Shown: positions 1 to 64,000 of the stretch, one piece after another
How positions within the stretch are numbered: the stretch's first letter is position 1
How the letters are laid out: each line of letters opens with the position of its first letter
NCBI GenBank assembly: GCA_963662175.1
Contig: OY759224.1
Span: forward strand, 23,197,489-23,261,488
Direction: 5' to 3'
DNA length: 64,000 nucleotides
Source of the DNA: Aradus depressus
Lineage: Eukaryota > Arthropoda > Insecta > Hemiptera > Aradidae
Made by a program: the position numbers and the translations under genes
The notes under the pieces: model-generated
What the model saw: only the letters and a program-made list of their open reading frames with translations
What the model was told of the DNA's origin: nothing
Database searches by the model: none

Positions 1-3000
1 ATGTTTGTCTTTTTTGTACGTCACACCATATAATTTGATCTTGTTCACAGACACACATAGACAGACAGAAATATTTTAATATGTGTAATGTTTGTCTTTT
101 TTGTACGTCACACCATATAATTTTATCTTGTTCACAGACACACATAGACAGACAGAAATATTTTAATATGTGTAATGTTTGTCTTTTTTGTACGTCACAC
201 CATATAATTTTATCTTATTCACAGACACACATAGACAGGCAGAAATATTTTAATATGTGTAATGTTTGTCTTTTTTGTACGTCACACCATATAATTTTAT
301 CTTGTTCACAGACACACATAGACAGAAATATTTTAATATGTGTAATGTTTGTCTTTTTTGTACGTCACACCATATAATTTTATCTTGTTCACAGACACAC
401 ATAGACAGACAGAAATATTTTAATATGTGTAATGTTTGTCTTTTTTGTACGTCACACCATATAATTTTATCTTATTCACAGACACACATAGACAGGCAGA
501 AATATTTTAATATGTGTAATGTTTGTCTTTTTTGTACGTCACACCATATAATTTTATCTTGTTCACAGACACACATAGACAGACAGAAATATTTTAATAT
601 GTGTAATGTTTGTCTTTTTTGTACGTCACACCAAATAGTTTTATCTTGTTCACAGACACACATAGACAGACAGAAATATTTTAATATGTGTAATGTTTGT
701 CTTTTTTGTACGTCACACCATATAATTTTATCTTGTTCACAGACACACATAGACAGACAGAAATATTTTAATATGTGTAATGTTTGTCTTTTTTGTACGT
801 CACACCATATAATTTTATCTTATTCACAGACACACATAGACAGACAGAAATATTTTAATATGTGTAATGTTTGTCTTTTTTGTACGTCACACCATATAAT
901 TTTATCTTATTCACAGACACACATAGACAGACAGAAATATTTTAATATGTGTAATGTTTGTCTTTTTTGTACGTCACACCATATAATTTTATCTTGTTCA
1001 CAGACACACATAGACAGACAGAAATATTTTAATAAGTGTAATGTTTGTCTTTTTTTTACGTCACACCATATAATTTTATCTTGTTCACAGACACACATAG
1101 ACAGACAGAAATATTTTAATATGTGTATTGTTTGTCTTTTTTGTACGTCACACCAAATAGTTTTATCTTGTTCACAGACTCACATAGACAGACAGAAATA
1201 TTTTAATATATGTAATGTTTGTCTTTTTTGTACGTCACACCAAATAGTTTTATCTTGTTCACAGACTCACATAGACAGACAGAAATATTTTAATATGTGT
1301 AATGTTAGTCTTTTTTGTACGTCACACCAAATAGTTGTATCTTGTTCACAGACTCACATAGACAGACAGAAATATTTTAATATGTGTAATGTTAGTCTTT
1401 TTTGTACGTCACACCAAATAGTTTTATCTTGTTCACAGACTCACATAGACAGACAGAAATATTTTAATATGTGTAATGTTTGTCTTTTTTCTACGTCACA
1501 CCAAATAGTTTTATCTTGTTCACAGACTCACATAGACAGACAGAAATATTTTAATATGTGTAATGTTTGTCTTTTTTGTACGTCACTCCATATAATTTTA
1601 TCTTGTTCACAGACACACATAGACAGTCAGAAATATTTTAATATGTGTAATGTTAGTCTTTTTTGTACGTCACACCATATAATGTTATCTTATTCACAGA
1701 CACACATAGACAGGCAGAAATATTTTAATATGTGTAATGTTTGTCTTTTTTGTACGTCACACCATATAATTTTATCTTGTTCACAGACACACATAGACAG
1801 ACAGAAATATTTTAATATGTGTAATGTTTGTCTTTTTTGTACGTCACACCAAATAGTTTTATCTTGTTCACAGACACACATAGACAGACAGAAATATTTT
1901 AATATGTGTAATGTTTGTCTTTTTTGTACGTCACACCATATAATTTGATCTTGTTCACAGACACACATAGACAGACAGAAATATTTTAATATGTGTAATG
2001 TTTGTCTTTTTTGTACGTCACACCATATAATTTTATCTTGTTCACAGACACACATAGACAGACAGAAATATTTTAATATGTGTAATGTTTGTCTTTTTTG
2101 TACGTCACACCATATAATTTTATCTTATTCACAGACACACATAGACAGGCAGAAATATTTTAATATGTGTAATGTTTGTCTTTTTTGTACGTCACACCAT
2201 ATAATTTTATCTTGTTCACAGACACACATAGACAGAAATATTTTAATATGTGTAATGTTTGTCTTTTTTGTACGTCACACCATATAATTTTATCTTGTTC
2301 ACAGACACACATAGACAGACAGAAATATTTTAATATGTGTAATGTTTGTCTTTTTTGTACGTCACACCATATAATTTTATCTTATTCACAGACACACATA
2401 GACAGGCAGAAATATTTCAATATGTGTAATGTTTGTCTTTTTTGTACGTCACACCATATAATTTTATCTTGTTCACAGACACACATAGACAGACAGAAAT
2501 ATTTTAATATGTGTAATGTTTGTCTTTTTTGTACGTCACACCAAATAGTTTTATCTTGTTCACAGACACACATAGACAGACAGAAATATTTTAATATGTG
2601 TAATGTTTGTCTTTTTTGTACGTCACACCATATAATTTTATCTTGTTCACAGACACACATAGACAGACAGAAATATTTTAATATGTGTAATGTTTGTCTT
2701 TTTTGTACGTCACACCATATAATTTTATCTTATTCACAGACACACATAGACAGACAGAAATATTTTAATATGTGTAATGTTTGTCTTTTTTGTACGTCAC
2801 ACCATATAATTTTATCTTGTTCACAGACACACATAGACAGACAGAAATATTTTAATATGTGTAATGTTTGTCTTTTTTTTACGTCACACCATATAATTTT
2901 ATCTTGTTCACAGACACACATAGACAGACAGAAATATTTTAATATGTGTAATGTTAGTCTTTTTTGTACGTCACACCAAATAGTTTTATCTTGTTCACAG

Positions 3001-3285
3001 ACTCACATAGACAGACAGAAATATTTTAATATGTGTAATGTTTGTCTTTTTTGTACGTCACACCAAATAGTTTTATCTTGTTCACAGACTCACATAGACA
3101 GACAGAAATATTTTAATATGTGTAATGTTTGTCTTTTTTGTACGTCACTCCATATAATTTTATCTTGTTCACAGACACACATAGACAGTCAGAAATATTT
3201 TAATATGTGTAATGTTAGTCTTTTTTGTACGTCACACCATATAATGTTATCTTATTCACAGACACACATAGACAGGCAGAAATAT
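1..3285. repeat. 87-bp satellite array with a 1,910-bp higher-order repeat
   Basis: About 38 head-to-tail copies of an 87-bp unit; successive units start at 81, 168 and so on. The unit contains tttgtacgtcacaccatata and a cacacatagacagacag stretch. Because 87 is 29 codons, the array is open for hundreds of codons on the plus strand and also on the minus strand, so the apparent proteins are artefacts. A unit lacking 4 bp (near 318) recurs exactly 1,910 bp later (near 2228), and position 1 matches 1911, so about 22 units were duplicated as a block; the second block has since lost units. Unit variants (tcacaccaaatagt, a cacaca to ctcaca change) are also shared between blocks. The array continues beyond the left edge. 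Confidence 0.95.
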
Positions 3286-3304
3286 ATTTTTTAACTTCCC
3301 AGCA

Positions 3305-3912
3305 TATAGGGAAGTTATTGTAATGGGTCCGAAAATCAAAATCAAAAGTTTCATATTTCAAGGTCATTACAGTATTTTTACACTATTTTTGGAAATAAGT
3401 ATGTGTGTGTACGTATGTAAGTACGTGCGTGGTCAATTTTTCCTGCACGATATCTCGCGAATGAAAAATGATATAGACTCCGTTTTGGTGCCAGTCGAAG
3501 CGTATCACCGTAAATATGATCTGAAAGGAATTTTATCAAATTTGGTCCAGCCGTTGTTTTGTTTGAATAAAAAGACGGCACAAAAAGTGGATTTTAGGTA
3601 TTATTGAAAAATATTCATCCGATTAATAATAATTCAATCAAATGAATAAATAATTCTGTACTGAATAAAATGCCTACTTTTGTGAAATTATTATTAATGA
3701 TATTGATACCATGCAGGGAAGTTTGTCGTTTGGTCCTCAAGGGCTTAGTTAGAAATGCCACCTTTGTAGTCTTAATATATGGCCCAGTCATTTCCTCTGA
3801 TTTAGGGTGCAAAGACGCGAAACACACACATCCGAGAACCTGCTTGTTCATTTCTGGAATCAGAAGGCCTAAAGACATAAAATTTCTGGCCGATTACATA
3901 ACTTCCCCTATA
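3305..3912. mobile_element. Non-autonomous TIR DNA transposon
   Basis: The left end at 3305 (tatagggaagttattgtaa) matches the reverse complement of the right end at 3912 (tataggggaagttatgtaat), giving imperfect terminal inverted repeats of about 25 bp. The inside, with a cgatatctcgcgaatga stretch, has no convincing coding content; the 94-codon ORF at 3323-3607 overlaps an opposite-strand ORF of similar length and has no recognisable domain. A right-end copy of the same family lies at 39930-39980. The superfamily is not determined. Confidence 0.6.
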
Positions 3913-4270
3913 CTTCGTGTATGAAATAAAATACATTTTATCTTGATACACTTTCTAACTATTAATTTAGATTTGAAGTATATGTTATTTTTTTTTCCTC
4001 TTTAATATATTCAACATTTAAACAATTCATAAATTAACTTAAAAACATAAAATTGTTATGCAAATTCATTTTGATTAATTTATTTTCATAATTTACGTTG
4101 GGAGTTCGAATATATAAAATCATAAATACGACAGGAGAAAATATGAATAAGCTTGGGTTCACCTTCTTTATTTGCTAAAGAGTTCATAGACACTTTTATT
4201 GGCTGATTCGCTACTACTGAATCGATTATAAAGTATTTTAATACAGAATGTAAAATATTTATATTAGACA
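3913..4270. other. AT-rich intronic stretch without features
   Basis: AT-rich sequence between the TIR element and the SINE. I see no exon-like acceptor/donor pair, ORF or repeat. It would belong to the intron upstream of the 56-nt exon at 4639. Confidence 0.5.
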
Positions 4271-4600
4271 GGGCACCGGTAGCTCAGTGGTATAAGTGCT
4301 TGCCTTCTGAGCTCAAGATCGTGGGTTCGAAACTCGACCGAGGTCCTTAGTTAATTTTATCTGGGAGGCAAAATGAAATTAAACACGCCATCCTTCGGAT
4401 GGGACGATAAACGATGGTCCCGAGCCTGTACAATGTCAGGTTTTCGTTAAAGACCCCTGCCATCATACGCGAATGAAAATTATGGTAGGCAAAATTTAGG
4501 ACTCCCATAGTAGAGTCAGGCTCATGTCCACCAGAGTAACGAATGAGCGCTCTGGCAGTCGGCGATACGACCTCGCATTGAAGCCCGAGCATGAGTCATA
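4271..4600 (+). mobile_element. tRNA-derived SINE, full-length copy
   Basis: The head has an RNA polymerase III A box (tagctcagtgg, 4280-4290) and a B box (gggttcgaaac, 4323-4333). A ~250-bp body follows (cacgccatccttcggatggg, later gagcgctctgg and gagtcataataacta). Related copies are at 13145, 34048, 39268, 42146 (minus strand) and 63522. It lies about 40 bp upstream of a 56-nt exon, the same position occupied by the SINEs near 39455 and 63854, so the insertion appears older than the module duplications. It is not a functional tRNA gene, because a tRNA-unrelated body follows the head. Confidence 0.85.
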
Positions 4601-4638
4601 ATAACTAACTATTTATTAGGATAAATTAATGTTCACAG

Positions 4639-4694
4639 GTAAATTTGGGCATTCAGGCGGTCAGACCATAATTCCCAACGGAAACGAAGGCGAT
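4639..4694 (+). CDS. Putative microexon, module 1, 56-nt type
   Basis: A 56-nt stretch between an acceptor (ttaatgttcacag) and a donor (gtaagt). It enters in phase 1 and leaves in phase 0, encoding a split Gly then KFGHSGGQTIIPNGNEGD. The exons at 39455 and 63854 have the same length, phases and donor. The donor flank gtaagtNNtggtttatttt is shared, and the upstream tattaggataaattaatgttcacag-like flank is shared with 63854. Splice-site identity across three copies is the main evidence; the protein itself is the least conserved of the three. The product is unknown. It would be followed by the 36-nt exon at 12958. Confidence 0.7.
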
Positions 4695-4724
4695 GTAAGT
4701 TGTGGTTTATTTTCAGTATTTATT

Positions 4725-4800
4725 TTATCATTACTTCATTTATCATTACTTATTTTATCATTACTTGTTTTATCATTAATTATTTTATCATTACTATTGA
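4725..4800. repeat. Short tandem repeat (ttatcattactta-like) in intron
   Basis: Five or so copies of a tttatcattactta-like unit directly after the donor at 4695. The same unit follows the paralogous donor at 63910 (63930-64000). This supports duplication of intron sequence along with the exon. Confidence 0.7.
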
Positions 4801-4909
4801 AGTCCAATTCTCAAGATAGTTTTTCATTTTTATAATTATGAGTAACGCATTCATTCATTACAGAACTCTCATTCGAAATACTAAGAATTTTGGCGAAGCT
4901 AATAAAGTG

Positions 4910-6600
4910 AAAAAAACTTTCACTCTTCTGTATTATAAATTATAATTTATAGGATCATATCATAAAAACAAGCAATTGGAAATGTAATTAGGAATTATTT
5001 TGACCAAGCTAAAAACTTATAATACAGAAGAGTGAAGGATTGTTTATAGAGCAGAACGTTCATATCATAAGAAGAAGCAATTGGAAATGTAATTAGGAAT
5101 ATTTTTGATCAAGCTAATAACTTATATTACAGAAGAGTGAAGGCTTGTTAATAGAACAGATGGTTCATACCATAAAAAGAAGTAATAGGAAGTGTAATTA
5201 GGAATATTTTTGACCAAGCTAATAACTTATATTACAGAAGAGTGAAGGCTTGTTTATAGAGCAGAAGGTTCATATCATAAAAAGAAGCAATAGGAAATGT
5301 AATTAGGAATATATTTCACCAAGCTAATAACTTATATTACAGAAGAGTGAAGGCTTGTTTATAGAGCAGAAAGATCATATCATAAAAAGAAGCAATAGGA
5401 AATGTAATTAGGAATATATTTCACCAAGCTAATAACTTATATTACAGAAGAGTGAAGGCTTGTTTATAGAGCAGAAAGATCATATCATAAAAAGAAGCAA
5501 TAGGAAATGTAATTAGGAATATATTTCACCAAGCTAATAACTTATATTACAGAAGAGTGAAGGCTTGTTTATAGAGCAGAAAGATCATATCATAAAAAGA
5601 AGCAATAGGAAATGTAATTAGGAATATATTTCACCAAGCTAATAACTTATATTACAGAAGAGTGAAGGCTTGTTTATAGAGCAGAAAGATCATATCATAA
5701 AAAGAAGCAATAGGAAATGTAATTAGGAATATATTTCACCAAGCTAATAACTTATATTACAGAAGAGTGAAGGCTTGTTTATAGAGCAGAAAGATCATAT
5801 CATAAAAAGAAGCAATAGGAAATGTAATTAGGAATATATTTCACCAAGCTAATAACTTATATTACAGAAGAGTGAAGGCTTGTTTATAGAGCAGAAAGAT
5901 CATATCATAAAAAGAAGCAATAGGAAATGTAATTAGGAATATATTTCACCAAGCTAATAACTTATATTACAGAAGAGTGAAGGCTTGTTTATAGAGCAGA
6001 AAGATCATATCATAAAAACAAGCAATAGGAAATGTAATTAGGAATATTATTGACCAACCTAATAATTTATATTACAGAAGAGTGAAGGCTTGTTTATTGA
6101 GCAGAAGGCTCATATCATAAAAAGAAGCAATAGGAGATGTAATTAGGAATATTTTTGACCAAGCTAAAAACTTATATTACAGAAGAGTGAAGGCTTGTTT
6201 ATAGAGCAGAAGGCTCATATAATAAAAAGAAGCAATAGGAAATGTAATTAGGAATATTTTTGACCAAGCTAAAAACTTATATTACAGAAGAGTGAAGGCT
6301 TGTTTATAGAGCAGAAGGCTCATATAATAAAAAGAAGCAATAGAAAATGTAATTAGGAATATTTTTGACCAAGCTAAAAACTTATATTACAGAAGAGTGA
6401 AGGCTTGTTTATAGAGCAGAAGGCTCATATCATAAAATGAAGCAATTGGAAATGTAATTAGGAATATGTTTGACCAAGCTAAAAACTTATATTACAGAAG
6501 AGTGAAGGCTTGTTTATTGAGCAGAAGGGTAACACCATAAAAACAAGCAATAGGAAATATAATTAGGAATATTTTTGACCAAGCTAATAACTTATAATAC
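4910..6600. repeat. 105-bp satellite array, left part
   Basis: About 16 copies of a 105-bp unit (tgttta positions 5461, 5566, 5671) with the landmarks gaagcaataggaaatgtaat and cttatattacagaagagtga. The middle copies (about 5280-6000) are almost identical; the edges are more diverged. At 4915-4937 a fragment of the unit is in inverted orientation (ctttcactcttctgtatt), so the array starts with a flipped piece. It ends at 6600 in cttataatac, where the gypsy element begins, and resumes at 10864. Confidence 0.95.
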
Positions 6601-7130
6601 CTCCCCCAGGCGCCTCTTGAACTGCCGCAGCCAATTTGCATGAACCACCATTCGCCGCCGCCTCCGACGAGGATCTTGTATCCTGTATGTAACGTCCGAC
6701 AACTTCTTCGTTATGATGTAGGGCCCGCTCCAAGGCCTGTGCAGTTTGGCGCTCCTGTTGCGACCGACGACAGGTGACCACAACCAGACCTCATCACCCT
6801 CCTGCAGGCGGCTCTCCTTGCAGCCACGGTCGTAGTAGTCCTTCTGCCTGAGCTGATGCTTCCCTTGTACTTGCCGTAGGCGGTCATAGGCGGCCTCCAT
6901 CTGCTCAGACCTACGAAGGACATACTCGTGCACCGGAGCTGCATCTTCTTCCCTACCATACATCATGTCGAGGGGCAGACTGACCTCTCTCCCGAATAAC
7001 GCGTAGTAAGGCGTAAGCTGCGTTGTCTCGTGACGACTCGACCGATACGCCAGCATAACGAGAGGGAGCTGCTGATCCCAGTCGTCCTGATGATCGTTGC
7101 AGAAATGGCATAGCATGTTGCCCAGGGTGC
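6601..7130 (-). pseudogene. pol: gypsy integrase C-terminal part
   Basis: Continuation of the integrase in a different frame: NSTLGNML, then [20 protein letters not shown] and [16 protein letters not shown], the usual C-terminal half of the gypsy integrase core. An SH3-like tail follows (EGDEVWLWSP, LHRPWSGPYIITKKLSDVTY). The frame runs to 6592, but the last codons read into satellite, so the 3' end is truncated at 6600. Confidence 0.85.
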
Positions 7131-9145
7131 TATTAGGCCGTCCGATTCCGGGTGGTATGAGCTGGTGCGTGTTTTATTAATATTCAGTCTCCTCATAAGG
7201 TCCGCAAAGAGTTGAGATTCAAATTGTCGGCCTTGGTCAGTATGAAGCTCGTATGGGGCGCCGTACCTTGCGATGAACTCTTTCAAGAGAGTGTCCGCTA
7301 TGGTTTCGGCCTCGATATTCACCACTGGGTAAGCCTCTACCCACTTAGTAAAGTAGTCGGCCACCACCACTACATATCGGTTACCACCTTGGGTCCGAGG
7401 TAGAGGCCCAAGGATGTCCATGGCGACCCGTTGGAAGGGGAAGCCTGCCGCTACTCGCTGCATCGGAGCTCTCGTCTTCGTCCCCTTCCTAGCCCCGCAA
7501 CTCTCGCAACTCTTTATCCATTCTTCAACGTCCCGTTGATGCCCCGACCAGTAGAAGCGATCTCGTACCTTCTGCAGGGTCCTGGTGATTCCCAAATGTG
7601 CCCCTCCTGCAGCGCTGTCGTGCAGATTTCCAAAAATTTCAGCAATCAAACTTCTCGGCACCACAAACTGATATCTTGGAGGCTTCCCTTCCTCTTCCCA
7701 TCTTCGGTGTATCAACCCATCTCGTAGTTCCAACCTACTCCATTGGGCCCAAAGACTGAAAAGCTTGGGACTTTTTCCCCGCACCTCTGAGAATGCTGGT
7801 CTTGCCCCCTCCACCAGCCAATCGAAAACGGCCAATAGCTGTGGATCCTCCCTTTGTGCGATGGCCAGTTCGTCAGATGATCTGATGGCACCAACAAGAA
7901 TTCCTTCACCTTCCCCAACCGATAGACAATCTTCTTCCTGCCCTCCCTTTACCACTTCCACTCCTTCTTTTTCCTCGGACTCGTCCTTTTCCTTTCCGCA
8001 TTGGCCGCACGAACGAGAAAGTCCATCCGCATTGCCATGTGCTTTTCCCGGCCGATGAACTATATTGAAATTATATGGAGCTAGAAGCTCAAGCCACCTG
8101 GCTACCTGACCTTCTGGGTCTTTGAAGGACTGCAACCACTTCAGGGAACTGTGATCAGTTCTAACAGTGAATATCGTACTGTAAAGATAGAAGCGGAAGT
8201 GGCGAACTGCAAAGATGAGGGCCAGCATCTCTTTTCTAGTAGTGCAGTAGCGCCTTTCTACTTTGGTCAACGCCCTACTGGCATAGCTGATCACTCTCTC
8301 CTGCCCCTCCTGCACCTGACTGAGTACGGCCCCCAGTCCCATATCGCTGGCATCAGTATCCAAAGTGAAGGTACCGTCACCCTTAGGCAACGCCAAGACT
8401 GGTGCTGAGGTCAATGCGATCTTAAGGCGCTCAAATCGCTCCTGCAACTCAGGTCCAAATATAAACTTGGCACTCTTTTCAGTGGCCCTGTAAAGGGGTG
8501 CAGCTATATCCGCGAATCCTCTGAGGAAACGCCTATAGTAGGCAGCAAACCCTAAGAACGATCTTAAGGCTCGTACGCGGTCGGGAGTGGGCCACTCGAC
8601 TACTGCCTTAATTTTATCTGGGTCCGTCGCAATGCCTTCAGCAGACACAAGATGTCCGAGATAAGTAATATGATCGCGCAACAGCTGGCATTTCTTTGGT
8701 CTTAGCTTAAGCCTGGCCTGACGAATCCTCTCGAAAATTTCTCTTAGCCGTTCCAGATGCTGCTCCACAGTTCCACTCCACACGACTATGTCATCCAGGT
8801 AAACCATTGAGGTCTTCCACTTCAAACCACTCAACACCGTGTCCATCAATCTCTGAAAGGTGCTGGGCGCGTTGCAGAGACCGAAGGGAAGCACTTTGAA
8901 TTGATACAGCCCCTCACAGGTGATGAAGGCTGTATTTTCTTTGTCTTGGGTTTCCACCTCTACCTGCCAGTAACCTGAAGCTAAATCCAGGGAGGAGAAA
9001 TACTTCGCTCCGGCGAGGTTATCTAAAATATCGTCGATCCTCGGCAAAGGATACGCATCTTTTTTCGTCACCTGGTTAAGCCGACGATAATCAACGCAGA
9101 AGCGTACACTTCCATCTTTCTTCCGGACAAGTACAATGGTTCGCC
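7125..9145 (-). pseudogene. pol: gypsy reverse transcriptase, RNase H and integrase
   Basis: The RT core has [42 protein letters not shown] and the catalytic YLDDIVVW. RNase H follows with [17 protein letters not shown] and [11 protein letters not shown]. The integrase zinc-binding HHCC region ([15 protein letters not shown] ... CESCGARK) is then followed by core acidic residues in [10 protein letters not shown] and [10 protein letters not shown]. The frame breaks just after HPESDGL near 7135, where the third catalytic acid (a conserved Glu) should be; the next frame resumes downstream of it. A short deletion therefore removed an essential residue and shifted the frame. Confidence 0.9.
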
Positions 9146-10236
9146 CATGGTGACTGTGAGGGCTCTATGACATTCTGGTCCAGCATTTCCGACACCAGTT
9201 TCTCTACTGTTTGACGTCGCTGTGCAGGGATCCGACGAAGCGGTTGTTTGATGGGCGTTGTGTTATCAGTGGCGATTCGGTGCTTCACCAAACCAGTTCG
9301 TCCGATGTCGGTAGGCCCAGTCGAGTATATGTCCTTGAAGTCATCTAGCAACCGAGTGAGCTCCTCCTTTTGGGCTGAGCTGATAGAGGCGGTTCTCAGG
9401 TCGAATAACCTCTGAATTTCTCCTCTGCCAACTTCGTCCGCGGTTACTGATGCCACAGTTTGGCAGAACTCCTCTACCAGCCCAAGGTTCGTTCTGGCAA
9501 AAATGGTCCTCGGTTCAGGCCCAGGATTCATAAGGCGAACTATCATCACACCCTGGTGAACAACGGCAGCACTTCGAGCAACGCACACCCCCATTTTCTC
9601 TCTGGCTTCCCACTTTGACTCAAAAATAACTTCGGTCCCATCCTCGGCACTAACATAGACTGACCCAAGAACTTCATGCCTTCCTGGCACGATGACATTC
9701 TCTACGAGCACAGCTGACAACTGCTGGATACACGGCAGCACATCCTGAGACACGAGTTGGGATACACCTGTTAATATCCTTAGCGTGCCTTCACCCACAC
9801 CCAACTCGAGACAAGCCTGGTTCATTTCAAGGAAATCAATCCCTAACAAAACATCGCACCAGAGATCTCCTATGACGCAAGAGTGAGTTCGCTCCTCAGA
9901 CCCGATGGTAACCGCTACCTTTGCTACTCTACTCGTCCCGATGCGCCCGCCACTTGCGTTCCTCAGGCTCCCGACGTATGGTGCCTGTGCCTGAATGCCA
10001 TTTTCCTGGGCAAATCGTGCACTGAGGAGCGTAAGACTTCGGCCTGAGTCCACCAACGCCTTAGTAGGCACCCCATTCACTTTGATCATGACGAAATTTC
10101 TTGAAGACCTATCTCCTTTTACACTGGGGACCAATTTCGGTCCGGCCAACGCGTGGTCCGCATCGCTGACCGACTTTAGTTTCCCTGCAACATCTTTCAT
10201 TGACTTTTGATGTGTCCCTTTTGGTTGCAGGCCCAA
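9120..10236 (-). pseudogene. pol: gypsy protease and start of reverse transcriptase
   Basis: The frame starts next to the gag knuckle. The aspartic protease active site reads ALVDSGRSLTLLSA (the D-S/T-G motif), with a downstream hydrophobic VLLGIDFL flap-side motif typical of retroviral-type proteases. The start of RT follows (KHRIATDNTTPIKQPLRRIP, then [16 protein letters not shown]). Around 9145 the frame shifts, and the RT continues in the next frame (VLVRKKDG and onward). It would process Gag-Pol if expressed; the frameshift uncouples it. Confidence 0.8.
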
Positions 10237-10690
10237 CAGAACACCTCACGGCGGCTTCGAACTTGCTGTGTCCCCTCCCCTAGCTGCTTTGCCAAGTTTG
10301 ACAAAACCCGGGTCAGTTCAACCAGCTGCGTACTTTGCTGATCCTGGCGAGCGCCTTGCTCCTTAACTATTTTTAGGAGAGACGATTCGCTCGGCATGAC
10401 ATCAGCAGTGATATCCCCCTGACTCTCGTGTCTGCTACTGATATTACTACTACTGTTCCCTCTTCGGAATGGCATTAAATATGTGTTGACTCTGGCCGGT
10501 CAGAGAGATAGCCAAAAATCGAACCATGGTATCTTCAGACCACTCATTGAGACGAGACACATTAATAAAATATTGTTCGTACTCACCCCAACTGCCACTC
10601 GAATACTCTTTGGGTAGTACCACTGACCGTATAACCTGTTCATCTCTGGCCACGCCAGAGTTTGTTTTCCCCAATCGTTTGGGCATGGTT
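10197..10690 (-). pseudogene. gag: gypsy gag remnant with zinc knuckle
   Basis: Two overlapping frames are needed: 10686-10450 (starts MPKRLGKTNSG, includes a WGEYEQYF patch) and 10475-10197, which ends in the zinc knuckle CWACNQKGHIKSQ followed by TGA (plus 10197-10199). The stop sits exactly where the fourth zinc ligand (C-x2-C-x4-H-x4-C) would be, so one change both removes the ligand and terminates the frame. The total length, about 160 residues, is short for a gypsy Gag, implying an internal deletion. Gag would form the particle and bind RNA; this copy cannot be functional. Confidence 0.7.
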
Positions 10691-10863
10691 TTATCCTCTT
10701 CGCTGCCACCAATTTGTAGCGGGCCTTCGCTTACTAATCCCGACTTAGTTAAGTAAAACAGAATGCACTTTCTCGTAAATCACAATAAGCCGTATATTTT
10801 ATCTACACATGATATTATTAAGACAACAATCTAAATTAGAATTAATTAAAACAGATGCTATAC

Positions 10864-10963
10864 AGAGAGAGCTTGTTTATAGAACAGAAGATTCATATAA
10901 TAAAAAGAAGCAATAGGAAATGTAATTAGGAATATTTTTGAACAAGCTAATAACTTATAATAC
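10864..10963. repeat. 105-bp satellite, right remnant beyond the gypsy insertion
   Basis: One unit (gcttgtttatagaacagaag through gctaataacttataatac) matching the left array. Both flanks of the gypsy element are cut at the same cttataatac landmark (6600 and 10963). Confidence 0.9.
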
Positions 10964-11372
10964 CGACCAGAGAATTTGGAATACTTTTGGTAAGAACCAT
11001 CTTTCCGATTGCACTAACCGTTCTCGCGTAATCAAGGAAGCGTCTTGAAATATGTTTTTCAAACCTACATTTCAAGACGGTTCTCGGCATATATCTCAAA
11101 AACCGGACGACCCGAGATAAATCGTGTTGCATATAAAATATCTATTTCATTTTTCTATACAGCTAATACTTGGAAAGATTTTTGATTATTGGTCATAAAC
11201 ATAAGCTGTAGGTATCTTGTATAATGTACATATCCCTCGGAGTAAAGTGGATTCAACTTTTTTCCTATTTCAATCAAAATCTAAACAGATCTAAGTTAAC
11301 ACGGCATATTTTTTCTTCCCCATTTTTTTCAATAACGATGCTAAAACTAAAATGATTAAATTCTAAAAAATA
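10964..11372. other. Unassigned sequence with a small hairpin
   Basis: No gene or known element is recognised. An 11-bp inverted repeat (cgtcttgaaat at 11041-11051 and atttcaagacg at 11069-11079) could form a hairpin with a 17-nt loop. The rest is AT-rich. Confidence 0.5.
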
Positions 11373-11800
11373 ACCCATACCTACCTGATGTACCTATAGG
11401 AAAGGTTCTTATTCAGCAATGTGGTGTAATTTCGAAACCGGTAGTTTATATTCCAAACCCTTCCTTACCTACCTGATGTACCTATAAGAACGGTGACATT
11501 CAGCAATGTGGTGTAATGTCGAAACCTGTAGTTTATATTTCAAACCCTTCCTTACCTACCTGATGTACCTATAAGAACGGTGACATTCAGCAATGTGGTG
11601 TAATGTCGAAACCTGTAGTTTATATTTCAAACCCTTCCTTACCTACCTGATGTACCTATAAGAACGGTGACATTCAGCAATGTGGTGTAATGCCGAAACC
11701 GGTAGTTTATATTTCAAACCCTTCCTTACCTACCTGATGTACCTATAAGAAAGGTTCTTATTCAGCAATGTGGTGTAATGCTGAAAGCGGTGAAATATAA
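11373..11800. repeat. Second, unrelated 87-bp tandem repeat
   Basis: About five copies; ttccttacctacctgatgta starts at 11461, 11548 and 11635, giving a period of 87 bp. Landmarks are gatgtacctataagaa and cagcaatgtggtgtaatg. The sequence is unrelated to the array at 1-3285 despite the identical period. The outer copies are more diverged than the central ones. Confidence 0.9.
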
Positions 11801-12957
11801 ACAAAGCATCACCATAGTAAACCTACCACGCAACATTTTTTTTAATAAGAACTTGATTTATAATAAGGAAGGGTTAAAATTATAAGATAAGGTCATAAAA
11901 AATTAAAATAATATATTAGAAGACGAAATGAAAAGGAAAGAAACAAGAAAACGTCGAAAAAATTCCAATATTTGTAGAAAAACAATTGCCGGAAGACAAA
12001 AATCATACGAAAAGGGGTCTCCCAGAAGCCTCTGCAGGCGAAAATCAGTCTTTTGCTAGCTCTGGAACAGTAACACTCATGTAATGAGTGTCTTCCTTTT
12101 TTTAAAAGTTATATGATGTGAAAATGGTGAACAGTGAGTTAAGAATGTGAAGTGACAAGTTTAGAGTGAAATTTAGTTGATGCTATTTTTTTTGTGTTTG
12201 TTTCTTACATATTTTTTTTATTGTTTGAAAATTGTTCATAAGAAAGAGTACAAGTGACGTCACGTAAGTATTTTTTTTTGAAAATGGCCGCTATTGTTTA
12301 CAATTAAATTCTATGTGTTTATGTAAATTTGTAAATATGTTTTACTTTTTTTTTCATTTCCCTCATCTCTCTCATCAAATTTGAGTTTTCAAAACTTTCA
12401 GATTTCTTTGAACCAGCGATTTCGGATTTGTGCCAATTCGGGACATAGAATATATTAGTTTCATAATTAGAGATCAAAAATCCGGGAGCCATGTTGTTTT
12501 TATTATTGGTACATCTTGAGTAAAGCCAACTTCTCCCAGAGTTATTTATACTATGTCTATATATTTTTTTGAGACTCACTCTAAGTATAATCGATAAATT
12601 TCCTTTTAATAGTATTACTTATTTTGTTTTTATCTTATATTTTTTTACGTAAATTCTTTAGTCAATTCTATTTAGTAAATATCTTTAAGTAAATTGATTT
12701 AGACAGATATTATTTTTTAAACTTCAAGTAACTTCATTTAATTTTAAATTAATTTATTATTTATAATCATTTTAAGGAAAAATAAAAAGTTACAGCGATA
12801 GTTTATAAATAAATGTTTGGTGGAATAGACAATATTTCAAAAAGAAGTTTGGCTTATTTATCCAAAAGCTTTTATGATACAGTGAAGAGAGAGATATAGA
12901 TATTATTTCTAAATACAAAAAAATGTTACTGATATAATTTTTTTTATGTATTTTCAG
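11801..12957. other. AT-rich intronic stretch
   Basis: Presumed intron between 4694 and 12958. It contains poly-T runs and a short tgacgtcacgtaag stretch near 12255. The 86-codon minus ORF at 12319-12579 has no recognisable domain and I do not call it. Nothing else is supported. Confidence 0.5.
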
Positions 12958-12993
12958 GACTATTTGATTTGTTATTTTAAAGGCATTGGTGCT
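12958..12993 (+). CDS. Putative microexon, module 1, 36-nt type
   Basis: A 36-nt stretch between an acceptor (tgtattttcag) and a donor (gtaagt), phase 0 to 0, encoding DYLICYFKGIGA. Its paralogue at 41289-41324 has the same length and phases and encodes EFLLCYVKEANL, sharing the pattern [YF]-L-x-C-Y-x-K. Taken alone a 36-nt exon would be weak. The matching copy in the same module position between a 56-nt exon and a ~106-nt exon makes it credible. Confidence 0.65.
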
Positions 12994-13144
12994 GTAAGTA
13001 TATTGCTTTTTCATAATATTTATTTCATAATTGGCGGATATCACTTAATTAATATCTTGGGTTATTATAATAGTACTCTTTAATACTAACTGTATTGTAC
13101 AATACTAATATATTAATACGTATATATAATACTAACTGCATTGA

Positions 13145-13390
13145 GGACGCCGGTAGCTCAGTGGTATGCGTGCTTGCTTACTGAGCTTAAGATTGCTTGT
13201 TTGAAACCCGGCGAAGGTCCGTTGATTTTTCATCTGGAAGGTGAAAAACCGTTAGCACGCCGTCCTACGGCTGGGACGATGAATAGAATTTAGGACAGAG
13301 TAGTGTCGTGCTCATGTACACCGGGGTGACGAAGGAGCGCTCTGTTAGTAGGCGATATGACCTCGTACTTAAAGCCCGGGCATGAGTCAC
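13145..13390 (+). mobile_element. tRNA-derived SINE, internally deleted copy
   Basis: Same family as 4271: A box region ccggtagctcagtgg, degenerate B box (tgtttgaaacc), cacgccgtcctacggctggg, and tail taaagcccgggcatgagtca. About 100 bp of the body is missing after gggacgatga. The 3' end abuts the atc-repeat tail of the RTE fragment. Confidence 0.8.
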
Positions 13391-14188
13391 AATCATCATC
13401 ATCATCATAAGCGCTACAGTCCGTCAAGAGCCTTGGCCTCCTCCAGGAAATGTCCCCATGCAGCTCTGTCCTGGGCCAGTCTCCATCAGCCCACCGCACA
13501 AAACCGTCTTGCGTGTCTGTTCACGGTCTCTAGCCATCTTCTTCTGGGTCGTCCCACTCTTCTCCTACACCCTCCGGTGTCACATTAACGAGTTTCCTGG
13601 GTATATCACATCCGTCTTACATGTCCAGCCCAACGGAGCCATGATAGCGCTTTTTAGGTCTTGCTCTGACAGAGCTATGATGTCGACATCATCAGAAAAT
13701 GCCAGGATCTGCACGGATTTGTTGAAGATGTGTCCATTGGTCTGAATGCCTGATTCCCTTATCACCTTCTCCAGGGCTGTATTAAAGAGGAGGCAGGCCA
13801 GCGCGTCACCCTGCCTCAGACCATTCTGTATCACCAGTGTATCTGTCAAATCGGACTGGACCCTGATGCGACTTTCCACATCCCGCATGGTCAGCTGCAC
13901 GAGTCGGATCAGCTTATTGGGCACCCCCAGTTTCCTCCATTGCTGTATAAAGCTGTAGGCTGCCTTATCCACAAACAGGTGGTGAGTCTCTATCTTGAAC
14001 TCGAGGGATTTCTCCAGGATTTGCCTCAAACTGAAGATCTTGTCAATCGTTGATTCACCTTTGCGAAATTCGCTCTGGTACTTTCCAACGATGTCCTCAG
14101 TATAGCCCAACAGCCTTGAATACAAAGTGCCCGTCAGTACTTTAAAGGCGCAATTCAACAGGGTGATGCCTCTGTAATTCGTTCACTC

Positions 14189-14190
<2 letters not shown>
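13391..14190 (-). pseudogene. RTE-like non-LTR retrotransposon, 3' fragment
   Basis: The minus strand encodes an RT fragment: NYRGITLLNCAFKVLTG, YQSEFRKGESTIDKIFSLRQ, LRQGDALACLLFNTALE, and the catalytic box as LAFSDDVDII (FSDD instead of FADD). Near the end another frame gives WRLAQDRAAWGHFLEEAKAL, the C-terminus typical of RTE elements. The 3' tail is a gat-type microsatellite (plus 13392-13408, atc repeats) rather than poly(A), also an RTE habit. Frameshifts lie between the two parts, so it is a dead 5'-truncated copy. Confidence 0.8.
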
Positions 14191-14191
<1 letters not shown>

Positions 14192-14225
<34 letters not shown>

Positions 14226-15435
14226 GCCGACCACCATCGCCGAATTGTCGGGGAAAAGGGGGGCCTAACTATTTTATTAATAAATTAAAAAAAAAAATAC
14301 GGTGTGGGTCTCGGGATTCCCGGCAGAAGCTATGCTTCTAAAGAGAAAGAAAAATTATCAGCTAATAGAAGCGTAGCGTCCTGACATCCGCTCGGTTGAC
14401 GGAGATCTCGCAATTTTTTAAGAATTATACTTGTTCAAATTTTATTTTTCTGAACCCAAAAAAATCTTTTTTTTATTTATTTTTTTTAATGCCTTTAGAT
14501 AATTACAAAATAAAAGATAACATTACAAGATAAATAGGCTACTTCCTCCCAGAAGACGGAGTCTGAGTGTGGAGGGGGAGCAGTCAGCTAAGACTGTACA
14601 TTCACTGTTAAAAATTTAACATAGTATAGAAAGAAGAAATACAAAAAAAGAAAAATACAAAAAAAGATAAATACAAGAATAAATAAATAAATAAAAAATA
14701 GTATCTTTAGTAAAAAATAAATGCAATAATAATAATTTAAAAAAAAAAGAAAAAAAAAAGAATGAAAAAAAGAAAAATTGACTAAAATAAGAAATATTCT
14801 CGTGATATAGAAGAAAAGTAAAATAAAAATTGATGAATAATGAAGTACTGATGGAATGAACCTGAAAACCCGGAGACCTGGTATTAAATTTTAATGGAGT
14901 GAGACAAGACAAGTGAACATGAAGTTGGCAGAGTACAACAGCATACATGAGGCGGACCGTGGCAGGGCTGGCCAGGGAGAGAAGAGAGTAGAACAGAGCG
15001 TCGTGCTAGTCAGAGTAGAGAGAACTTGACAAGGACTCAACCTGATCCGAGCTCAGTCCGGTGACCCACTCCATGACTCTAGTCATGTACCTGCTCAGAG
15101 AACCTCTCTGGCTTTCTATTTCTAGTTTTATATCTTTTGGCAAATAATTGAAAAGAGTTGCTATAATAAACGGTGTCTGTTTGGTCGTCCAAGTGGTGAG
15201 TGGTCTGTGTACGATAGTACTGGTGGAGTGAGGGGTTCGTGTCGGGTATCGGTGAGGAACAGAACAGAGAGTATCTGAAGCATTTAGGAAAAGCTGTCTA
15301 AGGAGGTTTTTGAGGTATATATGCCGGATCGGGAGAACGGAGAAAACAGAAAAAACTTGCGTAGTAGGAAATGTAGCAGGGACTTTCAAAATGGTCTTTA
15401 TAACTAGTTTTTGGGCGGTCACCAGCGGCTTGAAC
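14192..15435 (-). mobile_element. CR1/L2-like non-LTR element, 3' segment (C-terminus, 3' UTR, poly(A))
   Basis: The poly-T tract at 14192-14222 is the poly(A) tail of a minus-strand element. Its last coding part is 15435-15006: FKPLVTAQKLVIKTILKVP, then FSVLPIRHIYLKNLL, ending LSSSLYSD. Upstream parts of the same protein lie at 19331-20343 and 24897-25245, separated by plus-strand R1 and Jockey insertions. The 3' UTR (14223-15005) is AT-rich with A/T runs; the minus ORF at 14616-14948 there is low-complexity. Confidence 0.8.
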
Positions 15436-15920
15436 AGAAGACTCAACAGAAGAAGACCCAGGGTCGTTCTTTTTGATGTCCCTGCCAGCTGGTCGGGGCA
15501 GGACCTCTCTGGGAAGCTGGAGGCAGTGAACCCACTGTATAAGGGGATTACTCCACTTTACAGGAAAGTCCCCCCAAAGAGCGGCCCGACTACAAACTGG
15601 GTAGCGGAAGCCCCGTCTGATGTCCGGAGAGAACTGGTCTCGGCGGGGTCTATAACGCTGTGTGGGTGGTATCCGTGCAGAGTCGGGGACTGTTTGGATG
15701 TAACAAGGTGCAATAGGTGCCAGGGATTCGGCCATATCGCCAAGTACTGTAAGGGCAGGGAGAGGTGTGCGTGGTGCTGAATAGGAAAAACAAGCCGCCG
15801 AAATGTTGCAATTGCAGCACAGGAAAGTCCGCCGCGAATCACAGTGCAAACTGTGATACCTGCCCGACATATATCCGGGCGATAGAGGCCCTGGCCGCTC
15901 GCACGGACTATGGCCGGTAG
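15436..15920 (+). pseudogene. R1 Gag (ORF1), 5'-truncated
   Basis: RRRPRVVLFDVPASWSG starts the visible part. The nucleocapsid end follows with a first knuckle CNRCQGFGHIAKYC, then CAWC where the frame shifts at about 15778, then CCNCSTGKSAANHSANC, giving the three-knuckle arrangement usual for this clade. The shifted frame ends at TAG (15918-15920). The ORF2 start codon at 15910 overlaps this stop, as is common in R1-type elements. Confidence 0.75.
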
Positions 15921-18900
15921 GCGGCGCGACGGTCTTCATGTGTGGCAACACAACATGAATAGGCGCAGAATCGTTGCTGCGGAAGTACGGCACCTGGTAT
16001 CCCAGGAGAACATCCAGGTACTTGCACTTCAGGAGCCATATTGCGTTAGAGGCGCCGTGGCAAGCCTGGGCACCGGCCACAGGATTATGGTTGGGGCGAG
16101 GGACAACCAGTGGCCTATGGCCGCACTGGTTGTGACTGACCCTCAGATGGACGTGATGGTACTCCACCATCTGTCCACCAGCCATATGGTAGTGGCCTGT
16201 GTCAGGCATACAAACGTGAGCTGCTATGTCATCAGCGGGTACTTCCCCCCTTCTGAGGACATAGAACGACAGTTAGGCCACTTGGATCATATACTTGATG
16301 AACTCGAGGGGGGCAACGTGATCATCTTGGCGGATGTTAATTCCTGGTCAGTCGCCTGGGGATCGGCTCGCACCGATCGCCGGGGTGGCAGGTTACTGGA
16401 TGTGATAGCCCGCCATGATCTTCGCATTGTCAACGACCCGGACTCCCCGCCCACATTTCGTGGTGCAATGGGAGAATCCCATATAGATGTCACACTTGTG
16501 TCCGGCGGACTAGGCCAGGCCGTGGGAGGATGGCGTGTCAGAGAAGTCACATCTAGCGACCATTGCGTCATAGATGTTCAGCTCTTTGACCCGGGTCTTC
16601 CAGCGGTGAGGCCTAGAGACCCGCGCTTTGCTATACGCAAGGCCATCTCGGACGCCTTTGTGACCGCCGTTGCTACCTACTCCTGTGACGAGGATTGGGA
16701 AGGCCTCAGGAGCTTTGACCCTGTTGACCAGATCGAGGAGGGAGTTTAGCAGCTCGGAAGTATATTACTTCGAGCTGCCGACGAAACTATCCCCAGGAAG
16801 GTAAACAGGCTCAAAAAGGTTCCCTGGTGGAGTGAGGAGCTTACCCTCGCTAAGAGGGTTGTATACCGCGCCAGGCGTAGGTACCAACGGTGCGGGAATC
16901 CACTTCTGAAGGTGTCAAGGCGGGAAGAGTACCGACAACTGAATAATGCCTACAACCGAAGCATCGCCACTGCGAAGAAGGTTAGTTGGAGGAATTTCAT
17001 AGAGGAGGAGAGTGTCAGAAACCTGTGGGGGATCCCTTACCGGGTCGTCACCGGGAGGCTCAGACCGGTCGCCCCGGTGGCCTCCATCAGGAATGGGGAC
17101 GTTTACGCCTTGTCCCTGGAGGAGGCAGGACGGATATACCTGGGGGTGGCCTTTCCGGCGGACGACCCGACGGAGGATACCCCCACCCAGGTAATTATCA
17201 AAGAGACTGCCCGTGCCCTGCCGGATACGGAGGACGCTCCGGACTGGGACGAATTAGATTTAAGTCTGGCGGTTGGGAAGCAGAGGAATGGCGGCGCCCC
17301 TGGGATGGATCTCATAGACGCCGCCATGATCAAGAAGGCATTCCCGGCCATAAAGGCGGATCTTCTTTATCTAGTAAACTCCTGCCTAAGGACTGGCCAC
17401 TTCCCGAGTGCTTGGAGACGTGCACTTGTGTGCACGTTTGTCAAGCCTGGGGACAGGGACCTCTCCTTGGTGGGCAGCTATAGACCGATCAGTCTACTCC
17501 CAGTCTCCGACAAGGTGTTGGAGACTCTGATTCTCTCAGGAATTCGAGCCCGGGTACAGGCCTTCGTATCGCACAGACAATTCGGATGCATGAGGGGCAG
17601 ATCCGCTGAGGATGCTGAGGGCGGATGTCGGGGAGGGCAGAGGGAAATACTCTCTCTGTATCTTCTTCGACATAGCCGCGGCCTTCGACTGCGCCTGGTG
17701 GCCTGCCATTCTCTTGCGATTACGGTCTGTGGGAATTCCCAGGAACCTATTCGGGCTCATCTCCAGCTCCCTCAGCGAGCGCTCTGCGACGGTGAGGCAG
17801 CAATTCACCAGCACTACAGTGAACGTCACCAGAGGGTGTCCCCAGGGCTCGGTCCTCGGACCAACACTCTGGAACATACTCTTTGACGGACTGCTTCGTG
17901 ACCTCGAGACTCGTGGACACAGGGCAATAGCCTATGTTGACGACCTAGTGGTCACGGTGCACGCTGACAGTCGCGCCACTCTAATCGCCCAAGCCGTGAT
18001 TGAGGCTACGGACACTTGGTGCCGACTGAACAAGTTAACCCTCTCTCCTAGCAAGACAGCGGCCATGCTGATGAAAGGGAAAACTGACGCCCGCCACCCC
18101 CTGGTTCTTGCAGTACACGGCCGACGCGTTGAATTTCCGGCCGTGATCACGTACCTAGGTGTGGGGATCGGGCCGGGTTTCAACATCACGCCCCACACTG
18201 TTGCCATCAAGGTTAGGATAACAGCCACCTTTAGCGCTCTGAGCTCCCTAGCACGAGCGACGTGGGGCCTCGGCTACTCTGCGTTTAAACTATTTACACC
18301 GGAGTTTTCGAGGCCGTAGCAAGACATGCCGCTGCCGGATGGTGGAATCACCCCACCAAACGACAGCGTACGTTGCTACTACAAGCTCAAAGAGCAGCCC
18401 TCCTCAGGGTTACCAAGGCCTACCGTACAGTTTCCACGGCTGCGCTGCAGGTGCTGGCGGGGGCTCCACCCATAGACCTAGTCTTGGATGGGGCCGTCGC
18501 CTCCTACTTCTGCAGACGCGGTTTACCACTGGAAGCAGACACGGACGTGGCCTTGCGTCAAGCCCTGGAGGAGGAGATGCAAGGACAGGCGAGACCAGAG
18601 CGTCTGAGGGGCATTGTCCAGGAATGGATCGTGGAAAGATGGCTACAGCATTGGGCGCGATCGACAGATGGCCGAACAACATTCGCCTATTTCCCGAACG
18701 TCCAGACGCGCCTTGACTCCCCATGGATACAACCAAACCATTGGATGTCACAGGTGCTAAGAGGTCACGGCGACTTCAACGCCAAGCTCTTCTTCTTTAA
18801 GAGGAAGAACAGCCCTACCTGCTCGTGTGGCGGCGTCGAGACTGCGGAACACGTAGTCATCGAATGCCCGCTATAAGACGGGCCCAGGGCGGCGCTGATC

Positions 18901-19014
18901 CGCCGGACAGGTTCGTACCTGGGACTGGACCCGCCGGGACTGATGACGGAGGCTGGTTACCTGGCTTTTGATCGGTTCGTCTCCTCCTGGCGGAAAATCA
19001 AGAAAGCCTTCTAA
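15910..19014 (+). pseudogene. R1 ORF2: endonuclease and reverse transcriptase
   Basis: The APE-like endonuclease shows HVWQHNMNRRRIVAAE, LALQEPY, ILADVNSWSVAWGS, ESHIDVTLVS and TSSDHCVIDVQ. A TAG at 16747 interrupts the same frame, which continues into RT (GNGGAPGMDLIDAAM with R read as G variants, then SYRPISLLPVSDKVLE). It shifts frame near 17630 to give FFDIAAAFDCAWWPAIL, GCPQGSVLGPTLWNILFDGL and the catalytic AYVDDLVV. It shifts again near 18315 and reaches CSCGGVETAEHVVIEC. A TAA at 18874 interrupts the last stretch; the natural end is probably TAA at 19012. No RNase H domain is seen. Confidence 0.85.
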
Positions 19015-19330
19015 CCCGGCGCCGGGGGCCCCGCCGACCGCCGACAGGCGCTGCGGCGGCTGCCCCCGGCTTAGGGAAGCAGGCAGAAAAGGACCCCCGA
19101 CAGGATCCCGATCTCACTCGGTATAAAACGCCGAAAACCAAGGACGACCATGGACCGTAGCCATCGAGCCGGTCCACGGCCGTCCATAGCATCATGTAAA
19201 TATGTAAATATTGTATATAGTAAATAAACGGGAGAAGGTTACCCATTCCCCAACGAAAATAGGGTGATGTGACCGACCCCCCCTCAGGGGGTCAGGAGCA
19301 CCCAATAAAGAGAAAAAAAAAAAAAAAAAA

Positions 19331-20343
19331 CCGCCCCAGGCCATGATTCCATAGTCTAACATTGAACCTATGTATGCATGATAGATATTTTTTAGATCCT
19401 TGACAGGTAAGACTTCCCGCAGGGTTCTAAATGCAAAAAGCATACTCCTTACTTTCCTTGTTACATGCTGGATATGAAGGCCCAATTTAATCTAGAGTCT
19501 ACCCAGACTCCTAGATACTTGTATTGTGAGACCCTTTCGAGGGGTAGGCAGGAACAGCAGAGGGTGGAGTCACAATTATGGATTTTTAAGGGATATTCAG
19601 GTTCAGGGTTGATAGATGTCAGCGAAAATGTTATGTATTTGCATTTTGTCACGTTAACTGTGAGAGAGTTAGAACAAATCCACCCAAGTATGTCCTTTAA
19701 GTGAAGCTCAGCGTATTCGAACACCTCACGCCAGGACCGTCCACGGTACAACACCACAGTATCATCTGCGAATAACACTATCCTACCACTATCCTTCGGT
19801 TCGTATACTGTTATCTCGTTTATGTAGATGAGAAATAGAACAGGACCCAAGGTACTGCCTTGGATGACCCCATAGTCTATCTGTTTCGTGTCACTCTCCA
19901 CACCCTCAACTGAGACATATTGTGTTCTGTTAGTTAGATATGATTCGAACCATCTTAGTACAGTTCCCGTTATCCCTATTTGTTTCAGTTTCTGAATTAG
20001 AATGTCCCTGTCAATAGAGTCGAAGGCTTTAGCGAGGTCGTGAAAGACTCCGAGTACTTTCTCTCCCTCGTTGAGTCCGGCTGTGACTGTGGAGATGACT
20101 TCCAGTAATGCGTCACTCGTTTTTTTACCCGGCTGAAAACCGAATTGTCTGCAGGAGAGCAACTGGTTATCAGAAACGTATTGCATAACACATTTTTCTA
20201 GTATTTTAGAGATTGTATTCAGCATGGAAATAGGTCTGTAGTTAGATAAAATGTGGGTAGGGCCGTTTTTATGGATGGGGATGACTTTGGCTTTTTTTTG
20301 TAAGTGGGGGAAGGAACCAGAATTTAGACTTAGATTTATTATA
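19331..20343 (-). pseudogene. CR1/L2-like element, reverse transcriptase core
   Basis: Minus strand: INLSLNSGSFPHLQKKAKV, SNYRPISMLNTISKILEKCV, FGFQPGKKTSDALLEVI, FHDLAKAFDSIDRDILIQKL, IQGSTLGPVLFLIYINEI and the catalytic box VLFADDTVVL, then YKYLGVWVDSRLNW. After a frame change it continues to YHAYIGSMLDYGIMAWGG, where the R1 element interrupts. The upstream part continues at 24897. All parts read in order on the minus strand, which is direct evidence for nested insertion. Confidence 0.85.
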
Positions 20344-20590
20344 GGAACAGCTGTGATACTGATATCGTAAACATCATTTTTTTTTGTGCTCTTTAATATT
20401 TTTGTTAAAAAAGTGTATTATGTGAACTTTATAGTTTAAAATCTTTTCTTATTTTTTGTTTGAGTTGTTTTTTTAAAGAACGTTTTCATAATGCAAGTAA
20501 AAACATCGTAAACTAGGTGATTTTTTTAATTTTTTTTTCTGTTTATTTTTTTTTTTATTATTTTTTTTTTTTCTTCTTTTACTTCATTTA

Positions 20591-21855
20591 ATGGCAACCA
20601 TTGAAGAAAAGGAAGAAGTCAATGCTGCCCCAGGGATCACGCCATGGCAGAAAGCGTTTTCCAGAAAGAGGTCCGCTATAGAAAATAGAGACCCAAGGAA
20701 AATCGCTCGTCCTGCAGACACCATTCCTGTAAGTAACCCTTACACTCCGTTAGCAACAAAAGATGACAACATGGAGACAGTAAAGGAAACCTTCGAGAAA
20801 CCTCCTCCCATTTTCATTAAAGATGAAGTGACCAGTTGCAAGCACCTCATTGAAGAGTTAATTAAAACTTCTGGGCCCGATTCCTTCATATTGAAGGCCA
20901 CGACAAGAGGGATTACCTTATACCCCACGAAGCCCGAACACTATAGAGCATTCATCCATCTTCTCGATAACCATAAAGTCGAGTATCACACGTATCAATT
21001 GAAATCAGAAAAGGTGCCGAGGGTGGTAGTTCGTGGCCTTCATCCTTCGTCCGACAAGGAGGAGATCATCGCAGCCTTCAGTGAGAAGGGTTATCAGGTG
21101 AAAGGAGTCATGAATGTCTACAAGAAAACATGGCTCCAACAAGACCCCCGTGTGCCGGACTCCGCTCCAATCAATGTCCCCCTCCCACACTTTTTTTTAT
21201 CGATGTAGAACCGAAGTCATTTAACGAAAATATCTTTGATATTAAATCTCTACTGTACTGCAAGGTGACAGTAGAGGAACCATATAGAACAAGGTCAATA
21301 GTCCAGTGCAAAAGATGTCAGTTGTACGGACATACCTAATCATTTTGCAGACTGCGCCATAAGTGCGTGCGGTGCGGTCAGGACCATGTCTCTGGTACAT
21401 GCCAGAAACCAAGAACCACTGCAGCCACATGTGCCAACTGCAAGGGCTTTCATCCTGCCAACTACAGGGGGTGCATTGTCTACCAAGAACTTCGAAATCG
21501 ACGGACAATTTCTTCTACTTCAGTAGACAACAAGAGGTTTCCGCCGATGAATTCAACAGCTTTTCCCGTCATGCCTCAAAGGTCTCAACCAACTCCGCCG
21601 ACTCATCCTGCAGCGACTGGGCGGCCACATGTCAGTGCCTTCCATCCATCACCCACTACAGAAAGAAAATCTAACTACGCAGATTCCCTTCTGGACTGGA
21701 CAGATCCGATCCTCCGTCAGGGGGCATGGGAGAGGAAGGGTCCCAGTGGTCACCTCCTAATAATGGTATCCCTCCACATTTTAATAACTTTTTATCAAGT
21801 CTTCAAACTATTATCCAGCCCCTTGTCACCCTCCTTTCACAACTATCACAAATGA
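20591..21855 (+). pseudogene. Jockey ORF1 (Gag-like nucleic-acid-binding protein)
   Basis: Starts MATIEEKEEVNAAPGITPWQ. The central region resembles the pre-knuckle domain of Jockey gag (GPDSFILKATTRGITLYPT; VPRVVVRGLHPSSDKEEIIA). A frame change occurs at the T run at about 21190, after which FIDVEPKSFN leads to three CCHC knuckles: CKRCQLYGHT with a TAA at 21337, CVRCGQDHVSGTC, and CANCKGFHPANYRGC. A proline-rich tail follows. The role would be RNA binding in the retrotransposition particle. Confidence 0.8.
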
Positions 21856-21873
21856 CACAACTCTTCACACAGT

Positions 21874-24584
21874 ATGCACACTAATTCACTCACCATTGGT
21901 TCCTTGTCAGTTCTTCTGTGGAACGCGAACGGACTTCTACAACATAAAAACGAACTGGACATACTTCTACATGACAGACGGATTGACGTTGCCCTAATCT
22001 CTGAAACCCACCTGACGTCCAAATCAAAATTGTCCTTCCGGAACTATACTATACATCGAGCTGATCATTCTGACGACACTAGTCACGGCGGGGCAGCTGT
22101 TGTCATAAAGTCCTCACTCACACACTACCCACTTCCGAACGTAACCACACCTCACATCCAGGCAGCAGCTATTACTCTACATACACGACACAAAAAGATT
22201 AACCTTGTTGCCGTTTATTGCCCTCCGAGGTTCGCCATAGCTCCTGCTACATTTTCAGAATTTTTCCGGAAATGGGGACCCTGTTTCATTGCCGGTGGAG
22301 ACTACAATGCTAAACACCAGCAATGGGGCTCGCGACTCTGTACACCGAGGGGAAGGAGTCTCAATACTACAATTAACAATGACAACTTACAAACCACTTC
22401 ACCGAATACACCAACATACTGGCCAACTTCAAGACGCAAATTACCAGACCTACTTGACTTTTTTATACACAAAGGTTTAAGAAGTATGCCATCATCTGCC
22501 AGCACCACGACCGATCTCTCTTCGGATCATTCACCGGTGTTTTTAAACGTCTGGGCGGAGCCGTCTCAAAAGGAGCGTAAACCGACGCTAACTCCAGGAC
22601 TGATGGACTGGGAGTTATTCAGGGAAAACTTAAACGCTAGGTTCTCTGTACCATATTCCCTAAAGACAGAGGAGGAGCTAGAGCAGGCAGTGGAGTTCTT
22701 CACATGTTGTGTTCAGGAAGCCGCATGGTCTTCATCATTTCCCTCAAAGCTGGCTTCTAGGCAAGATCTACCGGCTTACCCAGAGTACATTCGCAGATTG
22801 ATCAGGGAGAAGCGGAGAGCACGGCAGATATGGCAATCCTCCAGACTACCGACTGACAAACAGATATACAATCGACTGAATAACAAACTGAAGACGGAAA
22901 TTAAATTATTTCGAAAAGCTAAATTTGATACTTACTTCTCCAACTTGAATGCTGAAAATGGCAGTCTCTGGCGAAAAACTCGTGGGGGGTGCTGCGTCAA
23001 CCAGTAACGTCAGTACCTCTGCGATATTACAATGACACATGGGCCATAACAGATGAGGAGAAAGCAGAGCGCTTCGCCTCCCATCTCACACAAACCTTCA
23101 CACCTCATCCAGACATGCATGATTTAACACATGAAACACATGTCTCACAAACACTACATATCCCACTGCCACTTTCACTCCCTCCCAAATCATTCACACC
23201 TTCTGAAGTCGCATTTGAAATTCAACACCTCCCCAAAAAGAAGTCCCCAGGATATGACCTCATTACGGCTGAAGTTCTCAAGGAATTACCTCGAAAAGCT
23301 GTCGTGTTTCTGACAACCCTGTTTAACTGTATACTACGCACTACACGCTTTCTAATTCAATGGAAACTCTCACACATTCTTATGATACTCAAATCAAAGA
23401 AGCCAGAACACTCTCCTTCCTCCTACCGACCTATCAGTCTTCTTCCTCTATGTTCTAAACTCTTCGAAAAATTACTATACAAAAGGCTCATAACTATTCT
23501 TTCCAGTCAGCAAACACTTCCTCATCATCAGTTTGGCTTCCGCTCAGAACACTCCACAATACACCAGTTACACAGGGTTGTGGATTACGTGGCGTCTGCC
23601 CTAGAAAGAAAGTTCTACGCAACGGGGGCGTTCCTTGATGTAAGTCAGGCTTTTGACCGAGTTTGGCACGCGGGACTTCTTTATAAATTGAGATCGTTGC
23701 TTCCTCACACATATTACTTAATCATTCATTCATATCTAACAAACAGATACTTCGCCGTTCGTCAGGGCTCTGCTATCTCCTCAATAAGATCCATATTAGC
23801 GGGTGTACCGCAGGGTTCTGTCTTAGCTCCTTTATTATATACACTATACACATCTGACATGCCCACCTCCATCCACACAATGACAGCTACATACGCCGAT
23901 GACACCGCCATCTTAGCTGCTGCTGACCTTCACATACACGCCTCATTTACACTACAACACAATCTCACACAAATTGAAAACTGGTGCAACACATGGAAAA
24001 TAAAACTTAATACAGAAAAATCACAGCACATCACATTTACACTTCGACGAGAAACATGCCCCCCCGTTTTCATCTACAACAAGCCCCTCCCTCAAACTAA
24101 TACTGTACGATACCTAGGACTGACATTGAACCGAAGACTGACATGGAACCCTCACACACGTCTCACACGAAACACGCTGAACCGTCGACTCAAAATACTC
24201 TACGGACTTCTAAATAGACGATCAAAATTAGACCTGACACAAAAACGGAACTGTTATACTTACTTACTTAGACCATTATGGACATACGGATCACAGATAT
24301 ACGGTTCAGCAAAAACATCCAACATCAAACGAATTCAGGCGTTTCAGTCAAAAACCCTCAGATTGATAACACAGTGTCCCCCATACATAAACAACAGACC
24401 ACTTCATAACGATCTTATGATACACACAATACCCGACACAATACAAACTACCTACATACGTTTCTTTAGAAAACTTTACACACATAAAAATCCAGAAATA
24501 CGTACTTTATCTTCACAACACTTACCACAAAACCCCCCACGAAGGTTGAAGAGGAGGTGGAACCGCGACTTACTGCCACCTTAA
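21874..24584 (+). pseudogene. Jockey ORF2: endonuclease and reverse transcriptase
   Basis: The APE endonuclease shows LWNANGLLQHKNELDILLHD, ALISETHLTSKS, GGDYNAKHQQWGSR and LSSDHSPVF. The frame shifts near 22990. RT follows with KKKSPGYDLITAEVLKEL, SYRPISLLPLCSKLFEKLLY, FGFRSEHSTIHQL, AFLDVSQAFDRVWH, LAGVPQGSVLAPLLYTLYT and the catalytic TYADDTAIL. The C-terminal region ends PRRLKRRWNRDLLPP. Lengths match a usual Jockey ORF2 apart from the single frameshift. Confidence 0.88.
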
Positions 24585-24896
24585 TTCCTATTCGTTCTTA
24601 ATATTTTTTTTTTATTTTTTACATTATTTTCCTTCACTTTTATCATCTCTCTTACCCATTCCATCAAAATTGTCTTTCAATTCCTTTTTTTTTTTTTTTT
24701 TTTTTATTTATTATTATTATTTTTTTCCTTGTCCTAATAATTAATATAAATTTTTGTCCCGAGGACCTACCACTGGGTGGCCTTTCTCTCACATGCCATT
24801 CACGCCAACATATCCATACCTACCAACATAGATGCTGGTTGTTGCACCCTAGCAACAGTTGCACCTTTATAAATAAAAGACAAAAAAAAAAAAAAA

Positions 24897-25245
24897 ATTT
24901 ATTATATGAGTTAGTGGGGGGACTAGATGTGTGGAGTGTTTTTTTATAACTTCGGTAGAGAAATTGTCAGGGCCTGGAGCGGAACGGCCACAAAGTTCAT
25001 TAAGGGTCTTTGCAACGTCAGACTCCGCTATCTCTAGGAAGTGTGAGAGTGAACATTGGGGAGAAGCGGAGGGTGGAGGGGGAGGTGAGAAGCAGTTAGC
25101 ACTGATATGATCCGCTAGTTCTTGTCCAACTTTGCAGAAGTATTCATTTAACCTGTTCACAGTAGCTACAGGTTGGCCAGACTGATGGTCAGGGAGGAGG
25201 TTCTTCAATTGGGTCAAATCAATTGGTAAACTATATATTGTGAAT
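24897..25245 (-). pseudogene. CR1/L2-like element, start of RT region
   Basis: Minus strand: LKNLLPDHQSGQPVATVNRL, NEYFCKVGQELADHI, a proline/serine stretch, then RSAPGPDNFSTEVIKKHS and LVPPLTHIIN. The protein then continues at 20343 after removal of the Jockey element and one copy of its target duplication. Upstream (above about 25245) the similarity stops, so the element is 5'-truncated and lacks the endonuclease. Confidence 0.8.
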
Positions 25246-25294
25246 AAAAAAAAAATATATTTGTGTTCATTCATTAAGTTAATAGAACAATGAC

Positions 25295-25660
25295 GGTAGA
25301 TAGGGGCACCTCAAATAAGGTGAAAGTCCATCAATAAAAAGATTGAAAGTTTATAGGGAAAGCGGAAACATACGTATGAGGGTGTAATGTGTATAAGGGG
25401 TGTAAAGTCAATTTCAGTGATCAAAAGAATGAACAACAACCGAAGTTATGAGTAGACCAAGTAATGATACTGAAGGTGCAGAGGGAGAGCGGAAACATAC
25501 GTATGAGGCAGGATGTCAAGTCGATTTCAGACAGATCGAAAACCCTCAAATGAGCAACAACCGAAGTTATGAGTCGACCAAGTAATGATACCAAAGGTTT
25601 AGAGGGAGAGCGGAAACTTAAGTGTGAGTCGGTGTATAGCTTCAAATTCACAGATCAAAG
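25295..25660. repeat. 121-bp tandem repeat, about three copies
   Basis: The block acaacaaccgaagttatgag starts about 25433 and again about 25554, a period of 121 bp. Other shared landmarks are accaagtaatgata and gggagagcggaaac. The first copy is the most diverged. No coding content is supported. Confidence 0.8.
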
Positions 25661-26044
25661 GACATACAGAAGAGCAAAAAAGTGTAGCCATATATATATA
25701 TACATATATTGACAGGTGCTGGCATCTAGCGGAAGGAAACAGTACTATTAGTCTAATTTGACTTCTGACATCTAGCCGTGAGAACCAGAACTATTTAGAA
25801 CAAACAGCGTTAGGTTACGGTTTTTCCTCGTTGACCTCCAACTCCCAGGCGTCCCATAAGAAGCATAGCTCCAAAAATATGTTACGTAATGAAATAAAAT
25901 ATAATATATTATGTTGCTGTGGTAGGCTAGGAGCGATCGCTGCCGACCATCTGCGACGGTCAGCGGTCACTCCCAGCCCGCCTTAATTTTCTTGGCGCGT
26001 CGAGAGAGCTCGGGATAAATGTAGGGCGTTCGCTAGTTGTGGTT
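25661..26044. other. Unassigned sequence
   Basis: Contains a short ta microsatellite (25689-25708), two similar half-blocks (gctggcatctagcggaagga and tctgacatctagccgtgaga), and a GC-richer stretch around 25925-25990 with gctgccgaccatctgcgacg. No gene or element end is assigned. Confidence 0.4.
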
Positions 26045-27888
26045 CGTTGGGGCGCCGCACAGTGGTCAAAAACTGACTTTTTCGAGACAAATGTCTGCCC
26101 AGGCTGTTCTACTGATCGTATCAAGACGAGATTAACGTCATTTTATTCACAAATAAATTCACTTTCACTTCATTTATACAAACAATTTTTATCAACTTAT
26201 AAAATTATTATTTTATAAAGAAAATTATAACTTTTTGGAAAAATTTTAGAAAATACCCTGCCATTCAGCGAATTTTGCAGATATTTTGACCAAATTTTTT
26301 TTTGTTCGATTAAGAATTAAAAGCAAGTTACCGCGGTTAAACTCGGGAATAAACATAACAAATAGATAGTTTTAGGTGATTTTTTAAAAAATTTTAATTT
26401 TTTTAAAAATATTTCTTATAATTAGAGAAATATTGAAGATAACTGAGTCCGAGTTGTGCTGAAAATGTTTGTTTATGATCCTCCTTGTATGTACAAGAGT
26501 TCATATTTATTTGATTAGGTTCATACTTTTAATTAAATTTTACGCGTTATGGTTTACCAATTTTTTAAAAACATTTAGACCTTACTAAACTCAACGTAGA
26601 AAAATCAATTTTTATCCAACATAATATTTCTTGTTGCCAAAAGGTAAAGAAGGCCTGCCCCAAAAAAAAGTTATATAACAAAAACCCAAAAATTTCATAT
26701 TTTTACCAATTTATTCATATAATTTACTGTTAATTATTTTTTTTAAAGAAGGCTCTGGACATCTAATGTCATATTAGTACCCTATCAAACTCGTTTATTT
26801 TCACTTCTATTTGAAACAATATTATTTTCCTTTTTTATAATTATATGGGGATTGCACATGGGGAATTTTACAATATGTCTGTAAAAGATGTCAGAAAAGC
26901 AATAATACATACTTTAATCAAAAATTCGCACTCCCGATAATATATTAAGAATATCATAGCATGAAAATTTATATGTACCTGTTATTTTAATAGTAAAAAA
27001 GTAATTGTGTATACAATTTTATTTTTTTATAATAAAATGAAATACTTACCTTCTGAATTAAATTCCTGATAATGTGATGAAGCATATTATAAAGATCCTT
27101 TATAAGACCTCTCATTATTGATACTTATAGGTTAGTTGGCCTTAAATGTCCTTTAATTGCTGAGTTTTGCTAGGTACCTTAGCGGTTGTCCATTTCTCTG
27201 GGCTTGATAATATTATTATTGATCAAACACTTTTAACGTTGGACCTAACCACCGTAGCCCACTTGAAGTATAAACTGTATTGCCCCAGCGGTCGATTCGA
27301 ACCGCTTTAAATGTGGTCAACGTTTGTTTAGAACCGTCTTAAAAAGGATTGATCATGAAAAGCAAAAGTGACCAGAGAGCAATATTATTATTTAGGTATT
27401 GTTGGCTTCTAACTGATATCTGCCTCAATCGGAACCTCTACATTAAATACAGTCTTAAGTCCTTTCTTCATGGTTAGTCTTCATCTATTATAATTTGCAC
27501 ACCGAGAGGCATAATTTAGGCTCCCGGGTATTCGCATGTCCTCGTCAGCGTTAGAGAAGGCGCATCAGCTGGCCAGTGGAATACCACCAACACCTAATTA
27601 CTCACATTAATGTGGCTCTATACACAAACTATGATTAGGATTTAAGTAAAAATTAAGAGGTTATATTTAACATGCTTTTAACAGGCTCTTATGTTATTAC
27701 ATTAGAATCAGAAAAAAGATCTATATCGTCTCATCAACTCTGCCTTAAAAATATCGGACATACATACATATTTTATTGACATAATTTGAGCATCTTACAG
27801 ATTATTATTACACATTGAAAAAAAAAATGCGGTAATGTTTATGCTCATATTATGAAATGAAATGATTGATTAAGAAAACTATTTTTCT

Positions 27889-28560
27889 GGGATGGTCCCA
27901 TCATGTCCAGCACCTAGTAGCGAAGACTCGCGGACGAATAACAAACTTGAAGTGTCTCCTCGACCACCGCTCACCCCTTGCTTTATCAGTAAAAAGACTG
28001 CTATATTTGGTGCTGATACGTCCGATCTGGCAGTACGCTTGTGGCCTATGGGGTTCAGCTGCTAAAAGCCACATAACCAGGATACAAACCACTCAAAATC
28101 GCGTCATGAGACTCATCACCGATGCACCGTGGTATGTTCGCAACACTGTTCTACATGCTGATCTTGAAATACCGGAAGTAGCGGAGGTCCTCAAAGAATC
28201 CTACATCCGAATGCAGACAACAATGGCCAACCACCCAAATCCACTGGTCCGGGAAATTGCTGAACACCCACCACCTTTACCACTGGAACGCAGACTTAAA
28301 AAGAAGCGACCGCATGATTTTCTTCTCATCAATTGATCAAAAGACAATTTTTTTTTTTTTTTTTTTTCTTTCCTATATTATGTTCATTTTATCTACTTTA
28401 AAGTTACTTGTTCAGGGCAATTAATGAATTGTACCTGAGTTCATATCTCATGTTAATTAGGCCATTGGCCTAGGTATTATTGTTATAGACAGCCCAACTA
28501 TAATATTCATGTATAGAATAATAAAGTTTACAATAATTAAAAAAAAAAAAAAAAAAAAAA
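27889..28560 (+). mobile_element. Jockey-like 3' fragment with poly(A) and target duplication
   Basis: Encodes the C-terminal part of a Jockey ORF2: VAKTRGRITNLKCLLDHRSP, LIRPIWQYACGLWGSAAKSH, TQNRVMRLITDAPWYVRNTV, then ERRLKKKRPHDFLLIN with a stop at 28336. A 3' UTR and poly(A) (28540-28560) follow. A 17-bp near-perfect duplication flanks it (aagaaaactatttttct at 27872-27888, aagaaaaatatttttct at 28561-28577). It is nested inside the inverted-arm transposon and strongly 5'-truncated. Confidence 0.85.
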
Positions 28561-28756
28561 AAGAAAAATATTTTTCTTAATTATTTAAGAAAAATATTTT
28601 TTTAAATTTAATTACCCTCCACCTTTCCCCGCCATTCAATTGGCGGTCCTACCACTTTTTAATACTAACCCGAAAAGATATGTTTTTTTATTTTTAGGAT
28701 GTGCAATGAAAGTAGGTACATACATAATACCGTGCCATGCAAACTTACACTTTACT

Positions 28757-28981
28757 CTATTTCATCGGCTCTATATTTTTAATTAGCTCCCTCGCTTCTT
28801 GGTCCAGTTCAACTTCTGACTTAAGCCATTCAGTTCGTATTCGTGAAATCATTGGATCAGCTGATACCAATAAATTGTGAATGAGATCTTCACTACCGGC
28901 TATAATTGAGTATTTTCTAGTACTATGTATATTCTCTAAAACGCCTAAAGTCTTTGTTTCCAGCTTACTGACCTTCTTCTG
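28757..28981 (-). pseudogene. Unrecognised C-terminal ORF remnant in the inverted-arm transposon
   Basis: A 74-codon minus-strand frame ending in TAG (plus 28757-28759). It includes KVSKLETKTLGVLENIHSTR, SIIAGSEDLIHNLLVSADP, ISRIRTEWLKSEVELDQEA and ends RELIKNIEPMK. The mixed, charged, helix-like composition looks like real coding sequence rather than an accidental AT-rich frame. It lies just inside the right arm, so it is probably the C-terminus of the transposon's own protein. I do not recognise the family. A stop (plus 28982-28984) lies directly upstream. Confidence 0.5.
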
Positions 28982-29515
28982 TCATCATTAAACTTAATAT
29001 ATTTTCAGGAGTGCAAATTTTTGATTAAAGTACGTATTATTGCTTTTCTGACATCTTTTACAGTCATATATTGTAAAATACCCACCATATAATTATTAAA
29101 AAGGAAAATAATATTGTTTCAAATAGAAGTGAAAATAAACGATTTTGATAGGGTACTAATATGACATTAGATGTCCAGAGTCTTCTTTAAAAAAAATAAT
29201 TAACAGTAAATTATATGAATAAATTGGTAAAAATATGAAATTTTTGGGTTTTTGTTATATAACTTTTTTTTGGGGCAGGCCTTCTTTACCTTTTGGCAAC
29301 AGGAAATATTAAGTTGGATAAAAATTGATTTTTCTACGTTGAGTTTACTAAGGTCGAGATGTTTAAAAAAAATTGGTGAACCATAACGCGTAAAATTTAA
29401 TTAAAAGTATGAACCTAATCAAGTAAATATGAACTCTTGTACATACAAGGGGGATCATAAACAAACGTTTTCAGCACAACTCGGACTCAGTCAGTTGTTG
29501 ACCACTGCGCGCCGG

Positions 29516-30085
29516 GGTCAACTGAAGGCTTCCCCGGCGCAGGGTCATAATGCTTGCTTCTTTCTCAAATCGGCTGAACATTGTGCAACCGGTTTCCATC
29601 ACCAGCTGCCGTAGATCGAGTCCCAGATACGATCCTGTCCCGCATATCAACTCCACCCTAGGCCCGTCGTACAGCGGACATTCGAGGACCACATGCTCCG
29701 CAGTCTGGACTCCGCCGCACGAACAGGTTGTTCTTCTTCTTAAAAAAGAATAGCTTGGAGTTGAAATCTCAGTGGCCTGATAGTATCTGGGACATCCAGT
29801 GGTCAGGCAATATCCACGTAGAGTCCAGACGTACCCGGATTTCCAGAAAATATGCATAGGTCGTTCGGCCATCCGATGAAGTGACCACCGCTGTTGCCAT
29901 TTCTCCATTAACCATTCCTGGATCATGTCCCTGCTACGCTCCGGTCTGGACTGTCCGCGCATCTCTTCCTCCAGAGCTAGACGTAAGGGCTCATCTATGC
30001 TCCTAAAGGCAAATTGCGTCTACAATAGTACGAGGCGACAGCCCCGTCCAAGACTAAGTCTATGGGCGGAGCTCCTTTCTTAAGG
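29516..30085 (-). pseudogene. R1-clade non-LTR fragment (C-terminus)
   Basis: Minus strand: GAPPIDLVLDGAVASYYCRR (near 30070, different frame), GQSRPERSRDMIQEWLMEKW, TCSCGGVQTAEHVVLECPLY and DGPRVELICGTGSYLGLDLR. This closely parallels the R1 element at 18440-19014 but is a distinct copy. It abuts the right tip of the inverted-arm transposon. It is 5'-truncated and has at least one frame change near 29965. Confidence 0.8.
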
Positions 30086-30655
30086 ATCTGCCTTTCTTAA
30101 TATTGCAGTCACAACAACTAACTGTATTTGTGGTAATGTTCATTTCGAGCCCATCCGGCTTTAGTCCATTTCCCCAATTATCACATCGATACCTGTTGAA
30201 TTATAGCCAGGTATTTTTAATTTTAAGATTCATAAACACGTTTCTAACAAGTAAACTGGTCGGGAGCCTGTGGGATTTTAAGTAGATACTTCTCAAAGAC
30301 CCCTAACTCTGAATAGGCACTATTTAGGACTTTAGGACACAAGCACATAGTTGAAGGCCGGGGAAAAATCAACCCATAGATCCGATTAAAAGAAATCTAA
30401 ATTCATCATTACGATATTAATATATATATTTTTTTAAGGCAAGTCAACCATATTGGTCATGAATGCCTAGATACTATAACACTATAAAAGGGATCCCTGA
30501 AGGAGGCGAAGGGGGGAGCCAGACGGAAACCCAGCCCAGGACCCGGGGGCACCCAGTCCCAACCAGACCAGGGGGAGACAAGGAACTACGAAACAGGGTG
30601 TCTCTATATAGGCAAAGAGGCCCCATGGAGAAGCAAGACTCCCCCGGCTTACTCC
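30086..30655. other. Unassigned, including a GC-rich block
   Basis: 30086-30486 is AT-rich without recognised features. 30487-30655 is strikingly GC-rich for this window (aaacccagcccaggacccgg; gggggagacaaggaactacg) and is joined directly to the Jockey copy at 30656. It could be a foreign retroelement 5' part or a processed fragment. No protein family is recognised. Confidence 0.4.
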
Positions 30656-31990
30656 GGGAAGCTGTCGTGTTCCTGACAATCCTTTTTAACTGTATACTAC
30701 ACAACACGCTTCCCAATTCAATGGAAACTCTCACACATTCTTATGATACTAAAAACATAGAAGCCAGAACACTCTCTTTCTCCTAAGTTATATGCAACGG
30801 GGGCATTCCTTGATGTAAGTCAGGCTTATGACCGAGTTTGGCATGCGGGGCTTCTTTATTAATTGAGAACGTTGCTTCCTCCATTCATATCTAACAAACA
30901 GATACTTCGCCATCCGTCGGTGCTCTGCTATCCAAGACTCATATTGGCGGGTGTACCGAAGGGTTCTGTCTTAGCTCCTTTATTATATACACTATACACA
31001 TGTGACGTGCCCACCTTCATCCACACAATGAAGCTACATGCGCCGAGCCATCTTAGATGCTGCTGAACTTCACATACACGCCTCATTTACACTACAACAC
31101 CATTTCACACAAATCGAAAACTGGTGCAACACATGGAAAATAAAATTTAATACAGATATTTCACAGCACATCACATTTACATTTCCACGATTAACATGTC
31201 CTGCCGTTTTTTATTACGACACGCCCGTCCCTCGAACTAATACTGTACGATCCTGACATTAGGCCGAAGACTGAGATGGCACCCTCACGCACGTCTCACA
31301 TGAAACACGCTGAAAGGTCGACTCAAAATACACTACGGACTTCTGAATTGGACGATCAAAATTAGACATGACATAAAAAAATAACTTACTGAGACCTTTA
31401 TGGATACACGGATCACAGATATAAGGTTCAGCAAAAGCATCCAATGTAAAACGAATTCAGCGTTTCAATTAAAAACCCTCAGACTGGTAACACAGTGCCC
31501 ACCGTTCATAAACAACAGAACACTTCATAACGATCTCATGATACACACAGTACCCGAAACAATACAAACTATTTACATACGGTTTCTTAGCAAACTTTAC
31601 ATTATTACAAACCCAGAAATACGTACATTATTTTCACAACACTTACCACATAACCCCACCGAAGGTTGAAAAGAAGATGAAACCGCGACTTATTGCCACG
31701 TTGAATCATGTTCGTTATTAATATTATTAATAAATAATACAAAAATATAAATATTTTTCATGATTATTTTCCTTTATTTTTATTTCCTCTCTTACTACCC
31801 ATCTATCAAAATTGTGTTTCCATACCTTTTTATTTATTTTTTTTGCCTTAATATTTAAGATAAATTTTCGTCCCGAGGACCTACCATTGGGTGGCCTTCC
31901 TCTCACACTCCACCATATCTACATGCACATCATAGATGCTGTGTGTTGCATCCAGCAACAGTTGTACATTTATAAATAGAAATCAAAAAT
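30656..31990 (+). mobile_element. Second copy of the Jockey element, internally deleted
   Basis: Nucleotide-level relative of 23290-24880: gaagctgtcgtgttcctgac, gggggcattccttgatgtaa, ttctgtcttagctcctttat, and the 3' UTR block gtcccgaggacctaccattg. About 300 bp are missing at 30785, where the sequence jumps to the region encoding the aspartate-containing RT motif. The catalytic box region is damaged (catgcgccgagccatct). Frameshifts are frequent, and it ends near 31990 without a long poly(A). It is older than the copy at 20344. Confidence 0.85.
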
Positions 31991-32045
31991 AATCTAATAA
32001 TAATTAATCTAAAGAGATTTAATTGTATTTATTTTTCTGATGTAG

Positions 32046-32151
32046 GTGGCCGAAGAAAAGTTCAAGTGGGATTCATTTAAGAAAGACGTTCTTCTGTTGA
32101 TCGGAAATAGCATGGAGAACGTAAACCAAATGCAGGAAACTTGCAAAAAAG
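32046..32151 (+). CDS. Putative exon, module 1, ~106-nt type
   Basis: A 106-nt stretch between an acceptor (ttttctgatgtag) and a donor (gtatac), phase 0 to 1. It starts VAEEKFKWDSFKKDVLLLIG and ends NVNQMQETCKK plus one base. Its paralogue at 42092 starts MTDQEQFRWDVWMTKYSI and ends VKKMHETCKD; shared features are F-[KR]-W-D near the start and M-x-E-T-C-K at the end. The intron flanks also match (aaagagatttaattgtattt here, aaagatatttaattatattt there). It is separated by only 76 bp from the next exon, which continues the frame. This is the strongest single exon of the chain. Confidence 0.8.
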
Positions 32152-32227
32152 GTATACACTCGCAAAACAATAACAAAAAAAAAATCTATTGAACCTTCTA
32201 AATTGTATTTTAATTTTCTCTGTTTAG

Positions 32228-32302
32228 GTGATGATTCTAAAACACTCAGTCGTGATGAAATATTGGCCATAGTGAAATGTACCATGAAGAAAATCGAGGA
32301 GG
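32228..32302 (+). CDS. Putative exon, module 1, 75-nt type
   Basis: A 75-nt stretch between an acceptor (ttttctctgtttag) and a donor (gtaaga), phase 1 to 1. It encodes a split Gly, then DDSKTLSRDEILAIVKCTMK and KIEE. It is homologous in position, phase and the [IA]-[VI]-K-C pattern to the exons at 44401 (GANIIKCMSKVT) and 35324 (IAYATHCALENEISL). Because it is symmetric in phase, it can be duplicated or lost without changing the frame, and module 2 appears to use that freedom. Confidence 0.8.
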
Positions 32303-32379
32303 GTAAGAATTAATATTTAAAACTATAATATACCAAATTAGCAGTTATTATAATATATACATATCCCTATTATTATACT

Positions 32380-32437
32380 TGGATCAGACGGTACCCAACC
32401 TGAAAGATGTGGATATATTATTTCTGGGTGTGGTCTT
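32380..32437. repeat. Isolated partial copy of the 116-bp repeat
   Basis: ttggatcagacggtacccaa and gatgtggatatatta match the array at 33195-33990 but stand alone about 760 bp upstream of it. It is a diverged outlier or a seed of the array. Confidence 0.75.
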
Positions 32438-32582
32438 TGTGATAATAAAGAAAATTGATGTAAAATAAATAATTGAAAATAATTGAAATAATAAAATAAA
32501 CAAACGATACAATTTAAATAATAAATATTACAATTCCTGTAGAATTTATAGCTGGTCTTTTATTAAATTTTGATTTCTACAG

Positions 32583-32612
32583 TAATTTCCGAAGAGGGCC
32601 CTAAAAACATAG
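32583..32612 (+). CDS. Possible 30-nt microexon
   Basis: A 30-nt stretch after a good acceptor (ttttgatttctacag) and before gtataa, phase 1 to 1, encoding a split Val, then ISEEGPKNI. It fits the reading frame between 32302 and 35324, but no paralogue was found in module 2, so support is only splice-site quality and phase. Confidence 0.3.
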
Positions 32613-33194
32613 GTATAAACCAAAGGTATAAATTACCTTACTGGATTCACAGGGAAAATGAATAGTATAGAATAAGAGAACAAATATTGGGTTTATTTAC
32701 TTAAACCTTCATTATAAATAAAATCAAAATATCAATATGAAACGAAAATCAAATTATATAGACTAAAAAAAAAGTCTTACAAACTAATTTCTACATCTAC
32801 TTTTAGTCTTTTTTCAAAAAATATTGTGGCCAAACTTTAATTCAATTTTATTTTTATGCTTATGGACATATAAATGTACCTTTGCGAATCTACTTCACTG
32901 TTATTTTCACTCCTACATTTTTCACTACACCTTAACCCTAAAAACATTTCTCTCTGTAGACTGTCCACTCCCACATCTCAACTTGACTGTTTCTCACTAT
33001 TAGAACAGCTGATCGTCGTCTTTTGTTTTCCATTCTTTGGTTGTTCACATTTTGTTTTAAAACAAAATGCGACTAGTCCATTTTTGTATATTTATTTATT
33101 AATTAAGTTACTCTACTCCTAACAGCTGTTTTTATACAAATAATAATAATGATTTTAAGTATAATACTTTAATTATCTTGATGTGTGTAATTTT
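32613..33194. other. AT-rich intronic stretch with a short palindrome
   Basis: No exon or mobile element recognised. A 22-bp perfect palindrome centred on the ttttaaaa at about 33058 is present. The 82-codon ORF at 32874 is hydrophobic and low in information; I do not call it. Confidence 0.45.
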
Positions 33195-33990
33195 TTTACC
33201 TCACACCTTATTGGGTTCTTGAATTTTGTATGTAGATTTTCATTCTACCCGGACGGAGTCTTGGATCAGTCGGTACCCAATTTGACCTGAAAGATGTGGA
33301 TATATTAATCCTGGGTGTGGTTCTTATTGGGTTCTTGAATTTTGTGTGTTGATTTTCATTCTACCCGGACGGAGTCTTGGATCAGTCGGTACCCAATTTG
33401 ACCTGAAAGATGTGGATATATTAATCCTGGGTGTGGTCCTTATTGGGTTCTTGAATTTTGTGTGTAGATTTTGATTCTACCCGGACGGAGTCTTGGATCA
33501 GTCGGTACCCAATTTGACCTGAAATATGTGGATATATTAATCCTGGGTGTGGTTCTTATTGGGTTCTTGAATTTTGTGTGTTGATTTTCATTCTACCCGG
33601 ACGGAGTCTTGGATCAGTCGGTACCCAATTTGACCTGAAATATGTGGATATATTAATCCTGGGTGTGGTCCTTATTGGGTTCTTGAATTTTGTGTGTTGA
33701 TTTTCACTCTACCCGGACGGAGTCTTGGATCAGTCGGTACCCAATTTGACCTGAAAGATGTGGATATATTAATCCTGGGTGTGATCCTTATTGGGTTCTG
33801 GAATTTTGTGTGTAGATTTTCATTCTACCCAGACAGAGTCTTGGATCAGTCGGTCCCCAATTTGACCTGAAAGATGTGGATATATTAATCCTGGGTGTGA
33901 TCCTTATTGGATTTTGTGTGTAGATTTTCATTCTACCCAGACGGAATCTTGGATCAGTCGGTACCCAATTTCACCTGGAAGATGTGGATA
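33195..33990. repeat. 116-bp tandem repeat, about seven copies
   Basis: ttattgggttcttgaatttt recurs at 33208, 33324 and 33440 (period 116). Other landmarks are ctacccggacggagtcttgg and gatatattaatcctgggtgt. The last copies carry small deletions. It is intronic by the exon-chain model. Confidence 0.93.
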
Positions 33991-34047
33991 TATTTTCTAC
34001 TTGTCTCTTCTCTACTATTTGCATTATCACCTGATGAATAGCTTACT

Positions 34048-34257
34048 TAGCTCAAGATCGCGGGTTCGAAACCCTGCCGAGACCATTAGATTTTTTATCT
34101 GAGAGGTGAAATCACCTTGAGCACGCTGTCCTTCGGATGAGCGATGATCCTGAGCCTGTGTCAGGTACTTGTTAAAGACCCTCACCCTAAGTAGGAAAAA
34201 TTTAGGACTTCCAGTGTAAAGGTCGGGCTCATGTCCACCAGAACGACGAAAGAGCAC
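34048..34257 (+). mobile_element. tRNA-derived SINE, left part (interrupted)
   Basis: Starts inside the tRNA-like head (tagctcaagatcgcgggttc), with B box gggttcgaaac, followed by gcacgctgtccttcggatga and gtccaccagaacgacg. The family body is cut at aaagagcac (34249-34257), and the remainder continues at 34962. The 5' end (A box) is missing. Confidence 0.8.
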
Positions 34258-34961
34258 TCTTAATATGAAGATGGCTGTTGGGTTTGGGTACAGGTTAAAT
34301 GAGAACTTCGAATAGAACAAGAGATATATTTATTTGGACAACACCCTTATTACAAAACCGCGTGGTAACGAACACAAAGTCAGTTGTTCAATAATAAGTC
34401 CCATACCGCGTGGGAACTACACAAGTCACTCACTTACTGTGCTTGGTAACAGACGACCCACTTTATACCCGCGTGGTAATAACCAACTCACTTCCGCATG
34501 GTAACTAACGACTCACCTTATACCCGCGTGGTAATAAGGACGAATCCATTCCGCACACCGCGTGCTGGCTCGACCCAGACTCTCAGTCCACCCCGCGTGG
34601 CGACCAACTCAACGAACTCAGTCCACCCCGCGTGGTGCCCAACTGCTTACTGACTCATGTAGTTCATCAACAACAAATCGATTCTCGAATTCACCCACAC
34701 TCAACTCGCGACTTAACAATGGCTGATGTAGTGAGAAGTGATTATTTCACATGTAAAATAAAATATAGTCAGACCTCTCACAGATTTTATTGGTATTTGA
34801 TATATCATCAGGTAGAATTATTAAACATTTTAATTATGTATGTTATTTTCAAAATTATTTTATCAGGCTGCCCGATGATAAGGGCGACCTCGAAATCCGG
34901 CTAACAATCATCAATAAAATCTGCGAGAGGTCAGACTAGATTTTATTTTACAACCTTTGTA
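34258..34961. mobile_element. 704-bp insertion in the SINE with 9-bp target duplication
   Basis: The duplication aaagagcac lies at 34249-34257 and 34962-34970, and removing the insert restores the SINE. The interior starts tcttaatatgaagatggctg, has a run of degenerate ccgcgtggtaa-type repeats (34340-34645), and ends with a fold-back: about 45-bp arms near 34754-34798 and 34905-34953, including cagacctctcacagatttta and its complement. There is no coding potential. The 9-bp duplication size is known for Mutator-like elements, but the two ends do not form matching TIRs, so the class is open. Confidence 0.65.
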
Positions 34962-35030
34962 AAAGAGCACGCTGGTAGTAGACGATATGAACTTGTAGTT
35001 AAAGCCCGGGCATCAGCCACAATAACTAAT
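34962..35030 (+). mobile_element. tRNA-derived SINE, right part
   Basis: agagcacgctggtagtagac, then tagttaaagcccgggcat and a tail ending acaataacta. It continues the SINE at 34048-34257. Confidence 0.8.
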
Positions 35031-35323
35031 TATATCGACACAAAATTTTACAAGTGGACTCTTCAACTTCATAACGCTGACAGTTATTTATCTTCAGCCA
35101 AATGAGAAGAAGTGGTTATATAATCAGTGTTTACATCAGCTAATATAATAACCAATTATAATATATATAATAAAATTGAGAGCGCTGTCATAGCCCTCCA
35201 GTCAATGGTAGCCCTATGGGGAAATTCCGTGCACCTCATATTGTTTTTTCTATTCTCACATATATTATTATAATAATAGAAGTTTTATATTAACACTTCA
35301 TTTTTATTTTTTTGTGAATACAG

Positions 35324-35407
35324 ACCAGGAGGAGATATCAACAATAGTTTTAGAAAAGGAGATTGCATATGCAACTCATTGCGCTTTAGAAAATGAAATC
35401 TCTCTAG
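35324..35407 (+). CDS. Putative exon, module 1, 84-nt phase 1-1 type
   Basis: An 84-nt stretch between an acceptor (tttttgtgaatacag) and a donor (gtaata), phase 1 to 1. It encodes a split Asp, then QEEISTIVLEKEIAYATHCA and LENEISL. It resembles the 75-nt exon at 32228 in phase, its helix-like character and a single Cys near the same place. It would be joined to the 56-nt exon at 39455 (split codon G+AG, Glu). An overlapping 69-codon plus ORF in another frame is not called. Confidence 0.7.
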
Positions 35408-35734
35408 GTAATAATTTACACTCAATATTAATATTAATTTATATGGAATTGCATATATGTATAATTGAAAATATACAGCATATTTATACTGTTGCATGCA
35501 GTGATGTGTACGGAGAAAATTGATAAATTACTTACTAATTATTTTTTTTGCTAAAAAATGCCTTTGTAAGGTTGTGTTTTAGCCCAGTAGCCAGGTACAC
35601 CTGGCCTCGCAAAAGGTCGGGTATTAGATTTTTTTCTCGTACTTGTATATATTGAGGCCAATAGTGAAAAACCAAGTTTTCCAATTTGAAATTTTCTTTG
35701 GCCTATAAACAACGAAATTTTTGTACTTTTTTAC

Positions 35735-35915
35735 GCTTTTTTCAAACATCTCTGCACGGGTTGGCTTTAGAGCTTTGAAAGTTATTATCAATCTTAAAGA
35801 GGACAAAATTGTGAAAAATGTTTACTATTACATACAACGTTTTTATAAACCCAATAATAAGCACGCTGCAGAGCCAGGAAAAGGGGACAGTTTTTCAATC
35901 TTGGCGTAAAAAACA
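35735..35915 (+). repeat. Inverted-repeat partner of 39075-39250
   Basis: gcacgggttggctttagagc through gacagtttttcaatcttggcgtaaaaaacac is the reverse complement of 39075-39250 (ttacgccaattttgaaaaac ... gaaagccaacccgtgcaaag), with about 80% identity by eye. The two copies bracket about 3.2 kb containing the protein-family fragments and the Helitron. They may be two insertions or the arms of one larger transposon. Confidence 0.7.
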
Positions 35916-36061
35916 CTAAACCGGTTGTTCCGGTAGAGTTGGATGAATAATGGCAAGATATACCATTAAATGTAAGATGTTCGTCAGAGTTCAGCTTGAT
36001 GAGGTGAATGCCGTAATGTTGTTTTCGTTCAATTCAAGTGGGACTGGAGATCGTAATTTCG

Positions 36062-36455
36062 TCAGCGTGAGAGATCAATAAAATTTGAGCCAATATCCAA
36101 ATTGGTGCGTGACCCGTGCGACTTAAATGTAGCGTGGTGACCAAACTGAGAAGAAGTTGTATCGCACCCAGTAAAGGCATGGAAGATAAGAATATTTCTA
36201 GCGTCATACTTGAATGATGTAGTTGAGAACAACTTATCTCCTGCTCTTCCTCTCCCAGATATGCGGAGAGATATGTTGTCATGAGAGTTCCCAAGCCCTG
36301 TCATCAGAACAAGCAGATCTATGTCTTATCCAATAATTACTACGCCGTCGAATTTCTGTGACTGAGATGGCAACGGTCACTGCTAAAACGTCAGCATCCT
36401 CTTCTACTTGTTTTGCTTGAATGCCACACTGTTCGGCTGATAGCACTGCTCAAAA
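36062..36455 (-). pseudogene. Fragment of an uncharacterised arthropod protein family, left inverted copy
   Basis: The minus strand encodes DIDLLVLMTGLGNSHDN-like sequence, then NILIFHAFTGCDTTSSQFGH. The H-A-x-T-G-C-D-T-T-S signature is one I recall from a repetitive, uncharacterised family found in arthropods and cnidarians; the function is unknown to me. The part 36294-36455 is the inverted copy of 36466-36620 (agcatcctcttctac against its complement). Frames are broken. Confidence 0.5.
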
Positions 36456-36465
36456 GCGAATTCGA

Positions 36466-36966
36466 ACAGTATGGCATTCAAGCACAACAAGCAGAAGAGG
36501 ATGCTGACGTTTTAGTAGTGACCTTTTTGTCCTCTCAGTCACAGGAATTCGACGGCATAGTAATTATTGGATAAGACATAGATCTGCTTGTTCTGATGGC
36601 AGGGCTTGGAAAATATCATAATGGTCTTGAGACTGTTGCAATGACTAGAGATCCAGCCCCTGAGTCGCTACTAAAAGTTCTTTCTTGAACCTGCAAAAAG
36701 GGTTGCACTGCCGAAAAGCAGGGTTGAAGTGTTCAAACATTTGTAAGCAGTGCAGCAACCTCACATGTACAAATGTGGTTCAACTGCCTCAGGATATAGA
36801 GAATGACGAAGACGAAACGATGGCCACGATCGAACAAATCGATGCAGAAGTGGACACAACATCTCCTCCAACCAGGATGATGCCGATTATAACGTCCCCA
36901 ATACTACCGAACATGGAGATCCGCCTTAATCATCAAAACGGCGAAAAACGATATAATTTTTATTAA
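36466..36966 (+). pseudogene. Same protein family, right copy with cysteine-rich tail
   Basis: Plus strand: GIQAQQAEEDADVLVVTFLS, then DIDLLVLMAGLGKYHN after a stop, then the tail CRKAGLKCSNICKQCSNLTC followed by TN and an acidic stretch (DIENDEDETMATIEQ). The pattern C-x6-C-x3-C-x2-C-x4-C fits the Cys-rich end I associate with the HA-TGCDTTS family. The first 150 bp form a large inverted repeat with 36294-36455. It is broken and not functional. Confidence 0.5.
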
Positions 36967-37567
36967 TATGATACAATTTCTTTCTTTTCACAATAATTTC
37001 ATTTTTGTTAGTTTTTGTATTTAAACGGTTTCCAATATAAATGTTGAATAATCAATTTTTTTTTATCTACTACCTATTACAACACATCTGTGCAAATTAT
37101 AGTTATATATAGTTATATTAGGTATTTATTATCAACGCAAATACATATTATGTAGGTTATTCCTAACATGTATATTTAATAATATTATCTTCTTATATAT
37201 AAAGCTGAAAATGTCTGTGCGTTGTACCGCTATAACTCACGAACGGCTTGATGGATTTGATTAATTTTTTTTTTAATTTGTTCGTCATCGTCTGTGGAAG
37301 GTTATAGGCGTATTAGTACCTCAATATCTGGCCCATCCCAGCATCCACCCACGCAATCTTTGTAACTCAAAAACCACTGCAATGATTAATGAGGAATCTT
37401 TTTGAATAGATAAGTTTTATCTACCAGAAGGTTAAGGTCTATTTTTTAATCAACCCCTGGTCCATCCCAGCATCCACTCACGCAATCTTTGTAACTCGAA
37501 AACCATTGCAACGATTAATGAGAAATCTTTTTGAATAAATTAGTTTTAGCTCCAGGATGGTTGAAGT

Positions 37568-38642
37568 TGATCCGTTCTAGGCAACACCTACGCAAACTCC
37601 TACAAAATTTTCTCAGATGGCTCAAAACGTGACGAATATGCAGGCTCAGGTGTCTATGACCCGAAAAGAAACATCTACATAAAAAAAAAACTGAACGAGA
37701 ATTTTTCTGCTTACTCAGCTGAATTGATTGCGATTCTCGATGCTCTGGAATATGCTATTCACATACAGGATGATGTTGTTATTTTAACGGACTCAAAGTC
37801 CGCCATCCTCAGCTTAAACAACTTCCACCGGGCCAGGGGTCTCACCGATCACATTCTATGCCAAGTAGTTAATAGATTTATAACAAACGAAACAACGCAT
37901 AAGATTGTGCTTCAGTGGATCCCCGGACACGTAGGCCTTCAGGGCAACGAACTGGCAGACTCCGCTGCCAAAGAAGCTGCAACAGATGTCGGTGAACATG
38001 CTCAAATACAGCTACCTCCACGAGATGCAAGACGCTGTTTAAGGAAGGTTGTTATGCAGAACTGGCAACAAGCATACGTTGAAGAATCTACGTCAAAAGG
38101 AAGAGAGCATTATGCTGTTCAAAAGACGGTAGATCTAAAACCATGGTTCCAGGACATGGGCTTGCGTCGTCGGGAGGTAGTTCAGTTGAGCAGGCTTCGG
38201 ACGAACCACGGGCGTGTCAACAGAAACCTCCATAATATGGAGGTTTCTGTTGACACGCCCGTGGTTCGTCCGATATAATGATATTATCATCAAGGTGAGT
38301 AATAGTTCTCAGTGCGACCGGTGCGGCAGCACAGAGGATATGGACCATGTGATAATGAGGTGTCTGAAGTACGAGGAGACGAGACGAAAGTATCCAGATC
38401 TCAACCGGACGGACACCCTGCAGGTTTGCCTCAAGAACCCCGTCAAAGACAAATATAAACAACTAATAGACTTTCTTCAGCACATTGAAATAGTCATTTT
38501 ATTTATTTATTTTTTATTTATTTATTTATTTTTTATTTATTTATTTATTTTTTATTTACAATTCATTACTGTACTTATAATTTTTACTGTTGATTCCCTG
38601 TTGTTTTCACATGACAGTATAGCTTGTAATTGAGCTGTTGTC

Positions 38643-38673
<31 letters not shown>

Positions 38674-38674
38674 A
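37568..38674 (+). pseudogene. Nested non-LTR 3' fragment with RNase H domain
   Basis: Flanked by an 11-bp duplication atggttgaagt (37557-37567 and 38675-38685), with an AATAAA (38643) and poly(A) to 38674. The visible protein is RNase HI-like: FSDGSKRDEYAGSGVYD, SAYSAELIAILDALEYA, VVILTDSKSAILSLNNF and LQWIPGHVGLQGNELADSAA, carrying the catalytic Asp, Glu, Asp and a His region. After a palindrome (38197-38273) the frame changes and a C-terminal zinc motif follows: CDRCGSTEDMDHVIMRC. RNase H plus a terminal CCHC fits I/LOA-type or related non-LTR clades. It is 5'-truncated and broken. Confidence 0.85.
38197..38273. repeat. Perfect 77-bp palindrome in the nested retroelement
   Basis: 38-bp arms (38197-38234 and 38236-38273) around a single central A (38235), with no mismatch; the arms begin tcggacgaaccacgggcgtg. 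It sits between the RNase H domain and the CCHC motif and shifts the frame. It is likely a local inverted duplication made by template switching during reverse transcription or repair. Confidence 0.92.
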
Positions 38675-39074
38675 ATGGTTGAAGTCTATGTTTTAATCAA
38701 CCTGGTGGTCACAAGCGTTCTCAAGTACGCACTGGCTAGGACGTCCACTGATGCTAAGTATTCACTAGCTGTGGTTTCCGCCGTTGAATGGCGCGTAATA
38801 GCCACGGTGCCCAGTGGTCCTAAAAACTTACTAGCTGGGATGTCTGCCGTTGAAGGGCTATAAGCGTTATTCCATATGAATAATTGGAAATTATAACATC
38901 ATGAATGTACTATTGAAAAATTGAAATGGATTCGATATTAGGAGAAAAGTCAAAGTTCCCCGGGCAACGCCGGGTATTACTGCTAGTATATACATAATAT
39001 ACCTTTACATATTATTGTGATATAAATAATATTACGTATCACTCAAATATTGCTAGATGTATGAGTAATGGTGT

Positions 39075-39250
39075 TAGAAAACGGAATTTTGTGTTTTTTA
39101 CGCCAATTTTGAAAAACTGTCCCAATTTCTTGGCGGTGCATCGCGCTTATGATTGGGTTTAAAAAAAGTTGTAAAAATAAAAAGTGTTCACAATTTTGCC
39201 CTCTTTAACTCTAAAAGCTCGAAAGCCAACCCGTGCAAAGATATTATTGA
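39075..39250 (-). repeat. Inverted-repeat partner of 35735-35915
   Basis: Reverse-complement copy of 35735-35915, lying just outside the Helitron 3' end and upstream of the SINE fragment. See that entry. Confidence 0.7.
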
Positions 39251-39267
39251 GATTGAAAAAAACTTAA

Positions 39268-39362
39268 GCACGCCGTCATTTGGATGAGATGTTAAGCGAT
39301 GGTCACGACCCTGTACAATGTCAGGTACTCATTAAAAAACCCTGCCCTACGTGAAAAACATA
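39268..39362 (+). mobile_element. tRNA-derived SINE, body fragment
   Basis: ttaagcacgccgtcatttgg, gatggtcacgaccctgtaca and gtcaggtactcattaa match the SINE body; head and tail are missing. As at 4271 and 63522, it lies shortly upstream of a 56-nt exon. Confidence 0.75.
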
Positions 39363-39454
39363 CATTGCCATAAAGATTGTATTCCTTAGTGCAATAAAAA
39401 GTTAAAAAGTTTATCTACCTATATATCTATAATTGATGCATTTGTTATTCTCAG

Positions 39455-39510
39455 AGAATGTTCTACCATTCGTAACTAACTGGGAAATTCCAAAAGAAAA
39501 AAATAAAAAT
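39455..39510 (+). CDS. Putative microexon, module 2, 56-nt type
   Basis: A 56-nt stretch between an acceptor (ttgttattctcag) and a donor (gtaagt), phase 1 to 0. It encodes a split Glu, then NVLPFVTNWEIPKEKNKN. Aligned without gaps with 63854 (EVQDFLWKYFTSKGRDDE), it shares Val at position 2, Phe at 5, an aromatic at 9, Lys at 13 and a charged end. The donor flank gtaagttttggtttattttt matches the other two copies. Confidence 0.7.
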
Positions 39511-39699
39511 GTAAGTTTTGGTTTATTTTTAATTAATCTATCCAATTTTCAAAATATACATATATTACTGCTTACAAAAATAATTATTATGAGTGCCACT
39601 ATATTTAATTGTAGAGTTTTGATTCAAATTAGTGCAGCCTATGTACCTTCCTGCAGATTTCGCTAAAAATTAATAAGTGTCTTTCTTGTGGTGTTTTGT

Positions 39700-40004
39700 G
39701 TTCACGTATGACATTTTGTGTCGATACATTCATTACAACGGCAGTTACTGTACTTGCGCAGCTGATTTAGAAGCTCCTATGGAAGGCAACTGTTTAATAT
39801 TAGCACAAACGGACGACTGGTTTTGGCGAAAAGTCAATTGATTAATTCGTTCTGGGGAAGTACTTTGCCGGTGATTCACCTATTTTTTTTATATTTGGAA
39901 TCTAGAGGTTTGAAACGTAAAATTTCGTTGAAAATTTCCCAAATTTTCGACCGATTACATACCTTCCCCTATACTTCGTGTTAATAAATAGCATAGACCG
40001 ATTA

Positions 40005-40060
<56 letters not shown>
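39700..40060. repeat. TIR-element end and (TA)n microsatellite
   Basis: cgattacataccttccccta through ttcgtg (39950-39980) matches the right end of the element at 3305-3912; upstream similarity is weak. A pure (ta) tract of about 50 bp follows at 40009-40060. Confidence 0.7.
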
Positions 40061-40067
<7 letters not shown>

Positions 40068-40413
40068 ATACAAGAGCCAGTCGGCGTAGTTATAAGAAAA
40101 ACAAAATTAAACAAAAAATAACGGGGAGAATGTGGAAGAAGGGCTGATGAACTGATCTCCAAATAAGGCCGAGAAGGATGGCTGAGATGATCTGGGAGGA
40201 GGCTGAGGACGCCGTCACACCAGATGAGCCAGGTACCAGAGTTCAGAGGTCCACCGAAAGGCGATCCGGGTTGACGAGAGGAGTCGGCGACTAGTAAACT
40301 TTATCAAGGCTAATAATAAATTACAAAAATAATATTGAAAATAATTGTTATAATAATAAGTATTACTATTAATTAAAGAAAACATAAAAAATATATCTGA
40401 CAAAATCAAAATA
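40061..40413. other. Unassigned intronic sequence
   Basis: A block with gaggctgaggacgccgtcac and aggtccaccgaaaggcgatc is GC-richer than its surroundings and may be a mobile-element fragment. No domain or ends are recognised. Confidence 0.4.
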
Positions 40414-41155
40414 CAGTAAAAGCTCTTTATTCGCGGGGTATATGTTCCGTAAATATGCCGCGAATACAGAAACTGTGGATATGGAATGGTAATTAGTATG
40501 GAATCATAGGGGATACGTTCCAAGGTTCCAAAATAAAGCCAATATGTATCAAAATAAAATCAATTTATTGAGAAATTCGCAACTAAAATCAATCGTTATT
40601 GTCAGCTTTAGGCAAGGGTTTAAAGAATTTAGTAATTTTTCTCGTTTTGCCACTTTTGACTTTAAATTCAGATTGATATTGAGCTGTAGCATTAATAATT
40701 TGCCTTTTAAAAATAAGGCTCCTTTCCACAGATGGATCAATTTTCATGAGGAAATCACAAAGTTCATTTGCCATACGTAAACCTTCACTCATATTTTTCA
40801 AGTTTAAGGTCACCTTTTCAATGCTCGTTGAAGGCTCTTCTTCAGTGGAATGTGGAGTTAACATTTCCTCCAAGTCGGTTTCGAAAATGGCCTCTATATA
40901 GTGGCAGTAAGGTTTGTTTTAGTTTGACATTAGTCCACTCGGTTACATCTTTCATAAAAGCCGCCTCGGCATGTACCAGCAGTACTCAAAGGATGCCGAT
41001 ACGCTAATAAACGACACCGAATCCCTTTCTCTTTACCGATTGCATCCGCGAATAAAGAAATTTTTAGCCGCGAATACAGGAACTGGGTTGCAATTTTTTC
41101 ACCCGCGAATAATGAAAACGCGAATAAGGAAACCGTGAATAAGGAACTTTTACTG
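40414..41155 (-). mobile_element. Tigger/pogo-type DNA transposon, internally deleted derivative
   Basis: Terminal inverted repeats CAGTAAAAGCTCTTTATTCG (left) and, reading inward from the right end, CAGTAAAAGTTCCTTATTCA. Flanking TA dinucleotides (40412-40413, 41156-41157) are the expected target duplication. Subterminal motifs of the cgcgaata type recur inside both ends. It is 742 bp in total. It retains only the transposase C-terminus (40589-40873). Confidence 0.88.
40589..40873 (-). pseudogene. Tigger transposase C-terminal remnant
   Basis: A 94-codon minus frame: EEEPSTSIEKVTLNLKNMSE, LCDFLMKIDPSVERSLIFKR, then a basic tail TRKITKFFKPLPKADNND. The D-P-x-x-E-R-S-x-x-F-[KR]-R pattern is typical of the C-terminal helical region of Tigger/jerky-type transposases. 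The DNA-binding and DDE domains are absent, so it cannot catalyse transposition. Confidence 0.7.
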
Positions 41156-41288
41156 TAAACTAAATGTTGCGCTCACACTTAGTTTAGCTGGGAAAGTAAA
41201 ATAATTTACTCATTATGTATTTAATATATCACAAGTATTTAAAATAAATACATTTAATCACTAATACATTTTTTTATGAACATTTCAG

Positions 41289-41324
41289 GAATTTCTCCTC
41301 TGTTATGTGAAAGAGGCTAACCTT
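41289..41324 (+). CDS. Putative microexon, module 2, 36-nt type
   Basis: A 36-nt stretch between an acceptor (tatgaacatttcag) and a donor (gtaagt), phase 0 to 0, encoding EFLLCYVKEANL. It is paralogous to 12958-12993 (DYLICYFKGIGA). The alternative phases contain a stop (TAA), so phase 0, the one demanded by the neighbouring exons, is the only clean reading apart from short accidental ones. Confidence 0.65.
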
Positions 41325-42091
41325 GTAAGTATACTGTTTTCTACAATTTCCTCATTTGATTTGTCTAAAGACTTTATATGATTGTACATATGTTGGTTGA
41401 AAAGTTTCAACATATTTGCCTGAGGTTGAAATTTTACACAGGTAATTTCAACGACCTTAGTGAGTACTTCACCATCAATATCGATTGGATTAAGTCCGAT
41501 TAAATTGAGTATAATTTTAATTAAAATTTTGAAGAAATGAAAGTTTTTGAAATAATATATAAAATTAAATATCTCCTAAAGCGCCAAAAGATTCAAGAAA
41601 ATTGTAAACAAAAATAGAACTCAGGACTCAGGAGGCGACAAATCTGTTGATGGTGTGAATATCGATGTACTCGTATCGATCCTAATTTCAATTTCATCGA
41701 CACCTTGACAGATACTCGACAGTTCTAAATAATATATCGGTGGTCACAAAAGCTTAATTTATTATTATTTTTTTTTTTGCCTAAAATATTCCCCCTAAAT
41801 TTACCCCTTTTAAAAAAATTCCCCCTAAATCTTGGGGAAAAATCCACCACTTGGCAACATAGACTACTAGCACCTGGACGGTGAATAATATATGAAATGA
41901 AGTAGCTACTCTAATGGATAGAGTGCGCAAAATTCGCATTATCAAAAAAGGAGAACCAAAATTTAAAAACAAAATAGAGGCGTCACCTGCAGGTGCCTCT
42001 GGGAACTGGAAGGTTATCATAAAGATTCTGTGTAATTATGTATATGTATAATGTAAAGATATTTAATTATATTTATTGTTCTCAATCGTAG
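41325..42091. other. Intronic stretch
   Basis: No exon or known element recognised between 41325 and 42091. Two short direct repeats (tccccctaaat) occur near 41790-41830. The 79-codon minus ORF at 41781-42020 is not supported. Confidence 0.45.
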
Positions 42092-42561
42092 ATGACAGAC
42101 CAAGAACAATTTAGATGGGATGTATGGATGACAAAGTATTCGATAGGTTAGGTTAGGTTTTATGACTCATGCCCGGGCTTTAACTACGAGGTCATATCGC
42201 CTACTACCAGAGCGCTCTTCCGTCACTCTGGTGGACATGAGCCCGACTCTACTGTGGGAGTCCTAAATTTTGCCTACCCTAAATTTTTATTCACCTAGGG
42301 CAGGGGTCTTTAACGAGTACCTGACATCGTACAGGCTCGGGACCATCGCTTAACGTCCCATCCGAAGGACGGCGTGCTTAAGTTTATTTTACCTCCCAGA
42401 TAAAATAAACTAAGGGCCTCGGTCGGGCTACGAACCCACAACCTTGAGCTCAGAAGTCAAGCACGCATACCACTGAGCTACCGGCGCCCTCTAAAAGTAT
42501 TCGATATTGTTACAATTTGATAGTTATCGGGTGAAAAAAATGCACGAGACCTGCAAAGATG
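42092..42561 (+). pseudogene. Module 2 third exon (~109 nt) disrupted by a SINE
   Basis: The acceptor (tgttctcaatcgtag) precedes MTDQEQFRWDVWMTKYSI, homologous to the 32046 exon. After base 42145 a minus-strand SINE intervenes, and coding resumes at 42507 to end VKKMHETCKD plus one base before gtaggc at 42562. Without the SINE and one 13-bp duplication the exon is 109 nt, phase 0 to 1, three bases longer than its paralogue. Read through, the SINE gives TAG at 42149. However, G42146|gttagg would be a usable donor giving a 55-nt exon that also ends in phase 1, so a shortened in-frame product is possible. Confidence 0.7.
42146..42493 (-). mobile_element. tRNA-derived SINE inserted in an exon, with 13-bp target duplication
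   Basis: Minus orientation: the tRNA-like head reads ctgagctaccggcgccctct at the right end, the body ttaacgtcccatccgaagga, and the tail at the left. The duplication aaagtattcgata is at 42133-42145 and 42494-42506, perfect over 13 bp. The 3' tail is a gttaggttaggtt run resembling the TTAGG telomere motif. The perfect duplication indicates a comparatively recent insertion. Confidence 0.92.
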
Positions 42562-42599
42562 GTAGGCATATTCGAAGAAATAAATAAGTACTTGAAAAA

Positions 42600-43150
42600 C
42601 TTTTTTTTAAATGACATGTATTCTTTTATTTTTACATTTTTGTTTTTTTCTTTGCAATCTATTTACAATGTACATAATCAACAAATAATGTAATTATTTA
42701 CATGAATAAGTGTCTATGTGATATCATGGGAGAAGTCAGTCAGCGCTAGATAAAATCCCTTAGAATGTAATTAAATGTTTGAATTTCACATGGAAGATCT
42801 CGAGGCCACCTCCTATTCAGACGCCTAGGAGGATTGTCAAGATGGAATTGAGAGACTTATCCAAATGGGTTAGGTTGGGATGAAAGTTAATTGTCATTGA
42901 AAGGATCGGGATTGGATTAGTTCCTAGACGGTTGGGATATTTAGGTCTATATGGAATAATTTATTAGTGACATAGAAAGGAGCATTTACAATTCGACGGA
43001 AAACTCGGATGCTGTTTATATTGGATTGTTTGGCTGAACCCTATAACTCGAGGCCTTATGTCCATATTGGGTGTACTATAGTCTTGTAAATTGTCAGTTT
43101 GATGGCAGTAGAATGTTTTGATTTTGTTCCAAGTAGTCAATTTGAACATT
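42600..43150 (-). pseudogene. Jockey-clade C-terminal fragment
   Basis: The minus strand, with frame changes, shows KTIVHPIWT, then LELWGSAKQSNINSIRVF and RRIVNAPFYVTNKLFHIDL, then HLDKSLNSI. These match the C-terminal region of Jockey ORF2 (compare RPLWTYGSQIYGSAKTSNIK at about 24270). A short poly-T near 42602 may be its tail. It is a strongly decayed copy. Confidence 0.65.
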
Positions 43151-43637
43151 TTAAACCTTATTGTTGTTACTTCTGTATAGTATCACGTCGTGTTGTACGT
43201 CGGCTGTAGTGTGAATGTAACCTGTACACATTTCTCTTCATTAGTATACCACCACATATTACCCAGGAGAACAATTATCTTTCCGAATCATGCATCTAGG
43301 ATACCACAGATTACATTTTATACTGCATATTTTTGCATAAAATTGAATATTTAATGGATTTTTGCATATATTGCATATTTCGAGAAATATCAGTATTTAA
43401 AAAATCAATTTTTGGAGGTAGATTTAAAAAAATGAGGGAAATATAAGTTTTATTCAGTCGCACATAAATAAAAAACGTAAACCTGGTCAAAAAAATCATT
43501 CGTAAAAACTCTTTTTTAGTAGATTCTATCAAGAGACTTGAAAGGAATGAAAGCGTTCCGTTGAAGATACGGAAATGAAAATCGATTCGATTCCTGGCAA
43601 AACCTGTAATGTACCTACTTAAAACAAAGAAAGATGA
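43151..43637. other. AT-rich intronic sequence with gcatattt motifs
   Basis: Repeated gcatatttttgcat-like motifs (43325-43385) probably mark a decayed DNA transposon. No coding content is supported; the 114-codon minus ORF at 43311-43655 has no recognisable features. Confidence 0.4.
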
Positions 43638-44400
43638 CGTACTAAAAAAAATCATGGGTAAACAAAATTGAGAACCATGAATAAAATCCTTCTATTCGAA
43701 AAAGCTCACCGAACTAAATGAAAATGACATATGGGACCCAAAACTGTTAGGTTCCCATTACGTCTGTGAATGTCAAACGCTCTTTTTCATCGTATAAAAG
43801 AATTTTAAGTGACCGCAGACATAACTTTAAGGAAGTGAATTTACGGAAGAAAAATACTTGTTTGTTAACCTAAATTATTCGCAATTGCAATAAAACTGTG
43901 AATATTCTTTATTATTTTTTTTCTACATTTGTATTATTACGATAATTATTACATGAATATTAATGTAAAATGCAGTTAATAAAAAAAAAAAATAATAAAT
44001 CGTGTGTTAAATAAAAATACCCTTAGAATTTTTTTTTTTTTATTTCAAATTTTTCTGAATTAAAACGCATATTTCGACATCTTTTAGAGCATATTTTTCA
44101 TATTTTAATATAGGTAATATACTGCATACTACTTGCATATTTCAGCATTTTAAACTGCATATTTTCTGGCAGATTTTGGTAGTTTTTAGTACATAAAAAT
44201 CCGGTCTCTGCTTATTACTAAGCAATTTAAATAACAGCATATTTTTCATATTTTAATATAGGTAATATACTGCATACTACTTGCATATTTCAGCATTTTA
44301 AACTGCATATTTTCTGACAGATTTTGGTAGTTTTTAGTGCATAAAAATCCGGTCTCTGCTTATTACTAAGCAATTTAAATAAAAGCATATTTTTTTTTAG
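43638..44400. repeat. Intron segment triplicated upstream of the 72-75-nt exons, unit 1
   Basis: aaaattgagaaccat, gttaggttcccattacgt and tgaccgcagacataacttta through gcatattt motifs and cggtctctgcttattactaa recur at 49508-50095 and 54338-54925, each ending at the acceptor of a phase 1-1 exon. Inside unit 1 a ~138-bp block (about 44098-44235 and 44236-44373) is tandemly duplicated. This unit is the most diverged of the three. Confidence 0.85.
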
Positions 44401-44472
44401 TTGAAGATTTTGAGAAGAATTCCGCTGGAGAACGAGGTGCTAACATTATAAAATGCATGAGCAAAGTTACAG
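44401..44472 (+). CDS. Putative exon, module 2, 72-nt phase 1-1 type
   Basis: A 72-nt stretch between an acceptor (catatttttttttag) and a donor (gtaata), phase 1 to 1. It encodes a split Val, then EDFEKNSAGERGANIIKCMS and KVT. It is homologous to the identical exons at 50096 and 54926 (core G-A-N-I-[IV]) and to 32228. It follows the SINE-disrupted exon. Confidence 0.72.
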
Positions 44473-45381
44473 GTAATAATTTATATGAAGGAAAAAATTA
44501 TTAAATCAATGTGCATCTCATATACTAGCTGTGGTTGTTAATGTTCCGTGAAAATCACTGTTTTAGTGAGTCAGATGAGTAGGAGTGTCTGTTTTCCCTA
44601 TAAAACATTTTTGTCGTATTTGTATTAGATTAAGAGGAACATATACAGTCAAAATCACTGCTTTAGTGAGTTAGATGAGTCCTTTAGTAGGAGTGTCTGT
44701 TTTCCATGTAAAGCATTTGTGTCATATTTGTATTGGATTCACAAGAACCTATAGAGTCAAAATCACTGTTCTATGAGTCAGATGAGTCATTTAGTAGGAG
44801 TGTCTGCTTTCTATGTAAAGCATTTTTGTCGTATTTGTATTGGACTAACAAGAACATATACAGTCATAATCACTGTTTCAGTGTCAGATGAGTCCTATAG
44901 TTGGAGTGTCTGCTTTCCATGTAAACCATTTTTGTCGTATTTGTATTGGATTAACAAGAGCATATACAGTCAAAATCACTGTTTTAGAGAGTCAGATGAG
45001 TCCTATAGTTACAGTCAAAATCACTGTTTTAGAGAGTCAGATGAGTCCTATAGTTACAGTCAAAATCACTGTTTTAGTGAGTCAGATGAGTCCTTTAGTA
45101 GGAGTGTCTACAATCCATGTAAAGCATTTTTGTATTATTTGTATTGGATTAACCAGAACATATACTGTCAAAATCACTGTTTTAGTGAGTCAGATGAGTC
45201 CTTTAGTAGGAGTGTCTGCTTTCCATGTAAAGCATTTTTGTCGTACTCTAATTGGATTAACAAGAACATATACAGTCAAAATCATTTTTTTAGTGTGCCA
45301 GATGAGTCCTTTAATCGAAGTGTCTGTTTTCCATGTGAAGCAATTTTGTCGTATTCTAATTGGATTAACAAGAACATATAC

Positions 45382-46202
45382 TCACAGTAGTGTGTTTACC
45401 TCTGAAGGGATCAGACGTACAACTCAGAGCTCTCTTATTGCTACTTCACTTAAGTATCTTTTATTATTTCGTTTTATATCTAACTAATTTCATTTGGTTT
45501 TTTTTCCCCCTTTTACAGAAAATTTATTTATATTCTTTCTACGATATACTGTAGAGCCAGTTTTTATTTTTAATTTAGTACATTAGAAGACATAGTTTGT
45601 TTAATTTATTCCTTTTTGTCCTTGTACTAAGTAGTTTTTTTTTTACGATGGATAGTGATTTTCCTTCATTGATCCCCCCCAAACCTCCTGACCCACAGAA
45701 ACCCCCAGAATCTGGTAATAAAAACTTCAATTCGTGCAAAAAATATCTAATGATGGCATTAAATGGTGACAATGGATCACCATCTTTTCAAAGTTTCAAT
45801 CCATTTACAGTTTGTAAGTTCATTAAAAGCTATGCCCCTAAGACAAGTATCAAGTATTTAAGAAATGGCACAATATTATTAGTGGTGAATAATACGCAAG
45901 ATTTACAAAATTTAAATAACATCAAAGCGTATCAAAATGTACCAGTTACAATAACACCTCATAATACCCTTAATTACACCAAGGGAGTCATAACTTCTTT
46001 TGAACTTATAAACTGTTCAGAGGAAGAAATTCAAAGTGCTCTTTTTGATCAGAAAGTGGTAGCTGTAAAAATAATTTTTAGAAAAGTAAACAAAGAGAAA
46101 GTGCCAACCACTTCCCTGATCTTGACCCTTGAGACGACTGTGTTGCCAGAGAGAATAGTAGCAGAATTTTTAAATATCAAAGTTAGGAGATACATCAACT
46201 AC
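45382..46202 (+). pseudogene. 5' fragment of a non-LTR retrotransposon: 5' UTR and Gag start (copy 1)
   Basis: Begins at tcacagtagtgtgtttacct directly after satellite and ends about 46202, where satellite resumes. The Gag-like ORF starts at ATG 45648 (MDSDFPSLIPPKPPDPQKPP) and continues with YLRNGTILLVVNNTQDLQNL, TKGVITSFELINCSEEEIQS, KVPTTSLILTLETTVLPERI and LNIKVRRYI, the region just before the zinc knuckles in Jockey/CR1-type Gag. The knuckles are missing and the frame runs on into satellite, giving a 1,045-codon chimeric ORF (45597-48734). An element retaining its 5' end but not its 3' end is the reverse of normal truncation. Confidence 0.75.
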
Positions 46203-48989
46203 CGGATTTACAATCGGATTTACAAGAACATATACTGTCAAAATCACTGTGTCAGTGAGTCAGATGAGTTCTTTAGTAGGAGTGTCTACTTTCCATGTGA
46301 AGCAATTTTGTCGTATTTGTATTGGATCTACAAGAACATATACAGTCAAAATCACTGTGTCAGTGAGTCAGATGAGTTCTTTAGTAGGAGTGTCTACTTT
46401 CCATGTGAAGCAATTTTGTCGTATATGTATTGGATTTACAAGAACATATACAGTCAAAATCACTGTGTCAGTGAGTCAGATGAGTTCTTTAGTATGAGTG
46501 TCTACTTTCCATGTGAAGCAATTTTGTCGTATATGTATTGGATTTACAAGAACATATACAGTCAAAATCACTGTGTCAGTGAGTCAGATGAGTTCTTTAG
46601 TAGGAGTGTCTACTTTCCATGTGAAGCAATTTTGTCGTATATGTATTGGATTTACAAGAACATATACAGTCAAAATCACTGTGTCAGTGAGTCAGATGAG
46701 TTCTTTAGTATGAGTGTCTACTTTCCATGTGAAGCAATTTTGTCGTATATGTATTGGATTTACAAGAACATTAACTGTCAAAATCACTGTGTCAGTGAGT
46801 CAGATGAGTTCTTTAGTAGGAGTGTCTACTTTCCATGTGAAGCAATTTTGTCGTATATGTATTGGATTTACAAGAACATATACAGTCAAAATCACTGTGT
46901 CAGTGAGTCAGATGAGTTCTTTAGTAGGAGTGTCTACTTTCCATGTGAAGTAATTTTGTCGTATATGTATTGGATTTGCAAGAACATATACAGTCAAAAT
47001 AACTGTGTCAGTGAGTCAGATGAGTTCTTTAGTATGAGTGTCTACTTTCCATGTGAAGCAATTTTGTCGTATATGTATTGGATTTACAAGAACATATACT
47101 GTCAAAATCACTGTGTCAGTGAGTCAGATGAGTTCTTTAGTAGGAGTGTCTACTTTCCATGTGAAGCAATTTTGTCGTATATGTATTGGATTTACAAGAA
47201 CATATACAATCAAAATCACTGTGTCAGTGAGTCAGATGAGTTTTTTAGTAGGAGTGTCTACTTTCCATGTGAAGCAATTTTGTCGTATATGTATTGGATT
47301 TACAAGAACATATACAGTCAAAATCACTGTGTCAGTGAGTCAGATGAGTTCTTTAGTAGGAGTGTCTACTTTCCATGTGAAGCAATTTTGTCGTATATGT
47401 ATTGGATTTACAAGAACATATACAGTCAAAATCACTGTGTCAGTGAGTCAGATGAGTTCTTTAGTAGGAGTGTCTACTTTCCATGTGAAGTAATTTTGTC
47501 GTATATGTATTGGATTTGCAAGAACATATACAGTCAAAATAACTGTGTCAGTGAGTCAGATGAGTTCTTTAGTATGAGTGTCTACTTTCCATGTGAAGCA
47601 ATTTTGTCGTATATGTATTGGATTTACAAGAACATATACTGTCAAAATCACTGTGTCAGTGAGTCAGATGAGTTCTTTAGTAGGAGTGTCTACTTTCCAT
47701 GTGAAGCAATTTTGTCGTATATGTATTGGATTTACAAGAACATATACAATCAAAATCACTGTGTCAGTGAGTCAGATGAGTTTTTTAGTAGGAGTGTCTA
47801 CTTTCCATGTGAAGCAATTTTGTCGTATATGTATTGGATTTACAAGAACATATACAGTCAAAATCACTGTGTCAGTGAGTCAGATGAGTTCTTTAGTAGG
47901 AGTGTCTACTTTCCATGTGAAGCAATTTTGTCGTATATGTATTGGATTTACAAGAACATATACAGTCAAAATAACTGTGTCAGTGAGTCAGATGAGTTTT
48001 TTAGTATGAGTGTCTACTTTCCATGTGAAGCAATTTTGTCGTATATGTATTGGATTTACAAGAACATATACAGTCAAAATCACTGTGTCAGTGAGTCAGA
48101 TGAGTTCTTTAGTAGGAGTGTCTACTTTCCATGTGAAGCAATTTTGTCGCATATGTATTGGATTTACAAGAACATATACAGTCAAAATCACTGTGTCAGT
48201 GAGTCAGATGAGTTCTTTAGTAGGAGTGTCTACAATCCATGTAAAGCATTTTTGTATTATTTGTATTGGATTAACCAGAACATATACTGTCAAAATCACT
48301 GTTTTAGTGAGTCAGATGAGTCCTTTAGTAGGAGTGTCTACTTTCCATGTGAAGCAATTTTGTCGTATATGTATTGGATTTACAAGAACATATACTGTCA
48401 AAATCACTGTGTCAGTGAGTCAGATGAGTTCTTTAGTAGGAGTGTCTGCTTTCCATGTGAAGCAATTTTGTCGTATATGTATTGGATTTACAAGAACATA
48501 TACTGTCAAAATCACTGTGTCAGTCAGATGAGTTCTTTAGTAGGAGTGTCTGCTTTCCATGTGAAGCAATTTTGTCGTATTTGTATTGGATTAACAAGAA
48601 CATATACTGTCAAAATCACTGTTTTAATGAGTCAGATGAGACCTTTAGTAGGAGTGTCTGCTTTCCATGTAAAGCATTTTTGTCGTATTTGTATTGGATT
48701 AACAAGAACTTATACTGTCAAAATCACTGTTTAGATGAGTCGGATGAGTCCTTTAGTAGGAGTGTCTGCTTTCCATGTAAAGCATTTTTGTCGTATTTGT
48801 ATTGGATTAACAAGAACATATACAGACAAAATCACTGTGTCAGTGAGTCAGATGAGTTCTTTAGTATGAGTGTCTACTTTCCATGTGAAGCAATTTTGTC
48901 GTATATGTATTGGATTTACAAGAACATATACTGTCAAAATCACTGTTTTAGTGAGTCAGATGAGTCCTTTAGTAGGAGTGTCTGCTTTT

Positions 48990-49430
48990 CATGTAACTCG
49001 CTCTTTTGATAGCTTACCGCAGAACATTTTTCTCCTTTTAATTTCAAGTGTGATCAGCTGTTAGTCAAAAAATAACTCCATCTCATCCGCATTAGATATG
49101 TCCTCATCGGTGTAACGTGTCCTGTGTTTCGGTCATACGTTTTCAAACCATTCACTCGTAATTGATTGGTCAACAGCTTCTGACGCATCTGAACACATTC
49201 CATTAACACTACTGTGTCGATCTGAAACGTTGAATACTGGAAGCGATGCACTCGAGATATTCCTTTTCAAAAGCACACCAAATTCTTCAGCCTTTGCCTG
49301 AAGCATGGGCCCACTCACGGGTACAGTGTTTGCGCGTCGTTTTTAAAACCAATCCAGCAAAGCATATTCAATGTCAGTGTGATTAAATAAACGAACCTGT
49401 TTTGTCTTTTCGCACTTATTAAATTTTGAG
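48990..49430 (-). pseudogene. Tigger/pogo (CENP-B-like) transposase fragment, copy 1
   Basis: Minus strand, with frame changes: DIEYALLDWF then KRRANTVPVSGPMLQAKAEE (the second half of the CENP-B-type helix-turn-helix), SEAVDQSITSEWFENV, TRYTDEDISNADEMELFFD (the N-A-D-E motif holding the first catalytic Asp), then MFCGKLSKERVT. A stop after LFFD and small indels make it non-functional. A second long copy is at 53822-54260, and shorter copies punctuate the right half of the satellite. Confidence 0.8.
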
Positions 49431-49507
49431 AACATTTCTCTCCTTTTAATTTCAAAGAGTGATCAGCTGTTAGTCAAAAAATAACTAAAATAAAACATAT
49501 ACAGATT

Positions 49508-50095
49508 ACGTACTAAAAAAAAAAATTGGGTTAACAAAATTGAGAACCATCAATAAAATGCTTCTATTTGAGAAAGCAAACCGAACTAAATGAAAATGAC
49601 ATGTGGGATCCAAAACTGTTAGGTTCCCGTTGCATTTGTGGATGTGGAACGCTTTTTTTCATCGTATAAAAAATTTTTAAGTGACCGCAGACATAACTTT
49701 AAGGAAGAAAATAGAAAAATACTTGTTTCTTAACCTGAATTATTCACAATTGCAATAAAACTTTATATATTTTTTACTAGTTTTTTTATAACATTTGTAT
49801 GATTACAATAATTATTACCTGCATATAGATGTACAATGTAGTTAATATTTTAAAAAATAAATAAATCGTGTCTGTTAAATAGAATTTTTTCATTTTTTTC
49901 AATTTATTCTGCCTAAAAACGCATATTTCGACATGTTTTACAGCATATTTATACATATATTAATATATTATACTGCATACTACTTGCACATTTCATCATT
50001 TTAAACTGCATATTTTTAGTGCATAAAAATCCGGTCTCTACTTATTACTAAGCAATTTTAATTGTAGCACAATTTTTTTTTTTTTTTTTTGAAAG
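49508..50095. repeat. Triplicated intron segment, unit 2
   Basis: Homologue of 43638-44400. It is virtually identical to 54338-54925 (offset 4,830), with one noted change (gaactaaatg against gaactgaatg). Confidence 0.9.
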
Positions 50096-50170
50096 ATTCT
50101 ACAGAAGATCCCGCTGCAGAAGGAGGCGCTAACATTGTAACATCCATAACAACAGAGCATTCGAAGGATG
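50096..50170 (+). CDS. Putative exon, module 2, 75-nt phase 1-1 type (copy A)
   Basis: After a long T tract and gaaag, 75 nt up to the donor gtaaga, phase 1 to 1. It encodes a split Asp, then STEDPAAEGGANIVTSITTE and HSKD. It is paralogous to 44401 (shared G-A-N-I-[IV]) and identical to 54926-55000. The Cys seen in related exons is absent. The phase-symmetric duplication keeps the frame. The acceptor boundary (gaaag|att) is inferred from phase and from alignment with 44401. Confidence 0.65.
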
Positions 50171-50745
50171 GTAAGAATTTATATGAAGAAAAAAATTATT
50201 AAATGGAAGTTCATCCCATATACAGTCAAAATCACTGTTTTAGTGAGTCAGATGAGGCCAATAGTTACAATCAAAATCACTGTTTTAGAGAGTCAGATGA
50301 GTCCTATAGTTACAGTCAAAATCACTGTTTTAGTGAGTCAGATGAGTCCTTTAGTAGGAGTGTCTACAATCCATGTAAAGCATTTTTGTATTATTTGTAT
50401 TGGATTAACCAGAACATATACTGTCAAAATCACTGTTTTAGTGAGTCAGATGAGTCCTTTAGTAGGAGTGTCTGCTTTCCATGTAAAGCATTTTTGTCGT
50501 ACTCTAATTGGATTAACAAGAACATATACAGTCAAAATCATTTTTTTAGTGTGTCAGATGAGTCCTTTAATCGAAGTGTCTGTTTTCCATGTGAAGCAAT
50601 TTTGTCGTATATGTATTGGATTAACAAGAACATATACAGTCAATATCACTGTTTCAGTTAGTCAGATGAGTTCTATAGTAGGAGTGTCTGCTTTCCATGT
50701 AAACCATTTTTGTCGTATTCTAATTGGATTAACAAGAACATATAC

Positions 50746-51566
50746 TCACAGTAGTGTGTTTACCTCTGAAGGGATCAGACGTACAACTCAGAGCTCTCTT
50801 ATTGCTACTTCACTTAAGTATCTTTTATTATTTCGTTTTATATCTAACTAATTTCATTTGGTTTTTTTTCCCCCTTTTACAGAAAATTTATTTATATTCT
50901 TTCTACGATATACTGTAGAGCCAGTTTTTATTTTTAATTTAGTACATTAGAAGACATAGTTTGTTTAATTTATTCCTTTTTGTCCTTGTACTAAGTAGTT
51001 TTTTTTTTACGATGGATAGTGATTTTCCTTCATTGATCCTCCCCAAACCTCCTGACCCACAGAAACCCCCAGAATCTGGTAATAAAAACTTCAATTCGTG
51101 CAAAAAATATCTAATGATGGCATTAAATGGTGACAATGGATCACCATCTTTTCAAAGTTTCAATCCATTTACAGTTTGTAAGTTCATTAAAAGCTATGCC
51201 CCTAAGATAAGTATCAAGTATTTAAGAAATGGCACAATATTATTAGTGGTGAATAATACGCAAGATTTACAAAATTTAAATAACATCAAAGCGTATCAAA
51301 ATGTACCAGTTACAATAACACCTCATAATACCCTTAATTACACCAAGGGAGTCATAACTTCTTTTGAACTTATAAACTGTTCAGAGGAAGAAATTCAAAG
51401 TGCTCTTTTTGATCAGAAAGTGGTAGCTGTAAAAATAATTTTTAGAAAAGTAAACAAAGAGAAAGTGCCAACCACTTCCCTGATCTTGACCTTTGAGACG
51501 ACTGTGTTGCCAGAGAGAATAGTAGCAGAATTTTTAAATATCAAAGTTAGGAGATACATCAACTAC
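50746..51566 (+). pseudogene. 5' UTR and Gag start of the same non-LTR element (copy 2)
   Basis: Duplicate of 45382-46202 at an offset of 5,364 bp, with three base differences noted (I/L in the SLIxPKPP stretch, T/I in the AYAPKxSIK region, L/F in LILTxETT). It was carried by the same segmental duplication as the exon at 50096/54926. The frame again runs into satellite (50961-53837, 958 codons). Confidence 0.8.
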
Positions 51567-53821
51567 CGGATTTACAATCGGATTTACAAGAACATATACT
51601 GTCAAAATCACTGTGTCAGTGAGTCAGATGAGTTCTTTAGTAGGAGTGTCTACTTTCCATGTGAAGCAATTTTGTCGTATTTGTATTGGATCTACAAGAA
51701 CATATACAGTCAAAATCACTGTGTCAGTGAGTCAGATGAGTTCTTTAGTAGGAGTGTCTACTTTCCATGTGAAGCAATTTTGTCGTATATGTATTGGATT
51801 TACAAGAACATATACAGTCAAAATCACTGTGTCAGTGAGTCAGATGAGTTCTTTAGTATGAGTGTCTACTTTCCATGTGAAGCAATTTTGTCGTATATGT
51901 ATTGGATTTACAAGAACATATACAGTCAAAATCACTGTGTCAGTGAGTCAGATGAGTTCTTTAGTAGGAGTGTCTACTTTCCATGTGAAGCAATTTTGTC
52001 GTATATGTATTGGATTTACAAGAACATATACAGTCAAAATCACTGTGTCAGTGAGTCAGATGAGTTCTTTAGTATGAGTGTCTACTTTCCATGTGAAGCA
52101 ATTTTGTCGTATATGTATTGGATTTACAAGAACATTAACTGTCAAAATCACTGTGTCAGTGAGTCAGATGAGTTCTTTAGTAGGAGTGTCTACTTTCCAT
52201 GTGAAGCAATTTTGTCGTATATGTATTGGATTTACAAGAACATATACAGTCAAAATCACTGTGTCAGTGAGTCAGATGAGTTCTTTAGTAGGAGTGTCTA
52301 CTTTCCATGTGAAGTAATTTTGTCGTATATGTATTGGATTTGCAAGAACATATACAGTCAAAATAACTGTGTCAGTGAGTCAGATGAGTTCTTTAGTATG
52401 AGTGTCTACTTTCCATGTGAAGCAATTTTGTCGTATATGTATTGGATTTACAAGAACATATACTGTCAAAATCACTGTGTCAGTGAGTCAGATGAGTTCT
52501 TTAGTAGGAGTGTCTACTTTCCATGTGAAGCAATTTTGTCGTATATGTATTGGATTTACAAGAACATATACAATCAAAATCACTGTGTCAGTGAGTCAGA
52601 TGAGTTTTTTAGTAGGAGTGTCTACTTTCCATGTGAAGCAATTTTGTCGTATATGTATTGGATTTACAAGAACATATACAGTCAAAATCACTGTGTCAGT
52701 GAGTCAGATGAGTTCTTTAGTAGGAGTGTCTACTTTCCATGTGAAGCAATTTTGTCGTATATGTATTGGATTTACAAGAACATATACAGTCAAAATAACT
52801 GTGTCAGTGAGTCAGATGAGTTTTTTAGTATGAGTGTCTACTTTCCATGTGAAGCAATTTTGTCGTATATGTATTGGATTTACAAGAACATATACAGTCA
52901 AAATCACTGTGTCAGTGAGTCAGATGAGTTCTTTAGTAGGAGTGTCTACTTTCCATGTGAAGCAATTTTGTCGCATATGTATTGGATTTACAAGAACATA
53001 TACAGTCAAAATCACTGTGTCAGTGAGTCAGATGAGTTCTTTAGTAGGAGTGTCTACAATCCATGTAAAGCATTTTTGTATTATTTGTATTGGATTAACC
53101 AGAACATATACTGTCAAAATCACTGTTTTAGTGAGTCAGATGAGTCCTTTAGTAGGAGTGTCTACTTTCCATGTGAAGCAATTTTGTCGTATATGTATTG
53201 GATTTACAAGAACATATACTGTCAAAATCACTGTGTCAGTGAGTCAGATGAGTTCTTTAGTAGGAGTGTCTGCTTTCCATGTGAAGCAATTTTGTCGTAT
53301 ATGTATTGGATTTACAAGAACATATACTGTCAAAATCACTGTGTCAGTGAGTCAGATGAGTTCTTTAGTAGGAGTGTCTGCTTTCCATGTGAAGCAATTT
53401 TGTCGTATTTGTATTGGATTAACAAGAACATATACTGTCAAAATCACTGTTTTAATGAGTCAGATGAGACCTTTAGTAGGAGTGTCTGCTTTCCATGTAA
53501 AGCATTTTTGTCGTATTTGTATTGGATTAACAAGAACTTATACTGTCAAAATCACTGTTTAGATGAGTCGGATGAGTCCTTTAGTAGGAGTGTCTGCTTT
53601 CCATGTAAAGCATTTTTGTCGTATTTGTATTGGATTAACAAGAACATATACAGACAAAATCACTGTGTCAGTGAGTCAGATGAGTTCTTTAGTATGAGTG
53701 TCTACTTTCCATGTGAAGCAATTTTGTCGTATATGTATTGGATTTACAAGAACATATACTGTCAAAATCACTGTTTTAGTGAGTCAGATGAGTCCTTTAG
53801 TAGGAGTGTCTGCTTTTTATG

Positions 53822-54260
53822 TAACTCGCTCTTTTGATAGCTTACCGCAGAACATTTTTCTCCTTTTAATTTCAAGTGTGATCAGCTGTTAGTCAAAAAA
53901 TAACTCCATCTCATCCGCATTAGATATGTCCTCATCGGTGTAACGTGTCCTGTGTTTCGGTCATACGTTTTCAAACCATTCACTCGTAATTGATTGGTCA
54001 ACAGCTTCTGACGCATCTGAACACATTCCATTAACACTACTGTGTCGAGATCTGAAACGTTGAATACTGGAAGCGATGCACTCGAGATATTCCTTTTCAA
54101 AAGCACACCAAATTCTTCAGCCTTTGCCTGAAGCATGGGCCCACTCACGGGTACAGTGTTTGCGCGTCGTTTTTAAAACCAATCCAGCAAAGCATATTCA
54201 ATGTCAGTGTGATTAAATAAACGAACCTGTTTTGTCTTTTCGCACTTATTAAATTTTGAG
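53822..54260 (-). pseudogene. Tigger transposase fragment, copy 2
   Basis: Nearly identical to 48990-49430; it carries two additional bases (gtgtcgagatctg against gtgtcgatctg), which moves the frame change. Same motifs: SGPMLQAKAEE, NADEMELFFD, GKLSKERVT. Confidence 0.8.
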
Positions 54261-54337
54261 AACATTTCTCTCCTTTTAATTTCAAAGAGTGATCAGCTGT
54301 TAGTCAAAAAATAACTAAAATAAAACATATACAGATT

Positions 54338-54925
54338 ACGTACTAAAAAAAAAAATTGGGTTAACAAAATTGAGAACCATCAATAAAATGCTTCTATTTG
54401 AGAAAGCAAACCGAACTGAATGAAAATGACATGTGGGATCCAAAACTGTTAGGTTCCCGTTGCATTTGTGGATGTGGAACGCTTTTTTTCATCGTATAAA
54501 AAATTTTTAAGTGACCGCAGACATAACTTTAAGGAAGAAAATAGAAAAATACTTGTTTCTTAACCTGAATTATTCACAATTGCAATAAAACTTTATATAT
54601 TTTTTACTAGTTTTTTTATAACATTTGTATGATTACAATAATTATTACCTGCATATAGATGTACAATGTAGTTAATATTTTAAAAAATAAATAAATCGTG
54701 TCTGTTAAATAGAATTTTTTCATTTTTTTCAATTTATTCTGCCTAAAAACGCATATTTCGACATGTTTTACAGCATATTTATACATATATTAATATATTA
54801 TACTGCATACTACTTGCACATTTCATCATTTTAAACTGCATATTTTTAGTGCATAAAAATCCGGTCTCTACTTATTACTAAGCAATTTTAATTGTAGCAC
54901 AATTTTTTTTTTTTTTTTTTGAAAG
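54338..54925. repeat. Triplicated intron segment, unit 3
   Basis: Duplicate of 49508-50095, ending at the acceptor of the exon at 54926. Confidence 0.9.
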
Positions 54926-55000
54926 ATTCTACAGAAGATCCCGCTGCAGAAGGAGGCGCTAACATTGTAACATCCATAACAACAGAGCATTCGAAGGATG
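54926..55000 (+). CDS. Putative exon, module 2, 75-nt phase 1-1 type (copy B)
   Basis: Base-identical copy of 50096-50170, with the same acceptor context and donor gtaaga. It would lead into the 56-nt exon at 63854 (split codon G+AT, Asp). If both copies are used, the protein has two identical 25-residue segments in a row. Confidence 0.65.
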
Positions 55001-55764
55001 GTAAGAATTTATATGAAGAAAAAAATTATTAAATGGAAGTTCATCCCATATACAGTCAAAATCACTGTTTTAGTGAGTCAGATGAGGCCAATAATAGGAG
55101 TGTCTACTATCCATGTAGAGCAGTTTTGTCGAATTCTAATTGGATTAACAAGATCATATACAGTCAAAATCACTGTTTTAGTGAGTCAGATGAGGCCAAT
55201 AGTAGGAGTGTCTACTATCCATGTAGAGCAGTTTTGTCGAATTCTAATTGGATTAACAAGATCATATACAGTCAAAATCACTGTTTTAGTGAGTCAGATG
55301 AGGCCAATAGTAGGAGTGTCTACTATCCATGTTAAGCAGTTTTGTCGAATTCTAATTGGATTAACAAGATCATATACAGTCAAAATCACTGTTTTAGTGA
55401 GTCAGATGAGGCCAATAGTAGGAGTGTCTACTATCCATGTAAAGCAGTTTTGTCGTATTCTAATTGGATTAAAAAGATCATATACAGTCAAAATCACTGT
55501 TTTAGTGAGTCAGATGAGGCCAATAGTAGGAGTGACTACTATCCATGTGAAGCATTTTTGTCGTATTTGTATTGGATTTACAAGAACATATACTGTCAAA
55601 ATCACTGTGTCAGTGAGTCAGATGAGTTCTTTAGTAGGAGTGTCTGCTTTCCATGTAAAGCATTTTTGTCGTATTTGTATTGGATTAACAAGAATATTTA
55701 CTGTCAAAATCACTGTTTTAGTGAGTCAGATGAGTCCTTTAGTAGGAGTGTCTGCTTTTCATGT

Positions 55765-56080
55765 AACTAGCTCTTTTGATAGCTTACCGCAGAACATTTT
55801 TCTCCTTTTAATTTCAAAGTGTGATCAGCTGTTAGTCAAAAAATAACTCCATCTCATCCGCATTAAAAATGTCCTCATCGGTGTAACGTGTCCTGTGTTT
55901 CGGTCATACGTTTTCAACCCATTCACTCGTAATTGATAGGTCAACAGCTTCTGACGCATCTGAACACATTCCATTAACACTACTGTGTCGAGATCTGAAA
56001 CGTTGAATACTGGAAGCGATGCACTCCAGATATTCCTTTTCAGAAGCACACCAAATTCTTCAGCCTTTGCCTGAAGATGA
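55765..56080 (-). pseudogene. Short Tigger transposase fragment in satellite, copy 3
   Basis: Runs from GKLSKERVT through ADEMELFFD to LQAKAEEFGVLLKRNI, and is cut at LQ, where satellite (gagaaggagtgtctg) begins. This cut version, with tgcactccag in place of tgcactcgag, is the form repeated in copies 4-7. Confidence 0.75.
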
Positions 56081-57844
56081 GAAGGAGTGTCTGTTTTCCC
56101 TATAAAACATTTTTGTCGTATTTGTATTAGATTAAGAGGAACATATACAGTCAAAATCACTGTTTTAGTGAGTCAGATGAGACCAATAATAGGAGTGTCT
56201 ACTATCCATGTAGAGCAGTTTTGTCGAATTCTAATTGAATTAACAAGATCATATTTAGTCAAAATCACTGTTTTAGTGAGTCAGATGAGGCCAATAGTAG
56301 GAGTGTCTACTATCCATGTAAAGCAGTTTTGTCGAATTCTAATTGGATTAACAAGATCATATACAGTCAAAATCACTGTTTTAGTGAGTCAGATGAGGCC
56401 AATAGTAGGAGTGTCTACTATCCATGTAAAGCAGTTTTGTCGTATTCTAATTGGATTAAAAAGATCATATACAGTCAAAATCACTGTTTTAGTGAGTCAG
56501 ATGAGGCCAATAGTAGGAGTGACTACTATCCATGTGAAGCATTTTTGTCGTATTTGTATTGGATTTACAAGAACATATACAGTCAAAATCACTGTTTTAG
56601 TGAGTCAGATAATGCCAATAGTAGGAGTGTCTACTATCCATGTAAAGCAGTTTTGTCGTATTCTAATTGGATTAAAAAGATCATATACAGTCAAAATCAC
56701 TGTTTTAGTGAGTCAGATGAGGCCAATAGTAGGAGTGACTACTATCCATGTGAAGCATTTTTGTCGTATTTGTATTGGATTTACAAGAACATATCCTGTC
56801 AAAATCACTGTGTCAGTGAGTCAGATGAGTTCTTTAGTAGGAGTGTCTGCTTTCCATGTAAAGCATTTTTGTCGTATTTGTATTGGATTAACAAGAACAT
56901 ATACTGTCAAAATCACTGTTTTAGTGAGTCAGATGAGGCCAATAGTAGGAGTGACTACTATCCATGTGAAGCATTTTTGTCGTATTTGTATCGGATTTAC
57001 AAGAACATATACTGTCAAAATCACTGTGTCAGTGAGTCAGATGAGTTCTTTAGTAGGAGTGTCTGCTTTCCATGTAAAGCATTTTTGTCGTATTTGTATT
57101 GGATTAACAAGAATATTTACTGTCAAAATCACTGTTTTAGTGAGTCAGATGAGGCCAATAGTAGGAGTGACTACTTACTATCCATGTGAAGCATTTTTGT
57201 CGTATTCTAATTAGATTAACAAGACGTATTCTAATTAGATTAACAGTCAAAATCACTGTTTTAGTGAGTCAGATAAGGCCAATAGTAGGAGTGACTACTA
57301 TCCATGTGAAGCATTTTTGTCGTATTTGTATTGGATTTACAAGAACATATACTGTCAAAATCACTGTGTCAGTGAGTCAGATGAGTTCTTTAGTAGGAGC
57401 GTCTGCTTTCCATGTAAAGCATTTTTGTCGTATTTGTATTGGATTAACAAGAATATTTACTGACAAAATCACTGTTTTAGTGAGTCAGATGAGGCCAATA
57501 GTAGGAGTGACTACTATCCATGTAAAGCAGTTTTGTCGTATTCTAATTGGATTAAAAAGATCATATACAGTCAAAATCACTGTTTTAGTGAGTCAGATAA
57601 GGCCAATAGTAGGAGTGACTACTATCCATGTGAAGCATTTTTGTCGTATTTGTATTGGATTTACAAGAATATTTACTGACAAAATCACTGTTTTAGTGAG
57701 TCAGATGAGGCCAATAGTAGGAGTGACTACTATCCATGTAAAGCAGTTTTGTCGTATTCTAATTGGATTAAAAAGATCATATACAGTCAAAATCACTGTT
57801 TTAGTGAGTCAGATGAGTCCTTTAGTAGGAGTGTCTGCTTTCAT

Positions 57845-58160
57845 GTAACTCGCTCTTTTGATAGCTTACCGCAGAACATTTTTCTCCTTTTAATTTCAAA
57901 GTGTGATCAGCTGTTAGTCAAAAAATAACTCCATCTCATCCGCATTAAAAATGTCCTCATCGGTGTAACGTGTCCTGTGTTTCGGTCATACGTTTTCAAC
58001 CCATTCACTCGTAATTGATAGGTCAACAGCTTCTGACGCATCTGAACACATTCCATTAACACTACTGTGTCGAGATCTGAAACGTTGAATACTGGAAGCG
58101 ATGCACTCCAGATATTCCTTTTCAGAAGCACACCAAATTCTTCAGCCTTTGCCTGAAGAT
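57845..58160 (-). pseudogene. Short Tigger transposase fragment, copy 4
   Basis: Same as copy 3, 2,082 bp downstream. It starts a second higher-order unit. Confidence 0.75.
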
Positions 58161-60034
58161 GAGAAGGAGTGTCTGTTTTCCCTATAAAACATTTTTGTCG
58201 TATTTGTATTAGATTAAGAGGAACATATACAGTCAAAATCACTGTTTTAGTGAGTCAGATGAGACCAATAATAGGAGTGTCTACTATCCATGTAGAGCAG
58301 TTTTGTCGAATTCTAATTGATTTAACAAGATCATATACAGTCAAAATCACTGTTTTAGTGAGTCAGATGAGGCCAATAGTAGGAGTGTCTACTATCCATG
58401 TAAAGCAGTTTTGTCGTATTCTAATTGGATTAAAAAGATCATATACAGTCAAAATCACTGTTTTAGTGAGTCAGATGAGGCCAATAGTAGGAGTGACTAC
58501 TATCCATGTGAAGCATTTTTGTCGTATTTGTATTGGATTTACAAGAACATATACAGTCAAAATCACTGTTTTAGTGAGTCAGATAATGCCAATAGTAGGA
58601 GTGTCTACTATCCATGTAAAGCAGTTTTGTCGTATTCTAATTGGATTAAAAAGATCATATAAAGTCAAAATCACTGTTTTAGTGAGTCAGATGAGGCCAA
58701 TAGTAGGAGTGACTACTATCCATGTGAAGCATTTTTGTCGTATTTGTATTGGATTTACAAGAACATATACTGTCAAAATCACTGTGTCAGTGAGTCAGAT
58801 GAGTTATTTAGTAGGAGTGTCAGCTTTCCATGTAAAGCATTTTTGTCGTATTTGTATTGGATTAACAAGAACATATACTGTCAAAATCACTGTTTTAGTG
58901 AGTCAGATGAGGCCAATAGTAGGAGTGACTACTATCCATGTGAAGCATTTTTGTCGTATTTGTATTGGATTTACAAGAACATATCCTGTCAAAATCACTG
59001 TGTCAGTGAGTCAGATGAGTTCTTTAGTAGGAGTGTCTGCTTTCCATGTAAAGCATTTTTGTCGTATTTGTATTGGATTAACAAGAACATATACTGTCAA
59101 AATCACTGTTTTAGTGAGTCAGATGAGGCCAATAGTAGGAGTGACTACTATCCATGTGAAGCATTTTTGTCGTATTTGTATCGGATTTACAAGAACATAT
59201 ACTGTCAAAATCACTGTGTCAGTGAGTCAGATGAGTTCTTTAGTAGGAGTGTCTGCTTTCCATGTAAAGCATTTTTGTCGTATTTGTATTGGATTAACAA
59301 GAATATTTACTGTCAAAATCACTGTTTTAGTGAGTCAGATGAGGCCAATAGTAGGAGTGACTACTTACTATCCATGTGAAGCATTTTTGTCGTATTCTAA
59401 TTAGATTAACAAGACGTATTCTAATTAGATTAACAGTCAAAATCACTGTTTTAGTGAGTCAGATAAGGCCAATAGTAGGAGTGACTACTATCCATGTGAA
59501 GCATTTTTGTCGTATTTGTATTGGATTTACAAGAACATATACTGTCAAAATCACTGTGTCAGTGAGTCAGATGAGTTCTTTAGTAGGAGCGTCTGCTTTC
59601 CATGTAAAGCATTTTTGTCGTATTTGTATTGGATTAACAAGAATATTTACTGACAAAATCACTGTTTTAGTGAGTCAGATGAGGCCAATAGTAGGAGTGA
59701 CTACTATCCATGTAAAGCAGTTTTGTCGTATTCTAATTGGATTAAAAAGATCATATACAGTCAAAATCACTGTTTTAGTGAGTCAGATAAGGCCAATAGT
59801 AGGAGTGACTACTATCCATGTGAAGCATTTTTGTCGTATTTGTATTGGATTTACAAGAATATTTACTGACAAAATCACTGTTTTAGTGAGTCAGATGAGG
59901 CCAATAGTAGGAGTGACTACTATCCATGTAAAGCAGTTTTGTCGTATTCTAATTGGATTAAAAAGATCATATACAGTCAAAATCACTGTTTTAGTGAGTC
60001 AGATGAGTCCTTTAGTAGGAGTGTCTGCTTTCAT

Positions 60035-60350
60035 GTAACTCGCTCTTTTGATAGCTTACCGCAGAACATTTTTCTCCTTTTAATTTCAAAGTGTGATCAG
60101 CTGTTAGTCAAAAAATAACTCCATCTCATCCGCATTAAAAATGTCCTCATCGGTGTAACGTGTCCTGTGTTTCGGTCATACGTTTTCAACCCATTCACTC
60201 GTAATTGATAGGTCAACAGCTTCTGACGCATCTGAACACATTCCATTAACACTACTGTGTCGAGATCTGAAACGTTGAATACTGGAAGCGATGCACTCCA
60301 GATATTCCTTTTCAGAAGCACACCAAATTCTTCAGCCTTTGCCTGAAGAT
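60035..60350 (-). pseudogene. Short Tigger transposase fragment, copy 5
   Basis: Same as copy 4, 2,190 bp downstream. The difference between the two spacings is exactly one 108-bp unit. Confidence 0.75.
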
Positions 60351-61684
60351 GAGAAGGAGTGTCTGTTTTCCCTATAAAACATTTTTGTCGTATTTGTATT
60401 AGATTAAGAGGAACATATACAGTCAAAATCACTGTTTTAGTGAGTCAGATGAGACCAATAATAGGAGTGTCTACTATCCATGTAGAGCAGTTTTGTCGAA
60501 TTCTAATTGAATTAACAAGATCATATTTAGTCAAAATCACTGTTTTAGTGAGTCAGATGAGGCCAATAGTAGGAGTGTCTACTATCCATGTAAAGCAGTT
60601 TTGTCGAATTCTAATTGGATTAACAAGATCATATACAGTCAAAATCACTGTTTTAGTGAGTCAGATGAGGCCAATAGTAGGAGTGTCTACTATCCATGTA
60701 AAGCAGTTTGGTCGTATTCTAATTGGATTAAAAAGATCATATACAGTCAAAATCACTGTTTTAGTGAGTCAGATGAGGCCAATAGTAGGAGTGACTACTA
60801 TCCATGTGAAGCATTTTTGTCGTATTTGTATTGGATTTACAAGAACATATACAGTCAAAATCACTGTTTTAGTGAGTCAGATAATGCCAATAGTAGGAGT
60901 GTCTACTATCCATGTAAAGCAGTTTTGTCGTATTCTAATTGGATTAAAAAGATCATATACAGTCAAAATCACTGTTTTAGTGAGTCAGATGAGGCCAATA
61001 GTAGGAGTGACTACTATCCATGTGAAGCATTTTTGTCGTATTTGTATCGGATTTACAAGAACATATACTGTCAAAATCACTGTGTCAGTGAGTCAGATGA
61101 GTTCTTTAGTAGGAGTGTCTGCTTTCCATGTAAAGCATTTTTGTCGTATTTGTATTGGATTAACAAGAATATTTACTGTCAAAATCACTGTTTTAGTGAG
61201 TCAGATGAGGCCAATAGTAGGAGTGACTACTTACTATCCATGTGAAGCATTTTTGTCGTATTCTAATTAGATTAACAAGACGTATTCTAATTAGATTAAC
61301 AGTCAAAATCACTGTTTTAGTGAGTCAGATAAGGCCAATAGTAGGAGTGACTACTATCCATGTGAAGCATTTTTGTCGTATTTGTATTGGATTTACAAGA
61401 ACATATACTGTCAAAATCACTGTGTCAGTGAGTCAGATGAGTTCTTTAGTAGGAGCGTCTGCTTTCCATGTAAAGCATTTTTGTCGTATTTGTATTGGAT
61501 TAACAAGAATATTTACTGACAAAATCACTGTTTTAGTGAGTCAGATGAGGCCAATAGTAGGAGTGACTACTATCCATGTAAAGCAGTTTTGTCGTATTCT
61601 AATTGGATTAAAAAGATCATATACAGTCAAAATCACTGTTTTAGTGAGTCAGATGAGTCCTTTAGTAGGAGTGTCTGCTTTCAT

Positions 61685-62000
61685 GTAACTCGCTCTTTTG
61701 ATAGCTTACCGCAGAACATTTTTCTCCTTTTAATTTCAAAGTGTGATCAGCTGTTAGTCAAAAAATAACTCCATCTCATCCGCATTAAAAATGTCCTCAT
61801 CGGTGTAACGTGTCCTGTGTTTCGGTCATACGTTTTCAACCCATTCACTCGTAATTGATAGGTCAACAGCTTCTGACGCATCTGAACACATTCCATTAAC
61901 ACTACTGTGTCGAGATCTGAAACGTTGAATACTGGAAGCGATGCACTCCAGATATTCCTTTTCAGAAGCACACCAAATTCTTCAGCCTTTGCCTGAAGAT
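61685..62000 (-). pseudogene. Short Tigger transposase fragment, copy 6
   Basis: Same as copy 5, 1,650 bp downstream: five 108-bp units fewer than the preceding spacing. Confidence 0.75.
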
Positions 62001-62454
62001 GAGAAGGAGTGTCTGTTTTCCCTATAAAACATTTTTGTCGTATTTGTATTAGATTAAGAGGAACATATACAGTCAAAATCACTGTTTTAGTGAGTCAGAT
62101 GAGGCCAATAATAGGAGTGTCTACAATCCATGTAAAGCAGTTTTGTCGTATTCTAATTGGATTAACAAGATCATATACAGTCAAAATCACTGTTTTAGTG
62201 AGTCAGATGAGGCCAATAGTAGGAGTGTCTACTATCCATGTAAAGCAGTTTTGTCGAATTCTAATTGGATTTACAAGAACATATACTGTCAAAATCACTG
62301 TGTCAGTGAGTCAGATGAGTTCTTTAGTAGGAGTGTCTGCTTTCCATGTAAAGCATTTTTGTCGTATTTGTATTGGATTAACAAGAATATTTACTGTCAA
62401 AATCACTGTTTTAGTGAGTCAGATGAGTCCTTTAGTAGGAGTGTCTGCTTTCAT

Positions 62455-62770
62455 GTAACTCGCTCTTTTGATAGCTTACCGCAGAACATTTTTCTCCTTT
62501 TAATTTCAAAGTGTGATCAGCTGTTAGTCAAAAAATAACTCCATCTCATCCGCATTAAAAATGTCCTCATCGGTGTAACGTGTCCTGTGTTTCGGTCATA
62601 CGTTTTCAACCCATTCACTCGTAATTGATAGGTCAACAGCTTCTGACGCATCTGAACACATTCCATTAACACTACTGTGTCGAGATCTGCAACGTTGAAT
62701 ACTGGAAGCGATGCACTCCAGATATTCCTTTTCAGAAGCACACCAAATTCTTCAGCCTTTGCCTGAAGAT
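62455..62770 (-). pseudogene. Short Tigger transposase fragment, copy 7
   Basis: Same as copy 6, 770 bp downstream, with minor base differences (gatctgcaacg in place of gatctgaaacg). It is the last fragment before the satellite ends. Confidence 0.75.
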
Positions 62771-63038
62771 GAGAAGGAGTGTCTGTTTTCCCTATAAAAC
62801 ATTTTTTTCGTATTTGTATTAGATTAAGAGGAACATATACAGTCAAAATCACTGTTTTAGTGAGTCAGATGAGGCCAATAATAGGAGTGTCTACTATCCA
62901 TGTAAAGCAGTTTTGTGGTATTCTAATTGGATTAACAAGATCATATACAGTCAAAATCACTGTTTTAGTGAGTCAGATGAGGCCAATAGTAGGAGAGTCT
63001 ACTATCCATGTAAAGCAGTTTTGTCGTATATGCCATGT

Positions 63039-63320
63039 TTATCACTTTGAGTATGTAATTATGATGCAATTTATTTGTATAAATAATAGTCGGGTCAATC
63101 CCTGTTTCAGTTTCTATGAAAGAAGTTCGCGAATAACTAGGCAGCCTGAATAGTTTTTTAATTAAATATCCAAATAGTTTCTCTATTTCTATGTGACATT
63201 CTCCTCTCCAAATTTGGACCCCAAAGTAGTCTATAAGGAGTGGCGTAACTAACGCGGGTGCAGTGGCGTGGGGCCCCCGGGCACAAGAGGCCCCCAATTG
63301 AGCTTTTTTTTTTTTTTGCT
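63039..63320 (-). pseudogene. Non-LTR C-terminal fragment and a possible hAT end
   Basis: The minus strand (63245-63040) reads LLIDYFGVQIWRGECHIEIE, KLFRLPSYSRTSFIETETGI and LHHNYILKVINM, which resembles the C-terminal region after RT in non-LTR elements. Next to it, 63238-63300 (gagtggcgtaactaacgcgg, gggcccccgggcacaagagg) looks like one end of a hAT-type element, but no partner end is seen. Confidence 0.5.
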
Positions 63321-63521
63321 TTTATGTTGCGAAAAAACAGCAATTACTAATTATGTAATAATTTTATTTTCAAGAGAAACACGGATTACATATTACAGTA
63401 AGAACCTTCAGGTTTTTGGCAGCGACTTCGTCCTGATCGAGTATTTCACTCTCTCGGCTAGTTTCCCGGATGTGTGTTCCGCAATTTTATTTATTGCCCC
63501 TTATTTTATTTTATCTGGGAA
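63321..63521. other. Unassigned sequence
   Basis: AT-rich with a partial second SINE-like start (ttattttatctggga, about 63505-63520). No gene is supported. Confidence 0.4.
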
Positions 63522-63815
63522 AGGGCTCTCAAGATCGTGGGTTCGAAACCCGACCTAGGCCCTTAGTTTATTTTATCTGGGAGGTAAAATACACTTAAGC
63601 ACGCCGTCCTTCGGATGGGACGTTAAGCGATGGTCCCGAGCCTGTGCGATGTCAGGCACTCGTTAAAGACCTCTGCCATAGGCGATTAAAAATTTAGGGT
63701 AGGCAAAATTTAGGACTCCCACAGTGGAGTAGGGGCTCAGGTCCACGAGAGGGGCGAAAGAGCGCTCTGGTAGTCGATATGACCTCGTAGTTAAAGCCCG
63801 GGCATGAATCATGAT
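63522..63815 (+). mobile_element. tRNA-derived SINE, 5'-truncated
   Basis: Starts at ctcaagatcgtgggttcgaa (B box intact), then the full body: cgtccttcggatgggacg, gcgatggtcccgagcctg, agcgctctggtag and cccgggcatgaatcatgata. It ends 38 bp before the 56-nt exon, like the SINE at 4271-4600, and the SINE-to-exon spacer is similar in both (taactaNatattta...aaattaatgttcacag). Confidence 0.85.
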
Positions 63816-63853
63816 AACTAAATATTTACATTAGGACAAATTAATGTTCACAG

Positions 63854-63909
63854 ATGAAGTTCAGGATTTCCTTTGGAAGTACTTTACGTCCAAAGGAAGG
63901 GATGACGAG
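63854..63909 (+). CDS. Putative microexon, module 3, 56-nt type
   Basis: A 56-nt stretch between an acceptor (ttaatgttcacag) and a donor (gtaagt), phase 1 to 0. It encodes a split Asp, then EVQDFLWKYFTSKGRDDE. Paralogous to 4639 and 39455 in length, phases, acceptor and donor contexts. It implies that at least a third module continues past the right edge of the window. Confidence 0.72.
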
Positions 63910-64000
63910 GTAAGTAGTGATTTATTTTCATTATTTATTTTATCATTACTTATTTAGTTATTAATTATTTTATCTTTACTTATGTTATCATTACCCAGTT

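What the first reader, a model, noticed from the sequence alone, without database searches (positions are those of the whole stretch)
4639..63909. A large modular microexon gene hidden among repeats
Twelve short plus-strand exons form repeating modules of 56, 36, ~106 and 72-84 nt with fixed phases (1-0, 0-0, 0-1, 1-1). All of them join in frame from 4639 to 63909. Paralogous exons share lengths, splice sites and intron flanks. The gene has no recognisable domain and would extend beyond both window edges, with introns of up to 19 kb filled by transposons and satellites. Most gene finders would discard exons this small.
Basis: partly seen in the sequence, partly recalled or inferred. Interest (0 to 1): 0.88.

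Follow-up and report, generated by a model that had tools for sequence, protein, structure and literature searches.

The report
Tandem insect odorant-binding protein genes
The tiny exons are real, but they most likely belong to neighbouring insect odorant-binding protein genes, a well-known family whose genes are often cut into small exons by long introns, and not to one giant unknown gene.

Summary
Read in order, intact exons A1+B1+C1+D1 (4639-32302) match Pfam PF01395 PBP_GOBP, insect odorant-binding proteins (OBPs), at 24.7 bits, above the curated cut-off of 22; D2+A2+B2 match an earlier, overlapping part of the profile at 14.9 bits, below it; six of six residue shuffles match nothing. Cysteine spacing fits an OBP lacking C2 and C5 ('Minus-C'). 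The next exon reads into a stop at 32663 with AATAAA 54 nt on, so two or three tandem OBP genes are the best reading. The 12-exon chain is not all in frame: B2 to D3 fails; the exon expected there is broken by a SINE-like insert with a 13-bp target-site duplication, so the second gene is probably damaged. Small exons, long introns and tandem clusters are published for aphid, whitefly and locust OBPs. Worth keeping: A1 and A3 share 85% of intron flanks but 52% of the exon.

The parts
4639..4694 (+). A1, 56-nt exon (phase 1-0), OBP gene 1; the PF01395 match starts inside it
   Evidence: AG/GTAAGT, open; match covers residues 11-86 of A1+B1+C1+D1
12958..12993 (+). B1, 36-nt exon (0-0), gene 1; carries the Cys read as C3
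   Evidence: B1-B2 shuffle p 0.0002
32046..32151 (+). C1, 106-nt exon (0-1), gene 1; ends with the Cys read as C4
   Evidence: upstream intron like that of C2
32228..32302 (+). D1, 75-nt exon (1-1), gene 1; carries the Cys read as C6; the match ends here at profile 112 of 113
32583..32665 (+). X, probable terminal exon of gene 1, stop TAG at 32663-32665; an internal 30-nt form (donor gtataa after 32612) is the alternative
   Evidence: terminal-exon candidates of this kind are common (92 in 100-63000, plus strand), so likely, not proven
32717..32722 (+). AATAAA, polyadenylation-like signal
35324..35407 (+). D2, 84-nt exon (1-1), gene 2; carries the Cys read as C1 (helix 1)
   Evidence: with A2 and B2 matches profile 10-56 at 14.9 bits, below the cut-off
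39455..39510 (+). A2, 56-nt exon (1-0), gene 2
41289..41324 (+). B2, 36-nt exon (0-0), gene 2; Cys read as C3
42092..42145 (+). C2a, first piece of an interrupted C-type exon of gene 2
   Evidence: C1-C2a shuffle p 0.0018
42146..42493 (-). SINE-like insert in the C2 exon, of the same repeat as next to A1 and A3; 13-bp target-site copies at 42133-42145 and 42494-42506
   Evidence: 'SINE' and 'tRNA-like' are my reading, ARAGORN and Rfam reported nothing
42494..42561 (+). C2b, second piece of the interrupted C-type exon
   Evidence: C1-C2b shuffle p 0.0002
44401..44472 (+). D3, 72-nt exon (1-1; 44407 is another possible start), gene 2; Cys read as C6
   Evidence: D1-D3 shuffle p 0.022
50096..50170 (+). 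D4, exon-like relative of D3 inside the satellite block; no Cys
54926..55000 (+). D5, identical copy of D4
   Evidence: 321 of 321 bases identical
63854..63909 (+). A3, 56-nt exon (1-0), presumed OBP gene 3; the rest would lie beyond the window
   Evidence: no domain match of its own was possible (18 residues)

Best explanation
The window, probably from a hemipteran insect, holds part of a tandem cluster of odorant-binding protein genes, probably of the Minus-C kind, all on the plus strand. Gene 1 is exons A1-B1-C1-D1-X; its signal-peptide and helix-1 exons were not identified. Gene 2 is D2-A2-B2-C2-D3, with exon C2 broken by a SINE-like insert. A3 is what is visible of a presumed third copy. 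Mechanism, inferred from general knowledge of the family: each gene makes a small secreted all-helical carrier held by the C1-C3 and C4-C6 disulfides, which binds a small hydrophobic ligand. The modules arose by tandem gene duplication, and repeats stretched the introns. Shown here: exons, phases, the domain match of gene 1, the cysteine pattern, the broken exon. Inferred: splicing, secretion, ligand binding, gene borders.
For: PF01395 PBP_GOBP: A1+B1+C1+D1 24.7 bits, E 2.6e-5; with X 23.6 bits, E 5.7e-5; gathering score 22; profile 38-112 of 113. D2+A2+B2: 14.9 bits, E 0.029, profile 10-56. The two pieces match successive, overlapping parts of one profile in exon order, with the A and B exons in the overlap. 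Six of six residue shuffles match no family. Residues between cysteines: 31 (D2 to B2), 39 (B1 to C1), 19 (C1 to D1); with C2 and C5 absent this fits the OBP spacing as I recall it. Stop at 32663 and AATAAA at 32717, 34 residues after the last Cys. Published architecture agrees: Myzus persicae OBPs have five to nine exons, five of nine have seven, OBP3 has six exons averaging 71 nt and introns averaging 3.3 kb, OBP3/7/8 are in tandem; whitefly BtabBOBP1/6/8 share a scaffold and orientation with 6-7 exons each, and BtabBOBP6 lacks C2 and C5; locust OBP exons are 20-210 bp, introns 83 bp to 58 kb. Taxon: 14 of the 15 organism-named rows among 120 listed (of 2380) for the RT at 22956-24584 are Hemiptera.
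Against: The gene-2 piece is below the gathering score, and an unrelated family (PRMT5_TIM) scores nearly as well on it: 12.9 bits, E 0.067. Shorter joins C1+D1, B1+C1 and A2+B2 give no OBP match. phmmer against solved structures found no OBP. NCBIfam gave nothing (a bacterial/archaeal library). First exons were not identified: strict scan of 32666-35323 gave none, the relaxed scan 10 weak candidates, one of them phase-compatible (32874-32955, donor gtagac). No helix-1 exon for gene 1 in 3286-4270; 11 candidates in 44500-63850 that I read as satellite or transposon frames. The gypsy search gave no consistent taxon. No transcript evidence.
Confidence: 0.88

Rival explanations
1. One transcript encodes several concatenated OBP domains: D1 is spliced, directly or through the 30-nt form of X, to D2 and onward.
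For: D1, the 30-nt form of X and D2 are all phase 1-1, so the joint keeps frame; no convincing signal-peptide exon was found before D2. Double-domain OBPs, one domain Minus-C, exist in Nasonia, and two dimer OBP genes in Drosophila.
Against: X reads to a stop and AATAAA follows; a weak phase-compatible first-exon candidate lies at 32874-32955; B2 to D3 is out of frame and C2 is broken; the multi-domain OBPs in the passages I saw have two domains.
Confidence: 0.1
2. The cluster is mostly dead: gene 2 and D4/D5 are remnants and at most gene 1 works.
For: Insert in exon C2 with a 13-bp target-site duplication; D4 and D5 lack the C6 cysteine and sit in a duplicated satellite block; no terminal exon resembling X after D3 and no clear first exon for gene 2.
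Against: Neither C2 piece has a stop in its matching frame; the splice sites of the other exons are intact; the A1/A3 exon changed more than its introns, which plain decay does not give.
Confidence: 0.35
3. A bicycle or megacycle gene, the aphid family of rapidly evolving salivary proteins with many microexons.
For: Microexons, repeated modules, length, probable hemipteran source, one pair with exon faster than intron; the Melanaphis megacycle has 118 exons over about 100 kb with internal repeats.
Against: Almost all internal bicycle exons share one phase; here 9 of 12 start in phase 1 and 3 in phase 0. The printed classifier gives -16.3 or -37.3, by phase convention, for this partial gene without the first/last exon terms. 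The OBP match.
Confidence: 0.02
4. Chance open intervals between AG and GT in AT-rich DNA.
For: 194 plus-strand and 108 minus-strand 1-1 candidates of 60-99 nt pass a loose splice filter, so single D-type exons alone prove little.
Against: No equally good A-like or B-like interval in 60 resamplings; paralogous exons in the same order twice; a curated domain match over four exons.
Confidence: 0.02

Closest known systems
Insect odorant-binding proteins, PBP/GOBP family (Pfam PF01395), Minus-C class, e.g. whitefly BtabBOBP6
   Same: Domain match of gene 1, cysteines read as C1, C3, C4, C6 with C2 and C5 absent, small exons, tandem same-strand arrangement
   Different: Gene 1 spans at least 28 kb, longer than BtabBOBP6 (about 13 kb by the table); gene 2 is interrupted; sequence identity to any named OBP was not measured
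Aphid OBP3/7/8 tandem cluster
   Same: OBP3 has six exons averaging 71 nt, OBP7 and OBP8 seven exons, kilobase introns, tandem arrangement
   Different: Orthology was not tested; the aphid genes in the passage are 2.85-18 kb
Nasonia double-domain Minus-C OBPs
   Same: Repeated OBP modules, loss of cysteines, alignment legend marks splice sites between codons or after the first base
   Different: Here a stop and AATAAA lie between the first two modules; another Nasonia figure legend also has a colour for phase 2, which is not seen here
Bicycle and megacycle genes of aphids
   Same: Many microexons, internal repeats, fast evolution
   Different: Mixed exon phases and an OBP domain; see the membership test
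Schistosome micro-exon genes (MEGs)
   Same: Small exons
   Different: MEG exons are short, symmetric, 6-36 bp; A and C exons here are asymmetric and longer

Membership tests
Odorant-binding proteins (PBP_GOBP) | Match to Pfam PF01395 at the curated cut-off | tested here: met
   Gene 1: 24.7 bits, and 23.6 with X, against 22. The gene-2 piece alone: 14.9 bits, not met. A3 not testable on its own
Odorant-binding proteins (PBP_GOBP), classic class | Six conserved cysteines | tested here: not met
   Cysteines at four of the six positions over the two pieces; C2 and C5 positions are not Cys (spacing recalled). Not a classic OBP
Minus-C OBP class | C2-C5 pair lost, C1-C3 and C4-C6 kept | tested here: inconclusive
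   Pattern fits, but no single gene shows all four: C1 and C3 in gene 2, C3, C4, C6 in gene 1. Class of BtabBOBP6
Odorant-binding proteins (PBP_GOBP) | N-terminal signal peptide | tested here: inconclusive
   Strict scan: none in 32666-35323 or 3286-4600. Relaxed scan: weak candidates, e.g. 32874-32955 before gene 2 and 3323-3416 before gene 1. Gene 1 may start upstream of the window
Odorant-binding proteins (PBP_GOBP) | Small single-domain protein ending soon after C6 | tested here: inconclusive
   X gives a stop 34 residues after C6, then AATAAA, but terminal-exon candidates are common (92)
Odorant-binding proteins (PBP_GOBP) | Binds small hydrophobic ligands; expressed in sensory or other secretory tissue | not testable with these tools
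   No expression or binding data
Bicycle/megacycle genes | Almost all internal exons in one phase (gene-structure classifier) | tested here: not met
   9 of 12 start in phase 1, 3 in phase 0; linear predictor -16.3 or -37.3, partial gene, no first/last exon terms (coefficients)
Bicycle/megacycle genes | Secretion signal, CYC motifs, saposin-like fold | not tested
   No full-length protein; described
Schistosome MEGs | About 80% of the coding region in short symmetric exons of 6-36 bp | tested here: not met
   Lengths 30-106 nt, A (1-0) and C (0-1) asymmetric (definition from one passage)

The most novel reading that the evidence does not exclude
A single hemipteran transcript strings together three or more Minus-C OBP domains from microexons spread over about 60 kb or more, and the helix-2 exon (A) is replaced or hypermutated between copies while its introns stay alike, so that the ligand pocket is remodelled exon by exon.
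Probability: 0.06. Interest if true: 0.45.

Novelty: new member of a known kind. Interest (0 to 1): 0.16.

Why it matters
It turns a supposed giant orphan gene into an ordinary OBP cluster, and shows that short-exon genes can look domain-less until their exons are read in order. The A1/A3 pair (introns alike, exon changed) is a small, testable case of exon-limited fast evolution in OBPs.

Tried and rejected
Bicycle/megacycle reading: pursued first because of the microexons, and because the RT search pointed to Hemiptera; dropped on exon phase, the classifier and the OBP match. Schistosome MEG reading: dropped on exon symmetry and size. Taxon from a second retroelement piece: 2099 candidates, none at E 0.001. 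Taxon from gypsy: 8 organism-named rows among 120 listed, namely one plant, two spider, one stick insect, one bark-beetle virus, one bacterial MAG, one psyllid and one ant record, so nothing consistent. Single exons against Pfam: six pieces (C1, D1, D2, D3, D5, C2b) gave no OBP match, only a weak PRMT5_TIM match for D2; A and B exons are too short for that tool. Solved structures: no OBP. Flank patterns: the A donor pattern gave 4 hits where shuffles give 2.4 on average, so it adds little; the B acceptor pattern hit only B2; the C upstream pattern hit C1 and C2 only, with 0 expected, but was made from those two. Rfam at gathering scores and ARAGORN: nothing in the window. NCBIfam: nothing. The window's own genome could not be searched: the tool did not answer in six tries, so modules outside the window are untested. 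Structure prediction was not run.
Full report
WHAT WAS CHECKED. The twelve exons were read from the window. All twelve are bounded by AG and GT and are open in the stated phase. I name them A (56 nt, 1-0), B (36 nt, 0-0), C (106 nt, 0-1), D (72-84 nt, 1-1) and X (32583). Of 12 exon pairs tested by residue shuffle five reach p 0.02 or less (B1-B2, C1-C2a, C1-C2b, D3-D4, D1-D3) and seven do not, among them the three A pairs and D1-D2. Loose D-type candidates are common (194 plus, 108 minus), so single D exons prove little on their own.

Ten of 11 junctions keep frame; B2 to D3 does not. The module order requires a C exon there. It is present at 42092-42561. The intron before it is like that before C1 (34 bases, 88%, E 2e-6). 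A repeat sits inside the exon, flanked by a 13-bp target-site duplication; the same repeat lies next to A1 and A3. I read it as a tRNA-derived SINE; ARAGORN and Rfam reported nothing. Neither piece of the exon has a stop in its matching frame. D4 and D5 are one exon-like sequence in two identical copies (321 of 321), related to D3, inside the 108-bp satellite block.

WHAT IT IS. Single exons match nothing relevant in Pfam (six pieces; A and B are too short to scan). Read together, A1+B1+C1+D1 match PF01395 PBP_GOBP with 24.7 bits, E 2.6e-5 (with X 23.6 bits, E 5.7e-5; cut-off 22), profile positions 38-112 of 113. D2+A2+B2 match positions 10-56 with 14.9 bits, E 0.029, below the cut-off; an unrelated family, PRMT5_TIM, scores 12.9 bits on the same piece. 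The two matches overlap at 38-56, where both pieces have their A and B exons, so order and register agree. Six of six shuffles match nothing; the shorter joins C1+D1, B1+C1 and A2+B2 give no OBP match either. The order is thus helix-1 exon (D2), A, B, C, D1 or D3, last exon X. Residues between cysteines are 31 (D2 to B2), 39 (B1 to C1) and 19 (C1 to D1). With the classic OBP spacing (recalled, not from a call) these are C1, C3, C4 and C6, and C2 and C5, which pair with each other (recalled), are missing. BtabBOBP6 of whitefly lacks the same two and falls in the Minus-C class (passages and section 12 of PMC7380034).

ONE GENE OR SEVERAL. D1 reaches the end of the OBP profile. X, the next exon, reads to TAG at 32663-32665, and AATAAA follows at 32717. 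D2 then starts a new domain. Separate tandem genes are the best reading. It is not proven: terminal-exon candidates are common (92 in 100-63000 of the plus strand); the strict scan found no signal-peptide exon before D2, the relaxed one only weak candidates, one phase-compatible at 32874-32955; and two-domain OBPs exist in Nasonia and Drosophila (passages of PMC3428353 and PMC2258175). No terminal exon like X was found after D3, and no convincing helix-1 exon for genes 1 or 3 in the stretches scanned.

KNOWN ARCHITECTURE. Aphids: Myzus persicae OBPs have five to nine exons, five of nine have seven; OBP3 has six exons averaging 71 nt over 17 kb; OBP3/7/8 are in tandem (passages of PMC7380018). 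The gall aphid Schlechtendalia has OBPs with three to eight exons, all with a PBP_GOBP domain (passages of PMC10142413). Whitefly: three OBPs on one scaffold, same orientation, 6-7 exons each. Locust: exons 20-210 bp, introns 83 bp to 58 kb, genes 10-80 kb (one passage of PMC6062766). The Nasonia alignment legend marks splice sites between codons or after the first base, the two phases seen here; another legend there also has a colour for phase 2. Gene 1 (28 kb visible) is longer than the aphid genes in the passage and within the locust range.

ORGANISM. The reverse transcriptase frame at 22956-24584 has 15 organism-named rows among 120 listed of 2380: 14 Hemiptera (Ranatra 4, Uroleucon 7, Melanaphis, Sipha, Cinara) and one Pantoea record, which I take for contamination. 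The gypsy search gave mixed names and a third search none. Hemiptera is likely; nothing finer is claimed.

EXON FASTER THAN INTRON. A1 and A3 are both 56 nt, with the end of the same repeat 29 and 32 nt upstream. Aligned without gaps the exon is identical at 29 of 56 sites and the flanks at 75 of 88 (Fisher p 2e-5); the repeat part at 253 of 291. Estimated dN is 0.92 and dS 0.35 on 18 codons, against 0.165 for the flanks. D3-D4 goes the same way (43 of 66 against 81 of 97, with 9 and 20 gap columns, p 0.009); A1-A2 weakly (p 0.04); A2-A3 (0.13) and B1-B2 (0.67) not significantly. D5 is identical to D4 and adds nothing. This hints at diversifying selection, or at segment switching of the kind called ASSET in snake venom genes (abstract of PMC2711939); the Nasonia OBP abstract also speaks of positive selection. 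One strong pair is not a trend.

RIVALS. Bicycle/megacycle genes were the first guess. The abstract, sections 11-12 and passages of PMC9168663 say that almost all internal exons share one phase; here 9 of 12 start in phase 1 and 3 in phase 0, and the printed classifier gives -16.3 or -37.3 by phase convention, for a partial gene and without the first/last exon terms. Of PMC13041983 (bicycle proteins have saposin-like folds) I read the abstract, part 1 of 7 and passages. Schistosome MEGs have short symmetric exons of 6-36 bp (one passage of PMC5825161), unlike these.

VERDICT. Correctly spotted exons of a known gene family, misread as a single orphan gene. Interest low; the damaged second copy and the A1/A3 contrast are minor points.

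Noticed in passing
4270-4778 and 63528-63993: Paralogous blocks (repeat, intron, exon, intron) in which introns and repeat are 85-90% alike but the exon only 52%; possible exon-limited fast evolution.
   Followed up: partly
42133-42506: SINE-like repeat inserted in an OBP exon with a 13-bp target-site duplication; its end next to the left copy reads GGTTAGGTTAGG, like the TTAGG insect telomere repeat (recalled).
   Followed up: partly
44578-63029: Large 108-bp satellite block that also carries a duplicated reading frame (45579 and 50943; no Pfam match for the first; I take it for a transposon ORF1) and two identical exon-like copies (50096, 54926).
   Followed up: no
1-3285: 87-bp tandem array, about 38 copies, open in one frame for 561 codons, the period being a multiple of three; probably satellite, not coding.
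   Followed up: no
6592-10245 (minus strand): Gypsy-type element with protease, RT, RNase H and integrase matches over three overlapping frames, at 47-51% GC in an AT-rich window.
   Followed up: partly
40759-40891 (minus strand): Open frame seen in the exon scan that does not look like satellite; not identified.
   Followed up: no
3323-3416: Hydrophobic ATG frame ending in phase 1 before gtaagt, upstream of A1; a weak candidate for a first exon, not tested further.
   Followed up: no
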